Assembly: GCF_006517435.1 (NCBI RefSeq)
Contig: NZ_VHQG01000004.1
Span: forward strand, 372,001-436,000
Length of the DNA stretch: 64,000 bases
Direction of reading: 5' to 3'
From: Schumannella soli
GTDB lineage: Bacteria > Actinomycetota > Actinomycetes > Actinomycetales > Microbacteriaceae
In this document: positions 1 to 64,000 of the stretch, in pieces
How positions within the stretch are numbered: position 1 is the stretch's first letter
Layout of the letters: the number at the start of each line of letters is the position of its first letter
Notes under the pieces: model-generated
Seen by the model: the letters and a program-made list of their open reading frames with translations, nothing else
Told to the model about the DNA's origin: nothing
Database searches by the model: none
Program-made: the position numbers and the translations under genes

Positions 1-2636
1 TGACGGCCGGCGAGCTTGTCACCCGCGGTGATCTTGCGCTTCTGGGCGATGTAGACGACCACGCGCTGGTTGACGCCCGAGCCGAGCTCGTCGTCGCCGT
101 CCTGCGCGTCGAAGACCTTGACGCCGATGATCGTGCCCTCTTCACCGTGAGGCACCTTGAGCGAGGTGTCGCGCACCTCGCGGCTCTTCTCGTTGAAGAT
201 GGCGCGCAGCAGGCGCTCCTCGGCGCTCAGCTCGGTCTCGCCCTTCGGCGTGACCTTGCCGACGAGGATGTCGCCGGGGCGCACCTCGGCGCCGATGCGG
301 ATGATGCCGCGCTCGTCGAGGTCGGCGAGCAGCTCGGGGCTGACGTTGGGGAGGTCGCGGGTGATCTCCTCCTTGCCGAGCTTGGTGTCGCGCGCATCCA
401 CCTCGTACTCCTCGATGTGGATGGACGAGAGCACGTCCTCCGACACCAGGCGCTGGCTGAGGATGATCGCGTCCTCGAAGTTGTGGCCCTCCCACGGCAT
501 GAACGCGACGAGCAGGTTCTTGCCGAGCGCGAGCTCGCCGTTCTCGGTCGCGGGACCGTCGGCGATGACCTGACCGGCCTCGACGCGCTCACCCGCATCC
601 ACGATCACGCGGTTGTTGTAGCTGGTGCCCTGGTTCGAGCGGTCGAACTTGCGCAGGAAGTAGCTCTGCGTGCCGCCCTCGTCGAGCTGGATGGTGACCT
701 CGTCGGCCGAGACCTCGGCGACGACACCGGCCTTCTCGGCGGTGATGACGTCACCGGCGTCGATGGCCGCGAAGCCCTCCATGCCGGTTCCGACGACAGG
801 CGAGTCCGAGCGCAGCAGCGGCACGGCCTGGCGCTGCATGTTCGCACCCATGAGGGCGCGGTTCGCGTCGTCGTGCTCGAGGAACGGGATGAGCGAGGTC
901 GCGACCGACACCATCTGGCGCGGCGAGACGTCCATGTAGTCCACGCGGTCGCGCTCGACGAGCTCGACCTCACCGCCCTTGGGACGAACCAGGACGCGGT
1001 CCTCGGCGAAGTGGAAGTCCTTCGTCAGCGGCGCGTTGGCCTGGGCGACGAGGAACTCGTCCTCCTCGCTCGCGGTCAGGTAGTCGATCTGGTCGGTGAC
1101 CTTGCCCTTGACGACCTTGCGGTACGGGGTCTCGATGAAGCCGAAGGAGTTGATGCGCGCGAAGGACGCGAGCGATCCGATCAGGCCGATGTTCGGGCCT
1201 TCCGGGGTCTCGATCGGGCACATGCGGCCGTAGTGCGAGGGGTGGACGTCACGCACCTCGACGCCGGCGCGCTCGCGGCTCAGACCACCGGGTCCGAGCG
1301 CCGAGAGGCGGCGCTTGTGGGTCAGACCCGCGAGCGGGTTGTTCTGGTCCATGAACTGCGACAGCTGCGAGGTTCCGAAGAACTCCTTGATCGCGGCGAC
1401 GACGGGGCGCACGTTGATCAGGGTCTGCGGCGTGATCGCCTCGATGTCCTGCGTGGTCATGCGCTCGCGGACGACGCGCTCCATGCGCGAGAGACCGGTG
1501 CGGACCTGGTTCTGGATGAGCTCGCCGACCGCGCGGATGCGGCGGTTGCCGAAGTGGTCGATGTCGTCGACGTCGAGACGCAGGTCGACCTTCTTGCCGT
1601 CGCGCGTGCCCTCGATCGTGGTCTGCTCGGCGTGCAGCGCGACCAGGTACTTGATCGTGGCGAGGATGTCGTCGACCGACAGGACCGAGTCGCGCAGGTC
1701 GGCCTCGAGGCCGAGCTTGCGGTTGATCTTGTAGCGGCCGACCTTCGCCAGGTCGTAGCGCTTCGGGTTGAAGTAGTAGTTGTCGAGCAGCGCACGCGCG
1801 GCCTCGGCGGCGACCTGCTCGCCCGGGCGCAGCTTGCGGTAGATGTCCTTGAGCGCCTCCTCCTTGGTGAGGACGGCGTCCTTCTCGAGGGTCGAGGCGA
1901 TCGACTCGTAGCCGGGGAACGCGGCGAGGATGTCCTCGCTCGTCAGACCGAGGGCCTTGAGGAACACGGTGACCGACTGCTTGCGCTTGCGGTCGATGCG
2001 CACGCCGACCTGGTCGCGCTTGTCGATCTCGAACTCGAGCCAGGCACCACGCGAGGGGATGACGCGGGCCGAGTAGATGTCCTTGTCGGACGTCTTGTCG
2101 GGCGTGCGCTCGAAGTTGACGCCGGGCGAGCGGACGAGCTGCGACACGACGACGCGCTCGGTTCCGTTGATGACGAAGGTGCCCTTCTCGGTCATGAGCG
2201 GGAAGTCGCCCATGAAGACCGTCTGGGTCTTGATCTCGCCGGTGAGGTGGTTCATGAACTCGGCGTTCACGTACAGCGGCGCGGAGTAGGTCTTGCCCTT
2301 CTCCTTGCACTCCTCGATGGAGTACTTCGGCGGCTCGAGCTCCGGGTGCGAGAAGCTGAGCTGCATGGTCTCGCCCAGGTCCTCGATCGGGGAGATCTCC
2401 TCGAAGATCTCGTCGAGTCCCGTGGTCTCGGGAACGCCGGCGTCGCCAGCCTCGCGGGCCTTCGCGACGCGGGCCTTCCACGCGTCGTTGCCGACGAGCC
2501 AGTCGAAGCTCTCGGTCTGAAGGGCGAGAAGATCAGGAACGGTCAGCGTGTCCTGGATCTTGGCGAACGAGAGCCGCGAGGCTCCGCGGCCGTTCTTGGG
2601 GGAATTCGTACTGGATGCGGAGCGCGCAGCAGCCAA
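1..2636 (-). CDS. rpoB: DNA-directed RNA polymerase subunit beta (5' part; 3' end outside window)
   Basis: Beta subunit of RNA polymerase, which forms much of the catalytic cleft and binds rifampicin. About 878 codons are visible of the roughly 1165 usual in actinobacteria; the C-terminal part lies beyond base 1. The start chosen is TTG at 2636, giving an N-terminus [22 protein letters not shown] sits 8 nt upstream, and TTG starts are common for rpoB in Microbacteriaceae. Characteristic blocks are readable in order: [47 protein letters not shown], the rifampicin region [15 protein letters not shown] with [13 protein letters not shown] (about 1280-1390), and [18 protein letters not shown]. The residues usually mutated in rifampicin resistance (D of MDQ, H of THK, S of LSA) are all wild type. 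The next gene to the right is unrelated and ends 343 bases away. Confidence 0.98.
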
Positions 2637-2650
2637 GGAAACAACCTCCG

Positions 2651-2668
2651 TGAGATCCGTCGATCTCA
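2651..2668 (-). promoter_or_regulatory. Hairpin immediately upstream of rpoB Shine-Dalgarno
   Basis: Perfect 7-bp stem TGAGATC-CGTC-GATCTCA with a 4-nt loop, ending one base before the CGGAGG of rpoB. It could affect ribosome loading or simply mark a processing site. Short stems of this size also arise by chance. Confidence 0.3.
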
Positions 2669-2864
2669 GTTGTCTGTCGGTTCGTGTGAGAGAAAGCTCG
2701 CCGAAACAGGTCCGGCCCCGCCGCTATCTTCGGGGCGCACCAGCCGACCGAAATATGACGGCATGGGAGAGTGGGAGCGCAAGGGACAAGCATAGCCCCG
2801 GAATGCGCGACACGTCTACCTTCTCCTTGACTCGATTCGAGGATCGGCGTATAAGGGCCAGCCG

Positions 2865-2882
2865 GCCCCGGAATTCCGGGGC
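2865..2882 (-). terminator. Palindromic hairpin downstream of response regulator gene
   Basis: Perfect 18-base palindrome GCCCCGGAATTCCGGGGC about 100 bases past the stop of the minus-strand response regulator and before the rpoB promoter candidates. There is no U-tract, as is common for high-GC terminators. Confidence 0.45.
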
Positions 2883-2979
2883 TTCAGCAGACCTGTCGCG
2901 GGGTCTGATGAGCGCAACCGGGCGGAGCGCATCCGCATTCCCGCCGCGCGGTCGCTCTCCGCGGGAGCGGAGGCGCGGG

Positions 2980-3810
2980 TCAGGGGCGCAGGCGGGCGAT
3001 CGCCTGGGCGCGGGTCGCGACCAGCAGCTTGCCGAAGATCGCGTTGACGTGCGTCTTGACGGTCGCGGTCGAGACGAAGAGCCGGCCGGCGATCTCGGGA
3101 TTCGCGAGTCCCTCGGCCATGAGCAGCGCGACCTCCGCCTCGCGTGCCGTGAGCTCGGGCTCGCGGGCGCGCAGCGCGGCGAGCGGGTCGGGGGCTGCGG
3201 CCGACCCGGACCCGGCGCCGGCCGCTGGGCCGGCCGCGGATGCCGGGGGCTCCACGACGGTGCGCATCCCCGCTGCGTTCGCCGATGCGGAGTCTCCCCC
3301 ATCGCGCCCCCGGCTGCCCGCCGGCGCCGTCAGTCCGCCGATCAGCCGCGCGCCCACCTCGGCGGCGAGCGTCGTCTGACCGCTGCGCACCGCGCGCACG
3401 GCGGCCGCGATCTCGGCGCGGCCGGCATCCTTCGTCAGATACCCGCGCGCGCCGGCGCGCAGCGCGCCCATGATCGAGGCGTCGTCGGCGTAGGTCGTGA
3501 GCACGAGCACGGCGGTCTTAGGAGCCGACTCGCGCAGGCGCTCGGTCGCGGCGGCGCCGTCGAGCACCGGCATGCGCAGATCCATCAGCACGACGTCGGG
3601 AGCGAGCGACGTCGCCAGCTCGACCGCCTGCGCGCCGTCGGCCGCCTCGCCGACGATCTCGATGTCGGGCTCGAGCCCGAGCACGGTCACGATGCCGTCG
3701 CGCACGATCGCCTGGTCGTCGGCGACGAGCACCCGGATGCGCGGGGCGCCGCCGGCGGCAGCATCGGCACCGCCGACCGCCCCGCCCGAGGTCGAGCCCG
3801 CCCCGCTCAC
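2980..3810 (-). CDS. NarL/LuxR-family response regulator
   Basis: Response regulator partner of the kinase encoded just upstream. The receiver domain (about residues 23-140) starts at IRVLVADDQAIVRDG and has the phospho-acceptor Asp in DVVLMDLRMP, followed by the Thr of VLVLTTYAD and the Lys of YLTKDAG. The C-terminal LuxR-type HTH has LTAREAEVALLMAEG and VSTATVKTHVNAIFGKL. The two domains are separated by a Gly/Ala/Ser-rich linker of about 50 residues, longer than usual. The GTG start at 3810 overlaps the kinase stop by 4 bases (GTGA), so the pair is translationally coupled; 276 aa results. The target genes cannot be read from the sequence. Confidence 0.93.
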   Translation of the reverse strand: MSGAGSTSGGAVGGADAAAGGAPRIRVLVADDQAIVRDGIVTVLGLEPDIEIVGEAADGAQAVELATSLAPDVVLMDLRMPVLDGAAATERLRESAPKTAVLVLTTYADDASIMGALRAGARGYLTKDAGRAEIAAAVRAVRSGQTTLAAEVGARLIGGLTAPAGSRGRDGGDSASANAAGMRTVVEPPASAAGPAAGAGSGSAAAPDPLAALRAREPELTAREAEVALLMAEGLANPEIAGRLFVSTATVKTHVNAIFGKLLVATRAQAIARLRP

Positions 3811-5039
3811 GCCGGCACCTCGACCCGCACCATGAACCGTGTACCTGCCCCTTCGACGCCGGTACGCAGCTCGGCGCCCGCGATCTCGCTCACGCGCTCC
3901 TCCATCCCGGCGAGGCCGTGCCCGCCGCCCGTTCCCGCCGCGGCGCCGGCGGCGCCGAGCGGGTTCGTCACCTCGAGCACGAGCCGGCCGTGGTCGGCGG
4001 GCGCGACCGGCGCCGCCGCCATGCTCGGCCGCGCGCCGGGCACGCGCCGCAGCTCCACCGCCACCGGCTGACCGGCCGCGTGCTTGCGCGCGTTGCTCAG
4101 CGCCTCCTGCAGGATGCGGCGCAGCGCCGTCGCGGTCGACGCCGGCAGCGCGCGCGGCGGGGTCGCGAGCCGCGCCTCCACCGCGCCGCCGAGGGCGCGG
4201 TGCGCCTCGATCAGCTCGGCGAGCGCCGCGGTCGCCGCCTCGGGCGACACGGGAGCCGCATCCGTCTCGTCGGAGCGCAGCGCGTCGACGGCGCGGCGCG
4301 CGTCGCGGAGGCCGTCGACCGCGAGCGTGCGCGACGACCGCACCCGGGCGGCCGCCTCGTCGACGCGACCGGATTCGAGCAGCGCGTCGACCGCATCTAG
4401 CTGCACGACCAGCGCACCGAGCCCGTGCGCGAGCACGTCGTGCAGCTCGCGGGCGACGCGGGCGTGGTCGTCGAGGCGCTCGGCCCGGCGGCGCTGCTCG
4501 GCGAGCTCGCGCAGGCGCAGCTCGGCCGCGTTGACCTGGCGGCGGCTGACGCCGACGAGCGCGGAGATGATCAGCATCGCGAGCGAGCCGACGATGACCC
4601 CGCCGAGGTCGCGGCTCTCGGACGAGGTGAGCAGCAGTCCGGCGCCGAGCGCCGCGACCGCCAGCACGAACGCGACGACGCCGGCGCGCACCGGGCGCTC
4701 GAGCCGGCCGATGACGAGCACGAGACCGACCGCGAGCGGCACCCCGCCGAGCACGTTCGCCTCGAAGGCGACCAGGCCGCCGACGACGATCATGCCCAGC
4801 TCGGCGGCCAGCTGCCGCCGCGACATCGTGTCGGGGATGAGCGCGCGCAGGATCCAGCCGATGACGCCGACCGCGCAGGCCAGCCACACCCATGGCGCCC
4901 GATGGGTGCTCGCGAACATCGAGGCGAGGCCGAGCGCGTAGACGGCGCCCCAGATGACGCTGAACAGCCAGCTCCGCCCGCCCGACCGCGGCATGTTGGC
5001 GCGGGCGATCGCGTCGGCGGCGCGCGAGCTGAAGGTCAC
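3807..5039 (-). CDS. Sensor histidine kinase (HisKA_3 type)
   Basis: Membrane sensor kinase of the NarX/LiaS/DesK class. About five hydrophobic segments fill the N-terminal third (starting SWLFSVIWGAVYALG), and there is no large extracellular loop, so the signal is probably sensed in or near the membrane. A HisKA_3 dimerisation domain follows with the phospho-accepting His in ARELHDVLAHGLG, and a HATPase domain with the N box LQEALSNARKHA and G box GGGHGLAGMEERV. The GTG at 5039 is preferred (AGGATGGAG upstream, 410 aa); an ATG at 5096 would add 19 residues of Arg/Pro-rich sequence with no domain. It forms an operon with the response regulator, whose GTG overlaps its stop. Confidence 0.9.
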   Translation of the reverse strand: MTFSSRAADAIARANMPRSGGRSWLFSVIWGAVYALGLASMFASTHRAPWVWLACAVGVIGWILRALIPDTMSRRQLAAELGMIVVGGLVAFEANVLGGVPLAVGLVLVIGRLERPVRAGVVAFVLAVAALGAGLLLTSSESRDLGGVIVGSLAMLIISALVGVSRRQVNAAELRLRELAEQRRRAERLDDHARVARELHDVLAHGLGALVVQLDAVDALLESGRVDEAAARVRSSRTLAVDGLRDARRAVDALRSDETDAAPVSPEAATAALAELIEAHRALGGAVEARLATPPRALPASTATALRRILQEALSNARKHAAGQPVAVELRRVPGARPSMAAAPVAPADHGRLVLEVTNPLGAAGAAAGTGGGHGLAGMEERVSEIAGAELRTGVEGAGTRFMVRVEVPA

Positions 5040-5089
5040 GGCTCCATCCTGCCGCTGACCTCGGACGGGCGGGCCGCAGACGCGGCGGG

Positions 5090-5113
5090 GCCGCATCCCC
5101 GAGAGGATGCGGC
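5090..5113 (-). terminator. Hairpin between small membrane protein gene and kinase gene
   Basis: Stem GCCGCATCC/GGATGCGGC (9 bp, perfect) with a 6-nt loop, located after the stop of the minus-strand gene ending at 5146 and before the kinase start. It probably separates the two transcription units. Confidence 0.45.
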
Positions 5114-5145
5114 ACCCGACCGGAGCAGAGCGGCGGGAGCGGCGC

Positions 5146-5673
5146 TCACGCGGCGCCCACGCCGGTCAGCTCCTGGTGACGAGCCAGGCGCAGCTGGATG
5201 ACTCCGGCGCGCACCAGCCGGTTCGCGCCGATGACGAGCAGGATCGCGCCGGTCGAGGCGACGAGCGCGCCGAATCCCATCGATCCGGCCCAGACGTCGA
5301 TGCCGATGCGCACGGCGATGAGCGCGAAGAACAGCGCGGCGCCGACCCAGCCGGTGCGGGTCTGCCACTCGATCGCCTGGCCGCGACGATCGACGACGTG
5401 GCCGTCGACGTTGCGGAAGCGCGTGATGACGCCCATGACGACGCCGATCGCGAGGCTCAGTGCCAGCTCGAGCAGCAGCAGCCCGAGGCCCTGCGCGGTG
5501 AACGCCGCGGCGGGCGTCGACTTCACGAGCAGGCCGAGGCCGACGACGCCGAGGATGGCCGGCATGAGCCAGTTCGAGCGGGCGGTGAGGTTCTGCCAGG
5601 TCGACTGGCGATAGCCGATGTACACGACGAGCGCGAGGCCGAGGGCGATCGAGATGAGGTTCTGAGCGGTCAT
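5146..5673 (-). CDS. Small integral membrane protein (DUF1453/CcdC-like)
   Basis: A 175-residue protein with four or five hydrophobic helices: ISIALGLALVVYIGYRQ at the N-terminus, a central pair, FFALIAVRIGIDVWAG, and LVASTGAILLVIGANRLV near the end. The first helix with YIGYRQ followed by the Arg/Asn-rich loop resembles DUF1453 membrane proteins, which in actinobacteria often sit beside NarL-type two-component systems. The ATG at 5673 is chosen because the helix begins directly after it; the frame remains open upstream but is Pro/His-rich. No function is known. It precedes the kinase/regulator pair on the same strand but a hairpin intervenes. Confidence 0.65.
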   Translation of the reverse strand: MTAQNLISIALGLALVVYIGYRQSTWQNLTARSNWLMPAILGVVGLGLLVKSTPAAAFTAQGLGLLLLELALSLAIGVVMGVITRFRNVDGHVVDRRGQAIEWQTRTGWVGAALFFALIAVRIGIDVWAGSMGFGALVASTGAILLVIGANRLVRAGVIQLRLARHQELTGVGAA

Positions 5674-5747
5674 GAGTCCACTGTCGCGACCGGCGGCGCG
5701 CGGCGGATCGGCCCGAGGGTGGGCACCCGGGTGGAGATGAGAACGAT

Positions 5748-5779
5748 GCGGGTGGAGAGCCTGCACGCTCTCCACCCGC
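5748..5779 (-). terminator. Strong intrinsic-type terminator after the glucanase-like gene
   Basis: Perfect 12-bp stem GCGGGTGGAGAG / CTCTCCACCCGC around an 8-nt loop, about 75 bases past the stop of the minus-strand gene ending at 5855. Confidence 0.6.
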
Positions 5780-5854
5780 CTCGCGTCACCCGTGTCGGGT
5801 GGGATGCGACACGGGGCACCACCACGAGCCCGCGCCGCATCGAGTCGGCGATCT

Positions 5855-7471
5855 CTATCCGAGCTTCGAACCGAACACCTGAGCCGCCACCACCGGACGC
5901 ACCGCCTTCTCGAAGGCGCGGTCGGCGAAGTACGACTTGAGCTTGTCGTGGCCGAGCTCGTTGAAGATCGCGGCCATGATCATCGACTGGTCGAGCGACA
6001 GGTACCGCTCGGCGACGCGATCGGACTTCACCGCGACGGCGTCGTAGAAGCCGCCGGGGCCGTAGGCGCCCAGCTTGTTCTTGATCCCGTCGAGGTTGGT
6101 CAGCGCGGCCTTCTTGTCGTAGGGCAGCGCGAGGAACGCGGCGTGCGGGGTGACGACGCCGTCGCCGAAGGCCGGCGTCGGGTTCGTCGCCTCGCGGCAG
6201 CCCTCATAGCCGAGGTCGACGTCGGTGCGCTCCTCGTCGGACGTGTAGCCGTCGCTCTGCATGCCGATCGCGTCGACGCCGTATTCGCGGTAGCCGCCGG
6301 CCGGGTCGCTGGCGGGCGAGAAGCCCCAGTAGCCGTAGCCCGCCTCATCCAGCCCGTGATGGATCTGCGCCTTCACGGTGGCCGGGTGGTTGACGCCCCA
6401 GCTGCGCGGGCCCCACTGCGCCTCGGGAACGAACAGGTCGGGCATGAGCGCCTCGAACATGCTGCCGCCCCAGGCGGGCACGAGCTGCATGCCGTCATAG
6501 GAGTAGGTGCCCTCGTAGACCTTCGTTCCGCTGTAGTCGCGGATCACGCCGGTCGGCTTCTGCTCCTGCCAGCCGAAGTCGCAGCCCTGGTCGGGCATCG
6601 TGCGGTAGGTGCCGTAGTAGTCCTTCGCGGGGATCTGGCCGTTCGCGATGCCGACATAGGTCGCGATGCGCGCCTCGCTGACCGTCGTGTCGTACCAGTG
6701 GCAGGTGTAGTAGACGGTCGTGCCGCTGCCCGTGTAGTCGCCGGGCACGGTGCAGCCGTCACCGGGAGGCGCATCCCAGAAGCCGCCGCGGTTGAGGCCC
6801 AGTGCCGGGTCGATGCCGGGCTTGGATGCGGCAGCGGCCTTGTCGTGGAACCAGGAGAAGTCCATCGACGAGTACAGGGCGCCCGCCTGCTTCTTCAGCG
6901 CGGGGTCGGCGTTGCCGACCACGCGGAGCGCCGCGGCGAGCCAGCCGTTGTCGACGGTGGAGAGGAAGGGGTAGACGACGGATCCGTCTTCGGGCCAGCT
7001 CGTGAGCTTCGCGCCGGTGGTCGGCGAGTACCAGTTGTAGAACATGCCGCTGCCCTGGTGCCGCTCGAGGGTGCCGAGGGTCTTCAGGGTCGTGGCGAGG
7101 CGCGTGCGCGCATCCTTGCGGTCGATGATCCCGAGGTCGCGCGCGGCGACGGTCGACCAGAGGTAGCCGCCGATGTTGGTCGGACTGGTCTCGGCGCTGG
7201 CCTTCGTCAGGTCGCCGGTGACGTTGTCGGCGGGGAGGCCGGTGGCCTTGTCGGTCATGGCGTCCATGGAGCGCCAGGTGTCTTTCGCGTACTGCAGGAA
7301 GGTCTGGTCGTCGGCGGAGGCGTGTCCGCCGCCGGGCCCGTGGCCGGGTCCGCCGGGTCCGCCGGGTCCTCCGCCGTAGCCGCCGGCGTTCGCCGCGGCG
7401 GGGGCCGCTATCGCGATGCCGAGGGCGGCGATCGCGGCGAGCGGGGTGAGCAGTCGGGTCGAGCGTCTCAT
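5855..7471 (-). CDS. Secreted glucoamylase-family / GH144-like glycoside hydrolase
   Basis: Exported protein of 538 aa related to the glucoamylase-like family (Pfam Glycoamylase, often labelled DUF3131) that includes GH144 endo-beta-1,2-glucanases. A Sec signal peptide (MRRSTRLLTPLAAIAALGIAIA, cleavage after AAANA) is followed by a Gly/Pro-rich stretch and then the catalytic region, recognised from FLQYAKDTWRSMDAMTD, TGLPADN, YNWYSPTTG and FLSTVDNGWLAAALRVV. Such proteins fold as an (alpha/alpha)6 barrel and cut glucans; the exact linkage cannot be told from sequence. The ATG at 7471 has a clear AAGGGAG site. The frame extends 24 codons further, but that part would precede the signal peptide. 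Likely monocistronic; a strong terminator follows. Confidence 0.8.
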   Translation of the reverse strand: MRRSTRLLTPLAAIAALGIAIAAPAAANAGGYGGGPGGPGGPGHGPGGGHASADDQTFLQYAKDTWRSMDAMTDKATGLPADNVTGDLTKASAETSPTNIGGYLWSTVAARDLGIIDRKDARTRLATTLKTLGTLERHQGSGMFYNWYSPTTGAKLTSWPEDGSVVYPFLSTVDNGWLAAALRVVGNADPALKKQAGALYSSMDFSWFHDKAAAASKPGIDPALGLNRGGFWDAPPGDGCTVPGDYTGSGTTVYYTCHWYDTTVSEARIATYVGIANGQIPAKDYYGTYRTMPDQGCDFGWQEQKPTGVIRDYSGTKVYEGTYSYDGMQLVPAWGGSMFEALMPDLFVPEAQWGPRSWGVNHPATVKAQIHHGLDEAGYGYWGFSPASDPAGGYREYGVDAIGMQSDGYTSDEERTDVDLGYEGCREATNPTPAFGDGVVTPHAAFLALPYDKKAALTNLDGIKNKLGAYGPGGFYDAVAVKSDRVAERYLSLDQSMIMAAIFNELGHDKLKSYFADRAFEKAVRPVVAAQVFGSKLG

Positions 7472-7474
7472 CGG

Positions 7475-7488
7475 GAACTCCCTTGTTC
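7475..7488 (-). promoter_or_regulatory. Shine-Dalgarno presented in a mini-hairpin (shared element)
   Basis: Read on the minus strand, GAAC-AAGGGA-GTTC places the ribosome binding site in a 6-nt loop, 4 nt before the ATG at 7471. The 12-mer AACAAGGGAGTT at the same distance from ATG recurs before the ABC binding-protein gene (start 49274). Confidence 0.4.
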
Positions 7489-7586
7489 TCGGATCTCGTG
7501 CACCCATTCCACCGCGAAAACCTGACGAGCGCAAGGTTTTCATTCGCGACGCCGTCGGATCACGCCGTGCGACCTAGGCTGTGCGG

Positions 7587-8450
7587 GTGGCGAGACAGAT
7601 CGAGGAACCGCCGCTGCCGGGCATCGTGCTCGACAGCGGACTCTGGGCCGAGGTGCGCCCCGACCGCTGGAACGACGGCGCCTACGAGCTCGTCGTCGAC
7701 GGCACCCCGCAGTCGCACGTGCACCTCGAGCAGCCCGAGGAGCTCTTCTTCGAATACGTGCGCCGCATGGGCCACGTGATCGACCAGCTGCCCGCCGGAC
7801 CGCTCACCGCCGTGCACCTCGGCGCCGGCGCGCTCACGCTGCCCCGCTACGTCGCCGCCACCCGGCCCGGCTCGCGCCAGCAGGTGCTCGAGCTCGAGCG
7901 CCCCCTCATCGACCTGGTGCGACGCGAGCTGCCTCTGCCGAAGGATGCCGCCATCCGGGTGCGCTACGGCGACGCCCGCGCGACGCTCGCCAAGCTGCCG
8001 CCCGCGCTGAACGGCACCGTCGACCTGCTCGTCGTCGACGTGTTCGGCGGCTCGCGCATCCCCGCGCACGTCACCAGCGCCGAGTTCTACGGCGAGTGCG
8101 CCGCGCTGCTCGCCCCCGGAGGCGTGCTGCTCGCCAACATCGCCGACGGCGCCGGTCTCGCCTTCGCGCGTGGCCAGGCCGCGACCCTCGCCTCCGTCTT
8201 CGCCGACGTCGCCGCGCTCGCCGACACCCAGATGCTCAAGGGGCGCCGCTTCGGCAACGTCGTGCTCGCCGCATCGCCGAGCGAGATCCCGCTCGAATGG
8301 CTGCCGCGCCTGCTCGCCGGCGGACCGCATCCGGCCAAGGTCGTGCACGGCCGTGAGCTGAAGGACTGGATCGCCGGAGCCGCCGTCGTGAGCGACGCGA
8401 CCGCCATCCCCTCGCCGCCGCCCGCCCGCAGCATCTTCGAGGTCAAGTGA
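7587..8450 (+). CDS. Spermidine-synthase-like (SpeE-fold) methyltransferase-type protein
   Basis: A 287-residue protein of the polyamine aminopropyltransferase / spermidine-synthase-like family, widespread in actinobacteria as fused-MFS or stand-alone forms. The class I Rossmann core is visible: VHLGAGALTLPRYVAATRP (nucleotide-binding loop), VLELERPLIDLVRRELPLP (acidic residue binding the cofactor), VRYGDARATLAKLP and DLLVVDVFGG. Actual spermidine synthesis is doubtful since stand-alone homologues lack proven activity. The start is taken as GTG 7587 because TAGGCT ends 6 nt before it, which suggests a leaderless mRNA; GTG at 7581 is the alternative. The following lipoprotein gene begins 80 bases downstream. 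Confidence 0.75.
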   Translation: MARQIEEPPLPGIVLDSGLWAEVRPDRWNDGAYELVVDGTPQSHVHLEQPEELFFEYVRRMGHVIDQLPAGPLTAVHLGAGALTLPRYVAATRPGSRQQVLELERPLIDLVRRELPLPKDAAIRVRYGDARATLAKLPPALNGTVDLLVVDVFGGSRIPAHVTSAEFYGECAALLAPGGVLLANIADGAGLAFARGQAATLASVFADVAALADTQMLKGRRFGNVVLAASPSEIPLEWLPRLLAGGPHPAKVVHGRELKDWIAGAAVVSDATAIPSPPPARSIFEVK

Positions 8451-8530
8451 CGGGCTCGCATCCGCGCTCGTCCTCGCCCTCGCCCAGCGCGACGAGGCCG
8501 CGGTTCAGCACCGCGCGCTACCGTCGCACC

Positions 8531-9673
8531 ATGGCTCGACGCATCCAGGCCGCGCTCGCCGTGGCGACCCTCGCCGGCCTCGCCCTCAGCGCCTGCGCCC
8601 CCACCGACCCCGCTCCCGCCAGCCCCGCGCCGACTCCCCCGGCCACCACCGCCCCCGCCGGATACACCGTTCCGACTGGCGAGCCGACCGTGCTCGCCAG
8701 CGGCCTCGACACCCCCTGGTCGATCGTGCGGCTCAGCACCGGCCAGACCCTCATCAGCGAACGCGACAGCGGCGAGATCGTGCAGGTGCGCCCCGACGGC
8801 AAGGTCGCGTCGATCGGCAAGGTGCCCGGTGTCGTGCACCAGGGCGAGGGCGGACTGCTCGGCCTCGCCGAGCACGACGACGGCGGGATGCGCTGGCTCT
8901 ACGCCTACATCACCACCCAGAACGACAACCGCATCGTGCGCATGCCCCTCGGCGACGAGCTCGGGCTGGGCACACCCCAGATCGTGCTCAAGGGCCTCGC
9001 GAAGGCCTCCAACCACGACGGCGGACGGATCGCGTTCGGGCCCGACGGCCTGCTCTACGCGACCGTCGGCGACGCGGGCGAGCCCGCCCGGGCGCAGGAC
9101 CGCACCTCGCTCAACGGCAAGATCCTGCGCATGACGCCGACCGGCGGGGTGCCCGACGGCAACCCCTTCGACAACTCGCTCGTCTACTCGATCGGCCACC
9201 GCAACCCGCAGGGCCTCGCCTGGGACGCGAGCGGCCAGCTCTACGCCGCCGAGTTCGGGCAGGACACCTGGGACGAGTTCAACCGAATCCAGCCCGGCAA
9301 GAACTACGGCTGGCCGATCGTCGAAGGCCAGGGCGGCAAGCGCGGCTACGTCGACCCGCTGCTGCAGTGGAAGACCGACGACGCCAGCCCCAGCGGACTC
9401 GCCTACGTCGGCGGCACCTTCTATCTCGCCGCGCTCAAGGGCCAGCGGCTCTGGTCGATCCAGCCCGACGACCTCGGCCGAGGATGGACGCAGGCGACCG
9501 GCGCCGTCGGAACAGCCTGGTACGAGGGCGAGTACGGACGCATCCGCGACGCCGTGCCCGGCCCCGACGGCACGCTCTGGATCATCACGAACAACACCGA
9601 CGGCCGCGGCTCGCCGAAGTCGGGCGACGACAAGCTGCTGCAGGTGAGCCTGACCGCGCAGGGCGCGGGCTGA
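8531..9673 (+). CDS. PQQ-dependent sugar dehydrogenase-like lipoprotein (GSDH/sorbosone dehydrogenase family)
   Basis: Surface lipoprotein with a six-bladed beta-propeller related to soluble PQQ glucose dehydrogenase and Asd/YliI-type aldose dehydrogenases, which oxidise sugars outside the membrane. The lipobox is LALSAC (Cys at residue 22 after MARRIQAALAVATLAGLA), followed by a Pro/Ala linker. Family motifs: GLDTPWSIVRL, VVHQGEGGLLGLAEH, NHDGGRIAFGPDGLLYATVGD (catalytic region), SIGHRNPQGLAWD and GKNYGWP. The ATG at 8531 is chosen because the signal peptide begins there and TACCGT ends 6 nt upstream (leaderless pattern); a GTG at 8447 would add 28 residues. No PQQ biosynthesis genes are in the window. 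The stop overlaps the next ATG (TGATG). Confidence 0.85.
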   Translation: MARRIQAALAVATLAGLALSACAPTDPAPASPAPTPPATTAPAGYTVPTGEPTVLASGLDTPWSIVRLSTGQTLISERDSGEIVQVRPDGKVASIGKVPGVVHQGEGGLLGLAEHDDGGMRWLYAYITTQNDNRIVRMPLGDELGLGTPQIVLKGLAKASNHDGGRIAFGPDGLLYATVGDAGEPARAQDRTSLNGKILRMTPTGGVPDGNPFDNSLVYSIGHRNPQGLAWDASGQLYAAEFGQDTWDEFNRIQPGKNYGWPIVEGQGGKRGYVDPLLQWKTDDASPSGLAYVGGTFYLAALKGQRLWSIQPDDLGRGWTQATGAVGTAWYEGEYGRIRDAVPGPDGTLWIITNNTDGRGSPKSGDDKLLQVSLTAQGAG

Positions 9674-10179
9674 TGGCCGACCTCGACCGCGTGCGGCGCT
9701 GGGCCGACGCCCTGATCGCGCTGCACCTCGATCCCGCCGTGTGGACCTTCGCCTTCGACTCGGCGAAGACCCGCGCGGGGCTGTGCGACTACACGCACAA
9801 GCGCATCAGCGTCTCGCGGCACCTCGCCGGGCGCTTCGACGACGACGAGATCCACCAGGTGCTGCTGCACGAGGTCGCGCACGCGCTCGCCGGCCCGCGC
9901 GCCGGGCACGGTCCGCGCTGGAAGGCGACCGCCGCCGAGCTCGGCTACGTCGGGTCGCGCCTGCACAGCGGCGGCGTCGCCGAGGAGCTGGCGCCGTGGA
10001 TCGGCACCTGCCCGGCCGGGCACACGCACTACCGCTATCGCAAGCCCACCCGCGAGCTCTCGTGCGCGAAGTGCTCGCGCCGCTACGACCCGCGCGCGGC
10101 GATCGTCTGGGTGCGCCGAGAGGAGCTGGATGCGCGTCAGGCGGCCGCCGCATCCGTGTCCGGAGCGGCGACCGCCTGA
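9673..10179 (+). CDS. SprT-like zinc metalloprotease-domain protein
   Basis: A 168-residue SprT-family protein. The zinc site HEVAH (HExxH, about residue 64) lies in VLLHEVAHALAGPRAGHG, with a further His in GHGPRWKATA. The C-terminal part is a zinc-ribbon-like region with CPAGHTHYRYR and CAKCSRRY, as in SprT proteins. Relatives include Spartan, which digests DNA-protein crosslinks; the bacterial role is unknown. It is translationally coupled to the sugar dehydrogenase gene (TGATG overlap) although their functions look unrelated. Confidence 0.85.
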   Translation: MADLDRVRRWADALIALHLDPAVWTFAFDSAKTRAGLCDYTHKRISVSRHLAGRFDDDEIHQVLLHEVAHALAGPRAGHGPRWKATAAELGYVGSRLHSGGVAEELAPWIGTCPAGHTHYRYRKPTRELSCAKCSRRYDPRAAIVWVRREELDARQAAAASVSGAATA

Positions 10180-10203
10180 TCACCGCGGCGCGCGGCCGCG
10201 GCG

Positions 10204-10234
10204 GGAGGTCTCAGGTCAGCTGACCTGGACCTCC
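10204..10234. terminator. Bidirectional hairpin between convergent genes
   Basis: Nested inverted repeat: outer GGAGGT/ACCTCC enclosing a perfect 16-base palindrome centred at about 10219. It lies between the plus-strand SprT-like gene and the minus-strand DUF427 gene and includes the DUF427 stop codon, so its last codons double as the terminator stem. Confidence 0.6.
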
Positions 10235-10518
10235 TTCCAGAAGGCGACGTAGCCGGCGATGTCCTTGCCGACGCGCTGCTCGGCGGTCGGGAAGGGGTGC
10301 GGGTAGGTCCAGGCGCGGTCCTGCAGCCACTCGTCGCCGCTCTTCACGAAGAAGTACTGGCACTCGCCCTTCCAGGGGCAGGTGTAGGGCGTGGGGCTGT
10401 CCTTCAGCAGGTCGCGGTTGACGCTGGCCGGCGGGAAGTAGACGTTGCCCTCGATGTGCAGGACGTCGGCCTCGTCGGCTTCGGCGACGACGACGCCGTT
10501 GATCGTGGCGGTGGGCAT
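10216..10518 (-). CDS. DUF427 domain-containing protein
   Basis: A 100-residue cytosolic protein covering a complete DUF427 domain, recognised by NVYFPPASVNRDLL, TYTCPWKG-like text (PYTCPWKGECQYFFV), the Trp-rich middle and the terminal AGYVAFWKEVQV. The function of the family is unknown; the fold is a small beta-sandwich, and members occur as single genes in most actinobacteria. The ATG at 10518 has GAGGAG at good spacing. It is monocistronic and its 3' end is shared with a hairpin. Confidence 0.9.
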   Translation of the reverse strand: MPTATINGVVVAEADEADVLHIEGNVYFPPASVNRDLLKDSPTPYTCPWKGECQYFFVKSGDEWLQDRAWTYPHPFPTAEQRVGKDIAGYVAFWKEVQVS

Positions 10519-10627
10519 GGGCGCTCCTCAGGTCGTGGGCGGGGGCGCGATCGCGCCTCCGCTGATCGGAACGCTACGCGCGCCGTGCGCCATTCCGCCG
10601 GATGGTGCCGACCGTCGGGGCTCGCGC

Positions 10628-11086
10628 TCAGCTGCGGGCGAGGCGGGCGGTGACGGAGGCGCTGATCAGGTGGCGGGTGGCGTTGCGGAGCGAGCCGTAG
10701 CCGGCGCCGGCGACGGCCGCCTCCGGCGAGCAGTGGTCGATGCCGAGGTCGGCGAGGCGGTCGATGATCGCGCCGGCCGCCAGCAGGTCCTCGACGGCGA
10801 AGCGCAGCGCCCCGGCCTCGGCCGGCTCGCCGGCGGCGACGACGGCGATCGAGACGCGGTCGCCGCGCTCCTCCTGCTTGCGCAGCACGAGGTCGCCGAT
10901 GCGCTCCGCATCCTCGACCCGGGCGGTCTCGAGGCCCGGATGCGCGGGGGTCTCCTGCTCGCCGAGCTGATCGACCCAGACGAGTACGTCCGCGTCGGCG
11001 AGTGCCGCGGCACCGGCCCGGCCCCCGTCGAAGCGCACCTGGTAGGTGGCCTGGGCGGAGGGATGCGAGGTGACGGGCGCACTCAT
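10628..11086 (-). CDS. ComB-like (2-phosphosulfolactate phosphatase-like) protein, short form
   Basis: A 152-residue protein whose C-terminal half reads like 2-phosphosulfolactate phosphatase: ALRFAVEDLLAAGAIIDRLADLGIDHCSPEAAVAGAGY. The start (ATYQVRFDGGRAGAAALADADVLVWVDQLG) matches the usual opening strand and the Asp region. True ComB proteins are about 230 residues, so the central part is missing or much reduced and activity is uncertain. This short form occurs in related actinobacteria as far as I recall. The ATG at 11086 follows TAGCCT by 7 nt, a leaderless arrangement. No other coenzyme M or sulfolactate gene is nearby. Confidence 0.55.
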   Translation of the reverse strand: MSAPVTSHPSAQATYQVRFDGGRAGAAALADADVLVWVDQLGEQETPAHPGLETARVEDAERIGDLVLRKQEERGDRVSIAVVAAGEPAEAGALRFAVEDLLAAGAIIDRLADLGIDHCSPEAAVAGAGYGSLRNATRHLISASVTARLARS

Positions 11087-11141
11087 GATGCCGAGGCTAC
11101 CGACCTCACGGCGACGCCCCGCGCGCCGACGACGCGGGAGG

Positions 11142-11579
11142 TCACCCCGCCGACGGCGCCTCCGCCGGCACGAGCTCGGACGCGCCCATCGCCGCGGCGA
11201 CGAGGGCGAAGTCGTGCGCGCTGAGCTCGACGAGCCCGCGCCGCAGGGCGTAGCCCCAGTTCGGCTTGCTCGTCAGCTCGAGCTCCCCCGCCAGCTCGGC
11301 GATCGGCACCGAGCGCACCCCCTCGACGTAGTCGACCCGGCGACGCCACATCGCCTCGGGCGACTGCCAGGGCGCCCCGTCGGAGACCACGCCGATCGCC
11401 GTGAACTCCTTCAGCGCATCCCCTTCGGGGTAGGCGGTCTTCGGCGAGTAGTAGACGAGCCGATCACCCGGCTCCATGCGGCGCAGGCCCGCGGCCGCAC
11501 CGTGATTCGTCTGCGCGATGCCCATCGCGAGCCCGCGGTGCACGTGCTCGCGCTGCACCACGCCCATCCAGTACCTCAT
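11142..11579 (-). CDS. EVE domain-containing protein (UPF0310 type)
   Basis: A 145-residue single EVE domain, a PUA-like fold that in other proteins reads modified bases in DNA or RNA. Family text: MRYWMGVVQREHVHRGLAMGI at the start, RMEPGDRLVYYSPKTAYPEG, FTAIGVVSDG and WRRRVDYVEGV. The ATG at 11579 has GGGAGG upstream. It is divergent from the SRPBCC gene, 60 bases away. No restriction or modification gene is adjacent, so a defence role is not supported here. Confidence 0.85.
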   Translation of the reverse strand: MRYWMGVVQREHVHRGLAMGIAQTNHGAAAGLRRMEPGDRLVYYSPKTAYPEGDALKEFTAIGVVSDGAPWQSPEAMWRRRVDYVEGVRSVPIAELAGELELTSKPNWGYALRRGLVELSAHDFALVAAAMGASELVPAEAPSAG

Positions 11580-11639
11580 CGGCCGCCTCCCGTTGCTCGC
11601 CTGCCGCGAGTGTGGCGCGCACCGCCGACATCCGGTGGA

Positions 11640-12131
11640 ATGGACCGGGTGAAGGTGCGTCTGAAGTTCGAGCTGCCGTGCACGATCGACGAGGCCTGGG
11701 ACCTGGTGCGCTCGCCGGGAGCCCTCACCGCGGTGTCGCGTCCCTGGCTCGCCTTCGACCCGGTCGAGTCGGCCAGCCTCCCGGACAAGTGGGAGCAGCG
11801 CGCCTACCCGGTCGAGGTGCACGCGCTCTTCGGGCTCGTGCGCGTCGGCGAGCAGACGATCGACGTGAGCTTCCGCGAGAAGGATGCGCTGCGGGTCTTC
11901 GTCGACGACGGCGGCCCGACCGCGGGCGCGCTCACGCTCGTCACGCGGTGGCGGCACCAGATGGCGATCGCGCCCGGCCGCGACGGCGCGACGCTCTTCC
12001 GCGATCAGCTGAGCTTCTCCGCCGGGGCCGCGACGCTGCTCGTCTGGCCGGTGCTCTGGGCGTTCTGGCAGTGGCGCGGGCGCGGCATCCGCCGGCTCGC
12101 GACGCGGATCGCGCGCGACGGCGCGGAGTGA
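11640..12131 (+). CDS. SRPBCC (START-like) family protein
   Basis: A 163-residue protein with an N-terminal SRPBCC signature (VKVRLKFELPCTIDEAWDLVRSPGALTAVSRPWL) and the repeated strand pattern of hydrophobic ligand-binding pockets, ending in a hydrophobic/Trp segment (LLVWPVLWAFWQWRGRGIRRL) that probably is the long C-terminal helix. The ligand is unknown. The ATG at 11640 is used; GTG at 11649 is also possible. It is divergent from the EVE gene. Confidence 0.75.
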   Translation: MDRVKVRLKFELPCTIDEAWDLVRSPGALTAVSRPWLAFDPVESASLPDKWEQRAYPVEVHALFGLVRVGEQTIDVSFREKDALRVFVDDGGPTAGALTLVTRWRHQMAIAPGRDGATLFRDQLSFSAGAATLLVWPVLWAFWQWRGRGIRRLATRIARDGAE

Positions 12132-12363
12132 ACCTGCCGTTCGGCCCGTCAGCCTGATAAGGTCTACAGGTTTGCCGCCATTGAAGCGGCACTCGCGTCG
12201 TAGAACGCATCCCTCTCCGGACAGCACCACCGTCCGGGATCACCGACCAGGTCGGCGCCGATCCCGCACGTCCGGATGACATCGCAGAACGGCGCAACGC
12301 CCGGCCCGGCCTCCGCCGGATCATTCAGGGCGTCCGTTCACCATCGAAAGCAGTAACACCTCT
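12132..12363 (+). promoter_or_regulatory. Structured 5' leader of the DEAD-box helicase gene
   Basis: About 230 nt without a gene. A promoter-like TGATAAGGT lies at about 12155. Downstream are stems GCCGC/GCGGC (12174-12190) and CCGGAC/GTCCGG (12217-12237), then more GC-rich self-complementary sequence. The ATG at 12364 has a poor ribosome binding site (GAAAGCAGTAACACCTCT). DEAD-box helicase genes in bacteria are often controlled through long leaders, for example in cold shock; here this is inference. Confidence 0.45.
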
Positions 12364-14025
12364 ATGTCCACGGACTTCAGCACGCTCGGCGTGCCCTACC
12401 CGCTGATCGAGGCCCTCGCCAAGCAGGGCAAGACCAGCGCCTTCCCCATCCAGGCCGACACCCTGCCCGACACGCTCGCCGGACGCGACGTGCTCGGCCG
12501 CGGCCGCACCGGCTCGGGCAAGACCCTGGCCTTCTCGATCCCGATGGTCGCCCGCCTCGGCACCCGTCTCGCCGGCGGCGCCCGTCGCCCCGGTCGCCCG
12601 CTCGGCCTCGTGCTCGCGCCGACCCGCGAGCTCGCGACCCAGATCGACGCGACGCTCAAGCCGCTCGCCGAGGCCTACGGCCTCACCACGACCACGATCT
12701 TCGGCGGCATCAACCAGAAGCGCCAGGTCGAGGCGCTGCGCGCCGGCGTCGACATCGTCGTCGCCTGCCCCGGTCGTCTCGAAGACCTCATGAAGCAGGG
12801 CTTCGTGCACCTCGACGCCGTCGAGGTCACCGTGATCGACGAGGCCGACCACATGGCCGACCTGGGCTTCCTGCCCGGCGTGACCCGCATCCTGTCGGCG
12901 ACCGGCAGCGAGGGGCAGCGGATGCTGTTCAGCGCCACGCTCGACAACGGCGTCGACAAGCTCGTGCGCCGCTTCCTGCAGAACGAGGTGCTGCACTCGG
13001 TCGACGAGGCCACCTCGCCGGTCGCGGCCATGAGTCACACCGTGTTCCGCGTCGAGAGCGCCGAGGGCAAGACCGAGCTCGTGCAGAAGCTCGCCTCGGG
13101 CACCGGCAAGCGCATCCTCTTCCTGCGCACCAAGCACGCCGCCAAGAAGCTGGCGCAGAAGCTGACCGCCGCGGGCATCCCGGCCGTCGACCTGCACGGC
13201 AACCTCAGCCAGCCGCAGCGCGACCGCAACCTGGCGGCGTTCGGCGGCGGGGATGTGCGCGTGCTCGTCGCGACCGATGTCGCCGCGCGCGGTGTGCACG
13301 TCGACAACGTCGAGCTGGTCGTGCACGTCGACCCGCCGATGGAGCACAAGGCGTACCTGCACCGCTCGGGCCGCACCGCCCGCGCCGGCGCCGAGGGCGC
13401 GGTGGTCACGATCGCGATGCCGAGCCAGATGGACGACCTCAAGAAGCTGCTGCGCAAGGCCGCGATCCAGGTCGAGCCGCAGACCGTCACCGCCGCCTCG
13501 CTCGAGGTGGATGCGCTGGTCGGCGCCGTGGCCGAGTACGTCAAGCCGGCCCCGAAGCCGGAGCGCCAGCAGGGCGGCGGCGGTCGCTCGACCGGCGCGA
13601 ACGCCCAGCGCAAGCGCGCGCTGCGCGAGGAGCGCGACGGCCAGGGCGGCGGCCGTGGCGGTCGCGGTGGACGTGGCGGCTCCGGCCGTGACGGCGGCCG
13701 CGACGGCGCGGGCCGCAGCGGCGACATCGTCGGCTCGGGTCAGGGCCGCGGTCGCGGCCGTGGCGCCGGCGCCGGAACGGGCGCGAAGGCGGCCGCGGGC
13801 GAGCAGCGCCGCGACCGCTCGGGTCGCCCCGACGGCGTGCGCTCGGGCGAGAGCGCGCCGACCAAGACCCAGCACGCCCGTCACGAGGAGGCCGGCCGCG
13901 CCGGCGTCTCGAAGCGCCGCACCGGCCGTCGCGCCGGCGCCGCCGCGGGCTCGACCGGGGGCTCGAAGCTCATGGTCGGCTCGGTTGTGCGTCAGAACGG
14001 CGGAGGCCGCCGCTCGGGTCGTTGA
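12364..14025 (+). CDS. DEAD-box ATP-dependent RNA helicase with Arg/Gly-rich tail
   Basis: A 553-residue RNA helicase of the RhlE/DeaD class, for unwinding structured RNA in ribosome assembly or decay. Motifs in order: Q-motif region (FSTLGVPYPLIEAL), Walker A GRTGSGKT (residues 47-54), PTREL, GG, TPGR variant CPGRLEDL, DEAD (VIDEADHMADLGF), SAT, then in the second RecA domain RILFLRTKHAAKKLA, DVAARGVHVDNV and HRSGRTARAG. From about residue 405 the protein becomes a low-complexity Gly/Arg tail (RGG-like), typical of RNA-binding extensions. A long structured leader precedes it and a strong terminator follows. Confidence 0.95.
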   Translation: MSTDFSTLGVPYPLIEALAKQGKTSAFPIQADTLPDTLAGRDVLGRGRTGSGKTLAFSIPMVARLGTRLAGGARRPGRPLGLVLAPTRELATQIDATLKPLAEAYGLTTTTIFGGINQKRQVEALRAGVDIVVACPGRLEDLMKQGFVHLDAVEVTVIDEADHMADLGFLPGVTRILSATGSEGQRMLFSATLDNGVDKLVRRFLQNEVLHSVDEATSPVAAMSHTVFRVESAEGKTELVQKLASGTGKRILFLRTKHAAKKLAQKLTAAGIPAVDLHGNLSQPQRDRNLAAFGGGDVRVLVATDVAARGVHVDNVELVVHVDPPMEHKAYLHRSGRTARAGAEGAVVTIAMPSQMDDLKKLLRKAAIQVEPQTVTAASLEVDALVGAVAEYVKPAPKPERQQGGGGRSTGANAQRKRALREERDGQGGGRGGRGGRGGSGRDGGRDGAGRSGDIVGSGQGRGRGRGAGAGTGAKAAAGEQRRDRSGRPDGVRSGESAPTKTQHARHEEAGRAGVSKRRTGRRAGAAAGSTGGSKLMVGSVVRQNGGGRRSGR

Positions 14026-14038
14026 CCCGCGCAGCTCC

Positions 14039-14077
14039 GACGAAGGCCTCTGATCCGCTGGATCGGGGGCCTTCGTC
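14039..14077 (+). terminator. Terminator after DEAD-box helicase gene
   Basis: Perfect 10-bp stem GACGAAGGCC / GGCCTTCGTC, 13 bases past the stop codon, followed by GTCATCC. It may also act for the convergent gene ending at 14129. Confidence 0.7.
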
Positions 14078-14128
14078 GTCATCCGCTCCGGGCTCCCCGA
14101 GGCGGACGGCCGGGCGGGTCGCGTCAGG

Positions 14129-14638
14129 TCAGATCCTCGCGTCCTTGACGCTCTGGTCGAGCACGTCGTAGTAGTAGTCGGTCGCGGTGCAGACCGCGAC
14201 ATGGTCGCCGTCAGCCCAGCCGTCTTCGTCGGGGGTCCACGCCCAGCTCTCGAGCGACGAATCCGAGTAGGGGATGCCGACGTAGTCGGTGAGAGCCTGC
14301 GAGCAGAGCGCCCGCGAGAGCTTGTCGACCTTGATGTCGCCCGGGTAGTCGACGCCCTCGAGGGTCACGAGCGCCGTGACCTCGTAGTCGTGCTCGTCGG
14401 AGCAGTCGACGATCGCGGTCTCGATGTCGTCATCCGGCTCGAGGAAGCAGTCGCCGACCTCGAGCTCGTCGAGGGCGGTGTCGTAGTCGGGGTCGACAGA
14501 GCCGCCGGAGCCCGGCGCGCCGCCGCCGCCGAGGGCACGGCCGAGGTCGCGGGCGGTGTCGATCAGCGCGCATCCGCTGAGGGTCGTGACGAGCGTCGCG
14601 GCGGCCAGGGCGGCGATGAGGATGCGGGCGGGGCGCAC
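14129..14638 (-). CDS. Septum-formation-family lipoprotein
   Basis: A 169-residue exported lipoprotein: signal peptide RILIAALAAATLVTTLSGC with lipobox LSGC (Cys 23), a Gly-rich spacer, then the Septum_form-type domain (VGDCFLEPDDD, TAIVDCSDEHDYEVTALV, WAWTPDEDGWADGDHVAVC). The pattern of paired Cys and the VxCxxxHxxEV block is typical of this actinobacterial family, which is linked by name to septum formation but poorly characterised. GTG start at 14638. No division gene is adjacent. Confidence 0.8.
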   Translation of the reverse strand: MRPARILIAALAAATLVTTLSGCALIDTARDLGRALGGGGAPGSGGSVDPDYDTALDELEVGDCFLEPDDDIETAIVDCSDEHDYEVTALVTLEGVDYPGDIKVDKLSRALCSQALTDYVGIPYSDSSLESWAWTPDEDGWADGDHVAVCTATDYYYDVLDQSVKDARI

Positions 14639-14782
14639 GGCGGGTCCGTTCGATCAGGGCGAGCTGACGGGTGAGGCGTCAGCGCGTGGTCGGCGGGCTG
14701 ATCCGCCGACGGTGAGGGAACAGTACGTGAGCACCGCCCAGGAGCGGAAACATGAGCGCGACCCCAGTCCGGGGCGCGGCGC

Positions 14783-16798
14783 TCACACCCGCAGGTCGAG
14801 CCAGCCGACCTCGGCCGGGCTGAGCTCGATCGCGAGCGCGGCGAGCGACGACCGCGTCTCGTCGAGCGTGCGCGGGCCGATCAGCGGGAAGGTCGGGAAG
14901 GGCTGCGCGAGCACGTAGGCCAGCGCGATCGCCGTGGGGGCGACCCCGCGCCGCGCCGCCAGCTCACGCGCGCGACGCAGTCGCTCGAAGTTGCCGTCGC
15001 TGTAGTAGCAGCGCACCAGCTCCGCGTCGCTCGTGTCGGCCGGGTCGGCGCGGGCGAAGAAGCCGCGCGCCTGCGACGACCACGGGAACAACGGCGTCTG
15101 CGTGCGCTCCAGCCACTCCTTGGATGCCGCATCGGTCGCGTGCTCGCAGCCCTCCCACGGCACGTCGAGCGCCTCGGCCAGACCGAAGTGGTTGCTCAGC
15201 ACGGTGAAGCCGCGGCGGCCGTTCGCCTCGGCGTAGGCGCGGGCGGCATCCATGCGCACGGTCGTCCAGTTCGAGCCGCCGAAGGCGCCGATGCGGCCCG
15301 CGCGCCAGTGCTCGTCGAGCACGTCGACGAACTCGCCGACCGGCACCTCGGGGTTGTCGCGATGCAGGAAGTAGAGGTCGGCGCGGTCGGTCTGCAGCCG
15401 GTCGAGGCTCTCGTGCAGCTGACGGCTGACCGACTCGGGGTCGCAGTGCGGGGTGTGCGCGCCCTTGACGATCAGGGCGAGCTCGTCGCGGATGCCGCGC
15501 TGCCGCATCCACTCGCCGACGAGCCGCTCCTGGCGGCCCCGGGCGTAGACCCACGCGGTGTCGAACACGGTTCCGCCGTGCTCGACGAAGTCGTCGAACA
15601 TGACGGCGGCCTGGCGCAGCGTGGTCTGGTTGTCGGCGCCCATCACGAGGCGCGAGAGCGGAACCCGCACCCCCTCGACGCTCGCCATCGGCATCGTGCC
15701 GCGGCTCGCGCGGCGCAGCGGCTCCCCCGCGACGGGCGCGACCGGGGCGTCGGCGCGCTCGCTCGCGTAGACCGCGCCGATGCCGTGGCGCCAGCGCTGC
15801 TCGAGCTGCGCCATCGCGCTGCTGTGCTGCCAAGGCACGAGCGGCGACTCGATCGCACCGGCCGCCGCGGCCTCGGCCAGCGCATCCGCCTCGCCGGCGT
15901 ACTGCGCGAATGGCGGGAAGATCAGCTCCTGCTCGGGGGCTCCGGGCCGCTGCAGCACCGCGGGCACGGGGCGATCGGGATCGGGCGTCCACGGGTCGGG
16001 CAGAGTGAGGATGCCGGCCTCGCCGACCACGCGCACCTGCGACTCGAGCGCGATCGACACGGCGCATTCCAACTGGGCGGTCAGCGTGAGGCCGTCGTCG
16101 TCGGCCGCCGGCAGGGCGACGGTCAGCGCCGCCCACCGGTCGACGCCGTTCTCGTCGGCGTGACCCGCCGTGTCGACGCGCGCCGCGGCGAGCGCCGCCG
16201 CATCGAGGCGGAGACCGGCCGCATCCGCCACCAGGGTGAACGCCGACAGCGTGTAGCAGCCGACGTCGAGCACCCCACCGCCGGCCAGCTCGGGCAGGGT
16301 GATGCGCGAGGGCTCGTCACCGGCTGCGAAGCCGAAGCGAGCGGACACCGAGAGGATGCGGCCCAGCTCGCCGCCGCGCAGCATCCGCTCCAGCGCCCGC
16401 CACTGCGGATGGGCGCGGTGCATGAACGCCTCGAGCAGCACGACGCCGTTCTCGCGGGCCGCCTGCTGCACGGCCATCGTGTGCGCCGGATCGGCGGTGA
16501 GCGGCTTCTCGACCAGCACGTGCTTGCCGGCGCGCGCCGCGCGGATCGCCCACTCGGCGTGCTGCGGATGCGGCGTCGCGACGTAGACCGCATCCACGGC
16601 CGGGTCGGCGAGCAGATCGGCGTAGGAGCCGTGCGGAACCGGCACATCGTCGAACTCGGCCGCGAACTCCCGCGCCCGCGCCAGGTCGCGGCTCGCGATC
16701 GCGACGAACCGGCCCGTCGTGCTCAGCGGCAGCTGCCGTGCGAAGGCGCGGGCGATGCCGCCGGCGCCGATGATCCCCCACCCCACTGTGTCGGTCAT
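14783..16798 (-). CDS. Fusion of Gfo/Idh/MocA oxidoreductase and aldo/keto reductase
   Basis: A 671-residue two-enzyme chain. Residues 1 to about 335 form a Gfo/Idh/MocA NAD(P)-dependent dehydrogenase: VGWGIIGAGGIARAFARQLP (Rossmann), AVYVATPHPQHAEWAIRAARAGKHVLVEKPLT (with the EKP motif), and LDVGCYTLS (catalytic region). From about residue 370 a complete aldo/keto reductase follows: GTVFDTAWVYARGRQERLVGEW, LIVKGAHTPH, DRLQTDRADLYFLHRDNPEVPV, GAFGGSNWT and the C-terminal GPRTLDETRSSLAAL. Both enzyme classes act on sugars, so sequential redox steps on one sugar are plausible. ATG 16798 is preceded by TAGGCT 7 nt upstream (leaderless); the open frame extends further but has no domain. Confidence 0.88.
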   Translation of the reverse strand: MTDTVGWGIIGAGGIARAFARQLPLSTTGRFVAIASRDLARAREFAAEFDDVPVPHGSYADLLADPAVDAVYVATPHPQHAEWAIRAARAGKHVLVEKPLTADPAHTMAVQQAARENGVVLLEAFMHRAHPQWRALERMLRGGELGRILSVSARFGFAAGDEPSRITLPELAGGGVLDVGCYTLSAFTLVADAAGLRLDAAALAAARVDTAGHADENGVDRWAALTVALPAADDDGLTLTAQLECAVSIALESQVRVVGEAGILTLPDPWTPDPDRPVPAVLQRPGAPEQELIFPPFAQYAGEADALAEAAAAGAIESPLVPWQHSSAMAQLEQRWRHGIGAVYASERADAPVAPVAGEPLRRASRGTMPMASVEGVRVPLSRLVMGADNQTTLRQAAVMFDDFVEHGGTVFDTAWVYARGRQERLVGEWMRQRGIRDELALIVKGAHTPHCDPESVSRQLHESLDRLQTDRADLYFLHRDNPEVPVGEFVDVLDEHWRAGRIGAFGGSNWTTVRMDAARAYAEANGRRGFTVLSNHFGLAEALDVPWEGCEHATDAASKEWLERTQTPLFPWSSQARGFFARADPADTSDAELVRCYYSDGNFERLRRARELAARRGVAPTAIALAYVLAQPFPTFPLIGPRTLDETRSSLAALAIELSPAEVGWLDLRV

Positions 16799-17094
16799 GG
16801 TCACCAGCCTAGGGAGCGCGCCCGCCTCCGCGTCGGAGCCGAGCGGCTCGCCGAGCGGTCGCGCCGGTCGGACCATCGGCCATCGGCACCGCAGGGAGAG
16901 CCGGCCGCTCGACGGGGTGGCTGGCTCTTCGCGTCGACCGGGATGCGCGAACTCGCGGCGTGCACCCGGACGCGAGATCTCGTGGGCGCTGGCCAAGCTG
17001 ATAAACAGCTGAGTTTCTGTGCCATACTCATCTCCGCGCGCAGGCGCGCCCCCTCCGAAAGCGGTATCAGGGACCGCGAGAACGGCACATCATC

Positions 17095-18531
17095 GTGAAG
17101 AAGATCACCACCGCGGGCTTCGGTCTCGCGCTGGCGGCGGCGCTCGTCGCCGTTCCGCTCGCGACCGGCGCCGCCGCCGCCGAGACGGTCGCTCCGGCCG
17201 GTGGCGACGTGGCCGCGAACGGCCCCGCCGCGAGCTCCTCCGGCGAGACCTCGGACCCCGCCGCGGAGCCCGCAGATGAACAGCAGGACGCGGCCGAGCC
17301 CGACACGGGCCAGCGAGATGGCGCTGAGCCCGACTCAGCCGCGTCCGGCGCCGGCGGCGCGGCCTCGAACGATGCCCCGCCGACACCGAGCGCCGCCGCG
17401 GCCTCGCCCGCCGCGGGCGACCTCCCGACTCCCGAGGCGGTTCGCGCCGACGTCTCCGCCCTCAAGCCCGAGACGACCACGTTCGTATTCGTGAGCTGGC
17501 GGCGCCCCGCTGAGCCCACCCGCTTCCGCGTGACGGCGACCCTCGACCGCGATGGCACCTCGACGACGCAGGAATTCGACGAGCCCGCCTTCGACGAGAA
17601 CGGGCAGTGGGACGCCTACGAGACCGTTCCGGTGCACGCCGTCTGGGAGTTCGGCGACACCTTCACCGTGACGGTGCGCGCCATCAGCGCCGACGGCACC
17701 CAGGAGGGCCAGTCCGTCACCGTCACCGCCGCGGCGCCGATCTCCGACGGCCCGACGATCACGTCGGTCACGACATCGGGTCTGCACTCGCCGTCGGTCA
17801 CGGTCAGCTGGGAGCACGTCATCGCCGTGCACCCCGAGCTCGTGACCGGCTACATCGTGTCGATCGGTCCGCCGCCCGGGTCCGGCCTTGACAGCGACAC
17901 CTATGCGGATAAGTACATCGAGGTCGGGCGCGACGTGCGCACCGCGACGTTCAGCACACTCGACATCTCCCGACGCGACCAGGATCCGATTCTCGACCAG
18001 CCGATCCAGAACGCGACCGAGTACTGGGTCTGGGTGTCGCCGCTGACCGAGGGCGGGGCGTACGCCGGGTACTCGGCCAGCGCTTCGGTCACCACTCCGG
18101 CGGTCCAGACGCCGGCCGCGCCCGCGCAGCCGACCGGCGACACCCGCGGCGTCACCGCCAGCGTCAAGGACGGCAAGATCACCGTTCAGGGATCGGCCGT
18201 CACGGCCGGATCCTGGTACTTCGGCTACGCCTTCTCGACGCCGGTGGCACTCGGATGGGCGCAGTCAGCCGCTGACGGCACGGTCACCTTCGACCTGACG
18301 GCCGCGAAGCTCGCACCGGGTTCGCACCACCTCGCCCTGGTCGGCAATGACGGCACCATCGTCGGCACCGTCGCATTCACGGTGAGCGGCGGGGCGGTCG
18401 CCGGCGCCGCAGTGACGAGCCTGGCCTCGACCGGAATCGACGCCGGCCTGCCGACGGGCGCGGCTCTCGCGCTGCTGATCGCCGGCACCGCGCTGCTCGT
18501 CGTGCGCCGACGTTCCACGTTCCACCGCTAG
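17095..18531 (+). CDS. LAXTG-anchored surface protein with Fn3-like domains (paralogue 1)
   Basis: A 478-residue secreted wall protein. Signal peptide MKKITTAGFGLALAAALVA with AxA cleavage near residue 29, a disordered Ala/Glu/Asp/Pro-rich stretch to about residue 115, two beta-sandwich regions that look like fibronectin-III domains (from about 125 and 240), a third conserved module (YFGYAFSTPVALGWAQ to VAFTVSGG) and a C-terminal sorting signal LASTG (443-447), hydrophobic segment and Arg-rich tail. LAXTG is the motif used by class E sortases in high-GC actinobacteria; no sortase gene is in the window. GTG start at 17095. The next gene is a paralogue of almost identical length. Ligand or role unknown. 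Confidence 0.85.
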   Translation: MKKITTAGFGLALAAALVAVPLATGAAAAETVAPAGGDVAANGPAASSSGETSDPAAEPADEQQDAAEPDTGQRDGAEPDSAASGAGGAASNDAPPTPSAAAASPAAGDLPTPEAVRADVSALKPETTTFVFVSWRRPAEPTRFRVTATLDRDGTSTTQEFDEPAFDENGQWDAYETVPVHAVWEFGDTFTVTVRAISADGTQEGQSVTVTAAAPISDGPTITSVTTSGLHSPSVTVSWEHVIAVHPELVTGYIVSIGPPPGSGLDSDTYADKYIEVGRDVRTATFSTLDISRRDQDPILDQPIQNATEYWVWVSPLTEGGAYAGYSASASVTTPAVQTPAAPAQPTGDTRGVTASVKDGKITVQGSAVTAGSWYFGYAFSTPVALGWAQSAADGTVTFDLTAAKLAPGSHHLALVGNDGTIVGTVAFTVSGGAVAGAAVTSLASTGIDAGLPTGAALALLIAGTALLVVRRRSTFHR

Positions 18532-18792
18532 ATCGAGACCCGTCCGCAACACCCGTCGACGCTCCCGAGCGACACATCAGCGGCCCCCGGGCGGCGTTGA
18601 AGGCCGGTCGAATCCCACCGACGGCGACCGGCGGCTCCCGTACCCCGAACAGGGGTGTACGCCCGGGAAGAACGACAGTGGTTGAATTCGCGAAACAGGG
18701 TCTTCCTCAGCTTAGTTGCTGGCCCTGAGCAGGGCATTCCCGCACCTGAATACGTCCTCGGATCGGCGACACGTCGCCAGATTGGCATCACC
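18532..18792 (+). other. Spacer between the two LAXTG genes
   Basis: 261 bases with no gene. It contains several A/T-richer words around 18670-18725 that may hold the promoter of the second paralogue, but I could not fit a convincing -35/-10 pair. Confidence 0.4.
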
Positions 18793-20226
18793 GTGAAGAA
18801 GACCTTCCGGGGCTTTCTCGGTCTCGGGCTCGCCGCAGCCCTGGTCACCTCGCCGCTGGTCGTCTCCGGCGCCTCCGCCGTCGACGATGAGAGCCCGACG
18901 TCGACGACGGCGACGGCGACGGCGACGGCGACCGCGACCGCGACCGCGACCGCGACCGCGACCGAGCATCCTGCCGGCACCGGCACGCCCGGGAGCATCG
19001 CGCCCGCCGAGCCGACGCCCGGCGATCAGCCCTCGTCGGACGCATCGTCTGCGCCGCTCGCCGCCGACGCATCCTCACCCGACGCGTCGGCCGCTCCGGT
19101 GACGACGCCGTCGGCCCCGCGCTACCTCAACTCGTTCTACGACAAGGCGGGTTGGCTCATCAGCATCGCCTTCTCGCCGTCGCCCTCCGACGGCGGAGCG
19201 CCGATCACCGACTACCGGCTGACGGTGACCGGGCCCGGACTGCCCGACGGAGCGACGACCTACACCGAACGGATCGACCCCGCGACCGTCTATCCCACCG
19301 CCGGCGAGTTCGGCGAGTACTGGAAGGTGGTGGGCGCGCGCCTCACCTTCGGGGCGCACTACGACCTCACCGTCGACGCCAGCAACGACGGCGGCGTCAC
19401 CTGGGGACCGGCCGCCACGTCGACCGCGGACGCCCCTGCGACTCCCGACGTCGAGATCACCTCGGCGAAGGCGACCGGGCACAAGACGGTCTCGGTCACC
19501 GTGAACTGGCGGCTCTCACTCGACGAGCCGTCGCAGCTCACCGGATTCGTCGTCTACCTGCTGGAGAAGCCGGGTGACGGATCCGTCAGATTCCGCGCCG
19601 CGAGCCGTACCGTGGGAGCCGACATCCGATCGGTCACCTTCGACAGAGTCGGCGACCACCCCTGGGACAGCGACTCCGGCTCGGTCGACGAGACGCTCCC
19701 GCTGCCCAACGACGCCCGGTTCTCGGTCGCGGTGATCCCCCTGGCAGGTGAGCTGCGCACCGGCGACGGGGACGGCCGTGACATCGCGACTCCGTCGTCC
19801 ACGCCCGCGGCACCGGCACAGCCGACCGGCGCCAGCGGCGGCGCGAGCACGACCGTCGCCGACGGCAGGATCGTGGCGAAGGTCCCGGCCGCGAAGGCCG
19901 GTGACTGGGTCTTCGGCTACGCGTTCTCGAGCCCTGTCGCGCTGGGCTGGACCCAGGTCGCCGCCGACGGAACCGCCACCTGGAGCCTCGCAGGCGCGAA
20001 GCTCGCGGCCGGCACCCACCACCTCTCGGTGCTCAGCGACGACGGCGCCGTGATCGGCACTGCGGCATTCCGCCTCGCGTCCGGAACCGGCGTCACCGAG
20101 CTGGCCTCGACCGGATCCGACGCCGCCCTGCCGCTCGGCGCCGCCGCCGTGCTGCTGTTCGCCGGCCTGGCGCTGATCGTCGTGCGTCGCGCGCGTGGCG
20201 CCCGCAGCGCTGCCAACGGGGGCTGA
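18793..20226 (+). CDS. LAXTG-anchored surface protein with Fn3-like domains (paralogue 2)
   Basis: A 477-residue paralogue of the preceding gene with the same architecture: signal peptide (KKTFRGFLGLGLAAALVTSP), low-complexity linker, two Fn3-like regions (about 120 and 235), the shared module FGYAFSSPVALGWTQVAADG, and LASTG (437-441) with membrane anchor and Arg-rich tail. The linker begins with a Thr-Ala repeat encoded by nine hexamers, absent from paralogue 1. The GTG at 18793 matches the start of paralogue 1; an upstream ATG at 18655 would place 46 residues before the signal peptide. Sequence divergence in the middle domains with conserved ends suggests different binding targets on a common scaffold (inference). 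Confidence 0.85.
   Translation: MKKTFRGFLGLGLAAALVTSPLVVSGASAVDDESPTSTTATATATATATATATATATEHPAGTGTPGSIAPAEPTPGDQPSSDASSAPLAADASSPDASAAPVTTPSAPRYLNSFYDKAGWLISIAFSPSPSDGGAPITDYRLTVTGPGLPDGATTYTERIDPATVYPTAGEFGEYWKVVGARLTFGAHYDLTVDASNDGGVTWGPAATSTADAPATPDVEITSAKATGHKTVSVTVNWRLSLDEPSQLTGFVVYLLEKPGDGSVRFRAASRTVGADIRSVTFDRVGDHPWDSDSGSVDETLPLPNDARFSVAVIPLAGELRTGDGDGRDIATPSSTPAAPAQPTGASGGASTTVADGRIVAKVPAAKAGDWVFGYAFSSPVALGWTQVAADGTATWSLAGAKLAAGTHHLSVLSDDGAVIGTAAFRLASGTGVTELASTGSDAALPLGAAAVLLFAGLALIVVRRARGARSAANGG
18906..18959 (+). repeat. Hexanucleotide repeat (GACGGC)4(GACCGC)5 encoding Thr-Ala
   Basis: Nine perfect-period hexamers inside the linker of LAXTG paralogue 2. Because the unit is 6 bases, gain or loss of units keeps the frame and would only change stalk length. 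Confidence 0.85.
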
Positions 20227-20257
20227 GCCGCACCGGGTTCGGCGCCACCGCACTGAG

Positions 20258-20293
20258 CGAGGGCCGGTCATCCACTCGGATGGCTGGCCCTCG
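20258..20293 (+). terminator. Terminator after LAXTG paralogue 2
   Basis: Stem CGAGGGCC / GGCCCTCG extended by inner CATCC/GGATG, about 30 bases past the stop; GTCGTCG follows. It may also serve the convergent gene ending at 20329. Confidence 0.65.
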
Positions 20294-20328
20294 TCGTCGC
20301 CGCGGCGAACACGCCGCCGCGAGATCGC

Positions 20329-20922
20329 TCAGCCGAGCACGCCGACCGAGGCCAGGGCCGCACGCAGCAGGGTGCCGCGACCGCCCTCCATCTCGGCGTG
20401 CACCTCGGGCGACGAGGCCTCGGCGGGCGTCATCCAGGTCAGCTCGAGCGCGTCCTGGCGCGGCTCGCAGGTGCCCGTGACCGGCACGACGTAGGCCAGC
20501 GAGACCGCGTGCTGGCGCTCATCCACGAAGGCCGACAGGCCCGGGATGGGGAAGTACTCGGCCACCTGGAACGGCACCGGACTCGGCGGCAGCTGCGGGA
20601 AGGCCATCGGGCCCAGGTCCTTCTCCAGGTGGCGGAAGAGGGCGTCGCGCAGGGTCTCGCCGTACATCACGCGTCCGCTGACGAGGGTGCGGGTGATCTG
20701 GCCGACGTCGTTCGCCCGCAGCAGCACGCCCACGCTCGTCACCACGCCGAGGCCGTCGACGCGCACCGGCACCGCCTCGACGTAGAGCAGCGGAAGCCGG
20801 CGCCGGATGTCGGCCAGCTCGACGTCGCTCAGCCAGGCCGAGTTCGGCTCCGGCTCGCTGGCGCCGTCGCCGAGGCCGTCGTCGGGAGTGCCGGGTCGGT
20901 CGGGGGTGCCCACGTTCGCCAT
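20329..20922 (-). CDS. NUDIX-like DUF4916 protein
   Basis: A 197-residue protein matching DUF4916, an actinobacterial family with a NUDIX-like fold: NSAWLSDVELADIRRRLPLLYVEAVPVRV, RTLVSGRVMYGETLRDALFRHLEKDLGPMAFP, AYVVPVTGTCEPRQDALELTW and EMEGGRGTLLR. The stretch GRVMYGETLRDALFRHLEKDLG occupies the position of a NUDIX box but is not a canonical one, so hydrolase activity is uncertain. ATG 20922 lies 6 nt after TACGAT on the minus strand, a leaderless arrangement. Divergent from the alpha/beta hydrolase gene. Confidence 0.85.
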   Translation of the reverse strand: MANVGTPDRPGTPDDGLGDGASEPEPNSAWLSDVELADIRRRLPLLYVEAVPVRVDGLGVVTSVGVLLRANDVGQITRTLVSGRVMYGETLRDALFRHLEKDLGPMAFPQLPPSPVPFQVAEYFPIPGLSAFVDERQHAVSLAYVVPVTGTCEPRQDALELTWMTPAEASSPEVHAEMEGGRGTLLRAALASVGVLG

Positions 20923-21043
20923 ACACAGATCGTACGGATGCGGAGGCGCGGAGACGTGCAGGGCGCGGGATGCGTCGCGCGCATCCTCTCGTCTCCTCCC
21001 GGCGCCCGGCACGGCGTCGCCGGCACGACCTAGGGTCGACAGC

Positions 21044-21685
21044 GTGACGAAGCTCGAGATCGATCGCGACGCCGCGCTCTGGAGCACCCCCGAGGCCGAG
21101 CGCGCCGGCCGCCCGCTGCTCGTGCTGCTGCACGGCAAGGGCTCGCACGAGGGCGACCTGTTCGGGCTCTCGCCGCACCTGCCGCTGAACGTGACCGTCG
21201 CGTCGCTGCGCGCGCCGATCGCCGACGGGCCGGGATTCTCGTGGTTCGCGCGCGGCGGCTACACACCGGGCGACGTCTCCCGCGAGGTCGCCGACGCGGC
21301 GGCGGACGCGGTGCTCGCCTGGCTCGACGCCGAGACCGACACGAGCGCCGGCGTCGGGCTGCTCGGCTTCAGCCAGGGCGCCATGGTGTCGACCCAACTG
21401 CTGCGGCAGGAGCCGCGCCGCTTCGACTACGCGGTCGCGCTGAGCGGCTACGTGCCGCGCGAGGAGCACGACGGGGATGCGCGACTGCGCGAGCTGCCGC
21501 CGCCGGTGTTCTGGGGTCGCGGCGACAGCGATCCGGTGATCCCGTCGGCGTCGGTCGAGTGGAGCATCCCCTGGCTCGCGACCCACACGACCCTGACCGA
21601 GCGCGTCTACCCGGGGCTCGGGCACGGCGTCGCGCCGCAGGAGCTGGCCGACATCTCCGCGTTCATCGCGGCACGGGTGGGCTGA
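21044..21685 (+). CDS. Phospholipase/carboxylesterase-type alpha/beta hydrolase
   Basis: A 213-residue hydrolase of the small carboxylesterase family. The catalytic triad is readable: Ser in LGFSQGAMVS, Asp in WGRGDSDPVIP, His in PGLGHGVAPQ; the oxyanion strand is LLVLLHGKGSHEGD. Substrates are usually short acyl esters or acyl-proteins; nothing here narrows it. GTG start at 21044 follows TAGGGT by 7 nt, a leaderless signature. The Lhr helicase gene starts 83 bases downstream on the same strand. Confidence 0.88.
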   Translation: MTKLEIDRDAALWSTPEAERAGRPLLVLLHGKGSHEGDLFGLSPHLPLNVTVASLRAPIADGPGFSWFARGGYTPGDVSREVADAAADAVLAWLDAETDTSAGVGLLGFSQGAMVSTQLLRQEPRRFDYAVALSGYVPREEHDGDARLRELPPPVFWGRGDSDPVIPSASVEWSIPWLATHTTLTERVYPGLGHGVAPQELADISAFIAARVG

Positions 21686-21768
21686 GCGGGCCTTCGCTCC
21701 CAGCGACGCAGCTGGGTGCGGAGTGAGCAGCGCGAGCACGTGTCGGCGGCATTCGCCAGGATGTGAGC

Positions 21769-24700
21769 ATGCCCGAGAAGCGCGAACCCGCCGACGCTGA
21801 CCGCGTCGCGGTGCTCGACCGCTTCTCCCCCGCGACGCGCACCTGGTTCGCGGGCGCGTTCCGTTCGCCGACGGCCGCGCAGGCCGGCGCCTGGACGGCG
21901 ATCTCCTCGGGCTCGAACGCGCTCGTCGTCGCGCCGACCGGCTCGGGCAAGACACTCTCGGCGTTCCTCTGGTCGCTCGACCGTCTCGCATCCAGCCCGC
22001 CGCCGGAGGATCGCCGGCACCGCACCCGCGTGCTCTACATCTCCCCGCTGAAGGCGCTCGGCGTCGATGTCGAACGCAACCTGCGCGCCCCGCTCGTCGG
22101 AATCACCCAGACGGCCAAGCGCCTCGGCGAGACGCCGCCCACCATCACGGTCGGCGTGCGCAGCGGCGACACGACGTCCGCCGACCGGAGACTGCTGCAG
22201 CGCGAACCCCCGGACATCCTCATCACGACGCCCGAGTCGCTCTTCCTCATGCTCACGAGCGCGGCGCGCGAGACGCTGACCCAGGTCGACACGGTCATCC
22301 TCGACGAGGTGCACGCCGTCGCCGCGACCAAGCGCGGCGCCCATCTCGCCGTCTCGCTCGAGCGCCTCGACGCCCTGCTCGAGAAGCCGGCGCAGCGCAT
22401 CGGGCTGTCGGCGACCGTGCGCCCGCGCGAGGAGGTCGCGCGCTTCCTCGGAGGCACCGCGCCGGTCGAGATCGTCGCCCCGCCGATCGAGAAGACCTTC
22501 GACCTCAGCGTCGTCGTGCCCGTCGAGGACATGACCGAGCTCGGCGTGCGCAGCGCCGATCCGGTGGATGCCGGGCCCGGCGAGGCGGACGAGACGGGTC
22601 TGCAGAGCGCCGGCTCGATCTGGCCGCACGTGGATGCGCGCATCGTCGACGAGGTGCTTGCGCACCGCTCGACGATCGTCTTCGCGAACTCGCGCCGCCT
22701 GGCCGAGCGGCTCACGGCCCGGCTCAACGAGGTCTACGAGGAGCGGCTCGCTGCGGCCGCGGGTGCGGCCGAGTGCGAGGCGGGATCGGCCGATCGGCCG
22801 GGCGATGCCGAGTCCGGCGCGGATGCGGATCCCGTGCCGGCCGGCGTCGCCGTCGCCGAAGCCGCCGCCGCGGTCGAGGCCCGGTCGCGCGCCGCCGCCG
22901 AGGTGCGCACCCGCGCCGCATCCGTCTCGACCTCCCGGCGATTCCCCGCCGAGGCGGTCGGCGGCTCGGGCGTGACCGGCGCCTCCACCCAGCTCGCGCC
23001 GGGTCAGTCGGTCGGCGAACTCGGCGACGACGGTCCGGTGCTGGCTCGCGCGCATCACGGCTCGGTGAGCAAGGAGCAGCGCGCCGTGATCGAAGACGAC
23101 CTGAAGTCGGGTCGGCTGCGCTGCGTCGTCGCGACGAGCTCGCTCGAGCTCGGCATCGACATGGGCGCCGTCGACCTGGTGATCCAGGTCGAGTCGCCGC
23201 CGAGCGTCGCGAGCGGCCTGCAGCGCATCGGCCGCGCCGGGCACCAGGTCGGCGAGATCTCGACGGGCGTGATGTTCCCGAAGCACCGCGCCGACCTGCT
23301 GCACACCACGGTCGCGGCCGAGCGGATGCGCACCGGGCTCATCGAGGCGCTGCAGGTTCCGCAGAACCCGCTCGACATCCTCGCCCAGCAGACCGTCGCG
23401 GCGACGGCACTCGACGAGCTCGACGTCGAGGAGTGGTTCGAGACCGTGCGGCGCAGCGCGCCGTTCGCGACGCTGCCGCGCAGCGCCTACGAGGCGACGC
23501 TCGACCTGCTCAGCGGCCGCTACCCGAGCGACGAGTTCGCCGAGCTGCGCCCGCGCATCGTCTGGGATCGCGTGGCCGGCACGATCACCGGGCGTCCGGG
23601 AGCGCAGCGCCTCGCCGTGACGAGCGGCGGCACGATCCCCGACCGCGGGCTCTTCGGCGTCTTCATCGTCGGCACCGAGGACGGGGCGCGCCGCGTCGGC
23701 GAGCTCGACGAGGAGATGGTCTACGAGTCGCGCGTCGGCGACGTCTTCGCGCTCGGCGCGACGAGCTGGCGCATCGAGGAGATCACCTCCGACCGGGTGC
23801 TCGTCTCCCCCGCCTTCGGGCAGCCGGGGCGGGTGCCGTTCTGGAAGGGCGACGGTCTCGGCCGCCCCGCCGAGCTGGGCCGCGCGATCGGCGCGTTCAC
23901 GGCCGAGCTCGCCGCGGAGAGCAGCGGCGGATTGAGCTCGCGTCTCGACGAGGCCGGGCTCGACGACTGGGCCGTCGGCAATCTGCGCGCCTTCGTCGCC
24001 GAGCAGAAGCAGCACACCGGCACGGTGCCGACCGACAAGACCCTGCTCGTCGAGCGCTTCCGCGACGAGCTCGGCGACTGGCGGCTCGTGCTGCATTCCC
24101 CGTACGGCATGCCCGTGCACGCGCCGTGGGCGCTCGCGGTGACGGCGCGCATCCGCGAACGGCTCGGCGTCGACGGCTCGGCCATGGCCGGCGACGACGG
24201 CATCGTCGTGCGCCTGCCCGACACCGACGCCGATCCGCCCGGCGCCGAGCTCTTCGTCTTCGAGCACGACGAGCTCGAGCAGCTCGTGACCGACGAGGTC
24301 GGCGGGTCCGCGCTCTTCGCCGCGCGCTTCCGCGAGTGCGCCGCCCGCGCCCTGCTGCTGCCGCGCTACAACCCCGGCCGCCGCTCGCCGCTCTGGCAGC
24401 AGCGCCAGCGCAGCGCCCAGCTGCTCGAGGTGGCCCGCAAGTACCCGAGCTTCCCGATCATCCTCGAGACCGTGCGCGAGGTGCTGCAAGACGTCTACGA
24501 CCTCCCCTCGCTCGCGACCCTGACGAACGACATCGCCCAGCGACGGGTGCGGCTCGTCGAGGTGCAGACCGAGAGCCCGTCGCCCTTCGCCCGCACGCTG
24601 CTCTTCGGCTACGTCGCCGCGTTCATGTACGAGGGCGACAGCCCGCTCGCCGAGCGTCGCGCCGCCGCGCTGAGTCTCGACCCGTCGCTGCTGGCCGAGC

Positions 24701-26793
24701 TGCTCGGGCGCGCCGAGCTGCGCGAGCTGCTGGACGAGAAGGTCATCGGGCAGACCGAGTCCGAGCTGCAGCGGCTCGCCGACGACCGCAAGGTCAAAGA
24801 CGCCGAGGGACTCATCGATCTGCTGCGGCTGCTCGGGCCGCTGACGACCGCGGAGCTGGCCGCGCGGACGCGGGCACCGGAGGCGGACGACGGCGAGAGC
24901 GGATCCGACTCTGGCTCCGGCGCTTCCGGCGGCAGCGGCGGCGGGCTGGATGCCGCGGGCATCGAGTCCGCGATGGTCGCCTTCGCCCGGGCGAACCGCG
25001 TGATCCGCGCCGGCATCGCGGGCGAGGAGCGCTGGGCCGGCGTCGAAGACGCCGCCCGCCTGCGCGACGCGATCGGCGTGCCGCTGCCGATCGGGGTGCC
25101 GAGCGCCTTCCTCGACCCGGTGCCCGATCCCGTCGGCGACCTGGTCAGCCGTTACGCGCGCACCCACGGTCCCTTCACGGTCGCCGAGGCGGCGGCCCGC
25201 CTCGGGCTCGGCGTCGCCGTCGTGCTGGATGCGCTGCGTCGTCTCGGCGCCGATCGCCGCGTGGCCGAGGGCGAGTTCCGTCCGGGCGCGAGCGGAACCG
25301 AGTGGGTCGACGCCGAGGTGCTGCGCCGCCTGCGCAGCCGCTCGCTGGCGGCGCTGCGGCAGGAGGTCGAGCCGGTCGCGCAGGACGCGCTCGCGCGATT
25401 CCTGCCCGAGTGGCAGCACATCGGCCGCCGCGGTTCCGGGGCGTCCGGCGGACTGCGCGGAATCGACGGGCTCGTGCAGGCCATCGATCAGCTGGCCGGC
25501 GTCGCACTGCCCGCCTCCGCGTGGGAGAGTCTCGTGCTGCCGGCGCGGGTGCGCGACTACACGCCCGCCTGGCTCGACGAGCTGACGACGACGGGCGAGG
25601 TCGTCTGGTCGGGCAAGGGCGAGCTCTCGGGCGGCGACGGATGGGTGGCCTTCCACCTCGCCGACACGGCTCCGCTCACGCTGGCCGAACCCGGCGAGTT
25701 CGACCGCACGCCGCTGCACGACCGGCTGCAGGAGATCCTCGTGATGGGCGGGGCGTATTTCTTCCGTCAACTCGCGACCGCGGTCGGGCCGATCGACGGG
25801 CAGCCGGTCGACGACAAGGATCTGGCGACGGCGCTCTGGGACCTCGTCTGGGCCGGGATCGTCGGCAACGACACCGTCGCCCCGCTGCGCGCGCGGCTCG
25901 GCGCGAGTCCGGTGCGCTCGCGCTCCGCGCCCCGCGCGCGCGGCTACCGGGGGCGCTCGAAGTACGGCGCCGCCCGCGCGGCCGCGGCGGCGATCGCGAT
26001 GACGGCGCCGCCGACGCTGAGCGGGCGGTGGAGTCTGCTGCCCGCGGCCGAATCCGACAGCACCATCCGGGCCACCGCGATCGCCGAGCAGCTGCTCGAG
26101 CGGCACGGCGTCGTGACGCGCGGCGCGGTCGCCGCCGAAGGCGTGCGCGGCGGCTTCAGCACGGCGTACCGCGTGCTGTCGAGCCTGGAGGAGACCGGGC
26201 GCGTGCGCCGCGGCTACTTCGTCGAGCAGCTCGGCGCGGCCCAGTTCGCGACCCCGGCGACCGTCGACCGGCTGCGCAGCTTCAGCCGCGATCCCGATGA
26301 CGAGACGCCGCCGAGCGCCGTCGTGCTCGCCGCGACCGACCCGGCGAACGCCTACGGCGCCGCCCTCGCCTGGCCCGAGGGGCACACGAACCACCGCCCG
26401 GGTCGCAAGGCCGGGGCGATGGTCGTGCTGGTGGATGGACGGCTCGCGATCTACGTCGAGCGCGGCGGCAAGACGGTGCTCACCTTCGGGCTGCCGACCT
26501 CGGCGGGACCGGCCTCCGCGCGCGGATCCGCCTCCGGATCCGCCTCCGCCTCCGCCTCCGCCTCCGCCGACGCGGATGTCACGTCCGGCGCGTCGGCGTC
26601 GAGCACCGCCGACGCCGACACGTCACGCCTCACGGTCGCCGCGCACGCGCTGGCCGACACGATCCGCGCCGCGGGCGGCACCCTGCGCGTCGAGAAGATC
26701 GACGGCGACTTCGCCGTCGGCACGCCTCTCGGCGACGCCCTCGGGGCCGCCGGCTTCGCGACCACGCCGCAGGGCCTGCGGCTGCGCGCATGA
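21769..26793 (+). CDS. lhr: Lhr-type large superfamily 2 ATP-dependent helicase
   Basis: A 1674-residue helicase of the Lhr family, a 3'-5' translocase active on RNA:DNA hybrids and linked to DNA repair. Domain order: RecA1 with Walker A APTGSGKTLSAFLW and DEVH (VILDEVHAV), SAT (GLSATVRPREEV), RecA2 with SLELGIDMGAVDLV and QRIGRAGHQVG, then the winged-helix and Lhr-core region (ALGATSWRIEEI, RPELGRAIGAF-like text) and the long C-terminal domain. There is an Ala/Glu-rich low-complexity insertion of about 95 residues in RecA2 (roughly 330-425) and a Ser-Ala repeat near the C-terminus. ATG 21769 has AGGA at good spacing. A Nei2-type glycosylase follows 39 bases downstream, a pairing consistent with DNA repair. 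Confidence 0.95.
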   Translation: MPEKREPADADRVAVLDRFSPATRTWFAGAFRSPTAAQAGAWTAISSGSNALVVAPTGSGKTLSAFLWSLDRLASSPPPEDRRHRTRVLYISPLKALGVDVERNLRAPLVGITQTAKRLGETPPTITVGVRSGDTTSADRRLLQREPPDILITTPESLFLMLTSAARETLTQVDTVILDEVHAVAATKRGAHLAVSLERLDALLEKPAQRIGLSATVRPREEVARFLGGTAPVEIVAPPIEKTFDLSVVVPVEDMTELGVRSADPVDAGPGEADETGLQSAGSIWPHVDARIVDEVLAHRSTIVFANSRRLAERLTARLNEVYEERLAAAAGAAECEAGSADRPGDAESGADADPVPAGVAVAEAAAAVEARSRAAAEVRTRAASVSTSRRFPAEAVGGSGVTGASTQLAPGQSVGELGDDGPVLARAHHGSVSKEQRAVIEDDLKSGRLRCVVATSSLELGIDMGAVDLVIQVESPPSVASGLQRIGRAGHQVGEISTGVMFPKHRADLLHTTVAAERMRTGLIEALQVPQNPLDILAQQTVAATALDELDVEEWFETVRRSAPFATLPRSAYEATLDLLSGRYPSDEFAELRPRIVWDRVAGTITGRPGAQRLAVTSGGTIPDRGLFGVFIVGTEDGARRVGELDEEMVYESRVGDVFALGATSWRIEEITSDRVLVSPAFGQPGRVPFWKGDGLGRPAELGRAIGAFTAELAAESSGGLSSRLDEAGLDDWAVGNLRAFVAEQKQHTGTVPTDKTLLVERFRDELGDWRLVLHSPYGMPVHAPWALAVTARIRERLGVDGSAMAGDDGIVVRLPDTDADPPGAELFVFEHDELEQLVTDEVGGSALFAARFRECAARALLLPRYNPGRRSPLWQQRQRSAQLLEVARKYPSFPIILETVREVLQDVYDLPSLATLTNDIAQRRVRLVEVQTESPSPFARTLLFGYVAAFMYEGDSPLAERRAAALSLDPSLLAELLGRAELRELLDEKVIGQTESELQRLADDRKVKDAEGLIDLLRLLGPLTTAELAARTRAPEADDGESGSDSGSGASGGSGGGLDAAGIESAMVAFARANRVIRAGIAGEERWAGVEDAARLRDAIGVPLPIGVPSAFLDPVPDPVGDLVSRYARTHGPFTVAEAAARLGLGVAVVLDALRRLGADRRVAEGEFRPGASGTEWVDAEVLRRLRSRSLAALRQEVEPVAQDALARFLPEWQHIGRRGSGASGGLRGIDGLVQAIDQLAGVALPASAWESLVLPARVRDYTPAWLDELTTTGEVVWSGKGELSGGDGWVAFHLADTAPLTLAEPGEFDRTPLHDRLQEILVMGGAYFFRQLATAVGPIDGQPVDDKDLATALWDLVWAGIVGNDTVAPLRARLGASPVRSRSAPRARGYRGRSKYGAARAAAAAIAMTAPPTLSGRWSLLPAAESDSTIRATAIAEQLLERHGVVTRGAVAAEGVRGGFSTAYRVLSSLEETGRVRRGYFVEQLGAAQFATPATVDRLRSFSRDPDDETPPSAVVLAATDPANAYGAALAWPEGHTNHRPGRKAGAMVVLVDGRLAIYVERGGKTVLTFGLPTSAGPASARGSASGSASASASASADADVTSGASASSTADADTSRLTVAAHALADTIRAAGGTLRVEKIDGDFAVGTPLGDALGAAGFATTPQGLRLRA
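26525..26566 (+). repeat. Hexanucleotide (GCCTCC/GGATCC-type) repeat encoding Ser-Ala in Lhr
   Basis: About seven consecutive 6-base units of the type SCCTCC, coding alternating Ser and Ala/Gly in a linker near the Lhr C-terminus. In-frame length variation is possible. Confidence 0.7.
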
Positions 26794-26832
26794 GCCGCCT
26801 CGGCGGATGCCGCCTGGGCGTCGGAGGCCGCG

Positions 26833-27612
26833 ATGCCCGAGGGTGACACCGTCTTCCGCGCCGCACGCGAGCAGAACCGCGCCCTCGCCGGACAGATCCT
26901 GACCGCATCCGACTTCCGAGTCCCCCGGTTCGCGACGGCCGACCTCAGCGGCGAGACCGTGCACGAGGTCGTCGCCCGCGGCAAGCACCTGCTGCACCGC
27001 ATCGGCGACTACACGCTGCACACCCACCTCAAGATGGAGGGCATCTGGCGGGTGTACCGGCACGGCGAGAAATGGCAGCGTCCGGCGCGCCAGGCCCGCG
27101 TCATCCTCAGCACCGCCGACCTCCAGTCAGTGGGCTTCGCGCTCGGCATCACCGAGCTGATCCGCCGCGACGACGAAGACGCGACGGTCGGCTACCTCGG
27201 ACCCGACCTGCTGGGCCCCGACTGGGACGCCGCCGTCGCCGAGCAGAACCTGCGCGCCGACGCCGCACGTCCCGCCTTCGTCGCCGTGCTCGACCAGCGC
27301 AACCTCGCCGGTCTCGGCAACGTCTACGCGAACGAGCTGCTGTTCCTGCGCGGCATCGACCCGCATCGGCCGATGGGCGAGGTGGATGGTCTGCCCGGCC
27401 TCATCGACCTCGCCCATCGCCTGATCACGGTGAACCGCGACCGCCAGGAGCGCGTGACCACGGGCGACATGCGCCCGGGCCGGCGCACCTGGGTCTACGG
27501 CCGCCGCGGTCGCCCCTGCCTGCGCTGCGGAACCCGCATCCGGCAGGGCGAGCTCGGCGCCGACGAGCTCACCGAGCGCGTCGTCTACTGGTGCCCGCGC
27601 TGCCAGACCTGA
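26833..27612 (+). CDS. Fpg/Nei-family DNA glycosylase (Nei2-like)
   Basis: A 259-residue bifunctional DNA glycosylase/AP lyase for oxidised bases. The chain starts MPEGDTVFRAAREQNRALAGQ: Pro2 is the catalytic nucleophile after Met removal and Glu3 the general acid. Further family marks are ARGKHLLH (conserved Lys), LHTHLKMEG, the helix-two-turn-helix (LAGLGNVYANELLFLRGIDP) and a C-terminal zinc finger CLRCG...CPRC. The HLKMEG and Nei-type start resemble actinobacterial Nei2 (endonuclease VIII-like). It lies 39 bases after lhr and may share its transcript. Confidence 0.92.
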   Translation: MPEGDTVFRAAREQNRALAGQILTASDFRVPRFATADLSGETVHEVVARGKHLLHRIGDYTLHTHLKMEGIWRVYRHGEKWQRPARQARVILSTADLQSVGFALGITELIRRDDEDATVGYLGPDLLGPDWDAAVAEQNLRADAARPAFVAVLDQRNLAGLGNVYANELLFLRGIDPHRPMGEVDGLPGLIDLAHRLITVNRDRQERVTTGDMRPGRRTWVYGRRGRPCLRCGTRIRQGELGADELTERVVYWCPRCQT

Positions 27613-27636
27613 CGTCCCGCTCAGGGCACGGATCGA

Positions 27637-27652
27637 AGCCCGAGTCCGGGCT
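27637..27652. terminator. Hairpin between convergent nei2-like and metY genes
   Basis: Stem AGCCCG-AGTC-CGGGCT in the 45-base gap between the two stop codons. Confidence 0.45.
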
Positions 27653-27657
27653 CGCAC

Positions 27658-28980
27658 TCAGGCCAGGGCCTGCTCCAGGTCAGCGATGAGGTCACGCACG
27701 TCCTCGGTACCGACCGAGAGGCGGATGAGCCCGGGGACGATCCCGAGTCGCCGGTTCAGCTCCCCGTCGAAGGACAGGTGCGTCGTGGTCGCCGGATGCA
27801 GCGCCATCGAGCGCACGTCGCCGATGTTCGTCATGTGGCTGATCAGCCGCAGCCGCTCGAGCACGCGCGCCGCGCCCGCTTCGCCGCCACCGACCGTGAA
27901 CGCGAACACCGAGCCGGTGCGTCCGCCGTACAGCCGCTGCGCGAGCTCGTGGCGGGCATCCCCCGGCTGGCCGGCGTAGTCGACCGACACGACACGAGGA
28001 TGCGCGCGCAGCCACTCCACGATCGTCGCCGTGCTCGCGAGGTGGCGCTCCATGCGCAGCGACAGCGTCTCGATGCCCTGCGCGACGAGGAAGGCGTTGA
28101 ACGGCGACAGCGACGGCCCGATGTCGTTCACGACGGCCTCGCGGGTCGTGACGGCGTAGGCGCGGCGCCCCGCCCGCTCGAGCGAGGAGCGGCGCCCGCC
28201 CGGCGCCGTGGTGATGAGCGGATACGGGCGTGACGCGTTCGCCCAGTCGAAGGCGCCGCCGTCGACGATCGCCCCGGAGATGACGGCGCCGTGCCCCGTG
28301 AGGAACTTCGTCGACGAGTGCACGACCACGTGGGCGCCGTGCTCGAAGGGCCGGATCAGGTACGGCGACGCGATCGTGTTGTCGACGATGAGCGGCAGCC
28401 CGTGCCGCTCGGCGACGCGCGCGAGCAGCGGGATGTCGACGATGTCGTTCTTCGGGTTCGGGATCGTCTCGGTGAAGATCGCCTTCGTGGCGGGCGTGAT
28501 CGCGGCATCCCAGGCGGCCTCGTCGTCCGGGTCCCAGACGTAGTCGACGCCGACGCCCATGCGCGCGAAGCTGCGGCCGAAGAGGATGCGCGTCCCGCTG
28601 TAGATGCTCGCGCTCGAGACGAAGCGGTCGCCCGACTGCACGAGGGCGAACAGCGCGGCGGTGATCGCCGCCTGACCGGAGGAGACCAGGATCGTGTCGA
28701 CGCCGCCCTCGAGCGAGCTGATGCGCTGCTCGGCGACGCGACCGGTCGGGTTGACCTGACGCGAGTAGATGAGCCCGTCGTTCTCGGCCGAGAAGCGGCC
28801 CTTGGCGTCCTCGAGCGAGTCGAACCAGTAGCCGGCGGTGAGCGTGATCGGCGGGATGCGCGCCCCGGCGACGGTGTCGCGGTACTCGCCGGCGTGCACC
28901 TGGCGGGTGTCGAAGCGCCACTCGGGCACGGCGTCGGCGGCGCGATCGTCGGTCGTCGGGTCGGCCGCAGCGTCGGTCAT
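27658..28980 (-). CDS. metY: O-acetylhomoserine sulfhydrylase family (MetY-like) PLP enzyme
   Basis: A 440-residue Cys/Met-metabolism PLP enzyme. It joins sulfide (or a thiol) to O-acetylhomoserine, making homocysteine. Key text: TRQVHAGEYRDTVAGARIPPI, IYSRQVNPTGRVAEQRISSLEGG, DNTIASPYLIRPFEHGAH, and the PLP Lys225 in VVHSSTKFLTGHG. Length and the insert before the C-terminal domain (SHMTNIGDVRSMALHPATTTH) fit MetY rather than MetB. ATG 28980 overlaps the stop of the MalY-like gene by 4 bases (ATGA), so both are made from one mRNA. Confidence 0.9.
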   Translation of the reverse strand: MTDAAADPTTDDRAADAVPEWRFDTRQVHAGEYRDTVAGARIPPITLTAGYWFDSLEDAKGRFSAENDGLIYSRQVNPTGRVAEQRISSLEGGVDTILVSSGQAAITAALFALVQSGDRFVSSASIYSGTRILFGRSFARMGVGVDYVWDPDDEAAWDAAITPATKAIFTETIPNPKNDIVDIPLLARVAERHGLPLIVDNTIASPYLIRPFEHGAHVVVHSSTKFLTGHGAVISGAIVDGGAFDWANASRPYPLITTAPGGRRSSLERAGRRAYAVTTREAVVNDIGPSLSPFNAFLVAQGIETLSLRMERHLASTATIVEWLRAHPRVVSVDYAGQPGDARHELAQRLYGGRTGSVFAFTVGGGEAGAARVLERLRLISHMTNIGDVRSMALHPATTTHLSFDGELNRRLGIVPGLIRLSVGTEDVRDLIADLEQALA

Positions 28981-30230
28981 CGGGTCTCCTGAGTGGGGAT
29001 GCGGGTCGGGCCCGAGGCGGAGGCTGCGGGGCGGGAAGTCCGCTGGTGCCGGCGAACCGCATCCGCGATCGCGATCACGGCCTGCTCGAGGATCGGAGCC
29101 GGCATCGCGAACACGAGTCGGGCCCAGCCGGCGAAGTCGCGCCCGCAGAGCGCCCCGTCGGTGAGGGTGACGCCGGCCTCATCGCGCAGGAAGTCGGCGA
29201 GCGGCAGCGGCAGGCCGAGGTCGCGCAGGTCGAGCCAGGCGATGTAGGTCGCGTCGGGCACACGGTAGCCGACCTCGGGCAGATGCTCGGCGAGCAGTTC
29301 GGCGAGCAGCCGCCGGTTTCCGTCGAGGTAGTCGACGACCTCGCCCAGCCACGCGCGGCCGTCGCGATAGGCGGCGGTCGTGGCGATCACGCCGGGCGTC
29401 GCCGCCCCGTGCATGACCGCGAAGCCGAAGCGCTGGTACGCCGCCTCGTCCTCATCGTTCGAGGTGATGAGCTGCGCGGTCTTGAGGCCGGGGATGTTCC
29501 ACGCCTTCGAGGCGCTCGTGCCGGTGATCGTGTGGCGGGCGGCGGCATCCGAGATCGAGGCGTAGGGGATGTGCTGCTGCCCCGGGTAGATCAGCGGCGC
29601 GTGGATCTCGTCGGCGAAGACGCGCCCGCCGTGCCGCTCGACGACCTCGCTGATCGCGAGCAGCTCGTCACGGCTGAGCACGACGCCGGTCGGGTTGTGC
29701 GGATTGCACAGCACGAGGGTGCCGGCGCCGGCGGCGAAGGCCGCGTCGATCGCCTCGAGGTCGTGCTGCCAGCGGCCGTCACGCACGACGCCGTCGACCT
29801 GGATCACCTCGCGGCCGAGCGTCGGCGGGTAGGTGAGGAAGGGCATGTAGGCGGGCGTCGGCACGATCACGGCCGAGCCGGGGGCGCTGAAGTCGCGGAT
29901 GACGACGCCGAGCGCGGTCATGACATCGGAGACGTGGTGGATGCGGTGCGCATCCACTCGCCAGCCGGAGCTGTCGGCCAGGTAGTCGGACGTCGCGGCG
30001 GCCATCTCGTGTGCGCTCGACGGCGAGAGGTAGCCGAGCACGCCGGCCTCGATCGCATCGTGGAGCGCCGCGGTGACGGCGGGGGCGGTGCCGAAGTCCA
30101 TCTCGGCGACCCAGGCGCCGATCGTGTCGGGGTGCAGGCTCCACTTGCGGCTCGTCGGCGTGACGAGGCGGTCGCGCGGGATGCTGTCGAAGGGGCTCGC
30201 CGGGCGGGTGCGGCGGCTCAGTCCTGACAT
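28977..30230 (-). CDS. MalY/PatB-type aminotransferase-fold beta C-S lyase
   Basis: A 417-residue fold-type I PLP protein of the MalY/PatB group, which cleave cystathionine or cysteine S-conjugates to pyruvate, ammonia and a thiol. Recognised by KWSLHPDTIGAWVAEMDFGTAP near the start, PTPAYMPFLTYPP, NPHNPTG, FADEIHAPLIYPG and the PLP Lys242 in TGTSASKAWNIPGLK. Overlap with metY suggests joint operation in trans-sulfuration or thiol release followed by re-assimilation. ATG at 30230; the frame runs further upstream without domain content. Confidence 0.88.
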   Translation of the reverse strand: MSGLSRRTRPASPFDSIPRDRLVTPTSRKWSLHPDTIGAWVAEMDFGTAPAVTAALHDAIEAGVLGYLSPSSAHEMAAATSDYLADSSGWRVDAHRIHHVSDVMTALGVVIRDFSAPGSAVIVPTPAYMPFLTYPPTLGREVIQVDGVVRDGRWQHDLEAIDAAFAAGAGTLVLCNPHNPTGVVLSRDELLAISEVVERHGGRVFADEIHAPLIYPGQQHIPYASISDAAARHTITGTSASKAWNIPGLKTAQLITSNDEDEAAYQRFGFAVMHGAATPGVIATTAAYRDGRAWLGEVVDYLDGNRRLLAELLAEHLPEVGYRVPDATYIAWLDLRDLGLPLPLADFLRDEAGVTLTDGALCGRDFAGWARLVFAMPAPILEQAVIAIADAVRRHQRTSRPAASASGPTRIPTQETR

Positions 30231-30421
30231 CGCCGCGCCTGTCCGGTCGGGAGGTCGGTGCTGCGATGGCCGAGGGCGAGCGGGATGCGGCGGCGAGCGC
30301 GGGGGCGGGAACGCACGAGCATCACCGCAGGCTAGCCCGGGCCGCGCCCTCGGCTGCCGACGCGGGTAACACGGCGTCACCGCCTCGACCGGGCACGCGC
30401 ACGGATGCGGATGCGCGGTGC

Positions 30422-31360
30422 TCAGGCCGCGGCGGGCACGACGGCCGCCGGGTCGGGCGGGGTGACCGGGGTCTCGCCACCGGTGCCGCCGGTGCCGCCG
30501 GTGCCGCCGGTGCTGTCGCCCGGGGTCGTGCCGCCGCCGGTGTCGCCGGGGGTCGTCCCGCCGCCGGTGCCGCCCGGCGTGCCGGTGCCGCCCGTGCCGC
30601 CCGTGTCGCCGGGTGTTCCCGTGGATCCGCCGGATCCCGTGGCGCCCGAGCCCGAGCCGGTGCCGCCGTCTCCGGTCGATCCGCCGCCCGTGCCCGTGCC
30701 GCCCGTACCGGTTCCGCCCGTACCGGTTCCGCTGGATCCGGTTCCGCCGGATCCGGTTCCGCCGGATCCGGTGCCCGTGCCGCCGGATCCCGTGCCGCCC
30801 GTGCCCGGCGCGGTCGTCGACGGGGCGCTCGGCCGGGTCGACGGGGTCGTTCCCGCAGCCGCCCCGGCGCCGCCGGCGCCCGCGGAGCCGCCGCGGTTCG
30901 ACCCGGCGGCATCGCGGGATCCGCCTCCGCCCGCTCCGCCACCCCAGGGCACCCCGGGCCAGATCGGCGCGGTGAGTCCGGGGATCGCCGGCAGATCGCC
31001 CGGCGCGGGCAGCACGCCGGGGATCGCGCTCTCGCTGCCGGTCGCCGCCTCGACGCTCCCGCCGGCGACGCCCTGCGACGGCGAGGCCGTGATGCGCGGG
31101 GCGCTGCCGGGTCCGAGCGCCGCCATGGCGGCGCCGCTGCCGAGCAGCAGCGTGGCCGCGAGGGCCGTCGAGAACACGAGAGGACGCGAGCGTCGACGCC
31201 GCCAGCCGAGCGGCACGGGCCCGCCGCCGACGCCCTGGTCGCCCGCGGCGATGCGGTCGAGCAGCAGCTCGCGACGTGGCTCGAGGTCGGCGGTGTCGCC
31301 GATCGCCGAGCCGGCAGCGGCGAGCGCGCGCCGCAGGTGCTCGTCGTTGCTGACGATCAT
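30422..31360 (-). CDS. Anti-sigma-like single-pass membrane protein with Gly/Thr-rich extracytoplasmic stalk
   Basis: A 312-residue protein: about 60 cytosolic residues (DEHLRRALAAAGSAIGDTADLEPRRELLLDRIAAG), one transmembrane helix at about 60-82 (LVFSTALAATLLLGSGAAMAAL), then an extracytoplasmic region that from about residue 165 is almost only Gly, Thr, Ser, Pro and Asp in GTGG-type repeats. Its ATG overlaps the stop of the sigma-factor-like gene (ATGA), the usual arrangement for a cognate anti-sigma factor, but I see no zinc HxxxCxxC motif, so that role is inferred from position. The tail could span the cell wall. Confidence 0.6.
   Translation of the reverse strand: MIVSNDEHLRRALAAAGSAIGDTADLEPRRELLLDRIAAGDQGVGGGPVPLGWRRRRSRPLVFSTALAATLLLGSGAAMAALGPGSAPRITASPSQGVAGGSVEAATGSESAIPGVLPAPGDLPAIPGLTAPIWPGVPWGGGAGGGGSRDAAGSNRGGSAGAGGAGAAAGTTPSTRPSAPSTTAPGTGGTGSGGTGTGSGGTGSGGTGSSGTGTGGTGTGGTGTGGGSTGDGGTGSGSGATGSGGSTGTPGDTGGTGGTGTPGGTGGGTTPGDTGGGTTPGDSTGGTGGTGGTGGETPVTPPDPAAVVPAAA
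30476..30800 (-). repeat. Degenerate GTGG-coding repeat tract
   Basis: Repeated 9- to 15-base units such as CCGGTGCCG and CCGGATCCGGTT within the membrane-protein gene. They keep the reading frame and encode Gly-Thr-Gly-Gly and Gly-Ser-Gly. The tract resembles an array at first sight but is coding. Confidence 0.75.
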
Positions 31361-32079
31361 GCCGCGACCTCACTCGGTGATCGACCGTCGGATGCGGGGG
31401 CGGCGGTCGGGTCGACAGCGGGGTCCGCGGCCGAGCGGGCGGTCTCGTCGGGTGTCGGGGCGGCGGCCGCGGCGGAGGTCGCCCGAGGCGGGAACACCGC
31501 CGCGCGCATGCGCTGGAGCTCCTGCGAGACGACCGCGGCCGGCACCCCGATCCCCTCGCCGATCCGCTCGATCGAGAGCCCGAGCTGGTAGCTGAGCACG
31601 CCGACCTGACGGGCTCGCAGCGGCAGGCCGCGCATCCGCTGCAGCATCCGCGACTGGATGACGAGAGCGGGGTCGGCGGCATCCGCCGGGTCGGTGTCGG
31701 CGCGGGTGGTCGCTGACGGCGCCGTGGTCTCTGCGGGCGCAGTGGTCTCTGACGGCGCCGTGGTCGCTGCGAGCGCGGCGCTCTCCGTGGTCGCGACGGG
31801 CTCGGCGGGCTCCTTCCGGACCTCCCCGTGCCGCTCAGCCCGGCGCTGTTCGCGCGCCAGCTTCTCGGCCCGCTCGCTGGCGACCACGACGACCCAGGCG
31901 ATGCGGTTCTCGATGACCCGAGCGGGAGGGCGCTGCACGAGCCCGACGAGCACGTCCTCCACGGCCTGGCGGGCGAGCTCGCGGTCGCCCGAGATCACGC
32001 CGACGGCGCTGACGGCCCGACGGAAGTCGGCGTCGAGGAACTCGTCGAAGTCGAGGGTGGTGAACGCGGGCACGGGCAT
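31357..32079 (-). CDS. Atypical ECF sigma-70-like factor
   Basis: A 240-residue protein with an N-terminal sigma region 2-like part (FDEFLDADFRRAVSAVGVISGDRELARQAVEDVLVGLVQRP, residues 11-51; typical ECF text is FxxFxxxxxxxLxRxAxxLxGDxxxAEDxVQEx) and a C-terminal region 4-like helix-turn-helix (LPLRARQVGVLSYQLGLSIERIGEGIGVPAAVVSQELQRM, about 152-191). The linker (about 90-140) is a Thr/Ala-rich repeat, odd for a cytosolic sigma factor. Promoter-binding residues are poorly conserved, so it may be specialised or degenerate. It is followed, with ATGA overlap, by a membrane partner. Confidence 0.6.
   Translation of the reverse strand: MPVPAFTTLDFDEFLDADFRRAVSAVGVISGDRELARQAVEDVLVGLVQRPPARVIENRIAWVVVVASERAEKLAREQRRAERHGEVRKEPAEPVATTESAALAATTAPSETTAPAETTAPSATTRADTDPADAADPALVIQSRMLQRMRGLPLRARQVGVLSYQLGLSIERIGEGIGVPAAVVSQELQRMRAAVFPPRATSAAAAAPTPDETARSAADPAVDPTAAPASDGRSPSEVAA
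31706..31777 (-). repeat. Four 18-bp tandem units in the sigma-like gene
   Basis: Four units of 18 bases beginning GTGGTC (31706, 31724, 31742, 31760), coding the six-residue pattern ETTAPS/A on the minus strand in the linker between sigma regions 2 and 4. Confidence 0.8.
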
Positions 32080-32259
32080 CCTTCTGGCCCGGCCGCATTC
32101 GGGTCGCCTCCGGGATGAGTGCATCGTGCCCCCTGTTCGGGGGTGCAGGCAAGTCGGATGAGCGAATATCACCCCGAACGTTTTCGTCGAGGCGCGGGCC
32201 GGGGAGCGCGCGGGTCCTGACGACGAGCTCACGTCGGCGGTGGATGCGAGACTCGCCGC

Positions 32260-32559
32260 ATGGAGTTCGAGTTCGAGGCGCAGCTCTGGCGCTGGGAGGT
32301 GCGGCGCGAGGACTGGGGCTTCGTGAGCGTGCCGCCCGAGGCGTCCGAGGAGATCCGGGAGCTCGCCGAGGTGCTGCCGCCGCGCGGCTTCGGCTCGATC
32401 CGGGTGGAGGTCATGATCGGCGCGACGCGCTGGCGCACCTCGATCTTCCCCGACGGCGACGACAGCTACTCGCTGCCGATCAAGGCCGCGGTGCGGCGCC
32501 GGCACGGGCTCGAGATCGGCGACACGGCCACGGTGCACCTGACGATCCTCGACGCGTAG
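32260..32559 (+). CDS. DUF1905 domain-containing protein
   Basis: A 99-residue protein comprising one DUF1905 domain (FEFEAQLWRWEVRREDWGFVSVP, RGFGSIRVEVMIGATRWRTSIFPD, YSLPIKAAVRRRHGLEIGDTA). The fold is a small beta-barrel related to AbrB-like swapped hairpins; function unknown. It is often fused to or beside YdeI/OmdA-type proteins, which are not seen here. The stop codon lies inside a 16-bp tandem repeat. Confidence 0.85.
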   Translation: MEFEFEAQLWRWEVRREDWGFVSVPPEASEEIRELAEVLPPRGFGSIRVEVMIGATRWRTSIFPDGDDSYSLPIKAAVRRRHGLEIGDTATVHLTILDA

Positions 32560-32610
32560 TCGGTCCGACGCGTAGTCGGTCCGACGCGCAGCCGGTCCGA
32601 CGCGGGTCCG
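32552..32610 (+). repeat. 16-bp tandem repeat across a stop codon
   Basis: Units ACGCGTAGTCGGTCCG at 32552 and 32568 are identical, the third at 32584 has two changes, and a fourth is partial. Unit 1 carries the TAG stop of the DUF1905 gene. Confidence 0.85.
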
Positions 32611-32685
32611 ATCCCGACGCTGCGCCGACCCCGCTGCGAGGCCGTCCCCGACCCCGACGCCGTCGGCCCCGTCGCGCCCCGAGGA

Positions 32686-33789
32686 TCAGGCCGTGCTGAG
32701 CCCCGCCCAGTCGGCCGCGTCGAGTCCGTCGCGCGGAACCGCCGCGAGCAGCTCGCGCGCCCGCACCGCATCGCGGCCCGGCGCCTCGCGGTAGGCGGCA
32801 CGGTAGTCGCGCGAGAAGTGCGAGGCGCTGCGGTAGCCGACCGCCGCCGCCGCTTCGGCCGCCGTCTCGCCGCGCACGATCATCCGTCGTCGCGCCTCGC
32901 CGAGCCGGCTGCGCTTCTGGTACTGCAGCGGCGACATCCCGGTCACGGTCGCGAAACGACGACCCAGGGTGGATGCGCTGACGCCGACGCGGGCGGCCAG
33001 CTCGTCGAGCGACCAGGGCCGGGCGAGCTCGTCGACGATGAGGGCGACGGCGCGGCTGACCGTGTCGGCGTCGGGGGTCGACCCGGCGGCGAGGATCCGC
33101 GGCGCCTGGTCGCTCTGCAGCAGCCGCAGCACGACCTCACGGGCGAGCAGCGGCGCGAGCACCGGGATGTCCTCGGGCCGGTCGAGCAGGCCGAGCAGCC
33201 GGGCGACGGCGTCGGCGAGCTCGGGGGTCCAGGTGCCGAGCCGGTCGGGCGTGCTGCGCCCGGCCGCCGGATCCGCCGCCGCCGCCTCGCCCGCGCCGCC
33301 CGCACCGGTCGAGCGGGTCGCCCCGCCCGCACCGGCCGCGATCGTGCCCGAGCTCGTGCTCGTCGCGACGAGCGGCGCGACCTCGGCGATCACGAGCGGA
33401 TCGAGCCGCCACATGACGGAGCGGAAGTCGCCGTCGGGAGCCTCGACGACCCCGGCGACGACCGGCAGGTCGACCGGCGTGACGAGGAAGCGCTCGCGGC
33501 CCCAGATCGCGTCGTGCGCGCCGATGATCGAGCGCTTGCGCCCGCGCAACGCGAGCGAGAGCGAGGGCGGGTAGGTCTGCGGCAGCATCCCGGTCGGGCG
33601 GTCCACGCCCGACAGCCGCAGTCCGAGCGCGGCGGCGTGCGGGCTGTCGCGACGGCGGCCGGCCAGGTCGGCGGCGCGGTCGAGGCTCGCGCGGATCTCT
33701 GGGTCGAGGGCGCGCTCGACCGCGTCGGAGTCGTCGGCCGCGCCGACGACTCCGATGCCGTCGCCGCCGGAGTGCTGCTGGTCGCTCAC
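32686..33789 (-). CDS. AraC-family transcriptional regulator
   Basis: A 367-residue regulator with an AraC_N-like ligand region (SLALRGRKRSIIGAHDAIWGRERFLVTPVDLPVVAGV) and a C-terminal AraC/XylS double helix-turn-helix (WSLDELAARVGVSASTLGRRFATVTGMSPLQYQKRSRLGEARRRM split at about residue 285-330, then AAAAVGYRSASHFSRDYRAAYRE). A Gly/Ala/Thr-rich insert of about 40 residues interrupts the N-terminal domain. GTG 33789 is preferred since the upstream frame is Arg/Ser-rich. It is divergent from an SDR gene (150 bases apart), its probable target. Confidence 0.88.
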   Translation of the reverse strand: MSDQQHSGGDGIGVVGAADDSDAVERALDPEIRASLDRAADLAGRRRDSPHAAALGLRLSGVDRPTGMLPQTYPPSLSLALRGRKRSIIGAHDAIWGRERFLVTPVDLPVVAGVVEAPDGDFRSVMWRLDPLVIAEVAPLVATSTSSGTIAAGAGGATRSTGAGGAGEAAAADPAAGRSTPDRLGTWTPELADAVARLLGLLDRPEDIPVLAPLLAREVVLRLLQSDQAPRILAAGSTPDADTVSRAVALIVDELARPWSLDELAARVGVSASTLGRRFATVTGMSPLQYQKRSRLGEARRRMIVRGETAAEAAAAVGYRSASHFSRDYRAAYREAPGRDAVRARELLAAVPRDGLDAADWAGLSTA

Positions 33790-33940
33790 GGGATCAGTCA
33801 AGCACGACGATCTGCCGCGCCATCGGCTGCGGGGCGAGCACGCCGAGGATCGGCAACGACCTGACGTGATCGGGCAATCGCGAGCCCGTCCCGACGACGA
33901 GAGTCGGATGACCGAACAGCTCGCAGAAAGAGGACGCCCG

Positions 33941-34777
33941 ATGAGCGACACCACCGCCCCCGACACCGCTTCGACCTACATCCACGACCCCGCCGCCGGC
34001 CTCGACGCGCTCCCCCGCGACGAGCGCCTCGCCGGACGCACCGCCCTCGTCACCGGCTCGTCGAGCGGCATCGGCGAGGCGATCGCCCGCGTGCTCGCCG
34101 CCTCCGGCGCCCGCGTCGCCGTGAGTGGGCGCGACGCCGCGCGCCTCGAGCGCGTGGTCGACGCGATCACCGCCGCCGGCGGCGAGGCCGTCGCGATCGA
34201 GGCCGACCTCACGGCCGAGCCCGCGCAGCTGCGCGCCGCCGCCGCCCGTGCCGAGGAGGCGCTGGGCGGCCGGGTCGACATCCTCGTCAACAACGCCGGC
34301 GTCTACCCCGGCGGCCCGACGCCCGACCTCGCCGACGATGCCCTCGCTGCGCTGCTGAACACGAACATCCGCGCCCCGCACGCGCTCGTCGCGGCGCTCG
34401 CGCCCGGCATGATCGAGCGCGGGCACGGCGTGATCGTCAACACCGGATCGTGGATGGCGCGGGTCGGCGTGCCGTTCATGGCGGCGTACCCGGCGACGAA
34501 GGCCGCGATCGAGCAGCTCACGCGGGCCTGGGCCGCCGAGTTCGGGCCGCGCGGCATCCGCGTCAACGGCGTCGCTCCGGGAGCGACGGCGACGCAGGGC
34601 AACGCCGCCTCGGTCGACGCCCTGCTCGCGATGACGAGCGCCACCGTGCTGGGGCGCCCGGTGCAGCCGATCGAGATCGCCTATGCGGTGCGCTGGCTCG
34701 CCTCCGACGAGGCGGCCGCGGTGCACGGCATCTCGCTCGACGTCGACGGCGGGATCGCGGCGACGCGACTCAGCTGA
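33941..34777 (+). CDS. SDR-family oxidoreductase (AraC-regulated)
   Basis: A 278-residue classical short-chain dehydrogenase. NAD(P)-binding TGSSSGIGEA (about 40-49), NNAG (VDILVNNAGVYPG), catalytic Ser in NTGSWMARV and the Tyr-Lys pair in AAYPATKAAIEQL. The Arg of SGRDAARL suggests NADP preference. A 30-residue N-terminal extension precedes the Rossmann fold. ATG 33941 has AGAGGA upstream. Regulation by the divergent AraC protein is inferred from position. Confidence 0.9.
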   Translation: MSDTTAPDTASTYIHDPAAGLDALPRDERLAGRTALVTGSSSGIGEAIARVLAASGARVAVSGRDAARLERVVDAITAAGGEAVAIEADLTAEPAQLRAAAARAEEALGGRVDILVNNAGVYPGGPTPDLADDALAALLNTNIRAPHALVAALAPGMIERGHGVIVNTGSWMARVGVPFMAAYPATKAAIEQLTRAWAAEFGPRGIRVNGVAPGATATQGNAASVDALLAMTSATVLGRPVQPIEIAYAVRWLASDEAAAVHGISLDVDGGIAATRLS

Positions 34778-34808
34778 GCGGCGCGCGTGCGACCCGGTCG
34801 CGGCGCGT

Positions 34809-34870
34809 CCGACGCGGCATCGCGGACCGCGGCCACGGCGCGGACCGACGCAGCATCGCGGATCGCGGTC
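34809..34870. repeat. Imperfect direct repeat in intergenic region
   Basis: CCGACGCGGCATCGCGGACC at 34809 recurs as CCGACGCAGCATCGCGGATC at 34845 (period 36), between the convergent SDR and lysozyme-like genes. Confidence 0.55.
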
Positions 34871-34957
34871 GCGCATCCCCTCGCTCCGATGCGGGCGGGC
34901 GGATGCGCGGCTCGGCTCACACGGGCCGAGTCGCGCGCGGCTGTCGAAAGCGGTCGC

Positions 34958-35725
34958 TCAGCCCCAGGCGCCGACCGGCGCCTTGACGATGTCGACCGGG
35001 CGGGTGCTCCAGTGCGCGCCGTTCGCGTAGTGACTCGACGCCCACGGCGAGGCCCAGATCGCGGCGGCGGTCACGTCGGCGGAGGCGCCGGACTCCATGC
35101 CCGCGACGATGCCCGGGTAGCGGCCGCTCTTGATGTTCTCGGCGCAGTAGCGGGCCGCCTCGACGAGGCTGACGTAGCTGCCGAGACCGGATCCGCCGCC
35201 CGACCCGAAGCCGTTGTTGAGCGGGTTGTTGCGGTTCCACCAGTTGTTCGTGCCGTTCTCCTGGCGCATCCAGCGCAGCATCACGGTCACGTTGGCGTCG
35301 GTCTGCTGCCAGCCGCCGAAGAGCAGCACCATCTTCGCCCAGTCGGCGTTCGTGCCGCTCTGCTTGAGGGTGTCGATGCCGGCGGTGGCCATGACCACGT
35401 CGCGCGAGACGTCGTTCGCGGCCACGTCGTCGTCGACGGTCAGCGCCGACTTGAGCTCGTCGGTCGTGCGGATGTCGCCCTCGGCGATCGCGGCGGGCGT
35501 GCCCGGCGCGGCCTTCAGGTGCTTCACGGCCGCGTGCGCGCCGACGGCGGGGGTGACGGTGAGGCTGGCGACGAGCGCGGCCCCCATGAGCACCTCGACC
35601 ATGGCGCGACGGCGCAGCGAGACGTTCGGAGTGCCCCCGACGCGCGGAGCGGAGGCGGCGACCTGCGGGGTCGACGAAGCGGACCGGGAACGGCCGTCAG
35701 TGAGTCGATGAGATGAGCGGGTCAT
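34958..35725 (-). CDS. Secreted lysozyme-like / cell-wall hydrolase-like protein
   Basis: A 255-residue exported protein. After about 38 polar residues a signal segment follows (MVEVLMGAALVASLTVTPAVGAHA, cleavage near residue 66). The C-terminal part (about 110-255) has a small helical lysozyme-like look: MVLLFGGWQQTDANVTVMLRWMRQEN (with a Glu in MRQENG as possible acid), WWNRNNPLNNGFG and YVSLVEAARYCAENIKSGRY, reminiscent of glucosaminidase or phage-type lysozyme domains. This assignment rests on pattern only. ATG 35725 has TTATCGT about 10 nt upstream on the minus strand. Single gene. Confidence 0.5.
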   Translation of the reverse strand: MTRSSHRLTDGRSRSASSTPQVAASAPRVGGTPNVSLRRRAMVEVLMGAALVASLTVTPAVGAHAAVKHLKAAPGTPAAIAEGDIRTTDELKSALTVDDDVAANDVSRDVVMATAGIDTLKQSGTNADWAKMVLLFGGWQQTDANVTVMLRWMRQENGTNNWWNRNNPLNNGFGSGGGSGLGSYVSLVEAARYCAENIKSGRYPGIVAGMESGASADVTAAAIWASPWASSHYANGAHWSTRPVDIVKAPVGAWG

Positions 35726-35793
35726 GCAGCCGTCGACGATAACAGAGGGTTCTGGCCGCCGTCACGCCCCGATTCCCAGGGTCGCCCGATCGA

Positions 35794-35856
35794 GGTGACG
35801 CCGATCGCGGGGAGTCGGCAGCGCCCGCGGCGTCCTCGACCAGGATCGGCGTCACC
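35794..35856 (-). terminator. Long-range 13-bp inverted repeat after the GntR gene
   Basis: GGTGACGCCGATC (35794-35806) and its exact complement GATCGGCGTCACC (35844-35856) flank a GC-rich 37-nt loop, 15 bases past the stop of the last gene of the long minus-strand operon. Probable terminator or 3' stabiliser. Confidence 0.5.
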
Positions 35857-35870
35857 GTCGTCGACGGAAC

Positions 35871-36578
35871 TCAGAGGCCGGCCTCCTCGGCGCGGAGGTG
35901 GGCGAGGGCGGTGCGAGCCGCCGTGCGCACGTGCGCCGCGCAGAGCGCCGAGGCGGTCTCGTCATCCCGCCGCTGGATCGCCTCGACGATGCCGCGCAGC
36001 TCGCGCACGACCTGCAGCGGGCGTCCCTTCTCCGACAGCGAGGTCGCGCGCAGCGCCTGCACGCGCACCTGGATGCTCTCGAGCAGCTGCTGCAGCGCGG
36101 CACTGCCGGCGCCCTCGACGAGCACGACGTAGAAGTCGTCTTTCGCCTTGAGCAGCTCGCGGATCGTGGTGTGCTCGTTGGTGACCTCGTCGAGCTCGTC
36201 GACCGTCGCGACCAGGCGGTCGACCTGATCGTCGGTGGCGCGCTCGACGAAGCGGCGCACGATGAGCGACTCGAGCCCGGCCCGCACCTCGTAGAGGTCT
36301 TCGGCCTCGGTCAGCGAGGGGGCCGAGACGACGGCGCCCTTCTGCGGCACGACCGTCACGAGGCCCTCGGTGGCGAGCTCGCGGATGGCCTCGCGCACGG
36401 TCGTGCGCGAGACGCCGAGCCACTCCATGAGCTCGCGCTCGACGAGGCGCTGGCCTGGCTGCAGCTCGAAGTCGCGGATCGCCTGGCGCAGGCGGCCGAG
36501 CACCTGCTCGCGCAGGGGGGCCGCGATGCGTCCGACCGGCTCGAGGCCGGCGACGACGAGCGAGTTGGCGGGGGTCAT
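35871..36578 (-). CDS. GntR-family (FCD) transcriptional regulator of the catabolic operon
   Basis: A 235-residue FadR-subfamily regulator. The N-terminal winged helix (residues 20-85) is LREQVLGRLRQAIRDFELQPG, LVERELMEWLGVSRTTVREAIRELATEGLV; the C-terminal FCD helical domain has LYEVRAGLESLIVRRF, a His-rich metal/ligand set and the end ALCAAHVRTAARTAL. Such proteins repress catabolic genes until a carboxylate or sugar-acid ligand binds. It is the last gene of the run, 49 bases after the dehydrogenase gene, and the natural candidate to bind the TGATCGTAYGAC sites at 49397 and 49479. Confidence 0.9.
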   Translation of the reverse strand: MTPANSLVVAGLEPVGRIAAPLREQVLGRLRQAIRDFELQPGQRLVERELMEWLGVSRTTVREAIRELATEGLVTVVPQKGAVVSAPSLTEAEDLYEVRAGLESLIVRRFVERATDDQVDRLVATVDELDEVTNEHTTIRELLKAKDDFYVVLVEGAGSAALQQLLESIQVRVQALRATSLSEKGRPLQVVRELRGIVEAIQRRDDETASALCAAHVRTAARTALAHLRAEEAGL

Positions 36579-36627
36579 GGACGGGCTCGATTCGGGTGAG
36601 TGATGCTGTTCGGCAATCTAGCCTCCC

Positions 36628-37533
36628 TCAGTGCTCCGACGCGGATGCCGCGTCCGAGATCCAGCGCGCGACCTCGGTGTGGTCGGCGGTCGGCTCGAGC
36701 GCCTCGGCGGCCTCGGCCCAGTGGGCCACGGCCTCGTCGGCGAGTCGGTGGTAGGCGCCGGTCGACTCGGTGAGCCCCTGCGCGATGCGCATGTCCTTGA
36801 GCATGAGACGCAGGCCGAAGCCGGAGTCGTAGCCGCCGGGCAGGATGAAGTTGGGCCACTTGTTGTCGGTCGAGCCGCTGCGTCCGCTGGCGGCGTTGAA
36901 CACGGCGAGCATGATCTCGGGGTCGAGGCCGAAGCGCTGACCGGCGATCATGACCTCGCTCGTCGCCCAGAGGTGGGTGGCCGAGAGCAGGTTGTTGAGC
37001 GCCTTGAGCGCGTGGCCGGAGCCGACGGCGCCGGTGCGGGTGACCTTCCCGAGCACGCTCAGCACGACCTCGGCGCGGTCGACCTCGGCGCTGTCGCCGC
37101 CGGCCATGATCGCGAGGGTGCCCCGCTCGGCGCCCTTCACCCCGCCCGAGACGGGGGCGTCGACGAGCGGGATGCCGTGCCCGGCCAGGCGCTCGGCGAG
37201 CGCCTGGGTGGCGAGCGGCTCCGAGGAGCTCATGTCGAGCAGCAGCGTGCCCGGCGCGAGCGCGGAACCCGAATCCCCACCCGCGCCGAGCAGTTCGTCG
37301 ACGACCGCGGTGACGATCGCCGAGTTGGGGAGCATGAGCAGCACGACGCCGGCGCCGGTCACGGCCTCGGCCGCGGTCGCGCATCCGGTCGCCCCGATCG
37401 CGGCGACGCGCTCGACCGCACCCGGGGCGACGTCGAAGCCGCGCACCGGGAAGCCGGCGTCGACCAGCCGCGACAGCAGGGGGAAGCCCATGTTGCCGAG
37501 GCCGATCACGGCGACGGTCGGCTGCTCAGCCAT
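36628..37533 (-). CDS. NAD(P)-dependent beta-hydroxyacid dehydrogenase (HIBADH family), copy A
   Basis: A 301-residue member of the 3-hydroxyisobutyrate / 2-hydroxy-3-oxopropionate reductase family, which interconverts beta-hydroxyacids and their semialdehydes or keto acids. Rossmann start VAVIGLGNMGFPLLSRLVDAGF, substrate motif DAPVSGGVKGAERGTLAIMAGG, and catalytic Lys in GSGHALKALNNLLSA. It starts 8 bases inside the end of the carboxymuconolactone-decarboxylase-like gene. A second family member lies three genes upstream in the same operon, so two successive hydroxyacid oxidations or reductions are likely. Confidence 0.9.
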   Translation of the reverse strand: MAEQPTVAVIGLGNMGFPLLSRLVDAGFPVRGFDVAPGAVERVAAIGATGCATAAEAVTGAGVVLLMLPNSAIVTAVVDELLGAGGDSGSALAPGTLLLDMSSSEPLATQALAERLAGHGIPLVDAPVSGGVKGAERGTLAIMAGGDSAEVDRAEVVLSVLGKVTRTGAVGSGHALKALNNLLSATHLWATSEVMIAGQRFGLDPEIMLAVFNAASGRSGSTDNKWPNFILPGGYDSGFGLRLMLKDMRIAQGLTESTGAYHRLADEAVAHWAEAAEALEPTADHTEVARWISDAASASEH

Positions 37534-37975
37534 TCGAGGCCGCCGGCTCGGTCGCGGCGTCGGCCGGCGCGTCGGCCGGGGTCATGGCGCCCATCTCCTC
37601 GATCACGCGCTCCGCGACGCGGAACGACTCGAGCGCGGCGGGCACGCCCACGTAGATCGCGGTCTGCATGAGCACCTCCTGGATCTCCTGCACCGAGACG
37701 CCGTTGTTGATCGCGCCGCGCACGTGCACGCCCAGCTCGTGGGTGCGGTTGAGCGCGGTGAGCATGGCGAGGTTGATGAGGCTGCGGGTCTGACGCGGCA
37801 GTCCCTCGCGGGTCCACACGGCGCCCCAGCAGTACTCGGTCACGAGCTCCTGGATGGGCCGCGAGAAGTCGGTGACCTGGCCGAGCGAGCGCTCGACGTG
37901 CGCGTGACCGAGCACCTCGCGGCGCAGCTGCAGGCCGGCCTCGTAGGTGTCGGCGTGGGTGTCGTCGGGGCTCAT
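37526..37975 (-). CDS. Carboxymuconolactone decarboxylase (CMD/AhpD-like) family protein
   Basis: A 149-residue CMD-family protein: EYCWGAVWTREGLPRQTRSLINLAMLTALNR and GVHVRGAINNGVSVQEIQEVLMQTAIYVGVPAALESF match 4-carboxymuconolactone decarboxylase more than AhpD, and there is no CxxC peroxidase motif. In the beta-ketoadipate pathway this enzyme decarboxylates a lactone; family members also act on other lactones or keto acids. No other beta-ketoadipate gene is present, so the substrate here is open. ATG 37975 overlaps the cupin stop (ATGA). Adjacent cupin and CMD genes are found fused in other bacteria. Confidence 0.85.
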   Translation of the reverse strand: MSPDDTHADTYEAGLQLRREVLGHAHVERSLGQVTDFSRPIQELVTEYCWGAVWTREGLPRQTRSLINLAMLTALNRTHELGVHVRGAINNGVSVQEIQEVLMQTAIYVGVPAALESFRVAERVIEEMGAMTPADAPADAATEPAASNG

Positions 37976-38376
37976 GAGGGGTCCGTTCGCTGGGGTTCGG
38001 TCGTGTAGTCGGCTTCGTCGACGGCATCCGCCCAGACGGTGGGGCCGAGCGACACGGCGGTGTGGGTCATGAAGGAGTCGGGAGCGGCGCCGTGCCAGTG
38101 CTCCTCGCCGGGCGAGACCCAGACGACGTCGCCGGGCAGCAGCTCGACCACGGGACCGCCGGCCGACTGCGTCACCCCGCGACCGGCGGTGACGAACAGG
38201 ATCTGGCCGTCCGCGTGGTGGTGCCAGTGCGTGCGCGCACCCGGGCGGAAGCTGACGTCGTTGATGGTCACGCCGTCGGTTCCGGTCATGGTCATGTAGT
38301 TGTCGACCTGGCCGGTGAACTGCGAGCCCTTCTTGGCTCCCAGTCCGACGCGACGGTCGGCGGTGACGTGCTTCAT
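37972..38376 (-). CDS. Small cupin-domain protein
   Basis: A 134-residue single cupin. The metal-binding first motif is THWHHHADGQILFVTAG (HxHxx with extra His, and Gln/Glu) and the second is PGDVVWVSPGEEHWHGA. Such proteins are metal-dependent isomerases, lyases or dioxygenases; the substrate cannot be assigned. ATG 38376 has an excellent GGGAGGA. It overlaps both neighbours by 4 bases and sits directly before the CMD-like gene, which suggests that the two act on the same intermediate. Confidence 0.85.
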   Translation of the reverse strand: MKHVTADRRVGLGAKKGSQFTGQVDNYMTMTGTDGVTINDVSFRPGARTHWHHHADGQILFVTAGRGVTQSAGGPVVELLPGDVVWVSPGEEHWHGAAPDSFMTHTAVSLGPTVWADAVDEADYTTEPQRTDPS

Positions 38377-39311
38377 CGGGTTCCTCCCTCGGGGCTGGTG
38401 GCGGCATCGGCACCCGGCAGCGGCAGGTGCAGCCGCACTCCCCCGGAGACGTCGCCGATCGCATCCACGACCGTGTTGCTGATCTCGTCGGCGCGGCCGC
38501 TGGCGATCGCGAGCCCGAAGGCCGCGACGGGTCCGGAGGCGTGCAGGCCGGCGACGCCGAGGTCGGCGATCAGCTCGGTGTAGAGCTGCACGTCCTTCAT
38601 CATGAGCGTGTTCGTCAGGCCGCCCTTGAGGTAGTCGCCGTGCACGATCTTCGGGAAGCGGTTGAGTGTGGCGAAGTTGACGCCCGAGCTGGCGTTGAGC
38701 ACCTCGAGCAGCGCATCCAGGTCGAGTCCGGCCTTCTTTCCGGCGACCATGACCTCGGCCGTGGCCGACAGGGCGACGGCGTTGAGGAAGTTGTTGAGCA
38801 GCTTCGTCACGTGACCCGAGCCGCTCGCGCCCATGTGCACGACCGTCGTGGCGATGTGCGCGAGCACCGGCTGGATGCGCGCGAGGGCGTCCGCGTCGCC
38901 GCCCACCATGAGCGTGAGCGTGCCCTTCTCGGCCGCGGCCGCTCCGCCGGAGATGCCCGCGTCGAGGTAGTGCGCGCCCTTCGCGGCGAGCTTCTCGGCG
39001 ATCGCGCGGGTGGATGCGGGTGCGGCCGTCGACAGGTCGACGACCACCTGGCCCTCGCGCACGTTCGCGAGCACGCCGTCGTCGCCGAGCACGACCGCCT
39101 CGACGATGCGGCTGTTCGGCAGCGACAGCAGCACGACATCCGACTCGCGCGTCACCTGGGCGCCCGACGCGGCGACCGTGGCTCCCGAGGCGTCGAGGTT
39201 CGCCTGCTGGGCGTCGAAGCCGAGCACGTCGACCCCGCCGCGCAGCAGCGAGCCCGTCATGCGCCCGCCCATGTTGCCGAGCCCGATGAATCCGACTCTC
39301 AGCTCGCTCAT
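38373..39311 (-). CDS. NAD(P)-dependent beta-hydroxyacid dehydrogenase (HIBADH family), copy B
   Basis: A 312-residue homologue of copy A. VGFIGLGNMGGRMTGSLLRGG (nucleotide binding), DAGISGGAAAAEKGTLTLMVGG (substrate) and GSGHVTKLLNNFLNAVALSA with the catalytic Lys. Differences in the substrate loop (DAGISGG versus DAPVSGG) suggest a different substrate from copy A. ATG 39311 overlaps the SDR stop and its own stop overlaps the cupin ATG, so it is tightly coupled. Confidence 0.9.
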   Translation of the reverse strand: MSELRVGFIGLGNMGGRMTGSLLRGGVDVLGFDAQQANLDASGATVAASGAQVTRESDVVLLSLPNSRIVEAVVLGDDGVLANVREGQVVVDLSTAAPASTRAIAEKLAAKGAHYLDAGISGGAAAAEKGTLTLMVGGDADALARIQPVLAHIATTVVHMGASGSGHVTKLLNNFLNAVALSATAEVMVAGKKAGLDLDALLEVLNASSGVNFATLNRFPKIVHGDYLKGGLTNTLMMKDVQLYTELIADLGVAGLHASGPVAAFGLAIASGRADEISNTVVDAIGDVSGGVRLHLPLPGADAATSPEGGTR

Positions 39312-40156
39312 TCCGCGGCCCCCTTCCAGTCGTCGCCGTACAGCGCGGTGTCGACGGCGGAGTAGTCCCAGGCGCCCGCCCCTCCGGAGGGGCGCACGGT
39401 GTTGACGATGGTCGCACCGCCGTCGGCGGAGACGACCTGCCCGGTCACGTAGGCCGAGTCGTCGCTGAGCAGGAACGCGACGACCCCGGCGATCTCCTCA
39501 GGGCGGCCGGCGCGGCGCAGCGGCGTGGTCTCGGCGCGGCGCTCCATGTCGTTCTTGCCGCCGGAGGTGCCGGCGGCGGCCGCGAACAGCTCGGTCGGCA
39601 CGATGCCGGGGGCGACGCCGTTGACGCGGATGCCGAGCGGCCCGCCGTACATGGCGGCGCCGTGGATGAGCCCGACGACGGCGTGCTTGCTGGTCACGTA
39701 GGGCAGCAGGTCGGCGCTGCCGGTGAGGCTGGCGATGCTCGCGGTGACGGCGATCGTGCCGCGCGTCTGCGTGCGGCGGAACTCGCGGAACGCGGCGCGC
39801 AGGCCGAGGAACTGGCCGCGCACGTTCACCGCCATGACCTTCTCGAAGTCGGCGACCTCGAGTTCGGGCAGCGCGGTGAATCCGCCGAAGATGCCGGCGT
39901 TGAGGTGGTGCAGGTCGATGCCGCCGAAGGCCTTCAGCCCGGCCTCGACGTAGGACTCGACGCCCTCCTCGGTGGAGATGTCGGCGGTGACGGCGATGGC
40001 GTCGGTCGGCAGCGCGCCGACGAGCTCGTCGACGGCGGCGCCGTCGAGGTCGACCGCGACGACGCGGGCGCCCTCCGAGGCCAGTCGCTGGGCGCTGGCG
40101 CGGCCGAGGCCGCTGCCCGCTCCCGTGACGACGGCGATGCGATCAGCGAAGCGCAT
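39308..40156 (-). CDS. SDR-family oxidoreductase of the catabolic operon
   Basis: A 282-residue short-chain dehydrogenase with VVTGAGSGLGRASAQRLASEGA, Asp in VVAVDLDGAAVDEL (NAD preference), NAG in HHLNAGIFGG, Ser in VTASIASLTG and the Tyr-Lys pair in LLPYVTSKHAVVGL. Likely oxidises a hydroxyl group of the imported compound or an intermediate. It overlaps the MBL-hydrolase gene by 14 bases and the next dehydrogenase by 4. Confidence 0.9.
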   Translation of the reverse strand: MRFADRIAVVTGAGSGLGRASAQRLASEGARVVAVDLDGAAVDELVGALPTDAIAVTADISTEEGVESYVEAGLKAFGGIDLHHLNAGIFGGFTALPELEVADFEKVMAVNVRGQFLGLRAAFREFRRTQTRGTIAVTASIASLTGSADLLPYVTSKHAVVGLIHGAAMYGGPLGIRVNGVAPGIVPTELFAAAAGTSGGKNDMERRAETTPLRRAGRPEEIAGVVAFLLSDDSAYVTGQVVSADGGATIVNTVRPSGGAGAWDYSAVDTALYGDDWKGAAE

Positions 40157-41024
40157 CCGCTGCTCCCTTCTGATCGGGGTGGGTGTCGGCGGCGGGCGCC
40201 GCCGGGGTCGCGGGCAGCTCGCCGATGACGGCGGCGTGCTCGCCGAGCGCGCCGACTGCCCGCGGGAAGCGGTCGAGCGTCGACGGGTCGTGGCCGGTGA
40301 CGACGTGCGCGACCTCGCCCGCGGCGAGCGCCTCGCGGATGAGCCGGAAGGCGTCGTACATGGCCGGCAGCTCGGCGACGGAGGTGAACGGCATGTCGCG
40401 CTCGTACTCCTCGTAGTAGTGCACGGCGTCGCTGGCGAGCAGCACGGTGCCCTCGCTCGTGTCGACGAGCACCATCGCCTGACCGGGCGTGTGGCCGCCG
40501 ACCTCGATGACGCGCACGCCGGGGGCGTAGTCGAGCTCGCCGCCGAAGAAGTCGATGCGGCCGGCGTCGCGCGCGGCGACGAGGGCGGCGATCTCGGTGT
40601 CCTCCACCGAGTGGTGGAAGAGCGTCTGGTGGCCGTTCGGGCCGGTCCAGAAGTCGAACTCCTTCTTCGCGAGCAGGAAGCGGGCGTTCTCGAACAGGGC
40701 GATGTTGCCGATGTGGTCGAAGTGCCCGTGGGTGAGGATCACCTCGGGCGCCGTCGCCGGATCGACATCCGCCAGCGCGAAGGCCTCGTGCGGCTCGAGC
40801 AGGAAGGTGCGCTGGCGGTTGCCGCCGCCGAGGCGCGAGAAGCCGGTGTCGACGACGATCTCGCGCTCGCCGTCGCGCAGCACCCAGAAGAAGTAGTCCA
40901 TCTCCAGGTCGCCGTCGGGCTCGCCGTAGAGCGGGTAGTTGAGGTAGACGCCCTCGCGGGTGGCGTGCCGTGTGCCGTAGCGCACGATCGTCACCTGCCA
41001 GAGGTGCTTCGGCTCACTCGGCAT
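40143..41024 (-). CDS. MBL-fold hydrolase, N-acyl-homoserine-lactonase-like
   Basis: A 293-residue metallo-beta-lactamase-fold enzyme of the AHL-lactonase-like family. The dinuclear metal motif HxHxDH is THGHFDHIGN (about residue 98-103), with further His in VGGHTPGQAM and Asp in LLASDAVHYYEEY. In this operon a lactonase acting on a sugar or aldonic-acid lactone produced by the GMC dehydrogenases is more likely than quorum quenching (inference). ATG 41024 lies 11 bases inside the GMC gene end. Confidence 0.85.
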   Translation of the reverse strand: MPSEPKHLWQVTIVRYGTRHATREGVYLNYPLYGEPDGDLEMDYFFWVLRDGEREIVVDTGFSRLGGGNRQRTFLLEPHEAFALADVDPATAPEVILTHGHFDHIGNIALFENARFLLAKKEFDFWTGPNGHQTLFHHSVEDTEIAALVAARDAGRIDFFGGELDYAPGVRVIEVGGHTPGQAMVLVDTSEGTVLLASDAVHYYEEYERDMPFTSVAELPAMYDAFRLIREALAAGEVAHVVTGHDPSTLDRFPRAVGALGEHAAVIGELPATPAAPAADTHPDQKGAADALR

Positions 41025-42666
41025 GGCGCAGCTCCCAGATGCGGTCGGCCGCCCTCAGGGCGAGGGCCTGGATGGTGTGGGTCGGGTTGACGGCGGCGCC
41101 GGTGGCGAAGCTCGACCCGTCGACGATGAACAGCCCGGGCACGTCGTGCGCTTGGTGGTCGGCGTCGACGACCGAGTCGGTCGGGTCGGAGCCCATGCGC
41201 GCGGTGCCGAGCAGGTGCCAGCCGAGGATGCTGTCGAAGCCGAGCACGCGCACCGAGTCGGCACCGGCGGCGTAGGCGAGCTCGGTGGCCCGCTGGATGC
41301 CGTGCGCGCCGAGCTTCTTCGAGTTCTCGCTGAGCGTGTAGTAGGTCTTCACGCCCGGCAGGCCGAAGGCATCCAGGTCGTCCCAGTCGAGCTCGACGCG
41401 GTTGTGCGCCTCGGGCTCGTCGTCGCCGCACACCCAGATCGTGGCCTCGTGGTTGAGGTGGTGCTCGAGCGCGGCGTGGTGGCCCTCGCCCCACGGCGCC
41501 GTCTGCAGGGCCGTGTTGAGCGGCGAGTAGCCGCGCATCGCGACCATCGCGAAGCCGCGCAGGTGGTCGTTGTCGGGGTCGGTCTCGTAGAAGTGCCGCG
41601 ACGAGACCGTGCCGCCCCAGGCGCCGCGGTCGGCGTCGGTGCGCTCGGGGAAGTGCGCGATGACCATGGTCTGCACGTGCGGCAGGAAGTTGCGGCCGAC
41701 CTGGCCGCTCGAGTTGGCGAGGCCGTCGGGGAAGCGCTCGGAGGTCGACATGAGCAGGAGGCGCGGCGTGCCGATGCCGTTGCCGCAGATCACGACCGTC
41801 TTCGCGCGGATCGTGCGCACGACCCCGTCGGCGTCGTAGTACACGGCGCCGTCGGCGTGCCCGTCGTCGTCGATCGTGACCTCGCGCACGCGGGCGCTCG
41901 TCACCAGGTGGGCTCCGGCATCCAGCGCCTCGGGCCAGTAGGTGTTCGACGGCAGCGACAGCGCGCCGCTCGGGCAGCCGAAGGCGCAGAAGCCGCGGTT
42001 CACGCAGGCGGTGCGGCCCTTGTGGTCGACCGAGAGGATGGCCTGCGACTGCGCCCAGTAGTACCAGCCGAGCTTCTCGAAGCCGTCGATCCACTTGTTG
42101 CCGATCGTGCCGATCGGAACGGGCGGCAGGGCGAGGTCGTGGCGGTCGGGCGCGGTGGGATCGCCGGCGAGGCCGCTGACGCCCATCTGCTGCTCGTTGA
42201 TCTCGTAGTAGGGCACGAGGTCCTCGTAGTCGATCGGCCAGTCGACGCCGAAGCCGTCGAGGCTCCGGGTCTTGAAGTCGCTCGGCATGAGGCGCCAGAA
42301 GTGTCCGCCGTAGCCGACGGCGCTGCCGCCGACGGCCGAGTACATGTAGACGTCGACGGGGTTCTCGCCGAGGTTCGTGACCGGGTAGTCGGCAGGGCCG
42401 CGGCGCTTGCCGGGGCTCGCGTTCCAGTAGTGCCGGCCGCGCACCTCCCAGTCGCGATGCGCCTTGGGGATGTCGGCGTCGTCGATCCAGTCGCCCTGCT
42501 CGAGGCAGACGACCTGCACGCCGCGGCGCGCGAGGCTCCACGCGACGGCCGCGCCGGCGGCACCGGCGCCGATGACCAGCACGTCGGTCTCAGGGATGGC
42601 ACCCGCGGTGTCGTCCGAGGCGCCGGCCGTGCTGGTGGCGTCCGCGACGCCCTCCGCCGCGCTCAC
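41014..42666 (-). CDS. GMC-family FAD dehydrogenase A with C-x5-C-x3-C motif
   Basis: A 550-residue flavoprotein. FAD-binding TDVLVIGAGAAGAAVAWSLARRG (residues 27-49), GMC signature near AVGGSAVGYGGHFWRLMPSD, and the C-terminal active-site region with His in LGWHLLGTARMG and Asn in AVNPTHTIQA. Cys221, Cys227 and Cys231 form C-x5-C-x3-C (TACVNRGFCAFGCPSGA), as I recall for the [3Fe-4S] ligands of bacterial FAD-glucose dehydrogenase alpha subunits. No signal peptide, so cytosolic unless carried by a partner. GTG 42666 overlaps the stop of its small-subunit gene (GTGA). Probable role: oxidation of an alcohol group in a sugar, polyol or glycoside. Confidence 0.88.
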   Translation of the reverse strand: MSAAEGVADATSTAGASDDTAGAIPETDVLVIGAGAAGAAVAWSLARRGVQVVCLEQGDWIDDADIPKAHRDWEVRGRHYWNASPGKRRGPADYPVTNLGENPVDVYMYSAVGGSAVGYGGHFWRLMPSDFKTRSLDGFGVDWPIDYEDLVPYYEINEQQMGVSGLAGDPTAPDRHDLALPPVPIGTIGNKWIDGFEKLGWYYWAQSQAILSVDHKGRTACVNRGFCAFGCPSGALSLPSNTYWPEALDAGAHLVTSARVREVTIDDDGHADGAVYYDADGVVRTIRAKTVVICGNGIGTPRLLLMSTSERFPDGLANSSGQVGRNFLPHVQTMVIAHFPERTDADRGAWGGTVSSRHFYETDPDNDHLRGFAMVAMRGYSPLNTALQTAPWGEGHHAALEHHLNHEATIWVCGDDEPEAHNRVELDWDDLDAFGLPGVKTYYTLSENSKKLGAHGIQRATELAYAAGADSVRVLGFDSILGWHLLGTARMGSDPTDSVVDADHQAHDVPGLFIVDGSSFATGAAVNPTHTIQALALRAADRIWELRHAE

Positions 42667-43223
42667 GAGGCCGCTCGCACGTTGACGGGGAACTGCTTCA
42701 CGCCGTCGAGGCGCTCGACCGGGAACGGCGCGAGCGGAGCCCCGTTCACCGTGCGGCCGATGTCGAAGCCCGTGCGCTCGGCCACGACCGCGAGAACGCG
42801 CTCGTGCCGGTAGTAGGCCTCGTACGTCAGCTCGAGCACGAGGGCGAAGGCCTCGGCCGTCCGCTCCTCCTTCTCGAGCGCGGTGAGCACCGCGACGACC
42901 TGGGCCGGCTCGAGCCCGGCCAGGGCGGCGCCGTGCTCGGCCCGCGCGACGACGTCGGCCCGGTCGAGAGCGGCGAGCAGCAGCGGACGCAGCTGGGGCG
43001 CGGTGAAGACCACCGCATCCACGTACTCGACGGTGTCGAGCTCGGCCGCATTCGGCCAGTGGTCGTCGCCGGGGATGAGGCGGCCGACCCAGGCGGTCAG
43101 AGTCACCTGGCGGCGCGGGTCGAGCACGCGGATGCCGTGCTCGCCGGGGGCGACGTAGGTGCGCCCCATGAGCTTCTCGAAGCGGCTGTGCGTGTCGGCG
43201 CCGCCGCGGGAGTCGAATGCCAT
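42663..43223 (-). CDS. Gluconate 2-dehydrogenase subunit 3-like small subunit A
   Basis: A 186-residue protein of the gluconate-2-dehydrogenase subunit 3 family, the small partner required for folding and export of GMC dehydrogenases. Visible family text: TLTAWVGRLIPGDDHWPNAAEL, YVDAVVFTAPQLRPLLLAAL and VLELTYEAYYRH. Related subunits usually carry a Tat signal that exports the complex; this one starts MAFDSRGGADTHSRFEKLMG, with no twin-Arg or hydrophobic segment. It directly precedes and overlaps GMC dehydrogenase A. Confidence 0.75.
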   Translation of the reverse strand: MAFDSRGGADTHSRFEKLMGRTYVAPGEHGIRVLDPRRQVTLTAWVGRLIPGDDHWPNAAELDTVEYVDAVVFTAPQLRPLLLAALDRADVVARAEHGAALAGLEPAQVVAVLTALEKEERTAEAFALVLELTYEAYYRHERVLAVVAERTGFDIGRTVNGAPLAPFPVERLDGVKQFPVNVRAAS

Positions 43224-43233
43224 GAGGGTCCCC

Positions 43234-44247
43234 TTATCCGTTCCGTCGCCGGCTGTAGGCGTCGAGGGCCACCGCGAAGACGATGATCGCGCCCTTCATG
43301 ACGGCCTGGCTGTTGGTGTCGAGGCCGATCGAGTCGGAGACGTTGGTGATGCAGGCGATGATCAGCAGTCCGATGCCGGTGCGCCACATCGCGCCCTCTC
43401 CGCCGAAGAGCGAGGTGCCGCCGATGACGACCACGGCGATCGAGTCGAGCGCGATCGTGCCGCCGAGGTCGGCCTGGCCGACGCCGACGCGCGAGGCGAT
43501 GATGAGTCCGCCGATCGCCGAGCAGATGCCGACGACCGTGTAGGTGATGATGCGCAGCCGGTCGACGCGGATGCCGGCGAGGCGCGCGGCCTCCTGGTTG
43601 CCGCCGATCGCGTAGAGCGACTTGCCGTAGACGGTGCGGCTGAGGATGAACGCGCCGAGGATGAACACGACGATGAACAGCCAGGTCGCGTTCGGCACAC
43701 CGAGGAAGCTGCCGAGGCCGAGCTCTTCGAAGCCCTCCTTGTTCACGACGATCGGGGTCGACTGCGAGTAGATGTACGCGCCGCCGCCGAATACCGACGA
43801 GGTGCCGAGGGTCGCGACGAAGGCGTTGACCTTGAGCTTCGTGACGAGCAGGCCGTTCACGAGGCCCATCGCGAGGCCGAGGATGAGCGCGATCAGCACG
43901 GCGGCCGGCAGCGGCAGCTTGTTGGCCATGTCGGCGTAGAGCACCGCGGTGGCGGCGTAGATGGCGCCGACCGAGAGGTCGAAGCCGCCCGCGATCATGA
44001 CCATGGTCATGCCGACGGCGATGATGCCGAGCGGCGCGTTCTGCGACAGGATCTGGCTCAGGTTGCCCGGGTCGAGGAACCCGGGGTAGATGATCTGGGC
44101 GCCGATGATCACGAGGATCAGCACCCACACCATGCCGAAGTGCAGGAAGATGTGCGCCGCGACCTTCTTCGCCGAGCGGGGCTCGACCGGCTGCTCGGGC
44201 CGGTTCAGGGCGACGGTGGCCGAGTCGGCCAGGTTGGTCTCAGGCAC
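43234..44247 (-). CDS. Sugar ABC transporter permease (RbsC/BPD_transp_2 type)
   Basis: A 337-residue integral membrane permease of the ribose/galactose class. About eight to ten helices; family text includes NLSQILSQNAPLGIIAVGMTMVMIAGGFDLSVGA, GLVNGLLVTKLKVNAFVATLGT, GKSLYAIGGNQEAARLAGIRVDRL (coupling loop) and SIAVVVIGGTSLFGGEG. One permease gene would form the homodimeric channel. GTG 44247 has AAGGAGG at 6 nt and overlaps the ATPase stop by 8 bases. Confidence 0.94.
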   Translation of the reverse strand: MPETNLADSATVALNRPEQPVEPRSAKKVAAHIFLHFGMVWVLILVIIGAQIIYPGFLDPGNLSQILSQNAPLGIIAVGMTMVMIAGGFDLSVGAIYAATAVLYADMANKLPLPAAVLIALILGLAMGLVNGLLVTKLKVNAFVATLGTSSVFGGGAYIYSQSTPIVVNKEGFEELGLGSFLGVPNATWLFIVVFILGAFILSRTVYGKSLYAIGGNQEAARLAGIRVDRLRIITYTVVGICSAIGGLIIASRVGVGQADLGGTIALDSIAVVVIGGTSLFGGEGAMWRTGIGLLIIACITNVSDSIGLDTNSQAVMKGAIIVFAVALDAYSRRRNG

Positions 44248-45817
44248 CGGTGGCCTCCTTGTCGTGGTGGCCCTCGCCGAATGCGGCGGCCAGGATGGCG
44301 TCGACGTGCACGGGGTCCGTGCCGCGGATGAGCTCGTCGACCGCGCGACCGTCGCGCAGCACGATGATGCGGTCGGCGACCGCACTCACCTCCTCGAGCT
44401 CGGAGGAGGCGATGATGACGCCGATGCCGTCGGCGGCGAATCGGCGGAGGGCCTTGAGGATCTCCTCCTTGGCGCCGACGTCGACGCCGCGGGTGGGCTC
44501 GTCGGCGAGCAGGATCTTCGGCGCGAGGAAGCGCCAGCGCGCGAGCAGGAGCTTCTGCTGGTTGCCGCCCGAGAGCGTTCCGGCCTTCGCCCCGAGGCGA
44601 GCCGGGTCGAAGCCGAACTCGGTCACCAGCTCGGCCGTGCGGGCCTTGAGCTGCGCGGTCGACATGACCCCGGCCGTGGCGACCTTCGAGTAGCGCGCGA
44701 TGGCGATGTTCTCGGCGGCCGTCATCCCGAGCACGAGGCCCTGGTTCTTGCGGTCCTCGGGGATGAGCGCGACGCCGGCGTCGAGCGCGGCGCGCGGCGT
44801 CTTCGGCCAGCGCACCTCGCTGCCGCCGATCCGCAGGGTTCCGGTCGACTTCGGCTCGAGGCCGGCGAGGCAGCGCAGCAGGGTCGTGCGGCCGCTGCCG
44901 ACGAGTCCGCCGAGCCCGACGATCTCGCCGGGGCGCACGTCGATGGCGATGTCGTAGAGCAGGCCGGGGAGCGAGATCCCGGTCGCGATCAGCGGCTGGT
45001 CGTCGCGGCGCTCGTGCACCGTGACGCTCGTGTCGACGCCGTTCTCGTCGACGTCGCCGGCGAGCTCGGCCTTGACCAGGCCGCCGGCCTCGCCGAGCAT
45101 CTCGTCGACGATGCGGGTGCGGTCCCACTCGGCGACAGGACCCTGCTGCACGACGCGGCCGTCGCGCAGCACGGTCACGTGGTCGGCGACGTCGAGCACC
45201 TCCTCGAGGTTGTGCGAGACGAAGATCATGGTGACGCCCTGGCTGCGCAGCTCCTTGACGAGCCGCACGAGCGCGACCCGCTCGGTGTCGCTGAGGGCCG
45301 CCGTGGGCTCGTCGAGCAGGATGATCTTGGCCTCGGCGACGAGGGCGCGCATGATCTCGAGGATCTGCTGGTCGGCGACCGACAGGCGCCGCGCCATCTG
45401 GCGCCCGTCGATGCGCACGCCGAGTCGGCTGCACAGCTCGAGGTAGCGGCGGTGGATCTCGCGGCCGCGCACGACGCCGGCCGAGGAGGGCGTCATACCG
45501 AGGAAGACGTTGTCTTCGGCGCTGAGGCCGGGCACGATCGTCAGCTCCTGGTAGATCGCGACGAGGCCGGCGGCGCGCGACGCGGTCGGCTCGCCGGGCT
45601 TCGGCTGCACGCCGCCGATCGTGACGGTGCCCTCGGTCGCGGCGACGCGGCCGGTGAGCACGCCGATCAGGGTCGACTTGCCGGCGCCGTTCGCGCCGAC
45701 GAGGGCCTCGACCGTGCCGGCGGGGATCGTCAGGTCGACGCCCTTCAGCGCGCGCACGCCGCCGTAGGTCTTGACGACCCCGTCGACGACGATCGCGGGG
45801 GTGGATTCGGCGCTCAT
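44240..45817 (-). CDS. Sugar ABC transporter ATP-binding protein (RbsA/MglA type)
   Basis: A 525-residue tandem ATPase. The first half has Walker A VGANGAGKSTLIG, Q-loop region, signature LSVADQQILEIMRAL and Walker B KIILLDEPTAALS; the second half has a degenerate Walker A GLVGSGRTTLLR, a good signature LSGGNQQKLLLARW and Walker B KILLADEPTRGVDVG. The asymmetric halves are standard for carbohydrate uptake transporters of the CUT2 class. ATG 45817 overlaps the small-subunit B stop by 4 bases. Confidence 0.95.
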   Translation of the reverse strand: MSAESTPAIVVDGVVKTYGGVRALKGVDLTIPAGTVEALVGANGAGKSTLIGVLTGRVAATEGTVTIGGVQPKPGEPTASRAAGLVAIYQELTIVPGLSAEDNVFLGMTPSSAGVVRGREIHRRYLELCSRLGVRIDGRQMARRLSVADQQILEIMRALVAEAKIILLDEPTAALSDTERVALVRLVKELRSQGVTMIFVSHNLEEVLDVADHVTVLRDGRVVQQGPVAEWDRTRIVDEMLGEAGGLVKAELAGDVDENGVDTSVTVHERRDDQPLIATGISLPGLLYDIAIDVRPGEIVGLGGLVGSGRTTLLRCLAGLEPKSTGTLRIGGSEVRWPKTPRAALDAGVALIPEDRKNQGLVLGMTAAENIAIARYSKVATAGVMSTAQLKARTAELVTEFGFDPARLGAKAGTLSGGNQQKLLLARWRFLAPKILLADEPTRGVDVGAKEEILKALRRFAADGIGVIIASSELEEVSAVADRIIVLRDGRAVDELIRGTDPVHVDAILAAAFGEGHHDKEATGA

Positions 45818-46368
45818 GCGGAGACCTCCGTGCTGTCGGTGCCGGTGCCGTGCGTGCCGGCGCTGTCGTCGCTCGGCGGCGTGCCGATCGGCAGCGGCGC
45901 CGTGTCCGGCGTCGCCCGGTAGATCGCGCCCCGGGCGCGCACGGCGCTGGTGACGTCATCCAGGTCGTCGTCGAAGACGATCGGGATGACGCTGCGCTTC
46001 TCGTAGCCGACCCGGCGGGCGACGTCAGCGTCGAGGAAGTAGGCGGCGGTGATCGCGTCGGCGAGCGCCGGGAATTCGGCGGGCGGGGTCGCGGCGAGGC
46101 TCGCGAACTCGGCGGGCAGGGCCCGGCCGTCGTCCTCGCGGGCGGCGAGGTCGCCGAGCGCCGTGCGCACGGGCGCGAGCAGGTCGGGGCGCACCGAGAG
46201 CACCCGGTCGATGCCGGTCGAGGCGACGTGCCCCGCCGAGCCGGTCGGCATGTCGACGCCGTCGACGCCTGTGCCGGCGGGGATGAGCACGTCAGCGACA
46301 CGGCCGAGCAGCTCGCGCTCGGCGTCGCTCAGCGGCGGAAGCTCGCTGGCGGGCAGCTGGTACGACAT
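45814..46368 (-). CDS. Gluconate 2-dehydrogenase subunit 3-like small subunit B
   Basis: A 184-residue small subunit paired with GMC dehydrogenase B. PLSDAERELLGRVADVLIPAG is the family start and YFLDADVARRVGYEKRSVIPIV the C-terminal helix region; the last 40 residues are polar and variable. As in subunit A, no Tat or Sec signal is present. Its ATG is joined to the end of GMC B by TGATG. Confidence 0.7.
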   Translation of the reverse strand: MSYQLPASELPPLSDAERELLGRVADVLIPAGTGVDGVDMPTGSAGHVASTGIDRVLSVRPDLLAPVRTALGDLAAREDDGRALPAEFASLAATPPAEFPALADAITAAYFLDADVARRVGYEKRSVIPIVFDDDLDDVTSAVRARGAIYRATPDTAPLPIGTPPSDDSAGTHGTGTDSTEVSA

Positions 46369-48005
46369 CAGGCCACCTCCTGCTGACGGCGCTCGGCGAT
46401 CGCGTGCTCGGTGGCGCGCAGCGCGAAGGCCGCGATCGTCGGCGTCGGGTTCATTCCCGACGAGGTCGGCCAGGTGCTGCCGTCGACGATGATCAGGTTC
46501 GGGATGTCGTGGCTGCGGCCCCACTCGTCGACGACCGAGGCGCTCGGGTCGACGCCCATGGTGGCGGTGCCGAGGATGTGCCAGCCGGTCTCGCGGATCA
46601 TCGGCGCGACGATCGTCTCCTTCGCGCCCGCCTCGATCAGCGACTCCTGAGCCCGCTCGACGTTGAAGGCGAGCAGGTCCTTCGTGTTCTGCGAGGTGGT
46701 GTAGATCATCTTCGCCGCGGGCAGTCCGACGTTGTCGGTGCGGCTCGGGTCGAGCTCGATGCGGTTGTGCTCTTCGGGCAGGTCTTCGGCGACGATGCCC
46801 CAGGCGACCGAGTGGCCGAGCCGGTCAGCGACCGTGCGGTGGAAGTCGTCGCCCCAGATCGGCTTGCCACCCCAGGGGAACGCGGCGGTCATCGCCTGCG
46901 GTCCGCCGGTCGGCGTCACGTTCCACTTCGCGCCGCGCACGAAGCCGCGGCGGCGGTCGGTCTCGTAGAACTCGAGCGAGTAGATCGGCTGACCCCAGAC
47001 GCTCTTCCACGGGTCGAACTTCTCGTCGAAGACGCCGACGACGGTCGCGAAGGGGTGCATCATGAGGCGCTTGCCGACGAGGCCGGACGAGTTGGCGAGG
47101 CCGTTCGGGTTGCGCTTGTCGGCCGACATCTGCAGCAGGCGCGGGGTGCCGACGCCGTTCGCGGCGAGCACGACCACGTCGGCCTCCTGCCGGCGCTCGA
47201 CGCCGTCCTTGAGGTAGACGACGCCGGTGGCGCGGCCGCGCGCATCCACCTCGACCCTGCTGACGGTCGCGCCGGTGATGAGCTGCACGCCAAGCTTGAG
47301 CGCGTCGGGCCAGTGCGTCACGTCGGGCGACCCCTTGGAGTGGTTCGGGCAGCCCCACATGCAGGCGCCGCGCTGAACGCAGGCGCCCTGGTTGCGGTAG
47401 TCCTCGGTGGCGATCGCGTTGCTGCCGGGCCACCAGTGCCAGCCAAGGCGGTCGTGCGCGGCGGCCATCATGCGGCCGGCGCGGTTCATCGGGCCCGGGC
47501 GCATCGGGTAGGAGGTGATGTCGGGGAAGGCCGTGTCGCCCGGGTAGCCGGAGACGCCGAAGTCGGCCTCGATGCGGTCGTAGTAGGGGGCGAGGTCCTC
47601 GTAGCTGAAGGGCCAGTCGTCGGCGACGCCGTCGAGGGTGCGCACCCGGAAGTCGGAGGGCATGAGGCGCATCCAGATGCCCGCGTACATGACCGCGCTG
47701 CCGCCGACGCCGTTCCAGATGAGCGGGTCGACATCCGACTCGCTCGTGTCGATCGGGTAGTCGGCGGGCGCCTGGCGCACCTTCGGCAGCGGGTTCCACG
47801 GCTTGCCCGCGCTGAGCTCGAGGTACTCGTCGGCGACGTGCGAGGTGGAGTAGTCAGGCCAGGTGCCCTGCTCGAGGCAGACGACCCGGAAGCCGGCCTC
47901 GGCGTAGCGCTTGGCGGCGACAGCCCCGGCGGGGCCGGCGCCGACGATCACGACGTCGGCGCGCTCGCCGCGCACGGCGGGGGCGGTCAGGTTGCTGGCG
48001 GCCAT
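46368..48005 (-). CDS. GMC-family FAD dehydrogenase B with C-x5-C-x3-C motif
   Basis: A 545-residue homologue of GMC A. FAD motif ADVVIVGAGPAGAVAAKRYAEAG, GMC region WNGVGGSAVMYAGIWMRLMPSD, and active-site text GWHILGTATMG with His and GMNPTPTIAAF with Asn (GMC A has NPTHT here). Cys209, Cys215 and Cys219 give C-x5-C-x3-C (ACVQRGACMWGCPNHS). Cytosolic by sequence. It is the second gene of the operon, separated from the binding-protein gene by 195 bases with a GC-rich hairpin, so its expression may be lower than that of the binding protein. Divergence from GMC A suggests different substrates or different positions on one substrate. Confidence 0.88.
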   Translation of the reverse strand: MAASNLTAPAVRGERADVVIVGAGPAGAVAAKRYAEAGFRVVCLEQGTWPDYSTSHVADEYLELSAGKPWNPLPKVRQAPADYPIDTSESDVDPLIWNGVGGSAVMYAGIWMRLMPSDFRVRTLDGVADDWPFSYEDLAPYYDRIEADFGVSGYPGDTAFPDITSYPMRPGPMNRAGRMMAAAHDRLGWHWWPGSNAIATEDYRNQGACVQRGACMWGCPNHSKGSPDVTHWPDALKLGVQLITGATVSRVEVDARGRATGVVYLKDGVERRQEADVVVLAANGVGTPRLLQMSADKRNPNGLANSSGLVGKRLMMHPFATVVGVFDEKFDPWKSVWGQPIYSLEFYETDRRRGFVRGAKWNVTPTGGPQAMTAAFPWGGKPIWGDDFHRTVADRLGHSVAWGIVAEDLPEEHNRIELDPSRTDNVGLPAAKMIYTTSQNTKDLLAFNVERAQESLIEAGAKETIVAPMIRETGWHILGTATMGVDPSASVVDEWGRSHDIPNLIIVDGSTWPTSSGMNPTPTIAAFALRATEHAIAERRQQEVA

Positions 48006-48200
48006 CAGAGGGCTGCCTTCGGGGTGAGGATGCGGCGCTGCATTTCGGTGACCTTCGCGGTGGTGAGCGGTCGGTGGAGCGGTGGTGCTGGATGAGCGGT
48101 GGTGCTGGTGGTGCTGCGCTGCGGCGGAGCCGCGGTGCTGGCGCGCCCGGGGCGGGGGTGGATGAGCATCCCCGCCCCGGGGCGTCTCAGTGCGTCACGA
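48006..48200 (-). other. Spacer between binding-protein gene and GMC B gene
   Basis: 195 bases without a gene. It contains short repeats of GAGCGGTGGTGCTG (48075-48117) and the hairpin listed separately. On the minus strand the hairpin comes first, so it may attenuate transcription into the rest of the operon. I see no clear second promoter. Confidence 0.5.
48146..48181 (-). terminator. GC-rich hairpin after the binding-protein gene (possible attenuator)
   Basis: Perfect 12-bp stem CCCGGGGCGGGG / CCCCGCCCCGGG with a 12-nt loop, 20 bases after the stop of the substrate-binding protein. Such hairpins often raise the level of the first cistron by partial termination or mRNA protection. Confidence 0.65.
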
Positions 48201-49274
48201 TCAGTACTCCGGGTCGAACGACTTCGCGTCGGCCGGGGTCAGGATCTGCACGCCGGTCTTCGCGGCCTCGCCGGTCAGCTCGGCGCCGTCGTTCGGCAGG
48301 TAGCTGGTGACCTTCTCGCCGGCGAACGCCGCGGCGATCGCCTTGACCGACTGGGCGGCCATCGTCGAGGGGTAGTAGGGCGACGAGCCGGCGAGCGTGC
48401 CGTCGCGCAGCTGCTCGATGGCCCACTTCGAGGCGCCCTTGTCGTAGAGCTTCACCTTGCCGTCGAGCCCGGCGCCCTTGAGCGCCTGGTAGGCGCCCTG
48501 GGTGACGTCGGAGTTCGCGGCGCTGAACACGACGGTCGTGTCGGGGTTTGCCTTGAGCAGCGGAGCGAGCTTCGCCTGGCCCTGGTTGAGGGTGTAGTCG
48601 GTGTCGACGGTCGAGACGATGTCGAAGTCGGGGTACTTCTTCTTCATGGTCTCGATGGCCTTCTCGAGGTTCTTCGTGACGCCGAAGAGCTTCGGTCCGC
48701 TCAGCGCGATGACCTTCTGCGGGCCGGGGTTCTCCTTGGCCATGTGCTCGATGTAGCCCTCGAAGACGGTCGAGGAGTCGGTGCCGCCGATGTAGTTGAG
48801 GGTGCCGGGCGTGTACTGCTCTTCGCCGACCTTGAGTGCGCGACCGCACAGCGGCACGGCGATGACCGAGACGACGACGCCCTTCTTCGGGGCGGTCTGC
48901 GACATGATCTTGCACATGATCTCGTCGTTGATCGGGTCGATGATCATGGCGTTGAAGCGGTTCGACTGCAGGGCGTTCTGCACCTGGTTGAACTGCGTGG
49001 TGCCGTCCCACTTGGCGTCGAAGACGGTGACCTTGGCGTCCTTGATCTTCGCGACCTCGGCCTTGACCGTCGAGGTCGACGACTGCAGCCAGGCGTTGTT
49101 GACGCTGGGGGCGAAGTAGGCGAGGCGGATCGGGCCCTGCACCGAGACGGAGGTTCCGCCGGCATCCACGGTGACCTTCTTGCCGGTCGCGGCGGAGGTT
49201 CCCGAGGAACATCCGGCCACGAGCCCGACGAGTGCCGTCGCGAGGGCGATCGCGGCGAGCGTGCGTCGCTTCAT
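48201..49274 (-). CDS. Sugar ABC transporter substrate-binding lipoprotein (CUT2 type)
   Basis: A 357-residue periplasmic-binding-protein-1-like lipoprotein. Signal peptide RRTLAAIALATALVGLVAGC with lipobox LVAGC (Cys22), then the two-lobe sugar-binding fold: RLAYFAPSVNNAWLQSSTSTVKAEV, NRFNAMIIDPINDE, YIGGTDSSTVFEGYIEHMA, DYTLNQGQAKLAPLL, VFSAANSDVTQGAYQAL. It resembles ribose/xylose/galactose binders. First gene of the 14-gene run. ATG 49274 has AAGGGAG in a mini-hairpin loop. The promoter (TTGACC, 18 nt, TACGAT) and operator are listed separately. Confidence 0.92.
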   Translation of the reverse strand: MKRRTLAAIALATALVGLVAGCSSGTSAATGKKVTVDAGGTSVSVQGPIRLAYFAPSVNNAWLQSSTSTVKAEVAKIKDAKVTVFDAKWDGTTQFNQVQNALQSNRFNAMIIDPINDEIMCKIMSQTAPKKGVVVSVIAVPLCGRALKVGEEQYTPGTLNYIGGTDSSTVFEGYIEHMAKENPGPQKVIALSGPKLFGVTKNLEKAIETMKKKYPDFDIVSTVDTDYTLNQGQAKLAPLLKANPDTTVVFSAANSDVTQGAYQALKGAGLDGKVKLYDKGASKWAIEQLRDGTLAGSSPYYPSTMAAQSVKAIAAAFAGEKVTSYLPNDGAELTGEAAKTGVQILTPADAKSFDPEY

Positions 49275-49276
49275 GA

Positions 49277-49292
49277 ATAACTCCCTTGTTAT
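49277..49292 (-). promoter_or_regulatory. Shine-Dalgarno presented in a mini-hairpin (shared element)
   Basis: On the minus strand ATAAC-AAGGGA-GTTAT puts the ribosome binding site in a 6-nt loop 3 nt before the ATG. The same 12-mer AACAAGGGAGTT at the same distance occurs before the glucanase-like gene (7475-7488). Confidence 0.4.
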
Positions 49293-49396
49293 CTGCTGAC
49301 GTGCCGTCGCGTCGTCGCTCGGGCAGTCCGAGCGACGGGGGCTGAGTTCGCGGTGCTGTGGTGCTCGGGTGAGACGCCATCCGTCGCTCGGTGCGG

Positions 49397-49408
49397 TGAT
49401 CGTACGAC
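49397..49408. promoter_or_regulatory. Operator candidate 1 for the GntR/FCD regulator
   Basis: TGATCGTACGAC with the perfect 8-base palindrome TCGTACGA, fitting the TNGTNNNACNA-like style of FadR-subfamily sites. It overlaps the -10 box of the minus-strand operon promoter, so binding would block polymerase. Confidence 0.6.
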
Positions 49409-49428
49409 AATCCGACAATCTTGGTCAA
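49399..49428 (-). promoter_or_regulatory. Promoter of the 14-gene catabolic operon
   Basis: Minus-strand -35 TTGACC (49423-49428), 18-nt spacer, -10 TACGAT (49399-49404). The leader to ATG 49274 is then about 118 nt. Confidence 0.6.
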
Positions 49429-49478
49429 CTGCGGGCTGAAGACCCGGAAAACGAGTTCCAATCACCCTCAATTTTGTG

Positions 49479-49490
49479 TGATCGTATGAC
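49479..49490. promoter_or_regulatory. Operator candidate 2 for the GntR/FCD regulator
   Basis: TGATCGTATGAC, one base different from site 1, 82 bases away and 31 bases before the ATG of the divergent GlcG/HbpS-like gene. Presence at both promoters suggests joint control. Confidence 0.55.
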
Positions 49491-49521
49491 GAAGCAACTC
49501 ACCACGGTCGAGGAGTCGAAG

Positions 49522-49977
49522 ATGACCTACCGCCCCGAAGTCCACCCGCGGCACGTGCGCGTGCTCGCCTACGCCGAGGCGCGCGTCGTGCTCGACGCGG
49601 CTCTGGCCGAAGCCGAGCGCATCGGCGTGCCCGCCAGCGTCGCCGTGCTCGACGCCGGCCGCGAGCCGCTCGCCTTCGGCCGGCAGGACGGCGCGGGTCT
49701 GCTCACCGGCGAGGTCGCGACCGGCAAGGCGTTCACCGCGATCTCGCTCGGAACCGCGTCGGGCGACCTGTCCGTCGCCGCCAACACCGGCGGCGACTTC
49801 GCCGCGCTGCACCACGCGACCTCCCGCAACCTCGTGACCTTCGCGGGCGGCTTCCCGCTCGTCGACGCCGAGAGCGGGAACCTCGTCGGCGCGATCGGCG
49901 CGAGCGGCGGCAGCCTCGACGAGGACATCGCGATCGCCCAGGCCGGTGTCGCCGCGTTCCTGGAGCTGGCCCGATGA
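49522..49977 (+). CDS. GlcG/HbpS-type (DUF336) protein
   Basis: A 151-residue single-domain protein of the GlcG/HbpS family (LAYAEARVVLDAALAEAERIGVPASVAVLDAGREPLAFGRQDGA, split about residues 11-55; then VATGKAFTAISLG and FAGGFPLVDAESGNLVGAIGASGGSLDEDIAIAQAG). Members bind haem or small ligands and often accompany sugar-alcohol or glycolate catabolic genes. The ATG at 49522 is chosen for GAGGAG at 6 nt; an ATG at 49486 lies inside the operator and lacks a ribosome site. The stop overlaps the ATG of the following SDR (ATGA). Confidence 0.85.
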   Translation: MTYRPEVHPRHVRVLAYAEARVVLDAALAEAERIGVPASVAVLDAGREPLAFGRQDGAGLLTGEVATGKAFTAISLGTASGDLSVAANTGGDFAALHHATSRNLVTFAGGFPLVDAESGNLVGAIGASGGSLDEDIAIAQAGVAAFLELAR

Positions 49978-50756
49978 CCGCCGCCCTCGCTCCGCGCGGA
50001 CCGCGCATGGACGGCCGCCGCGTCGTCATCACCGGCGCCGCCGCCAACATCGGCGCGGCGACCGCGCGCCTGCTGGGCGCGGAAGGCGCCTCCATCGTCA
50101 TCGGCGACCTCGACGACCGCGCGCAGCTCGTCGTCGACGAGCTCGTGGATGCGGGCGTCACCGCGACCTTCGTGAAGACCGACGTCTCGAACGGCGAGAG
50201 CATGCAGGCGCTGCTCGCGGCCGCGAACGAGTTCCTCGGCGGCATCGACGTGATCATCAACAACGCCGGCGTGCAGCGCTCGAGCGCGATCAGCGAGATG
50301 AGCGAGTCGGACTGGGACCTGCACATGAACGTCAACGCACGCTCGTGCTTCCTCGCCGCGCGCTACGGCGTGCCCTACCTGCGCGAGTCGGGCCGCAACC
50401 CGGCGATCGTCAACATGGCGTCGGTCGGCGGCTACAAGGCTCCCGCCGGACTCAGCGGGTACTCCGCCTCCAAGGGCGCGATCATCGCCTTCACCCGCAC
50501 GGTCGCGACCGAGCTCGGCCCCGACGGCATCCGCGTCAACGCGATCGCGCCGGGCTGGGTCGACACCTCGTTCAACGACCCGATCGTCGCGCACATGGGC
50601 GGCAAGGCGGTGCAGGATGCGCAGGTCGCCGCGGGCGTGCCCCTCGGCCGTCAGGGCCGCAGCGACGAGATCGCCGAGGCGTTCCTCTTCCTCGCCTCCG
50701 ACGCGTCGACCTTCATGACGGGGCAGACGATCGTGATCGACGGCGGCGCCAGCTAG
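49974..50756 (+). CDS. SDR-family oxidoreductase, divergent partner of the catabolic operon
   Basis: A 260-residue SDR with VVITGAAANIGAATARLLGAEG, Asp in VIGDLDDRAQL (NAD preference), NNAG (DVIINNAGVQR), Ser in VNMASVGGYKA and Tyr-Lys in SGYSASKGAIIAFTR; the C-terminus FMTGQTIVIDGGAS is typical for glucose/gluconate-dehydrogenase-like SDRs. Coupled to the GlcG-like gene and presumably under the same regulator as the long operon. Confidence 0.9.
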   Translation: MTAALAPRGPRMDGRRVVITGAAANIGAATARLLGAEGASIVIGDLDDRAQLVVDELVDAGVTATFVKTDVSNGESMQALLAAANEFLGGIDVIINNAGVQRSSAISEMSESDWDLHMNVNARSCFLAARYGVPYLRESGRNPAIVNMASVGGYKAPAGLSGYSASKGAIIAFTRTVATELGPDGIRVNAIAPGWVDTSFNDPIVAHMGGKAVQDAQVAAGVPLGRQGRSDEIAEAFLFLASDASTFMTGQTIVIDGGAS

Positions 50757-50798
50757 GCGCGCTTCCCGAGAGCGCGGGCGCAGCGCGGCTCGCCGGGG

Positions 50799-51551
50799 TC
50801 AGCCCGCGGCGTCCTCGCGCAGCGCGGGGCAGGTGCCGCCGTGCCGTGCCGCGAGCTCGTAGTGCCACATCTCGTTCGCGTAGATCTGGCAGAGGCCGAA
50901 CTCCTCGGCGTGCGACTGCATCCACAGCGTCGTCTCCCAGGGGCCGATGTCGACGGCCGAGCCGCTGACGTGAGCCGAGTCGCGGGGCGTGGCGACCCAG
51001 CGCCGGGCCTCCTGCTCGCTGCCGTAGTGCCGCACGGCCGTGTCGAAGAGCCACTGCTGGTAGCGCTCGCTGCGCCAGCCGCTCGTGAGCACGAGGTCGT
51101 GGCCGTCCTCGACGGCCGCCGCCGCAGCCGCCTGGATGGCCGCGCGCAGGTCGGGGTCGAGGTTCGCCACAGCGGGCACGCTCTCGTCGTCGACCGCGAC
51201 CGAGTCTCCCGTGGCGATGTAGCCGTCGGCCGCGGTGGGCGATCCCGTCCACATGCCGCCCGAGGCGAGTCCGCCCGACGGAGCCGAGGGCAGCACCCGC
51301 TGCACGGTCGGCGCGAGCGCGCCGCGCACACCGGGGATCGCCACCGCGGCGATGACGAGCGCCAGAACCAGCAGGATGAGCGCGAGCGCGAGAGCACGGG
51401 CTCGTCGCGTCGCGCGCGAGAGGTGAGGGCGGGCCGGCACCGGGCGGGCCGACGACGGTGCGGACACGGGCGCGGTGGGCGGCGCCCAGGCTCCGGGCAG
51501 GCGATGCAGGGCGTCGGCGGGCGGATGCGGGGCGCGGGATTCAGGTCTCAT
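50799..51551 (-). CDS. VanY-like D,D-carboxypeptidase, membrane-anchored
   Basis: A 250-residue protein with a cytosolic Pro-rich N-terminus, one membrane helix (ALALALILLVLALVIAAVAIPG, about 52-73) and an extracytoplasmic VanY domain. Zinc and catalytic text: LVLTSGWRSERYQQWLF, DSAHVSGSAVDIGPW (His and Asp ligands) and MWHYEL (Glu/His region; the usual form is EPWHW/EMWH). It trims the terminal D-Ala of peptidoglycan precursors. ATG 51551. Divergent from the VanR/VanS/VanZ-like genes, the typical position of an accessory van gene. Confidence 0.88.
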   Translation of the reverse strand: MRPESRAPHPPADALHRLPGAWAPPTAPVSAPSSARPVPARPHLSRATRRARALALALILLVLALVIAAVAIPGVRGALAPTVQRVLPSAPSGGLASGGMWTGSPTAADGYIATGDSVAVDDESVPAVANLDPDLRAAIQAAAAAAVEDGHDLVLTSGWRSERYQQWLFDTAVRHYGSEQEARRWVATPRDSAHVSGSAVDIGPWETTLWMQSHAEEFGLCQIYANEMWHYELAARHGGTCPALREDAAG

Positions 51552-51583
51552 GCCAGCCAGAGAACCGCGGCGGATGTTGCGAG

Positions 51584-51607
51584 GGCGTATCGCTTTCCGC
51601 ATACGCC
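51584..51607. promoter_or_regulatory. Inverted repeat in the vanY/vanR-like divergent promoter
   Basis: GGCGTAT and ATACGCC separated by 10 bases, between the two divergent starts (87-base gap). Candidate binding site for the response regulator. Confidence 0.45.
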
Positions 51608-51638
51608 GGCGATATGCACACCCGCCTACGCTCGGCCT

Positions 51639-52316
51639 ATGCGTGTGCTGGTGGTCGAAGACGAGCTGTACCTGGCGGAGGCGATCCGCGACGGTCTGCG
51701 GCTCGAGGCGATCGCCGCCGACCTCGCCGGCGACGGCGACCGCGCGCTCGAGCTGCTCGCGATCAACAGCTACGACGCGCTCGTGCTCGACCGCGACATC
51801 CCCGGCGTGCACGGCGACGAGGTCGCCCGGCGCGTGTCGTCCGAACCCGGCGGCCCGCGCATCCTCATGCTCACGGCCGCCGACCGGCTCGACGACAAGG
51901 TGTCGGGGTTCGAGCTCGGCGCCGACGACTACCTCACGAAGCCCTTCGCCTTCCGCGAGCTGGTGCTGCGGCTGCGCGCGCTCGCCCGGCGCCCGGCCGA
52001 GGCGGCGCCGCTCGTGCTCGAGCGGGCGGGCGTGAGCCTCGATCCCTTCCGCCGCGAGGTGTTCCGCGCGGGCCGACACGTCGCCCTGACCCGCAAACAG
52101 TTCGCGGTGCTGCAGGTGCTGCTCGAGGCGGGCGGCGGCGTGGTCAGCGCCGAGACGCTGCTCGAGCGCGCCTGGGACGAGAACGCGGATCCCTTCACGA
52201 ACGCGGTGCGCATCACGATCTCCTCGCTGCGCCGCCGACTGGGCGAGCCGTGGGTGATCGAGACCGTGGCCGGCGTCGGGTACCGCATCGCCGACGAGCC
52301 CGAGGCGACGCCGTGA
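51639..52316 (+). CDS. VanR-like OmpR-family response regulator
   Basis: A 225-residue regulator. Receiver domain with acidic pair VVEDELYLAEA, phospho-Asp in DALVLDRDIPGVHG, Thr in LMLTAAD and Lys in DYLTKPFAF; C-terminal winged helix with LTRKQFAVLQVLLEAGGGVV, AWDENADPFTNAVRITISSLRRRLG and VAGVGYRI. ATG 51639 follows TACGCT by 6 nt, so the mRNA is probably leaderless. The stop overlaps the kinase GTG. Confidence 0.93.
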   Translation: MRVLVVEDELYLAEAIRDGLRLEAIAADLAGDGDRALELLAINSYDALVLDRDIPGVHGDEVARRVSSEPGGPRILMLTAADRLDDKVSGFELGADDYLTKPFAFRELVLRLRALARRPAEAAPLVLERAGVSLDPFRREVFRAGRHVALTRKQFAVLQVLLEAGGGVVSAETLLERAWDENADPFTNAVRITISSLRRRLGEPWVIETVAGVGYRIADEPEATP

Positions 52317-53545
52317 GTGCCCGCCTCAAGCTGACCCTGAGCTACGCCGCCTTCCTCGCGGTCGCGGGCGTCGCCCTCGCGGCGCTCCTCTTCTACCTGC
52401 TGCGCTTCGTGCCCGATTCGAGTGTCGAACTCGCCGCCGGCTTCGCGCCGAGCCGCGGCGACCTGCTGCGCGCGCTCTGGCCGCGGCTGCTGCAGGTCGG
52501 CGCCGTGCTGCTCGTGGTCGGCTTCGTCGGCGGCTGGTTCCTGGCGGGACGCATGCTGAAGCCGCTGCGGCGCATCCACGACGTCGCGGTGCGGGTGGAT
52601 GCCGGCTCGCTCGACGACCGGGTGCGGCTCGGCGGCGCCCGCGACGAGTTCCGCGAGCTGGCCGACACGCTCGACGGCATGCTCGACCGGCTGCAGGCGG
52701 CGTTCGAGGAGCAGAAGCGCTTCGCGGCGAACGCCTCGCACGAGCTGCGCACCCCCTATGCGATCTCGCGGTCGCTCATCGAGGTGGCGCTCGCCGACCT
52801 CTCGGGCACGGACGTCGAACGGCTGCTGCGCCGCCTCGACGACACGAATCGCCGAGGCGCGGAGGCGGTGGAGGCGCTGCTCGCGCTGGCCGCGCTCGAG
52901 CACGCCGGCGCGCTCGATCCGGAGCCGGTGGATGTGGCGGAGCTGACCGGCGAGGTCGTCGGCGAGCTGCGCCCGGTCGCCGAGAGCGGCGGCGTGACCG
53001 TCTGGACGAGCCTGGGCGAAGGCGACGTCGACGGACGCGAGGCCCTCGTGCGTCAGCTGGTCGCGAATCTGGTGCTCAACGGCATCCGCCACAATCTGCC
53101 GGTCGACGGGCGAGTGGATGTCGGCACGCGCACGGCCGCCGACGGCGCCGTGGAGCTGCGCGTCGTCAACAGCGGCCCCGTCGTGTCGCCCGAGCTCGTG
53201 CCGACGCTGACCGAGCCCTTCGTGCGCGGCGCCGGACGGGTGGCGCAGACCGCGAGCGTCGCCCCGGTCGACGCGACGGCGCCGCCGCCGCATCTCGTGC
53301 CGGAGGGCAGCGGTCTCGGTCTCACCCTCGTGGCGCGCATCGCCGCCGTGCACGGCGCGCGGCTGGCCATCACCGCACCCCCGACGGGCGGGCTGGATGT
53401 GCGGGTGCTCTTCCCCGCGCCGAGCGGCGCGGCCGCGGCGACGGATCCGACCGAGACCGCGGGCCCCGGTGCGGTCCGTGGAAACGGCCGCGATGCGGTC
53501 CATGGGGACGGATCCGGCGCTCCCGACCGAGGAGGAGCGCGATGA
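52313..53545 (+). CDS. VanS-like sensor histidine kinase
   Basis: A 410-residue kinase with two membrane helices (about 10-30 and 62-82), a short extracytoplasmic loop of about 30 residues, a HAMP-like linker (GRMLKPLRRIHDVAVRVDAGSLDDRV), the H box FAANASHELRTPYAISRSLIE, N box ANLVLNGIRHNLP and G box GSGLGLTLVARIAAVHGA. The short sensor loop is usual for VanS-type kinases. GTG start overlapping the regulator stop (GTGA). The last 40 residues are unstructured. Confidence 0.92.
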   Translation: MSARLKLTLSYAAFLAVAGVALAALLFYLLRFVPDSSVELAAGFAPSRGDLLRALWPRLLQVGAVLLVVGFVGGWFLAGRMLKPLRRIHDVAVRVDAGSLDDRVRLGGARDEFRELADTLDGMLDRLQAAFEEQKRFAANASHELRTPYAISRSLIEVALADLSGTDVERLLRRLDDTNRRGAEAVEALLALAALEHAGALDPEPVDVAELTGEVVGELRPVAESGGVTVWTSLGEGDVDGREALVRQLVANLVLNGIRHNLPVDGRVDVGTRTAADGAVELRVVNSGPVVSPELVPTLTEPFVRGAGRVAQTASVAPVDATAPPPHLVPEGSGLGLTLVARIAAVHGARLAITAPPTGGLDVRVLFPAPSGAAAATDPTETAGPGAVRGNGRDAVHGDGSGAPDRGGAR

Positions 53546-54054
53546 GGTTCTCGATCCTGCACTGGGGCTCGATCTTCTTCTACCCGATCTGGGTCGGCCT
53601 CGCCGCGATGAGCGTCGTGATCGGATCGGTGCTGCTGCGCCGCGGCGAGCGCGGGCGTCTGGCGCTGGTCGGCATGGCCGGGATCGTGCTCGTCTTCGTG
53701 CTCGGACTCACGCTGCTGCCGACCGGGCAGTGGACGAGCGGCCAGTTCTGCTCGCTGCGCCTGACCGCGCCCGACCTGCTCAGCGCCGAGCCGTTCTCGA
53801 ACCTCGGGCTCTTCGTTCCGCTCGGCTTCTTCCTGGCGCTCGCGACGAGGATGCCGATCATCTCGGTCGCCGCCGGCTCGCTCGTCTCGGCCGGCATCGA
53901 GGCGACGCAGGCCTACGTGACCGCGATCGGGCGGGCCTGCGACGCGAACGACTGGATGCTCAACACGGCCGGCACGCTGGTGGGCGTCCTGCTCGCCGTC
54001 GCGGTCTCGGTGGTCGCACGACGCTCATCCGCGCGCACCTCTGCTGCCGGCTGA
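53542..54054 (+). CDS. VanZ-family membrane protein
   Basis: A 170-residue VanZ-like protein with four helices and the family block EPFSNLGLFVPLGFFLALATRMP plus SAGIEATQAYVTAIGRACDANDWMLNTAGTLVG (read in two parts, residues 84-106 and 115-148). VanZ confers low-level teicoplanin tolerance in enterococci and related proteins affect lipoglycopeptide sensitivity. ATG overlaps the kinase stop (ATGA), making one vanR-vanS-vanZ-like transcript. Confidence 0.9.
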   Translation: MRFSILHWGSIFFYPIWVGLAAMSVVIGSVLLRRGERGRLALVGMAGIVLVFVLGLTLLPTGQWTSGQFCSLRLTAPDLLSAEPFSNLGLFVPLGFFLALATRMPIISVAAGSLVSAGIEATQAYVTAIGRACDANDWMLNTAGTLVGVLLAVAVSVVARRSSARTSAAG

Positions 54055-54079
54055 TCCGCCGGCGTCCGCGCCGATGACA

Positions 54080-54111
54080 GAGCGGCCGGGCGCCCCTGCA
54101 CCCGGCCGCTC
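54080..54111 (+). terminator. Terminator after the vanZ-like gene
   Basis: Perfect 11-bp stem GAGCGGCCGGG / CCCGGCCGCTC, 10-nt loop, followed by CTTCT; 26 bases past the stop. Confidence 0.75.
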
Positions 54112-54126
54112 CTTCTGACGGCGGCT

Positions 54127-54681
54127 TCAGTCGTCCCGGCCGGAGCCGCCGCGTCCTCCGTGACCCGAGTCGTCGGATCCGCCGCTGTGGTGGCCGGCGT
54201 CATCCGAGCCGCCGCTGTGCGAGGAGCCGGACCCGGACGATCCCGAGCCGGAGGACCCGGATCCGGAGTTACCCGAACCGGATCCGGAGTTCGAACCCGG
54301 CGCGGGCGCCGGTGCGGGGCGGTCTCCCCCGTGGTCGTCGCCGACGTCGTGGCCGGCCCCGTCGTCCTGACCGGAGTGGCGCGGCAGATTGTCGTCACCG
54401 ACGTCGTGGCCGGGGCGCTCGTCCTGGCCCGAGTGACGCCGCAGGTCGTCGTCGCCCGGCTCGGCCGAGGCCGATCCCGAGGGTCGAGGGCTCGAGCTCG
54501 GGCTCGTCCCGTCGTCGCTGCCGTGGTCGTCGACCACCGACGAGGGCACGGTGCCGAGCTGGTTCGTGGGCACCGCGTTGAGGGTCGCCGCGTTCACGGC
54601 GACGCCGCCGGCGGCGATGGCCAGCACTCCGGCGGCGATGCCGGCGATGGCGAGCTGCTTCTTCATGTCGCGGATCTTCAT
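54127..54681 (-). CDS. Secreted acidic His/Asp/Gly/Ser-rich repeat protein
   Basis: A 184-residue exported low-complexity protein. Signal/anchor segment KKQLAIAGIAAGVLAIAAGG (7-26), then a disordered Ser/Pro/Asp region, two near-identical 16-residue repeats RHSGQDERPGHDVGDD (82-97) and RHSGQDDGAGHDVGDD (101-116), and a Gly-Ser-rich tail with His and Asp clusters. The HD-rich composition could bind metal ions. No known family. ATG 54681 is used; GTG 54690 is an alternative. It is divergent from an OmpR-type two-component system, a likely regulator by position. Confidence 0.65.
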   Translation of the reverse strand: MKIRDMKKQLAIAGIAAGVLAIAAGGVAVNAATLNAVPTNQLGTVPSSVVDDHGSDDGTSPSSSPRPSGSASAEPGDDDLRRHSGQDERPGHDVGDDNLPRHSGQDDGAGHDVGDDHGGDRPAPAPAPGSNSGSGSGNSGSGSSGSGSSGSGSSHSGGSDDAGHHSGGSDDSGHGGRGGSGRDD

Positions 54682-54806
54682 GTCGTTCACGCTAGGGACG
54701 CGCCGTCGAAGACGGGCCCCGCGGACATCCAAGAAACGTCCAAGATCGCGGGATGCCGCTCCCCCGCTCTACGACACGAGCGCCGCGACCCCGGAAGATG
54801 AGTGTC

Positions 54807-55592
54807 ATGCGCGCCCTGCTCGTCGAAGACGATCCCTCGCTCGCCGACGGCATCGTCGACGCCCTCGCCGGCTCCGCGATCGTGACGCGGCACGTCGGCA
54901 CCGGGCGCGAGGCGCTGGCGGCCATCGCCGACGACGCCCCCGACATCGTCATCCTCGACCTCGGCCTGCCCGACATGGACGGCACCGATGTGGCGCGCGC
55001 CGTGCGTCAGGCGGGCGAGACGCCGATCATCGTGATCAGCGCGCGCAGCGCCGAGCTCGACCGGGTGCTCGCGCTCGAGCTGGGCGCCGACGACTACCTC
55101 GTGAAGCCCTTCGGACTGCGGGAGCTGCTGGCGCGCATCCGCGCCGTGACCCGGCGTGCGGCTGCGGCATCCGCGCTGGCCGAGGCGGCCGCCGCAGTGC
55201 CCGGGATGGACAGCGCCACGGGTGCGGACGGCGCCGCGGGCGCGGATGTCGCCGCGGGCGCGCCGGACCTCGGCCCACTCGCGATCGACGAGCGAGCCCA
55301 GCGCGTCACGCTCGACGGCGCCCCGCTGCACGTGACGCCGACCGAGTTCGAGCTGCTGCGCCACCTGGCGAGCGATCCGGGTGCGGTGCGCCGTCGCGCC
55401 GACATCCTGCGCGACGTCTGGCACACCGAGTGGTTCGGGGCGACGAAGACGCTCGACGCGCACGTCGCGGCGCTGCGGCGCAAGCTCGGATCGCCGGAGT
55501 GGATCCAGTCGGTGCGCGGCGTCGGATTCCGCTTCGAGGTGCCGGCCGGCGGCGCGGATCCCACCGCCGACGCGGAGGGATCCCGCCCATGA
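54807..55592 (+). CDS. OmpR-family response regulator
   Basis: A 261-residue regulator: receiver domain RALLVEDDPSLADGIVDAL, phospho-Asp in DIVILDLGLPDMDG, Ser in IVISARSA, Lys in DYLVKPFGL; winged helix LTPTEFELLRHLAS-type text (VTPTEFELLRHLASDPG), TKTLDAHVAALRRKLG and SVRGVGFRFEV. An Ala/Gly-rich linker of about 35 residues separates the domains. ATG 54807 begins the receiver fold with GGAAG upstream; ATG 54798 adds three residues. The stop overlaps the kinase ATG (ATGA). Confidence 0.92.
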   Translation: MRALLVEDDPSLADGIVDALAGSAIVTRHVGTGREALAAIADDAPDIVILDLGLPDMDGTDVARAVRQAGETPIIVISARSAELDRVLALELGADDYLVKPFGLRELLARIRAVTRRAAAASALAEAAAAVPGMDSATGADGAAGADVAAGAPDLGPLAIDERAQRVTLDGAPLHVTPTEFELLRHLASDPGAVRRRADILRDVWHTEWFGATKTLDAHVAALRRKLGSPEWIQSVRGVGFRFEVPAGGADPTADAEGSRP

Positions 55593-56995
55593 TCCGCCGC
55601 ATCCTCGCCGCCCTGATCGCGGTCGTCGTGATCGCGCTGCTCGTGCAGGACATCCCGCTCGCCAGCTACCTGCGCGAGACCGAGGAGGCGCGACTGACGA
55701 CGGCGCTCGAACGCGACGCGTTCGTTCTCGCCGGGCGTTCGAGCGACGCGCTCGACGGCGACAGCGACGACGCCGCGTCGCTCGCGGCCGTGCGCAACCT
55801 CGCGAGGCAGTACGCGGCCGACAGCGGGGCCCGGCTCGTGATCGTCGACGCCGACGGCGTCGCCGTGGCGACGAGCGACGAGGGGGATGCGGCGGTCGGC
55901 GAGTCGTACGGCTCGCGCCCCGAGTTCCGCACGGCGCTCGGCGGCAGCCCGACCTCGGGCGAGCGCTCCTCGCAGACGCTCGGCGGCGAGCTGCTGTTCG
56001 CGGCCGTGCCGGTGATCTCGGGCGACACGACGGTCGGCGCCGTGCGCGTCAGCTACGACGACCGGCAGGTGACCGAGGCCACCTCGAGCAAGATCTGGAG
56101 CCTCGCCGTCGTCGGCATCACGACCCTGCTGCTGGCGGGCGTGATCGGCTTCATCCTGTCGCGCTCGATCACGCGGCGACTGCGCCTGCTGCGCCACGCG
56201 ACCGAGCGCTTCGCGCGGGGCGACCGCGCCGTGCGGGCCGACGCCGAGTCGGGCGCGCCCGAGGTGCGCTCGCTGGCCGGCTCGTTCAACACGATGGCTG
56301 CGCGCATCGACGATCTCATCGCCCAGCAGCGCGCCTTCGCGGGCGACGCGTCGCACCAGCTGCGCTCCCCGCTCACGGCCGTGCGACTGCGGCTGGAGCA
56401 CGCGCGCGAGCTCGTCGGCGTCGACCCCGAGGGGGCGACGCAGCGCCTCGACGTCGCCGAGGCCGAGCTCGACCGTCTGGACGAGCTCATCGAGGGGCTG
56501 CTCGTGCTGAGCCGCGCCGAGGATGCCGCTGCGGTCGAGACCGTGGACGCGGGCGCGATCGCCCGTGAGCGCGTCGAGGCCTGGCAGGCCCTCGCCGAGG
56601 AGCGCGAGAGCGTGATCGAGCTGGACGGGGCGGCGGATCCGCTGCTCGTCTCGGCCGTGCCCACCGCCGTCGACCAGGTGCTCGACAACCTCATCGACAA
56701 TGCCCTGCGCGCGGGCGGGCCGGGCACGCGCATCCGGGTCTCGCTCGCTGCCGCCCCCGATGATGCGGACGCCGTCGACCTGCACGTGATCGACAACGGC
56801 CCCGGCATGACAGCCGAGCAGCGCGCTCGCGCCTTCGACCGCTTCTGGCGGGGACGCAACGACGACCTCGGCAGCGGACTGGGGCTCGCGATCGTCGCCC
56901 GCCTGGTGCGCGCCTCGGGCGGCGAGGCGACCCTGCACGACGCCGTCGGCGAGGATCTCGGACTCGACGCCCGCGTGCGCTGGCGCCGCCCCTGA
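55589..56995 (+). CDS. Sensor histidine kinase with extracytoplasmic sensor domain
   Basis: A 468-residue kinase. Two membrane helices (about 4-22 and 170-190) enclose a sensor domain of about 145 residues of PAS/Cache-like character (RETEEARLTTALERDAFVLA, LVIVDADGVAVATSDEG, ELLFAAVPVISGDTTVGAVRVSY). Then HAMP (SRSITRRLRLLRHATERFARGDRAV), H box GDASHQLRSPLTAVRLRLEHA (Gln in place of the usual Glu), N box VDQVLDNLIDNALRAG and G box GSGLGLAIVARLVRASGG. The sensor layout resembles that of actinobacterial MprB/TcrY-type kinases. Coupled to the upstream regulator. Confidence 0.93.
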   Translation: MIRRILAALIAVVVIALLVQDIPLASYLRETEEARLTTALERDAFVLAGRSSDALDGDSDDAASLAAVRNLARQYAADSGARLVIVDADGVAVATSDEGDAAVGESYGSRPEFRTALGGSPTSGERSSQTLGGELLFAAVPVISGDTTVGAVRVSYDDRQVTEATSSKIWSLAVVGITTLLLAGVIGFILSRSITRRLRLLRHATERFARGDRAVRADAESGAPEVRSLAGSFNTMAARIDDLIAQQRAFAGDASHQLRSPLTAVRLRLEHARELVGVDPEGATQRLDVAEAELDRLDELIEGLLVLSRAEDAAAVETVDAGAIARERVEAWQALAEERESVIELDGAADPLLVSAVPTAVDQVLDNLIDNALRAGGPGTRIRVSLAAAPDDADAVDLHVIDNGPGMTAEQRARAFDRFWRGRNDDLGSGLGLAIVARLVRASGGEATLHDAVGEDLGLDARVRWRRP

Positions 56996-57072
56996 CACCT
57001 CTCGTCCTCCCGCACCCGCACCCGCCACTCCTCAGGACCGATCGGTCGATGGATTGGCGCGGGGCGGGCGGC

Positions 57073-57615
57073 CTAGGCGTCGCCGATGTCGCGCAGGATG
57101 CGGGCGGCGCGCTCGAGCACGGCGCGGTCGTCGTCGGAGAGGTCGGCGAGGATGCGGTCGAACCAGGCGTGCCGCCGCACGCGGTCGACCGCGGCGATCT
57201 CGGCGCCGGCTTCGGTCGGCACGATGCTGACGCGGCGGCGGTCGCGGGCGTCGGGCTCGCGGCGCACGAGTCCGAGCTGCTCGAGCCGGTTGACGGTCTG
57301 GCTGATCGTCGAGAGCGCGACGCGGTCGCGATCGGCGAGCTCGCTGAGCGACTGCGGTCCGGTCGCGGTGAGCGCCGCGAGCACCTCGGTCGCGCTCTCG
57401 CCGAGGTCGCCCTGCGCGCGCAGGCTGCGGAAGCGGCGGTAGATCACGGCGACGCTGCGGCGCAGCTCGTGACCGAGCTCGCGCACCTCCGGGTCGATCG
57501 GCGGAGCGCCGCCGCCGGCTTCGGCGGCGCGCGCGGCCGCCGCGTGCTCCCGCTCGAGCGCGGCGCGTTCGACCTCGCTGCGGTGCGTCGCGTCACGACT
57601 TGATTCCCTGCCCAC
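57073..57615 (-). CDS. MarR-family transcriptional regulator
   Basis: A 180-residue MarR protein with an Arg/Ala-rich N-terminal extension, dimer helices (LGHELRRSVAVIYRRFRSLR) and winged helix (LSELADRDRVALSTISQTVNRLEQLGLVRREPDARDRRRV, in parts). GTG 57615 lies 8 nt after TATGCT on the minus strand. It is divergent from the isochorismatase/MFS pair, and a 15-bp inverted repeat between them overlaps its own -10 box, so it probably represses both directions. Confidence 0.9.
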   Translation of the reverse strand: MGRESSRDATHRSEVERAALEREHAAAARAAEAGGGAPPIDPEVRELGHELRRSVAVIYRRFRSLRAQGDLGESATEVLAALTATGPQSLSELADRDRVALSTISQTVNRLEQLGLVRREPDARDRRRVSIVPTEAGAEIAAVDRVRRHAWFDRILADLSDDDRAVLERAARILRDIGDA

Positions 57616-57620
57616 GATTG

Positions 57621-57658
57621 CTTAGCATAACGAAGCAGTTTTACTTCGTATACCTAAG
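57621..57658. promoter_or_regulatory. MarR operator candidate (inverted repeat)
   Basis: CTTAGCATAACGAAG (57621-57635) and CTTCGTATACCTAAG (57644-57658) are imperfect complements with an 8-base spacer. The A/T-rich patch stands out in GC-rich DNA, lies between divergent starts and covers the TATGCT -10 of the regulator gene. Confidence 0.7.
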
Positions 57659-57668
57659 GAACAAGCGG

Positions 57669-58274
57669 ATGACCGTCACCACCCTCGATCCGACCGTCGC
57701 CCTCGTCGCCATCGACCTGCAGAAGGGCATCGCCGTCGACCCGCGCGCGCATCCGGTCGCCCCGGTCGTCGCCAACGTCGTGGCCCTGCTCGACGCCTTC
57801 CGCGCGCGCGAGCTGCCCGTCGTGCTCGTCAACGTCACCGGCGGAACCGGCGTGCGCACCGACCGCAGCGCGGCGCAGGCGGCCGCCGCATCCTCCTCCG
57901 CTGCCGGGCCGTCGGGCCCGCGCACGTTCCCGGCCGACTTCGCCGAGCTGATCCCCGAGCTGGATGCGCACGCGAGCGACATCCTCATCACCAAGCAGAC
58001 GGTGGGCGCCTTCACCGGAACCGACCTCGAGGCGCGCCTGCGCGAGCGCGGCGTGACCCAGCTCGTCGTCGTGGGCATCGCGACGAGCGCCGGCGTCGAG
58101 TCGACCGTGCGCGCGGCCGCCGACCTCGGCTTCCACGTCAGCGTCGCGACCGACGCCTGCACCGACACCTCGATCGCCGGCCACGAGGCCAGCGTCAGCG
58201 CCGGACTCCCCCGCTTCGCCGAGACCGGCACCACCGCGGAGGTGCTCACGCTGCTGCCGGCGCTCGCCCGATGA
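57669..58274 (+). CDS. Isochorismatase-family cysteine hydrolase
   Basis: A 201-residue hydrolase of the isochorismatase-like family. Triad: Asp in LVAIDLQKGI (about residue 18), Lys in LITKQTVGAFTGTDLEARL and nucleophile position in VVVGIATSAGVESTVRAAADLG, where the usual Cys is replaced by Ser (GIATSAGV; typical is G-x-x-T-x-x-C-V). This substitution is also seen in some family members, so activity is uncertain. ATG 57669 has AAGGA upstream. Coupled to the MFS exporter gene (ATGA). Confidence 0.85.
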   Translation: MTVTTLDPTVALVAIDLQKGIAVDPRAHPVAPVVANVVALLDAFRARELPVVLVNVTGGTGVRTDRSAAQAAAASSSAAGPSGPRTFPADFAELIPELDAHASDILITKQTVGAFTGTDLEARLRERGVTQLVVVGIATSAGVESTVRAAADLGFHVSVATDACTDTSIAGHEASVSAGLPRFAETGTTAEVLTLLPALAR

Positions 58275-59926
58275 CCGCCCGCGAGACAGCGGCCCACGAC
58301 GTCACCGCACCCGACGCCGCACCGAGCCACGGAGCCGGAACCGGCGCTGCCGCCGACACGCGCATCCCGCGCCGGCTCTACGCGCCGCTCATCATCGGCA
58401 CGATCCTCAACCCGATCAACTCCTCGATCGTCGCCGTCGCCCTCGTGCCGATCGCGGCCGCCTTCGGAGTGCCGGCATCCCAGTCGGCGTGGCTCGTGAC
58501 CGGGCTCTACCTGGCGACCTCGGTCGGGCAGCCCCTGGCCGGTCGGCTCGTGGATGCGCTCGGCGCGAAGCCCGTCTTCCTCGTCGGCGCGGCACTCACC
58601 ATGCTCGCCGGCGTCATCGGAGCGGTCGCTCCCGCGTTCGGCTGGCTCATCGCGGCGCGCGTGGTGCTCGGCCTCGGCACCTGCGCCGGCTACCCCTCAT
58701 CGATGTCGATCGCCCGCTCGCGCACGACCGACCCGACCGCGAAGGGCGCCCGCACCCTGTTGACCGTGCTCGCCGTCGCGACGCAGACGGTCGCGGTGAT
58801 CGGCCCGACGCTCGGCGGCGCGCTCATCGGCGTGGGCGGATGGCCGGCGGTCTTCGCGATCAACGTGCCGCTCGGACTCCTCAGCCTCGTGCTCGGCGCG
58901 CTGTTCCTGCCGTCCGCGACGCGCACGGCATCCGCAGCGCCCGCGACCTCGGCAGCGCCGGATGCTCACAACTCAGGAGAAACGCGGCCAGGTGGAGCGT
59001 TCGCCTCGTCTGAGCACGGATCTCCTGAGTTGCGTCGGGCTGGGCGGGCGACTCGCCGCGCACCCGGAGCGCCCGACGCGGACGCGAGCGGCGGCTCCGC
59101 GACGCCCGCCGCACCGCGCCGCCGCATCCGCCTCGACCTGCCCGGCCTGGCGCTGTTCATCCTCGCCCTGCTGCCGCTGCTCGTCGTCATCATGGAGCCG
59201 ACCGCGGGCCTCACCTGGATGCTGATCGTCGCCGTGCTCGCGGGCGCCGGCTTCGTGCTGCGCGAGCTGCGCACGACAGAGCCGTTCATCGATCTGCGCA
59301 TGATCGGCGGCAACCGGGCCCTGCTGTCGACGTATGTGCGCGCGACGCTGACGGCGCTGGTCAGCTACACGTTCCTGTACGGCTTCACCCAGTGGCTCGA
59401 GCACGCGCGCGGTCTGTCTCCGGCGGCGGCGGGGCTCATCCTGCTGCCGACCTTCGCGATCGCGATCGTCGTCTCCGCCCTCACCGGACGGGTCGCGCGC
59501 CTGCGCCCGAAGCTCTCGGTCGCGGCGGCCGCGCAGCTGATCAGCTGCGTGATCATGCTGTTCGCGAGCGCGCAGAGTCCGCTCTGGATGCTGGTCGCAG
59601 CCGCCGTCGTCATGGGGGTCTCGCAGGGCCTCGCCAACGTGACGAACCAGCAGGCGCTCATCGCCGTCGCGCCGGCCGCCCAGATGGGGTCGGCCGCCGG
59701 CATCATGCGCACCTTCTTCTACTTCGGCGCGATCCTGTCGGGCGCGGCGACGGCGCTGTTCTTCGGAGCGGCCGCCGACACCGACGGCCTGCACCGGGTC
59801 GCGATCGTCTCGATCGCCGCGAGCTCGCTGCTGCTCGTGCTCACCCTCGTCGACCGCTCGCTGCGTCCGCGCGTGGCCGCGCCCGTCCCCGCTCCCGCGA
59901 CGGCGCCGTCTCCCTCGGACGCCTGA
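58271..59926 (+). CDS. MFS multidrug exporter (DHA2-like)
   Basis: A 551-residue drug:H+ antiporter-type transporter with 12-14 helices. Family text: YAPLIIGTILNPINSSIVAVALVPIAAAFG, WLVTGLYLATSVGQPLAGRLVDALGAKPVFLVG (motif A), GLGTCAGYPSSMSIARS and the motif C-like GPTLGGALIG. A central loop of about 70 residues (roughly 215-285) is unusually long and hydrophilic and contains a 74-bp inverted-repeat element in the DNA. Under MarR control with the isochorismatase-like gene, so it probably exports an aromatic or toxic compound. Confidence 0.88.
   Translation: MTARETAAHDVTAPDAAPSHGAGTGAAADTRIPRRLYAPLIIGTILNPINSSIVAVALVPIAAAFGVPASQSAWLVTGLYLATSVGQPLAGRLVDALGAKPVFLVGAALTMLAGVIGAVAPAFGWLIAARVVLGLGTCAGYPSSMSIARSRTTDPTAKGARTLLTVLAVATQTVAVIGPTLGGALIGVGGWPAVFAINVPLGLLSLVLGALFLPSATRTASAAPATSAAPDAHNSGETRPGGAFASSEHGSPELRRAGRATRRAPGAPDADASGGSATPAAPRRRIRLDLPGLALFILALLPLLVVIMEPTAGLTWMLIVAVLAGAGFVLRELRTTEPFIDLRMIGGNRALLSTYVRATLTALVSYTFLYGFTQWLEHARGLSPAAAGLILLPTFAIAIVVSALTGRVARLRPKLSVAAAAQLISCVIMLFASAQSPLWMLVAAAVVMGVSQGLANVTNQQALIAVAPAAQMGSAAGIMRTFFYFGAILSGAATALFFGAAADTDGLHRVAIVSIAASSLLLVLTLVDRSLRPRVAAPVPAPATAPSPSDA
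58969..59042. repeat. 74-bp element with 12-bp terminal inverted repeats inside the MFS gene
   Basis: CAACTCAGGAGA (58969-58980) and its exact complement TCTCCTGAGTTG (59031-59042) bound an in-frame segment encoding part of the extra hydrophilic loop. Base composition is lower in GC than its surroundings. Confidence 0.6.
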
Positions 59927-59982
59927 CGCTCCGGCTCGCTCCTTCCCGCTCCTCTGTCGGGTCGACACGGTCGACGGCGATC

Positions 59983-60024
59983 GGGGTCGGGGTCAGGGTC
60001 AGGGTCGGGGTCGGGGTCGGGGTC
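59983..60024 (+). repeat. Hexamer repeat (RGGGTC)7
   Basis: Seven tandem hexamers GGGGTC or AGGGTC. Runs of three or four G at regular spacing could form a G-quadruplex on the plus strand. Confidence 0.8.
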
Positions 60025-60034
60025 GGCCCATACC

Positions 60035-60102
60035 GCGGATACTGGCGCCCCGCGCCGCCGCCAGCGCCGGTGGCGACGCACCCCGCGCTCGGCAGTATCC
60101 GC
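60035..60102. repeat. Inverted-repeat element, copy 1
   Basis: GCGGATACTG (60035-60044) and exact complement CAGTATCCGC (60093-60102), total 68 bases. Confidence 0.65.
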
Positions 60103-60266
60103 ACCTCGCTCGGCAGTACCGGCGAAGACCGTCCGAGCCGAGCCGAGCCGCGGCGCCGAGCGTCCGGGCGCCGAACCGCCTCCGTCCCCACGATCCGTCG
60201 TCGAACACGCGACCGGAAGCGCGACCTGCGAGCGCTTTCGACTCGAGACGTCTCGCTCAGGCGTCC

Positions 60267-60334
60267 GCGGATACTGCTCACGGCGCACCCCACGGCCGCC
60301 GGTCGCCCCCGCTTCCCCGCTCGCCAGTATCCGC
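60267..60334. repeat. Inverted-repeat element, copy 2
   Basis: GCGGATACTG (60267-60276) and exact complement CAGTATCCGC (60325-60334), total 68 bases, the same size and termini as copy 1; the interior differs. Confidence 0.65.
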
Positions 60335-60468
60335 GAGCTCGGGCCGAGCGCGTGCACGGAAGCGGCTCGTCGAGAACGCCGCGGCACGATGCGGCTCGAC
60401 GCAACCGCCGAGACGCCGCTGCGCACGCAGCCGCCGAGCACGCCGCCGCGGGCCCGCGCCGCCGCCCC

Positions 60469-61872
60469 TCACTCCATCGTGTCGAGGATCTTCACCAGCA
60501 GGTCGAAGGTCGTGAGCGGGTTGATGATCGCGAAGCGCACGACCGGCTCGCCGTGGTGCGAGCTCGGCACGACGAAGCCGATCTGGTCGTCGAGCAGCTT
60601 CTGCGACCAGCGGTCGTAGTCGGCGAGGGTCCAGCCCTCGCGGCGGAAGACGACGATCGACAGCTGCGGGTCGCGCACGAGCGACAGCGACGGTCGGGCC
60701 GCGATCTCGTCGGCGATCCGCCGGGCGAGGCGGATGCCGTGGTCGATCGCCGCGCGGTAGCGCTCGGTGCCGTGGGTGGCGAGCGAGAACCACATCGGCA
60801 GGCCGCGGGCGCGGCGGGTGAGCTGGATGCCGAGGTCGGACGGGTTCCAGTCGGCGGCGTCGGTCAGGGTGTCGAGGTACTCGGCGTGCTGGGTGTGCGC
60901 ACGCAGCGCCTGCGCCGGGTCGCGGTAGATCAGAGCGCACGCGTCGAACGGCGCGAACAGCCACTTGTGCGGGTCGACGATGAGCGAGTCGGCGTGCTCG
61001 ACTCCGGCGAAGACGGGGCGCATCCCCTCGACGAGCATCGCGGCGAGGCCGTAGGCGCCGTCGATGTGCAGCCACACTCCGCGAGCACGCGTGACGGCGG
61101 CGACCGACGCGATGTCGTCGACGATGCCGAAGTTGGTGGTGCCGCCGGTTGCGACGACCGCGAAGACCGCGTCGCCGAACTCGTCGAGCGCGGCTTCGAC
61201 GGCGTCGCCGTGCAGTCGCCCGTCGTCGCCGGTGGGCACGCCGACGACATCCACGTCCATGATCTCGGCGGCGGACTTGATCGACGAGTGCGCCTCGCTG
61301 CTGCACACGACGACCCAGCGATCGGGGCGCGCGCGGCCCTCGTCGGCGAAGCGGCGGCGGACGACGTCGCGCGCGGCGACGAGCGCCGAGAGGTTGCCGA
61401 TCGTTCCGCCCTGCATGAAGACGCCGCCGGCCCCCTCGGGCAGCCCGAACTCGGCGGCGAGCCAGTGCAGCACCTCGTTCTCGGCGTACACCGCCCCGGA
61501 GCCCTCGATCCACGAGCCGCCGTAGACGGCCGAGGCCGACACGATCACGTCGAAGGCGCTGGCGGCCTTGCTCGGCGCCGAGGGGATGAAGGCGAGGTAG
61601 CCGGGGTGGTCGGTCGTGAGGCAGGCGGGGGCGAGCACGTTCTCGAACACGGCGGTCGCGCGGCGAGCACCGATGCCGTCGGTCGTGATCGTGCGGCCGG
61701 CGAGGCGGAAGAGGTCGCGCTCGGTCATGGCCTTGTCGAGCGGGATGTCGGTGCCGAGCGCGCGGCGCCGGGCGTAGTCGAGCACCTCGTCGACCGTGTC
61801 GACGGTCTCGGGCAGGATCGCGTGCATCCGCGCGGCGGGGTCGGTGCTCGTGAGATCGGCCGGATCGGTCAT
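60469..61872 (-). CDS. Pyridoxal-dependent group II decarboxylase
   Basis: A 467-residue PLP decarboxylase of the group II type (aromatic amino acid, glutamate or diaminobutyrate decarboxylases). Text: HPGYLAFIPSAPSKAASAFDV, GGVFMQGGTIGNLSALVAAR, HIDGAYGLAAML, and PLP Lys303 in LIVDPHKWLFAPFDACALIY. The HxxY-type tail and GYLAFIPSAPSKA block resemble actinobacterial aminotransferase-class-V/group II enzymes of amine formation. Substrate not assignable. Its ATG overlaps the stop of the TetR gene (ATGA), and agmatine deiminase lies across the divergent promoter, so a link to amine metabolism is likely. Confidence 0.87.
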   Translation of the reverse strand: MTDPADLTSTDPAARMHAILPETVDTVDEVLDYARRRALGTDIPLDKAMTERDLFRLAGRTITTDGIGARRATAVFENVLAPACLTTDHPGYLAFIPSAPSKAASAFDVIVSASAVYGGSWIEGSGAVYAENEVLHWLAAEFGLPEGAGGVFMQGGTIGNLSALVAARDVVRRRFADEGRARPDRWVVVCSSEAHSSIKSAAEIMDVDVVGVPTGDDGRLHGDAVEAALDEFGDAVFAVVATGGTTNFGIVDDIASVAAVTRARGVWLHIDGAYGLAAMLVEGMRPVFAGVEHADSLIVDPHKWLFAPFDACALIYRDPAQALRAHTQHAEYLDTLTDAADWNPSDLGIQLTRRARGLPMWFSLATHGTERYRAAIDHGIRLARRIADEIAARPSLSLVRDPQLSIVVFRREGWTLADYDRWSQKLLDDQIGFVVPSSHHGEPVVRFAIINPLTTFDLLVKILDTME

Positions 61873-62576
61873 GGGTTCTCTCCCGGGTGGTGGTCGGAGC
61901 GAGGATGCGCGGAGCGCGACGCCGGGTCGGCGTCGCCTCCGGCACTGAGGGCTGAGGGGTCGGCGCCGAGCAGCGCCGCGGCGACGCGCAGGGTGAGCGC
62001 GCGCCGGTCGGGCGCCGCCTGCCAGCGTACGAGCGAGTGGGCGTTGAGGCCGTCGATGAGGGCGAGCAGCTGCCAGGCGACCGCGTCGGCGTCGCCGGAC
62101 GCCCCCGCGGCGAGGTCGAAGGACCCCTTCGCGATGCCGTCGGAGATGACGCCGGCGATCATGGCCTGCCAGGCATCCATCTGCTCGCGCACGGCCGCGG
62201 CGAGCGCCGCGTTGCCGGTGCCGAGCGCCCAGCCCTGCACCCAGACGAGCGTGACGTCGTCGCGTCCGCCGTCGAGCACGGTGTCGATGAGCGCTCCGAC
62301 GCGGCGGGCTGCCGCCGGCTCGCCGGCGAGCAGCGCGGTGACCTCGTCGAGCTCTTCGGCGACGATCACGGCGAAGGCGGAGGCGACGAGCTCGTCCATC
62401 CCGTCGATGTAGTGCGAGACGAGTCCGGAGGCGACGCCGACGCGGGCGGCCACGGCGCGCAGGGTGAGCGCGGCGAGTCCCTGCTCGAGGGCGAGCTCGC
62501 GGGCGGCGCGCTCGATCTCCGCGCGGCGCTCGACGGGCGACTTGCGGGTGCGGGGTGCTGCGGGTGTTGACGTCAT
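61869..62576 (-). CDS. TetR-family transcriptional regulator
   Basis: A 235-residue TetR/AcrR regulator. The N-terminal HTH is RRAEIERAARELALEQGLAALTLRAVAARVGVASGLVSHYIDGMDELV (in parts, residues 17-64); the ligand-binding half is helical with VWVQGWALGTGNAALAAAVREQM (BetI-like text). Relatives such as PuuR-unrelated BetI-type regulators respond to small amines. The palindrome TATTGATC-GCTT-GATCAATA lies 26 bases before its ATG and 80 before the divergent deiminase gene. Probably self-regulating and controlling both directions. Confidence 0.9.
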   Translation of the reverse strand: MTSTPAAPRTRKSPVERRAEIERAARELALEQGLAALTLRAVAARVGVASGLVSHYIDGMDELVASAFAVIVAEELDEVTALLAGEPAAARRVGALIDTVLDGGRDDVTLVWVQGWALGTGNAALAAAVREQMDAWQAMIAGVISDGIAKGSFDLAAGASGDADAVAWQLLALIDGLNAHSLVRWQAAPDRRALTLRVAAALLGADPSALSAGGDADPASRSAHPRSDHHPGENP

Positions 62577-62601
62577 CGGCTCTCGTCCGTACTCTGCCCC
62601 A

Positions 62602-62621
62602 TATTGATCGCTTGATCAATA
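62602..62621. promoter_or_regulatory. TetR operator candidate (perfect palindrome)
   Basis: TATTGATC and GATCAATA with a 4-base spacer, the only A/T-rich patch in the 124-base divergent intergenic region between the regulator and agmatine deiminase genes. Confidence 0.75.
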
Positions 62622-62700
62622 CCCGGTCCGAGACCCACCGGATCGACAGTCCGGCGGACGGCGACGACGCCTCCGCCGCCCGCAAGCCGAGGAGACCCCC

Positions 62701-63774
62701 ATGACCTGGCGCATGCCGGCCGAGACCCACCCCCACGAGCGCAGCTGGATGGCGTTCCCCGTCGCCGGTCAGACCCTCGGCGACACCGCCGCCGAGCGCG
62801 AGGAGTGCTACGCCGCCTGGACCGCCGTCGGCCGCGCGATCGCCGAGTTCGAGCCGCTCACGATGGTCGTCGACCCGAGCGAGACCGCCCGCGCCCGCGA
62901 CCTGCTCGGCAGCGGCGTCGAGCTGCTCGAGGCCCCGCTCGACGAGTTCTGGATGCGCGACTTCGGCCCCAGCTTCGTGCTCGACCCCGAGCGCCCCGGC
63001 GTGCTCGGCGCGGTCGACTGGGTCTTCAACGGCTGGGGCGACCACGAGTGGTCGGACTGGGCGAAGGCAGCCGAGATCGCCCGCCTCATCGCGAGCAGCA
63101 CCGGCGCCGAGCTCATCAGCTCGACGCTCGTGAACGAGGGCGGCGGCATCCACGTCGACGGCGAGGGCACCGTGCTGCTGACCGAGACGGTGCAGCTCGA
63201 CCCGCGCCGCAACCGCTACGCCGACAAGGCCCGCGTCGAGGCCGAGATGCTGCGCACGATCGGCGCGACCACCCCGATCTGGCTGCCGCGCGGCCTCACC
63301 CGCGACTACGACGAGTTCGGCACGAACGGCCACGTCGACATCGTCGCGACCTTCCCCTCCCCCGGCCGCGTGCTGCTGCACGAGCAGCGCGACCCCGAGC
63401 ACCCCGACCACGAGGTCTCGCGCGAGATCCGCGCGGTGCTCGCCGACGCTCGCGACGCCGCCGGGCGCGCGCTGGAGATCATCGACCTGCCCGCGCCGAC
63501 GCAGATCCGCGACGAGGAGGGCATCGTCGACTTCAGCTACGTCAACCACTACGTGCTCAACGGCGGCGTGATCGCCTGCGGCTTCGGCGACGAGAAGTCG
63601 GATGCCGAGGCGCGCGCGATCCTCGCCGACGCCTACCCGGGCCGCGAGGTCGTGACGGTGGATGCGCGGCCGATCTTCGCGCGCGGCGGCGGCATCCACT
63701 GCATCACCCAGCAGCAGCCGGCGCTCGAGCCGGTCGGCGCGGGTTCGGGTGCCGGCACCGTCGCGGGGGCCTGA
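62701..63774 (+). CDS. aguA: Agmatine deiminase
   Basis: A 357-residue guanidino-modifying enzyme converting agmatine to N-carbamoylputrescine and ammonia. Family text: [17 protein letters not shown] at the start, [13 protein letters not shown] (substrate Asp/Glu region), [18 protein letters not shown], and the catalytic Cys334 in [13 protein letters not shown]; His in [15 protein letters not shown] 62701 has GAGGAG upstream. Amidase gene follows 4 bases after the stop, so the product is probably hydrolysed by that or another amidohydrolase. Regulation by the divergent TetR protein is inferred. Confidence 0.94.
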
Positions 63775-63778
63775 GCCG

Positions 63779-64000
63779 ATGAGCGACCAGACCACGCCGC
63801 CCGCCGAGGACCGCGCCGCCGAGGACCCGGCGACCGCCCCCTTCGACGTCGCCGAGACGAGCATCGCCGAGCTGCGCGCCGCGCTCGAGAGCGGCGTCGT
63901 CACGAGCGTCGAGCTCGTGCGCGCCTACCTCGCCCGCATCGACGCCTACGACGGGCCGGACACCGCGACCGCGCTCAACGCCGTCGTCGTGCGCAATCCC
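63779..64000 (+). CDS. Amidase-signature family protein (5' part; runs off window)
   Basis: First 74 codons of an amidase: after a variable acidic N-terminus comes [38 protein letters not shown] and [11 protein letters not shown], the typical opening helices of amidase-signature enzymes. The catalytic Ser-Ser-Lys region lies outside the window. The gene starts 4 bases after agmatine deiminase, so it is in the same transcript. The standard enzyme for N-carbamoylputrescine is of the nitrilase family (AguB), so the substrate of this amidase is open. Confidence 0.85.

Follow-up and report, generated by a model that had tools for sequence, protein, structure and literature searches.

Two joined modules form a candidate catabolic cluster with paired GMC dehydrogenases in Schumannella soli

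Introduction

Which catabolic route, if any, is encoded by a dense group of genes that combines a CUT2-type ABC importer, two GMC flavin dehydrogenases, a lactonase-type hydrolase and a set of hydroxyacid-handling enzymes? The group lies in a stretch of 64,000 nucleotides of Schumannella soli DNA (the window). In the initial annotation it was read as one coherent pathway leading from uptake through flavin-dependent oxidation and lactone opening to hydroxyacid oxidation, with no described counterpart. Its enzymes are of known kinds and the full pathway has no assignment; no published substrate assignment for this gene set was found in the open-licence papers searched, in agreement with that reading.

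Results and discussion

Gene content and layout

Assignment of Pfam and NCBIfam families confirmed all 16 genes, 14 on the minus strand and two divergent, at 35871-50756 and with the families first proposed (Table 1). None of the 16 encodes a kinase, an aldolase or an isomerase, as had also been stated. Ten of the 13 minus-strand junctions overlap, which bears out the claim that most do, although by 1-14 bases rather than 4-14; the other three are gaps of 10 (s3B/permease), 49 (GntR/HAD2) and 195 bases (GMCA/SBP). The hairpin found in the last of these (z -1.88, with equal stability in 9 of 200 shuffles) is a possible attenuator. Over the 15.7 kb searched there is a single sigma-70-like match, against 0.4 expected, which is not evidence of function, and no terminator-like site was found. 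The 14 minus-strand genes are probably co-transcribed.

Table 1. Features of the locus, in window positions.
Feature	Position	Strand	Basis
GntR/FCD-type transcriptional regulator (GntR)	35871..36578	-	PF00392, PF07729
Beta-hydroxyacid dehydrogenase, HIBADH superfamily (HAD2)	36628..37533	-	PF03446+PF14833
PcaC-type 4-carboxymuconolactone decarboxylase homologue (CMD)	37526..37975	-	TIGR02425, 158.9 bits (cut-off 155.7)
Small one-domain cupin, hydroxynitrile-lyase-like metal site	37972..38376	-	PF07883 (Cupin_2)
Beta-hydroxyacid dehydrogenase (HAD1)	38373..39311	-	PF03446+PF14833 (NAD_binding_2/NAD_binding_11)
Short-chain dehydrogenase (SDR1)	39308..40156	-	PF13561; closest PDB entry levodione reductase 1iy8
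Lactonase-type metallo-beta-lactamase-fold hydrolase (MBL)	40143..41024	-	PF00753 (Lactamase_B)
GMC flavin dehydrogenase, cysteines of [3Fe-4S] type (GMCB)	41014..42666	-	PF00732/PF05199
GMCB small subunit (s3B)	42663..43223	-	PF13618 (Gluconate_2-dh3)
CUT2-type ABC permease	43234..44247	-	PF02653 (BPD_transp_2)
CUT2-type double ABC ATPase	44240..45817	-	PF00005, two stretches
GMCA small subunit (s3A)	45814..46368	-	Profile relation to s3B family; neighbour of GMCA in the window genome and in five others
GMC flavin dehydrogenase, cysteines of [3Fe-4S] type (GMCA)	46368..48005	-	PF00732/PF05199
Strong GC hairpin in the gap that separates the SBP gene from the other genes	48006..48200	-	RNA fold, -71.4 kcal/mol
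CUT2-type substrate-binding lipoprotein (SBP)	48201..49274	-	PF13407 (Peripla_BP_4)
Sigma-70-like promoter match upstream of the SBP gene	49399..49428	-	Sequence match only
HbpS/GlcG-like protein	49522..49977	+	PF03928; alternative ATG at 49486 possible
Short-chain dehydrogenase (SDR2)	49974..50756	+	PF13561

The CUT2 set is complete, as had been claimed, with its double ATPase, permease and Peripla_BP_4 binding protein, the latter with a lipobox-like LVAGC spotted by eye. The permease matches AraH/RbsC-like models, all below cut-off, and neither permease nor SBP, the two proteins scanned, reached a substrate-specific NCBIfam cut-off.

GMC dehydrogenases and their small subunits

The closest matches of both GMC proteins, at E 1e-62 to 1e-54, are FAD glucose and fructose dehydrogenases, and the best PDB match of each is the FAD glucose dehydrogenase 6a2u (E 1.2e-62 for GMCA). 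The catalytic pair of GMCA is His476/Asn519, the His being present in 48 of 48 aligned rows and the Asn in all 47 with a letter at that position. A Cys-x5-Cys-x3-Cys loop is found in both proteins (C209, C215 and C219 in GMCA), with all three cysteines in 40 of 48 aligned rows, and its spacing matches that of Cys212/218/222, given for the [3Fe-4S] cluster of Burkholderia cepacia FADGDH in the available text of PMC6719666. Judged by these conserved cysteines, both GMCs are predicted to hold a [3Fe-4S] cluster. Each has its own small subunit, as first proposed: s3A shows no Pfam match at E <= 0.001 and is related to s3B through profile comparison (hhalign probability 94, E 1e-7).

The family, the His/Asn pair, the cysteine loop and a dedicated small-subunit gene adjoining the catalytic gene are thus shared with the FADGDH and FDH complexes (BcGDH 6a2u/8grj, FDH 7w2j/8xcm). 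In contrast to these complexes, simple hydropathy revealed no strongly hydrophobic N-terminal stretch of an export (Tat) signal in s3A or s3B, the GMCs have no Cys at the Cys213 position (the alpha-to-gamma tie), no haem-c or multihaem cytochrome c subunit gene occurs among the 16, and two GMC/small-subunit pairs lie beside an importer. Both GMCs would be located in the cytoplasm. Rhizobial loci of Shinella (L036), Rhizobium (L038) and Agrobacterium (L035) also have the GMCA family (47-57% identity) with an adjoining gene of small-subunit size, and that of Shinella a CUT2 importer; however, they show no MBL, HAD1, cupin or CMD match nearby, and ETF genes stand beside the GMC gene in L036 and L038 and about 10 kb off in L035, whereas the window genome lacks ETF-alpha. 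This genome also has no mycofactocin maturase over cut-off, and no haem-c gene is present among the 16, which leaves the GMCs without an evident electron acceptor.

Downstream enzymes

The MBL metal motif HxHxDH-H-D-H is unchanged in 39 of 39 aligned rows, as are Lys177 and Gly130-Gly131 of HAD2; the Lys and Gly-Gly are likewise unchanged in the HAD1 alignment, whose family profile is closest to 2-(hydroxymethyl)glutarate dehydrogenase 3cky. The closest PDB entries to the cupin are 4bif, 2f4p and 4uxa. Its residues H52, H54, Q58 and H93 are unchanged in 36 of 36 rows, and the same letters are aligned in 4bif, where we take these three His and one Gln to be the metal ligands of GtHNL; against NF049940 the cupin scored 119.4 bits, under the cut-off of 140. 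CMD is the only TIGR02425 copy over cut-off in the window genome.

The PcaC-type CMD might suggest a local version of a known pathway, be it protocatechuate/beta-ketoadipate, benzoxazinoid (bxd), pyridoxine or C-glycoside 3-oxidation degradation, and MBL belongs to a lactonase family common to BxdA and 4-pyridoxolactonase, as far as the available descriptions go. This explanation is very unlikely. No protocatechuate pathway genes are found among the 16, and the ring dioxygenase family PF00775 (protocatechuate 3,4-dioxygenase) is represented in the genome by a single partial match (41.8 bits over 75 positions, cut-off 27.3). MBL scored 36-60 bits against the AiiA, AttM, AidB and pyridoxolactonase equivalogs of NCBIfam, none of whose cut-offs (325-390) was reached, and the pyridoxine-pathway models of NCBIfam lie far below cut-off. 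GMCA matches pyranose oxidase weakly (E about 1e-7; FADGDH 1e-62), and GMCB has no pyranose-oxidase/CGOx-type match at E <= 1e-20. The bxd cluster of Microbacterium, compared by its description, shares a lactonase of the N-acyl homoserine lactonase family and an NAD(P)-dependent oxidoreductase, but neither cupin nor carboxymuconolactone decarboxylase is mentioned in the main text of PMC11297187.

Two modules joined at one locus

Comparison across genomes revealed that the cluster is two joined modules and not one 16-gene unit. The idea of a coherent pathway from uptake and oxidation through a lactone to a hydroxyacid is supported, that of a single unit is not. The upstream module comprises the two GMCs, each with its small subunit, the HbpS-like protein and SDR2, the importer not being fixed; the downstream module comprises MBL, SDR1, HAD1, HAD2, the cupin, the PcaC-type CMD and GntR. 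The whole cluster is present in a second genome of the genus (G298, 89-100% protein identity), and in two other genera both modules are joined, importer excepted, in three genomes (genus g203: G505 and G620; genus g126: G633; 50-81%), which argues against a chance assembly. In G486, of a third genus (g148), both are present about 300 kb apart, and the GntR gene adjoins the GMC locus. HbpS-like copies (60-97% identical) adjoin GMCA, and SDR2 copies (72-99%) the HbpS-like gene, in five other genomes; of the 24 other family genomes with the downstream module, 21 have a GntR copy (57-97%) near it.

G505, G620, G633 and G486 also carry a CUT2-type importer, but a different CUT2 set replaces that of the window. 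Given that the importer varies while the other genes are kept, CUT2 homology says little on the substrate. A gene of the SMP-30/gluconolactonase family adjoins the last permease gene in all four of these genomes, the GMC-bearing ones outside the window's genus (PF08450 for the G505 copy, the others 76-78% identical), in G633 and G486 on the same strand as the importer, in G505 and G620 on the other. No SMP-30 match was found in the window genome; therefore lactone opening there would have to fall to MBL or to something unrecognised.

GMCA orthologues (80% or more) occur in 6 of 398 family genomes, two from the window's own genus. HAD1 is present in all six, including 4/4 genomes from three genera outside that genus, against 25 of 398 overall. 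This association, a tight gene order common to five genomes from three genera, the overlapping MBL/GMCB junction and the single GntR copy all speak against two independent pathways that share the locus and no metabolite, one of importer, GMCs, HbpS-like protein and SDR2, the other an acid route from MBL to HAD2. We regard such an arrangement as improbable, even though the GMC pair is missing from the downstream module's own locus in 20 of 25 family genomes, all 19 loci found by the genome scan are free of GMC and CUT2-permease matches within flanks of up to 10 kb, and a weak MHS-type symporter match (30-31%) lies beside it in G332, G534, G643 and G486. The G486 module has its own two-domain CMD gene with the symporter match, as have two relatives without a GMC locus.

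Proposed route

The reading that we favour, with a probability of about one half, is a composite catabolic cluster for import, two GMC oxidations, lactone opening, hydroxyacid oxidation and decarboxylation or rearrangement under joint GntR/FCD control; the regulation and the order of steps are inferred. The CUT2 importer would take up a polar, hydroxylated, probably cyclic compound, two hydroxyls of which would be oxidised in the cytoplasm by GMCA with s3A and GMCB with s3B. At least one of these oxidations would yield a lactone or ketone, with possible help at this stage from SDR2 and the HbpS-like protein. MBL would then open the lactone ring, SDR1, HAD1 and HAD2 would oxidise the hydroxy acid so formed, giving a beta-keto acid or a semialdehyde, and the PcaC-type CMD with the cupin would remove or rearrange a carboxyl group. 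The GntR/FCD regulator would govern both modules. For this route speak the linkage of the modules, the cysteine loop and His/Asn pair of the GMCs, the N-termini of the small subunits, the MBL motif and the SMP-30-family neighbours for lactone opening, the invariant residues of both HADs, and the PcaC score of CMD. Against it speak the replaced importer, the downstream modules that stand without GMC or CUT2-permease matches, the lack of an SMP-30 match in the window genome and of an evident acceptor for the GMCs, and the small set of six GMC-bearing genomes.

If true, bacteria from at least two phyla would share a catabolic route that has no assignment, the hydroxynitrile-lyase-type cupin family would gain a natural setting, and a PcaC-type decarboxylase would be at work outside the protocatechuate pathway. 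The cluster would also supply relatives, probably cytoplasmic, of the FAD glucose dehydrogenases, enzymes that glucose sensors employ. Owing to the modular pattern the substrate can be tested, as genomes with a single module predict the intermediate that each half of the pathway would grow on.

Partners of the downstream module elsewhere

The downstream module is found in both Actinobacteria and Proteobacteria, with quite different partners. It stands beside an FMO-like monooxygenase, which we read as Baeyer-Villiger-type, and an HpcH/HpaI aldolase in Tersicoccus (Pfam assignments are for these proteins), Acrocarpospora and a Streptosporangiaceae genome; beside three FAD_binding_4 flavoproteins and an NmrA-like reductase in Herbiconiux; and, as a partial module (CMD, HAD2, GntR), beside two P450s and a maleylacetate reductase in R. 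rhodochrous GD02. In Pseudomonas syringae GR12-2 it is followed by genes resembling, by eye, cat/ben genes, and MFS proteins resembling metabolite/H+ symporters are found beside some modules. Because monooxygenases, other flavoproteins and organic-acid-type symporters all occur as partners, a sugar-like substrate is only one of the candidates. Most of these neighbours, together with the closeness of SDR1 to levodione reductase, would suit a plant-derived aromatic or terpenoid alcohol, with the GMCs as dehydrogenases of benzylic or cyclic alcohols, and with lactone or hydroxy-acid fragments common to several such pathways entering the downstream module. This substrate is conceivable but less probable, considering the relation of the GMCs to sugar dehydrogenases, the SMP-30-family genes by the importer, a CUT2-permease match near the downstream module in 14 of 25 family genomes, and a D-threonate-kinase-like DUF1537 protein (below cut-off) with a DRL-type oxidoreductase near it in G297.

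Returning to the composite cluster, a bolder extension is put forward only tentatively. MBL, SDR1, HAD1, cupin, CMD and HAD2 may form an undescribed central acid-degrading route with exchangeable front ends, namely cytoplasmic FAD/[3Fe-4S] GMCs with CUT2 here and a monooxygenase, VAO-type flavoproteins or organic-acid symporters elsewhere; the PcaC-type protein and the hydroxynitrile-lyase-like cupin may decarboxylate or cleave C-C bonds outside aromatic ring fission, and an FADGDH-type enzyme may have turned soluble and cytoplasmic, passing its electrons to a new acceptor. On Acidiphilium pACRY02, Sodalis pHS1 and Paraburkholderia plasmids, HAD1 (62-65% identical) is accompanied by cupin, CMD, MBL, second HAD and GntR (38-56%), and on pACRY02 SDR1 is 60% identical. 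These loci differ from the window in having an MFS transporter, a two-domain CMD and NIPSNAP genes in place of GMC and CUT2, with an aldehyde dehydrogenase as an extra outside Acidiphilium and MmgE/PrpD in Paraburkholderia only.

Organization of the cluster

The Schumannella soli genome (3.68 Mb) is distributed over 12 contigs. The run of fourteen genes plus two divergent ones listed in the initial annotation proved to be correct, and 10 of the 13 same-strand junctions overlap by 1–14 bases. The gene for the CUT2-type substrate-binding lipoprotein (SBP) is followed by a gap of 195 bases, where RNA folding predicts a strong hairpin; hairpins in such gaps are frequent where the binding protein is produced in excess. 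A candidate sigma-70-like match is placed upstream of the same gene, the only one in 15.7 kb.

Location of the cluster and its adjoining genes
Feature	Position	Strand	Remark
Window	372001–436000 (contig 8)		
Cluster, 14 genes	49274 down to 35871	minus	
Cluster, two divergent genes		plus	
Small ORF followed by two response regulator/histidine kinase pairs	50799–56995	minus (ORF)	Adjoins the cluster; first pair assigned by family search, second by eye

A downstream module that recurs without GMC or CUT2-permease genes

When the genome collection was scanned with an alignment of HAD1, one of the two beta-hydroxyacid dehydrogenases, at least 80 loci were returned, and among the matches listed the 19 with HAD1 identity of at least 55% (L081–L098 and L102) were analysed further. 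The HAD1 genes closest to that of the window include, among the named matches listed, those of Rhodoglobus, Tersicoccus and Herbiconiux. Within the fetched stretches (tblastn E 1e-4, flanks up to 10 kb, shorter in L092, L090, L102 and L086), a gene like that of the lactonase-type metallo-beta-lactamase-fold hydrolase (MBL) was present in 17 of the 19 loci, the cupin in 18 and the carboxymuconolactone decarboxylase homologue (CMD, putatively of PcaC type by model score only) in 16; with the same threshold and flanks, four of them short, a GMC or CUT2-permease homologue was seen in 0/19. L081 and L083 keep exactly the window order MBL-SDR1-HAD1-cupin-CMD-HAD2-GntR (SDR1, a short-chain dehydrogenase; HAD2, the second beta-hydroxyacid dehydrogenase), L087, L094 and L097 keep it minus a GntR match, and in the remaining actinobacterial copies the order is changed or members are missing. 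The invariant catalytic or metal residues are found in all aligned rows of MBL (39/39) and cupin (36/36), as are both HAD lysines (39/39), and the CMD positions checked are kept in 36–38 of 38 rows, except for one Arg/Lys position. The MBL-to-GntR genes thus form a module in their own right.

Twelve proteobacterial loci (L073, L076, L079, L080, L084–L086, L088, L089, L091, L093 and L102; L090 and L092 were excluded as short) carry MFS family F7 (11/12), NIPSNAP (11/12), aldehyde dehydrogenase (10/12), two-domain CMD (9/12) and MmgE/PrpD (8/12) genes. Genes at loci of very high GC were called with a codon model for which the window cluster served as training set, and those at the lower-GC grouped loci with a different gene caller.

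The GMC dehydrogenases and their small subunits

The two GMC flavin dehydrogenases, GMCA and GMCB, are nearest to the catalytic subunits of FAD glucose dehydrogenase and fructose dehydrogenase (E 1e-62 and 3e-57, respectively). Both have retained the catalytic His and Asn, and three of their cysteines are spaced as Cys212, Cys218 and Cys222 of the Burkholderia cepacia FAD glucose dehydrogenase, which are [3Fe-4S] cluster ligands according to the excerpted text of its description (PMC6719666). An adjacent cysteine, which in that enzyme links the catalytic subunit to the small one, has no counterpart in the motif of GMCA and GMCB. Of the small subunits, that of GMCB (s3B) is a PF13618 member and that of GMCA (s3A) was recognised by profile comparison only; profile searches of both against the PDB gave chance-level matches only. 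Since simple hydropathy detects no strongly hydrophobic N-terminus in s3A or s3B, in contrast to the B. cepacia small subunit, described in the excerpt as a Tat hitchhiker (PMC6719666), both pairs would be cytoplasmic and act after import. The pairs may be classed as FADGDH-like enzymes that lack two of the defining features tested, namely an export signal and a haem-c gene among the 16.

In a GMC tree of 48 rows, where G505 and G620 each appear twice for GMCA and treekit gave a long-branch warning, the two window proteins belong to different clades (support 100/100 and 99/98), each holding the same six genomes. At least one of the three cluster cysteines is lost or unalignable, with His/Asn kept, in the GMC homologues of L051, L071, L208 (866), L209, L210, L183, L206 and L207, and CUT2-type matches lie near those of the first five loci.

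Two electron acceptors were considered for the GMC enzymes and set aside. ETF had been suggested by rhizobial neighbours, and a model search found no ETF-alpha match in the window genome; for mycofactocin, no maturase scored above cut-off in this genome. On plasmids of Shinella (L036) and Rhizobium (L038), a GMCA homologue and a gene of small-subunit size adjoin ETF-alpha/beta genes, accompanied in L038 by ETF-QO; this adjacency suggests ETF as the acceptor in that branch of GMC dehydrogenases.

How the two modules meet

HAD1 occurs in 25 of 398 sampled family genomes (14 of 85 genera; two samples taken as one set, with at most five HAD1 and three GMCA candidates scored per genome). A GMCA orthologue (at least 80%) is present in six of the 398, the window genome, G298, G505, G620, G633 and G486, and HAD1 in all six. 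By random draw this has p = 3e-8 by genome and 5e-4 by genus, both flattering values because related genomes cannot count as independent and the window had been chosen for having both genes. Outside the window's genus, HAD1 accompanies GMCA in 4/4 genomes of three genera. Identity thresholds for presence were the analyst's choice, and GMC context covers genomes with fetched regions, the G424 contig ending early.

The initial annotation had proposed a search for conserved neighbourhoods of both GMC pairs around an RbsAC-type transporter; G505, G620 and G633 keep the window's gene order apart from the importer. The window has its ATPase and permease genes between the two small subunits, and SBP adjoins GMCA. 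G505, G620, G633 and G486 carry instead, after SDR2 (the second short-chain dehydrogenase), another CUT2 set made up of a binding protein, an ATPase and two permeases. Its last permease is adjoined by an SMP-30/gluconolactonase-family gene (PF08450 for G505, the other three 76–78% identical), which shares the importer's strand in G633 and G486 and runs opposite to it in G505 and G620. No match to a dedicated SMP-30 lactonase was found anywhere in the window genome.

About 300 kb separate the two modules of G486: the GMC locus has GntR, the importer and the SMP-30 gene with it, and next to the MBL-to-HAD2 module lie a gene for a two-domain CMD and a weak match to an MHS-type symporter. G332 and G534, of the same genus as G486, have the downstream module, and a GMCA search at E 1e-75 gave no match in either. 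On the simplest interpretation, an acid or lactone made at the GMC locus would be consumed by the downstream module. A two-domain CMD lies beside the downstream module in 20/20 family genomes without an adjacent GMC pair (L182, L184, L186–L202 and L218/L066) and in 0/5 with one.

In G297, of the window's genus, a downstream module (L066/L067; 57–72% identical) stands beside a run of CUT2, DRL oxidoreductase, small subunit, GMC, ALDH, CUT2 and DUF1537 kinase genes, a second, different CUT2/GMC partner. In another actinobacterial family, L042 combines homologues of GMCA, the HbpS/GlcG-like protein and SDR2 with enolase-superfamily, 2-hydroxyacid dehydrogenase, cyclase-family, DAO and IlvD/EDD genes; L039, also outside the family, has a DAO gene by Pfam and, by eye, neighbours like those of L042.

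Proposed pathway and substrate class

A single known pathway (C-glycoside, pyridoxine, benzoxazinoid or protocatechuate) was considered and found unsupported. What the window cluster shares with the bxd benzoxazinoid cluster, as far as described in the excerpt of PMC11297187, is limited to the lactonase family and an oxidoreductase of generic kind. Genes of the DUF1537 and DRL types close to the G297 module brought D-apionate/tetronate chemistry into consideration; the window's 16 include none of this kind, and a literature search on this link gave nothing useful. No published description of either module was found in the open-licence papers searched, and the cluster appears to be an unassigned variant assembled from known families.

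The enzyme families and conserved residues are observed, and from them we infer an order of steps. The substrate would enter through the CUT2 importer; the two flavin dehydrogenases would then oxidise two of its hydroxyls and in at least one case give a lactone. MBL (perhaps also SMP-30 in relatives) would open the ring, SDR1 and the beta-hydroxyacid dehydrogenases would carry out further oxidation, and the PcaC-type protein and cupin would decarboxylate the product or cleave a C–C bond.

In favour of sugar-like chemistry are the GMC relatives, the CUT2-permease matches near the downstream module in 14 of 25 family genomes and the SMP-30 genes. Against it, some copies of the downstream module accompany an FMO-like monooxygenase and HpcH aldolase, another FAD_binding_4 flavoproteins and an NmrA-like reductase, and a partial one P450s and maleylacetate reductase. 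The best SBP match among plasmid loci is L078 of Pararhizobium qamdonense p4 (ATPase 52%, permease 59%, binding proteins 33–36%), where three paralogous CUT2 binding proteins stand in one run among SDR, VOC and fumarylacetoacetate-hydrolase genes.
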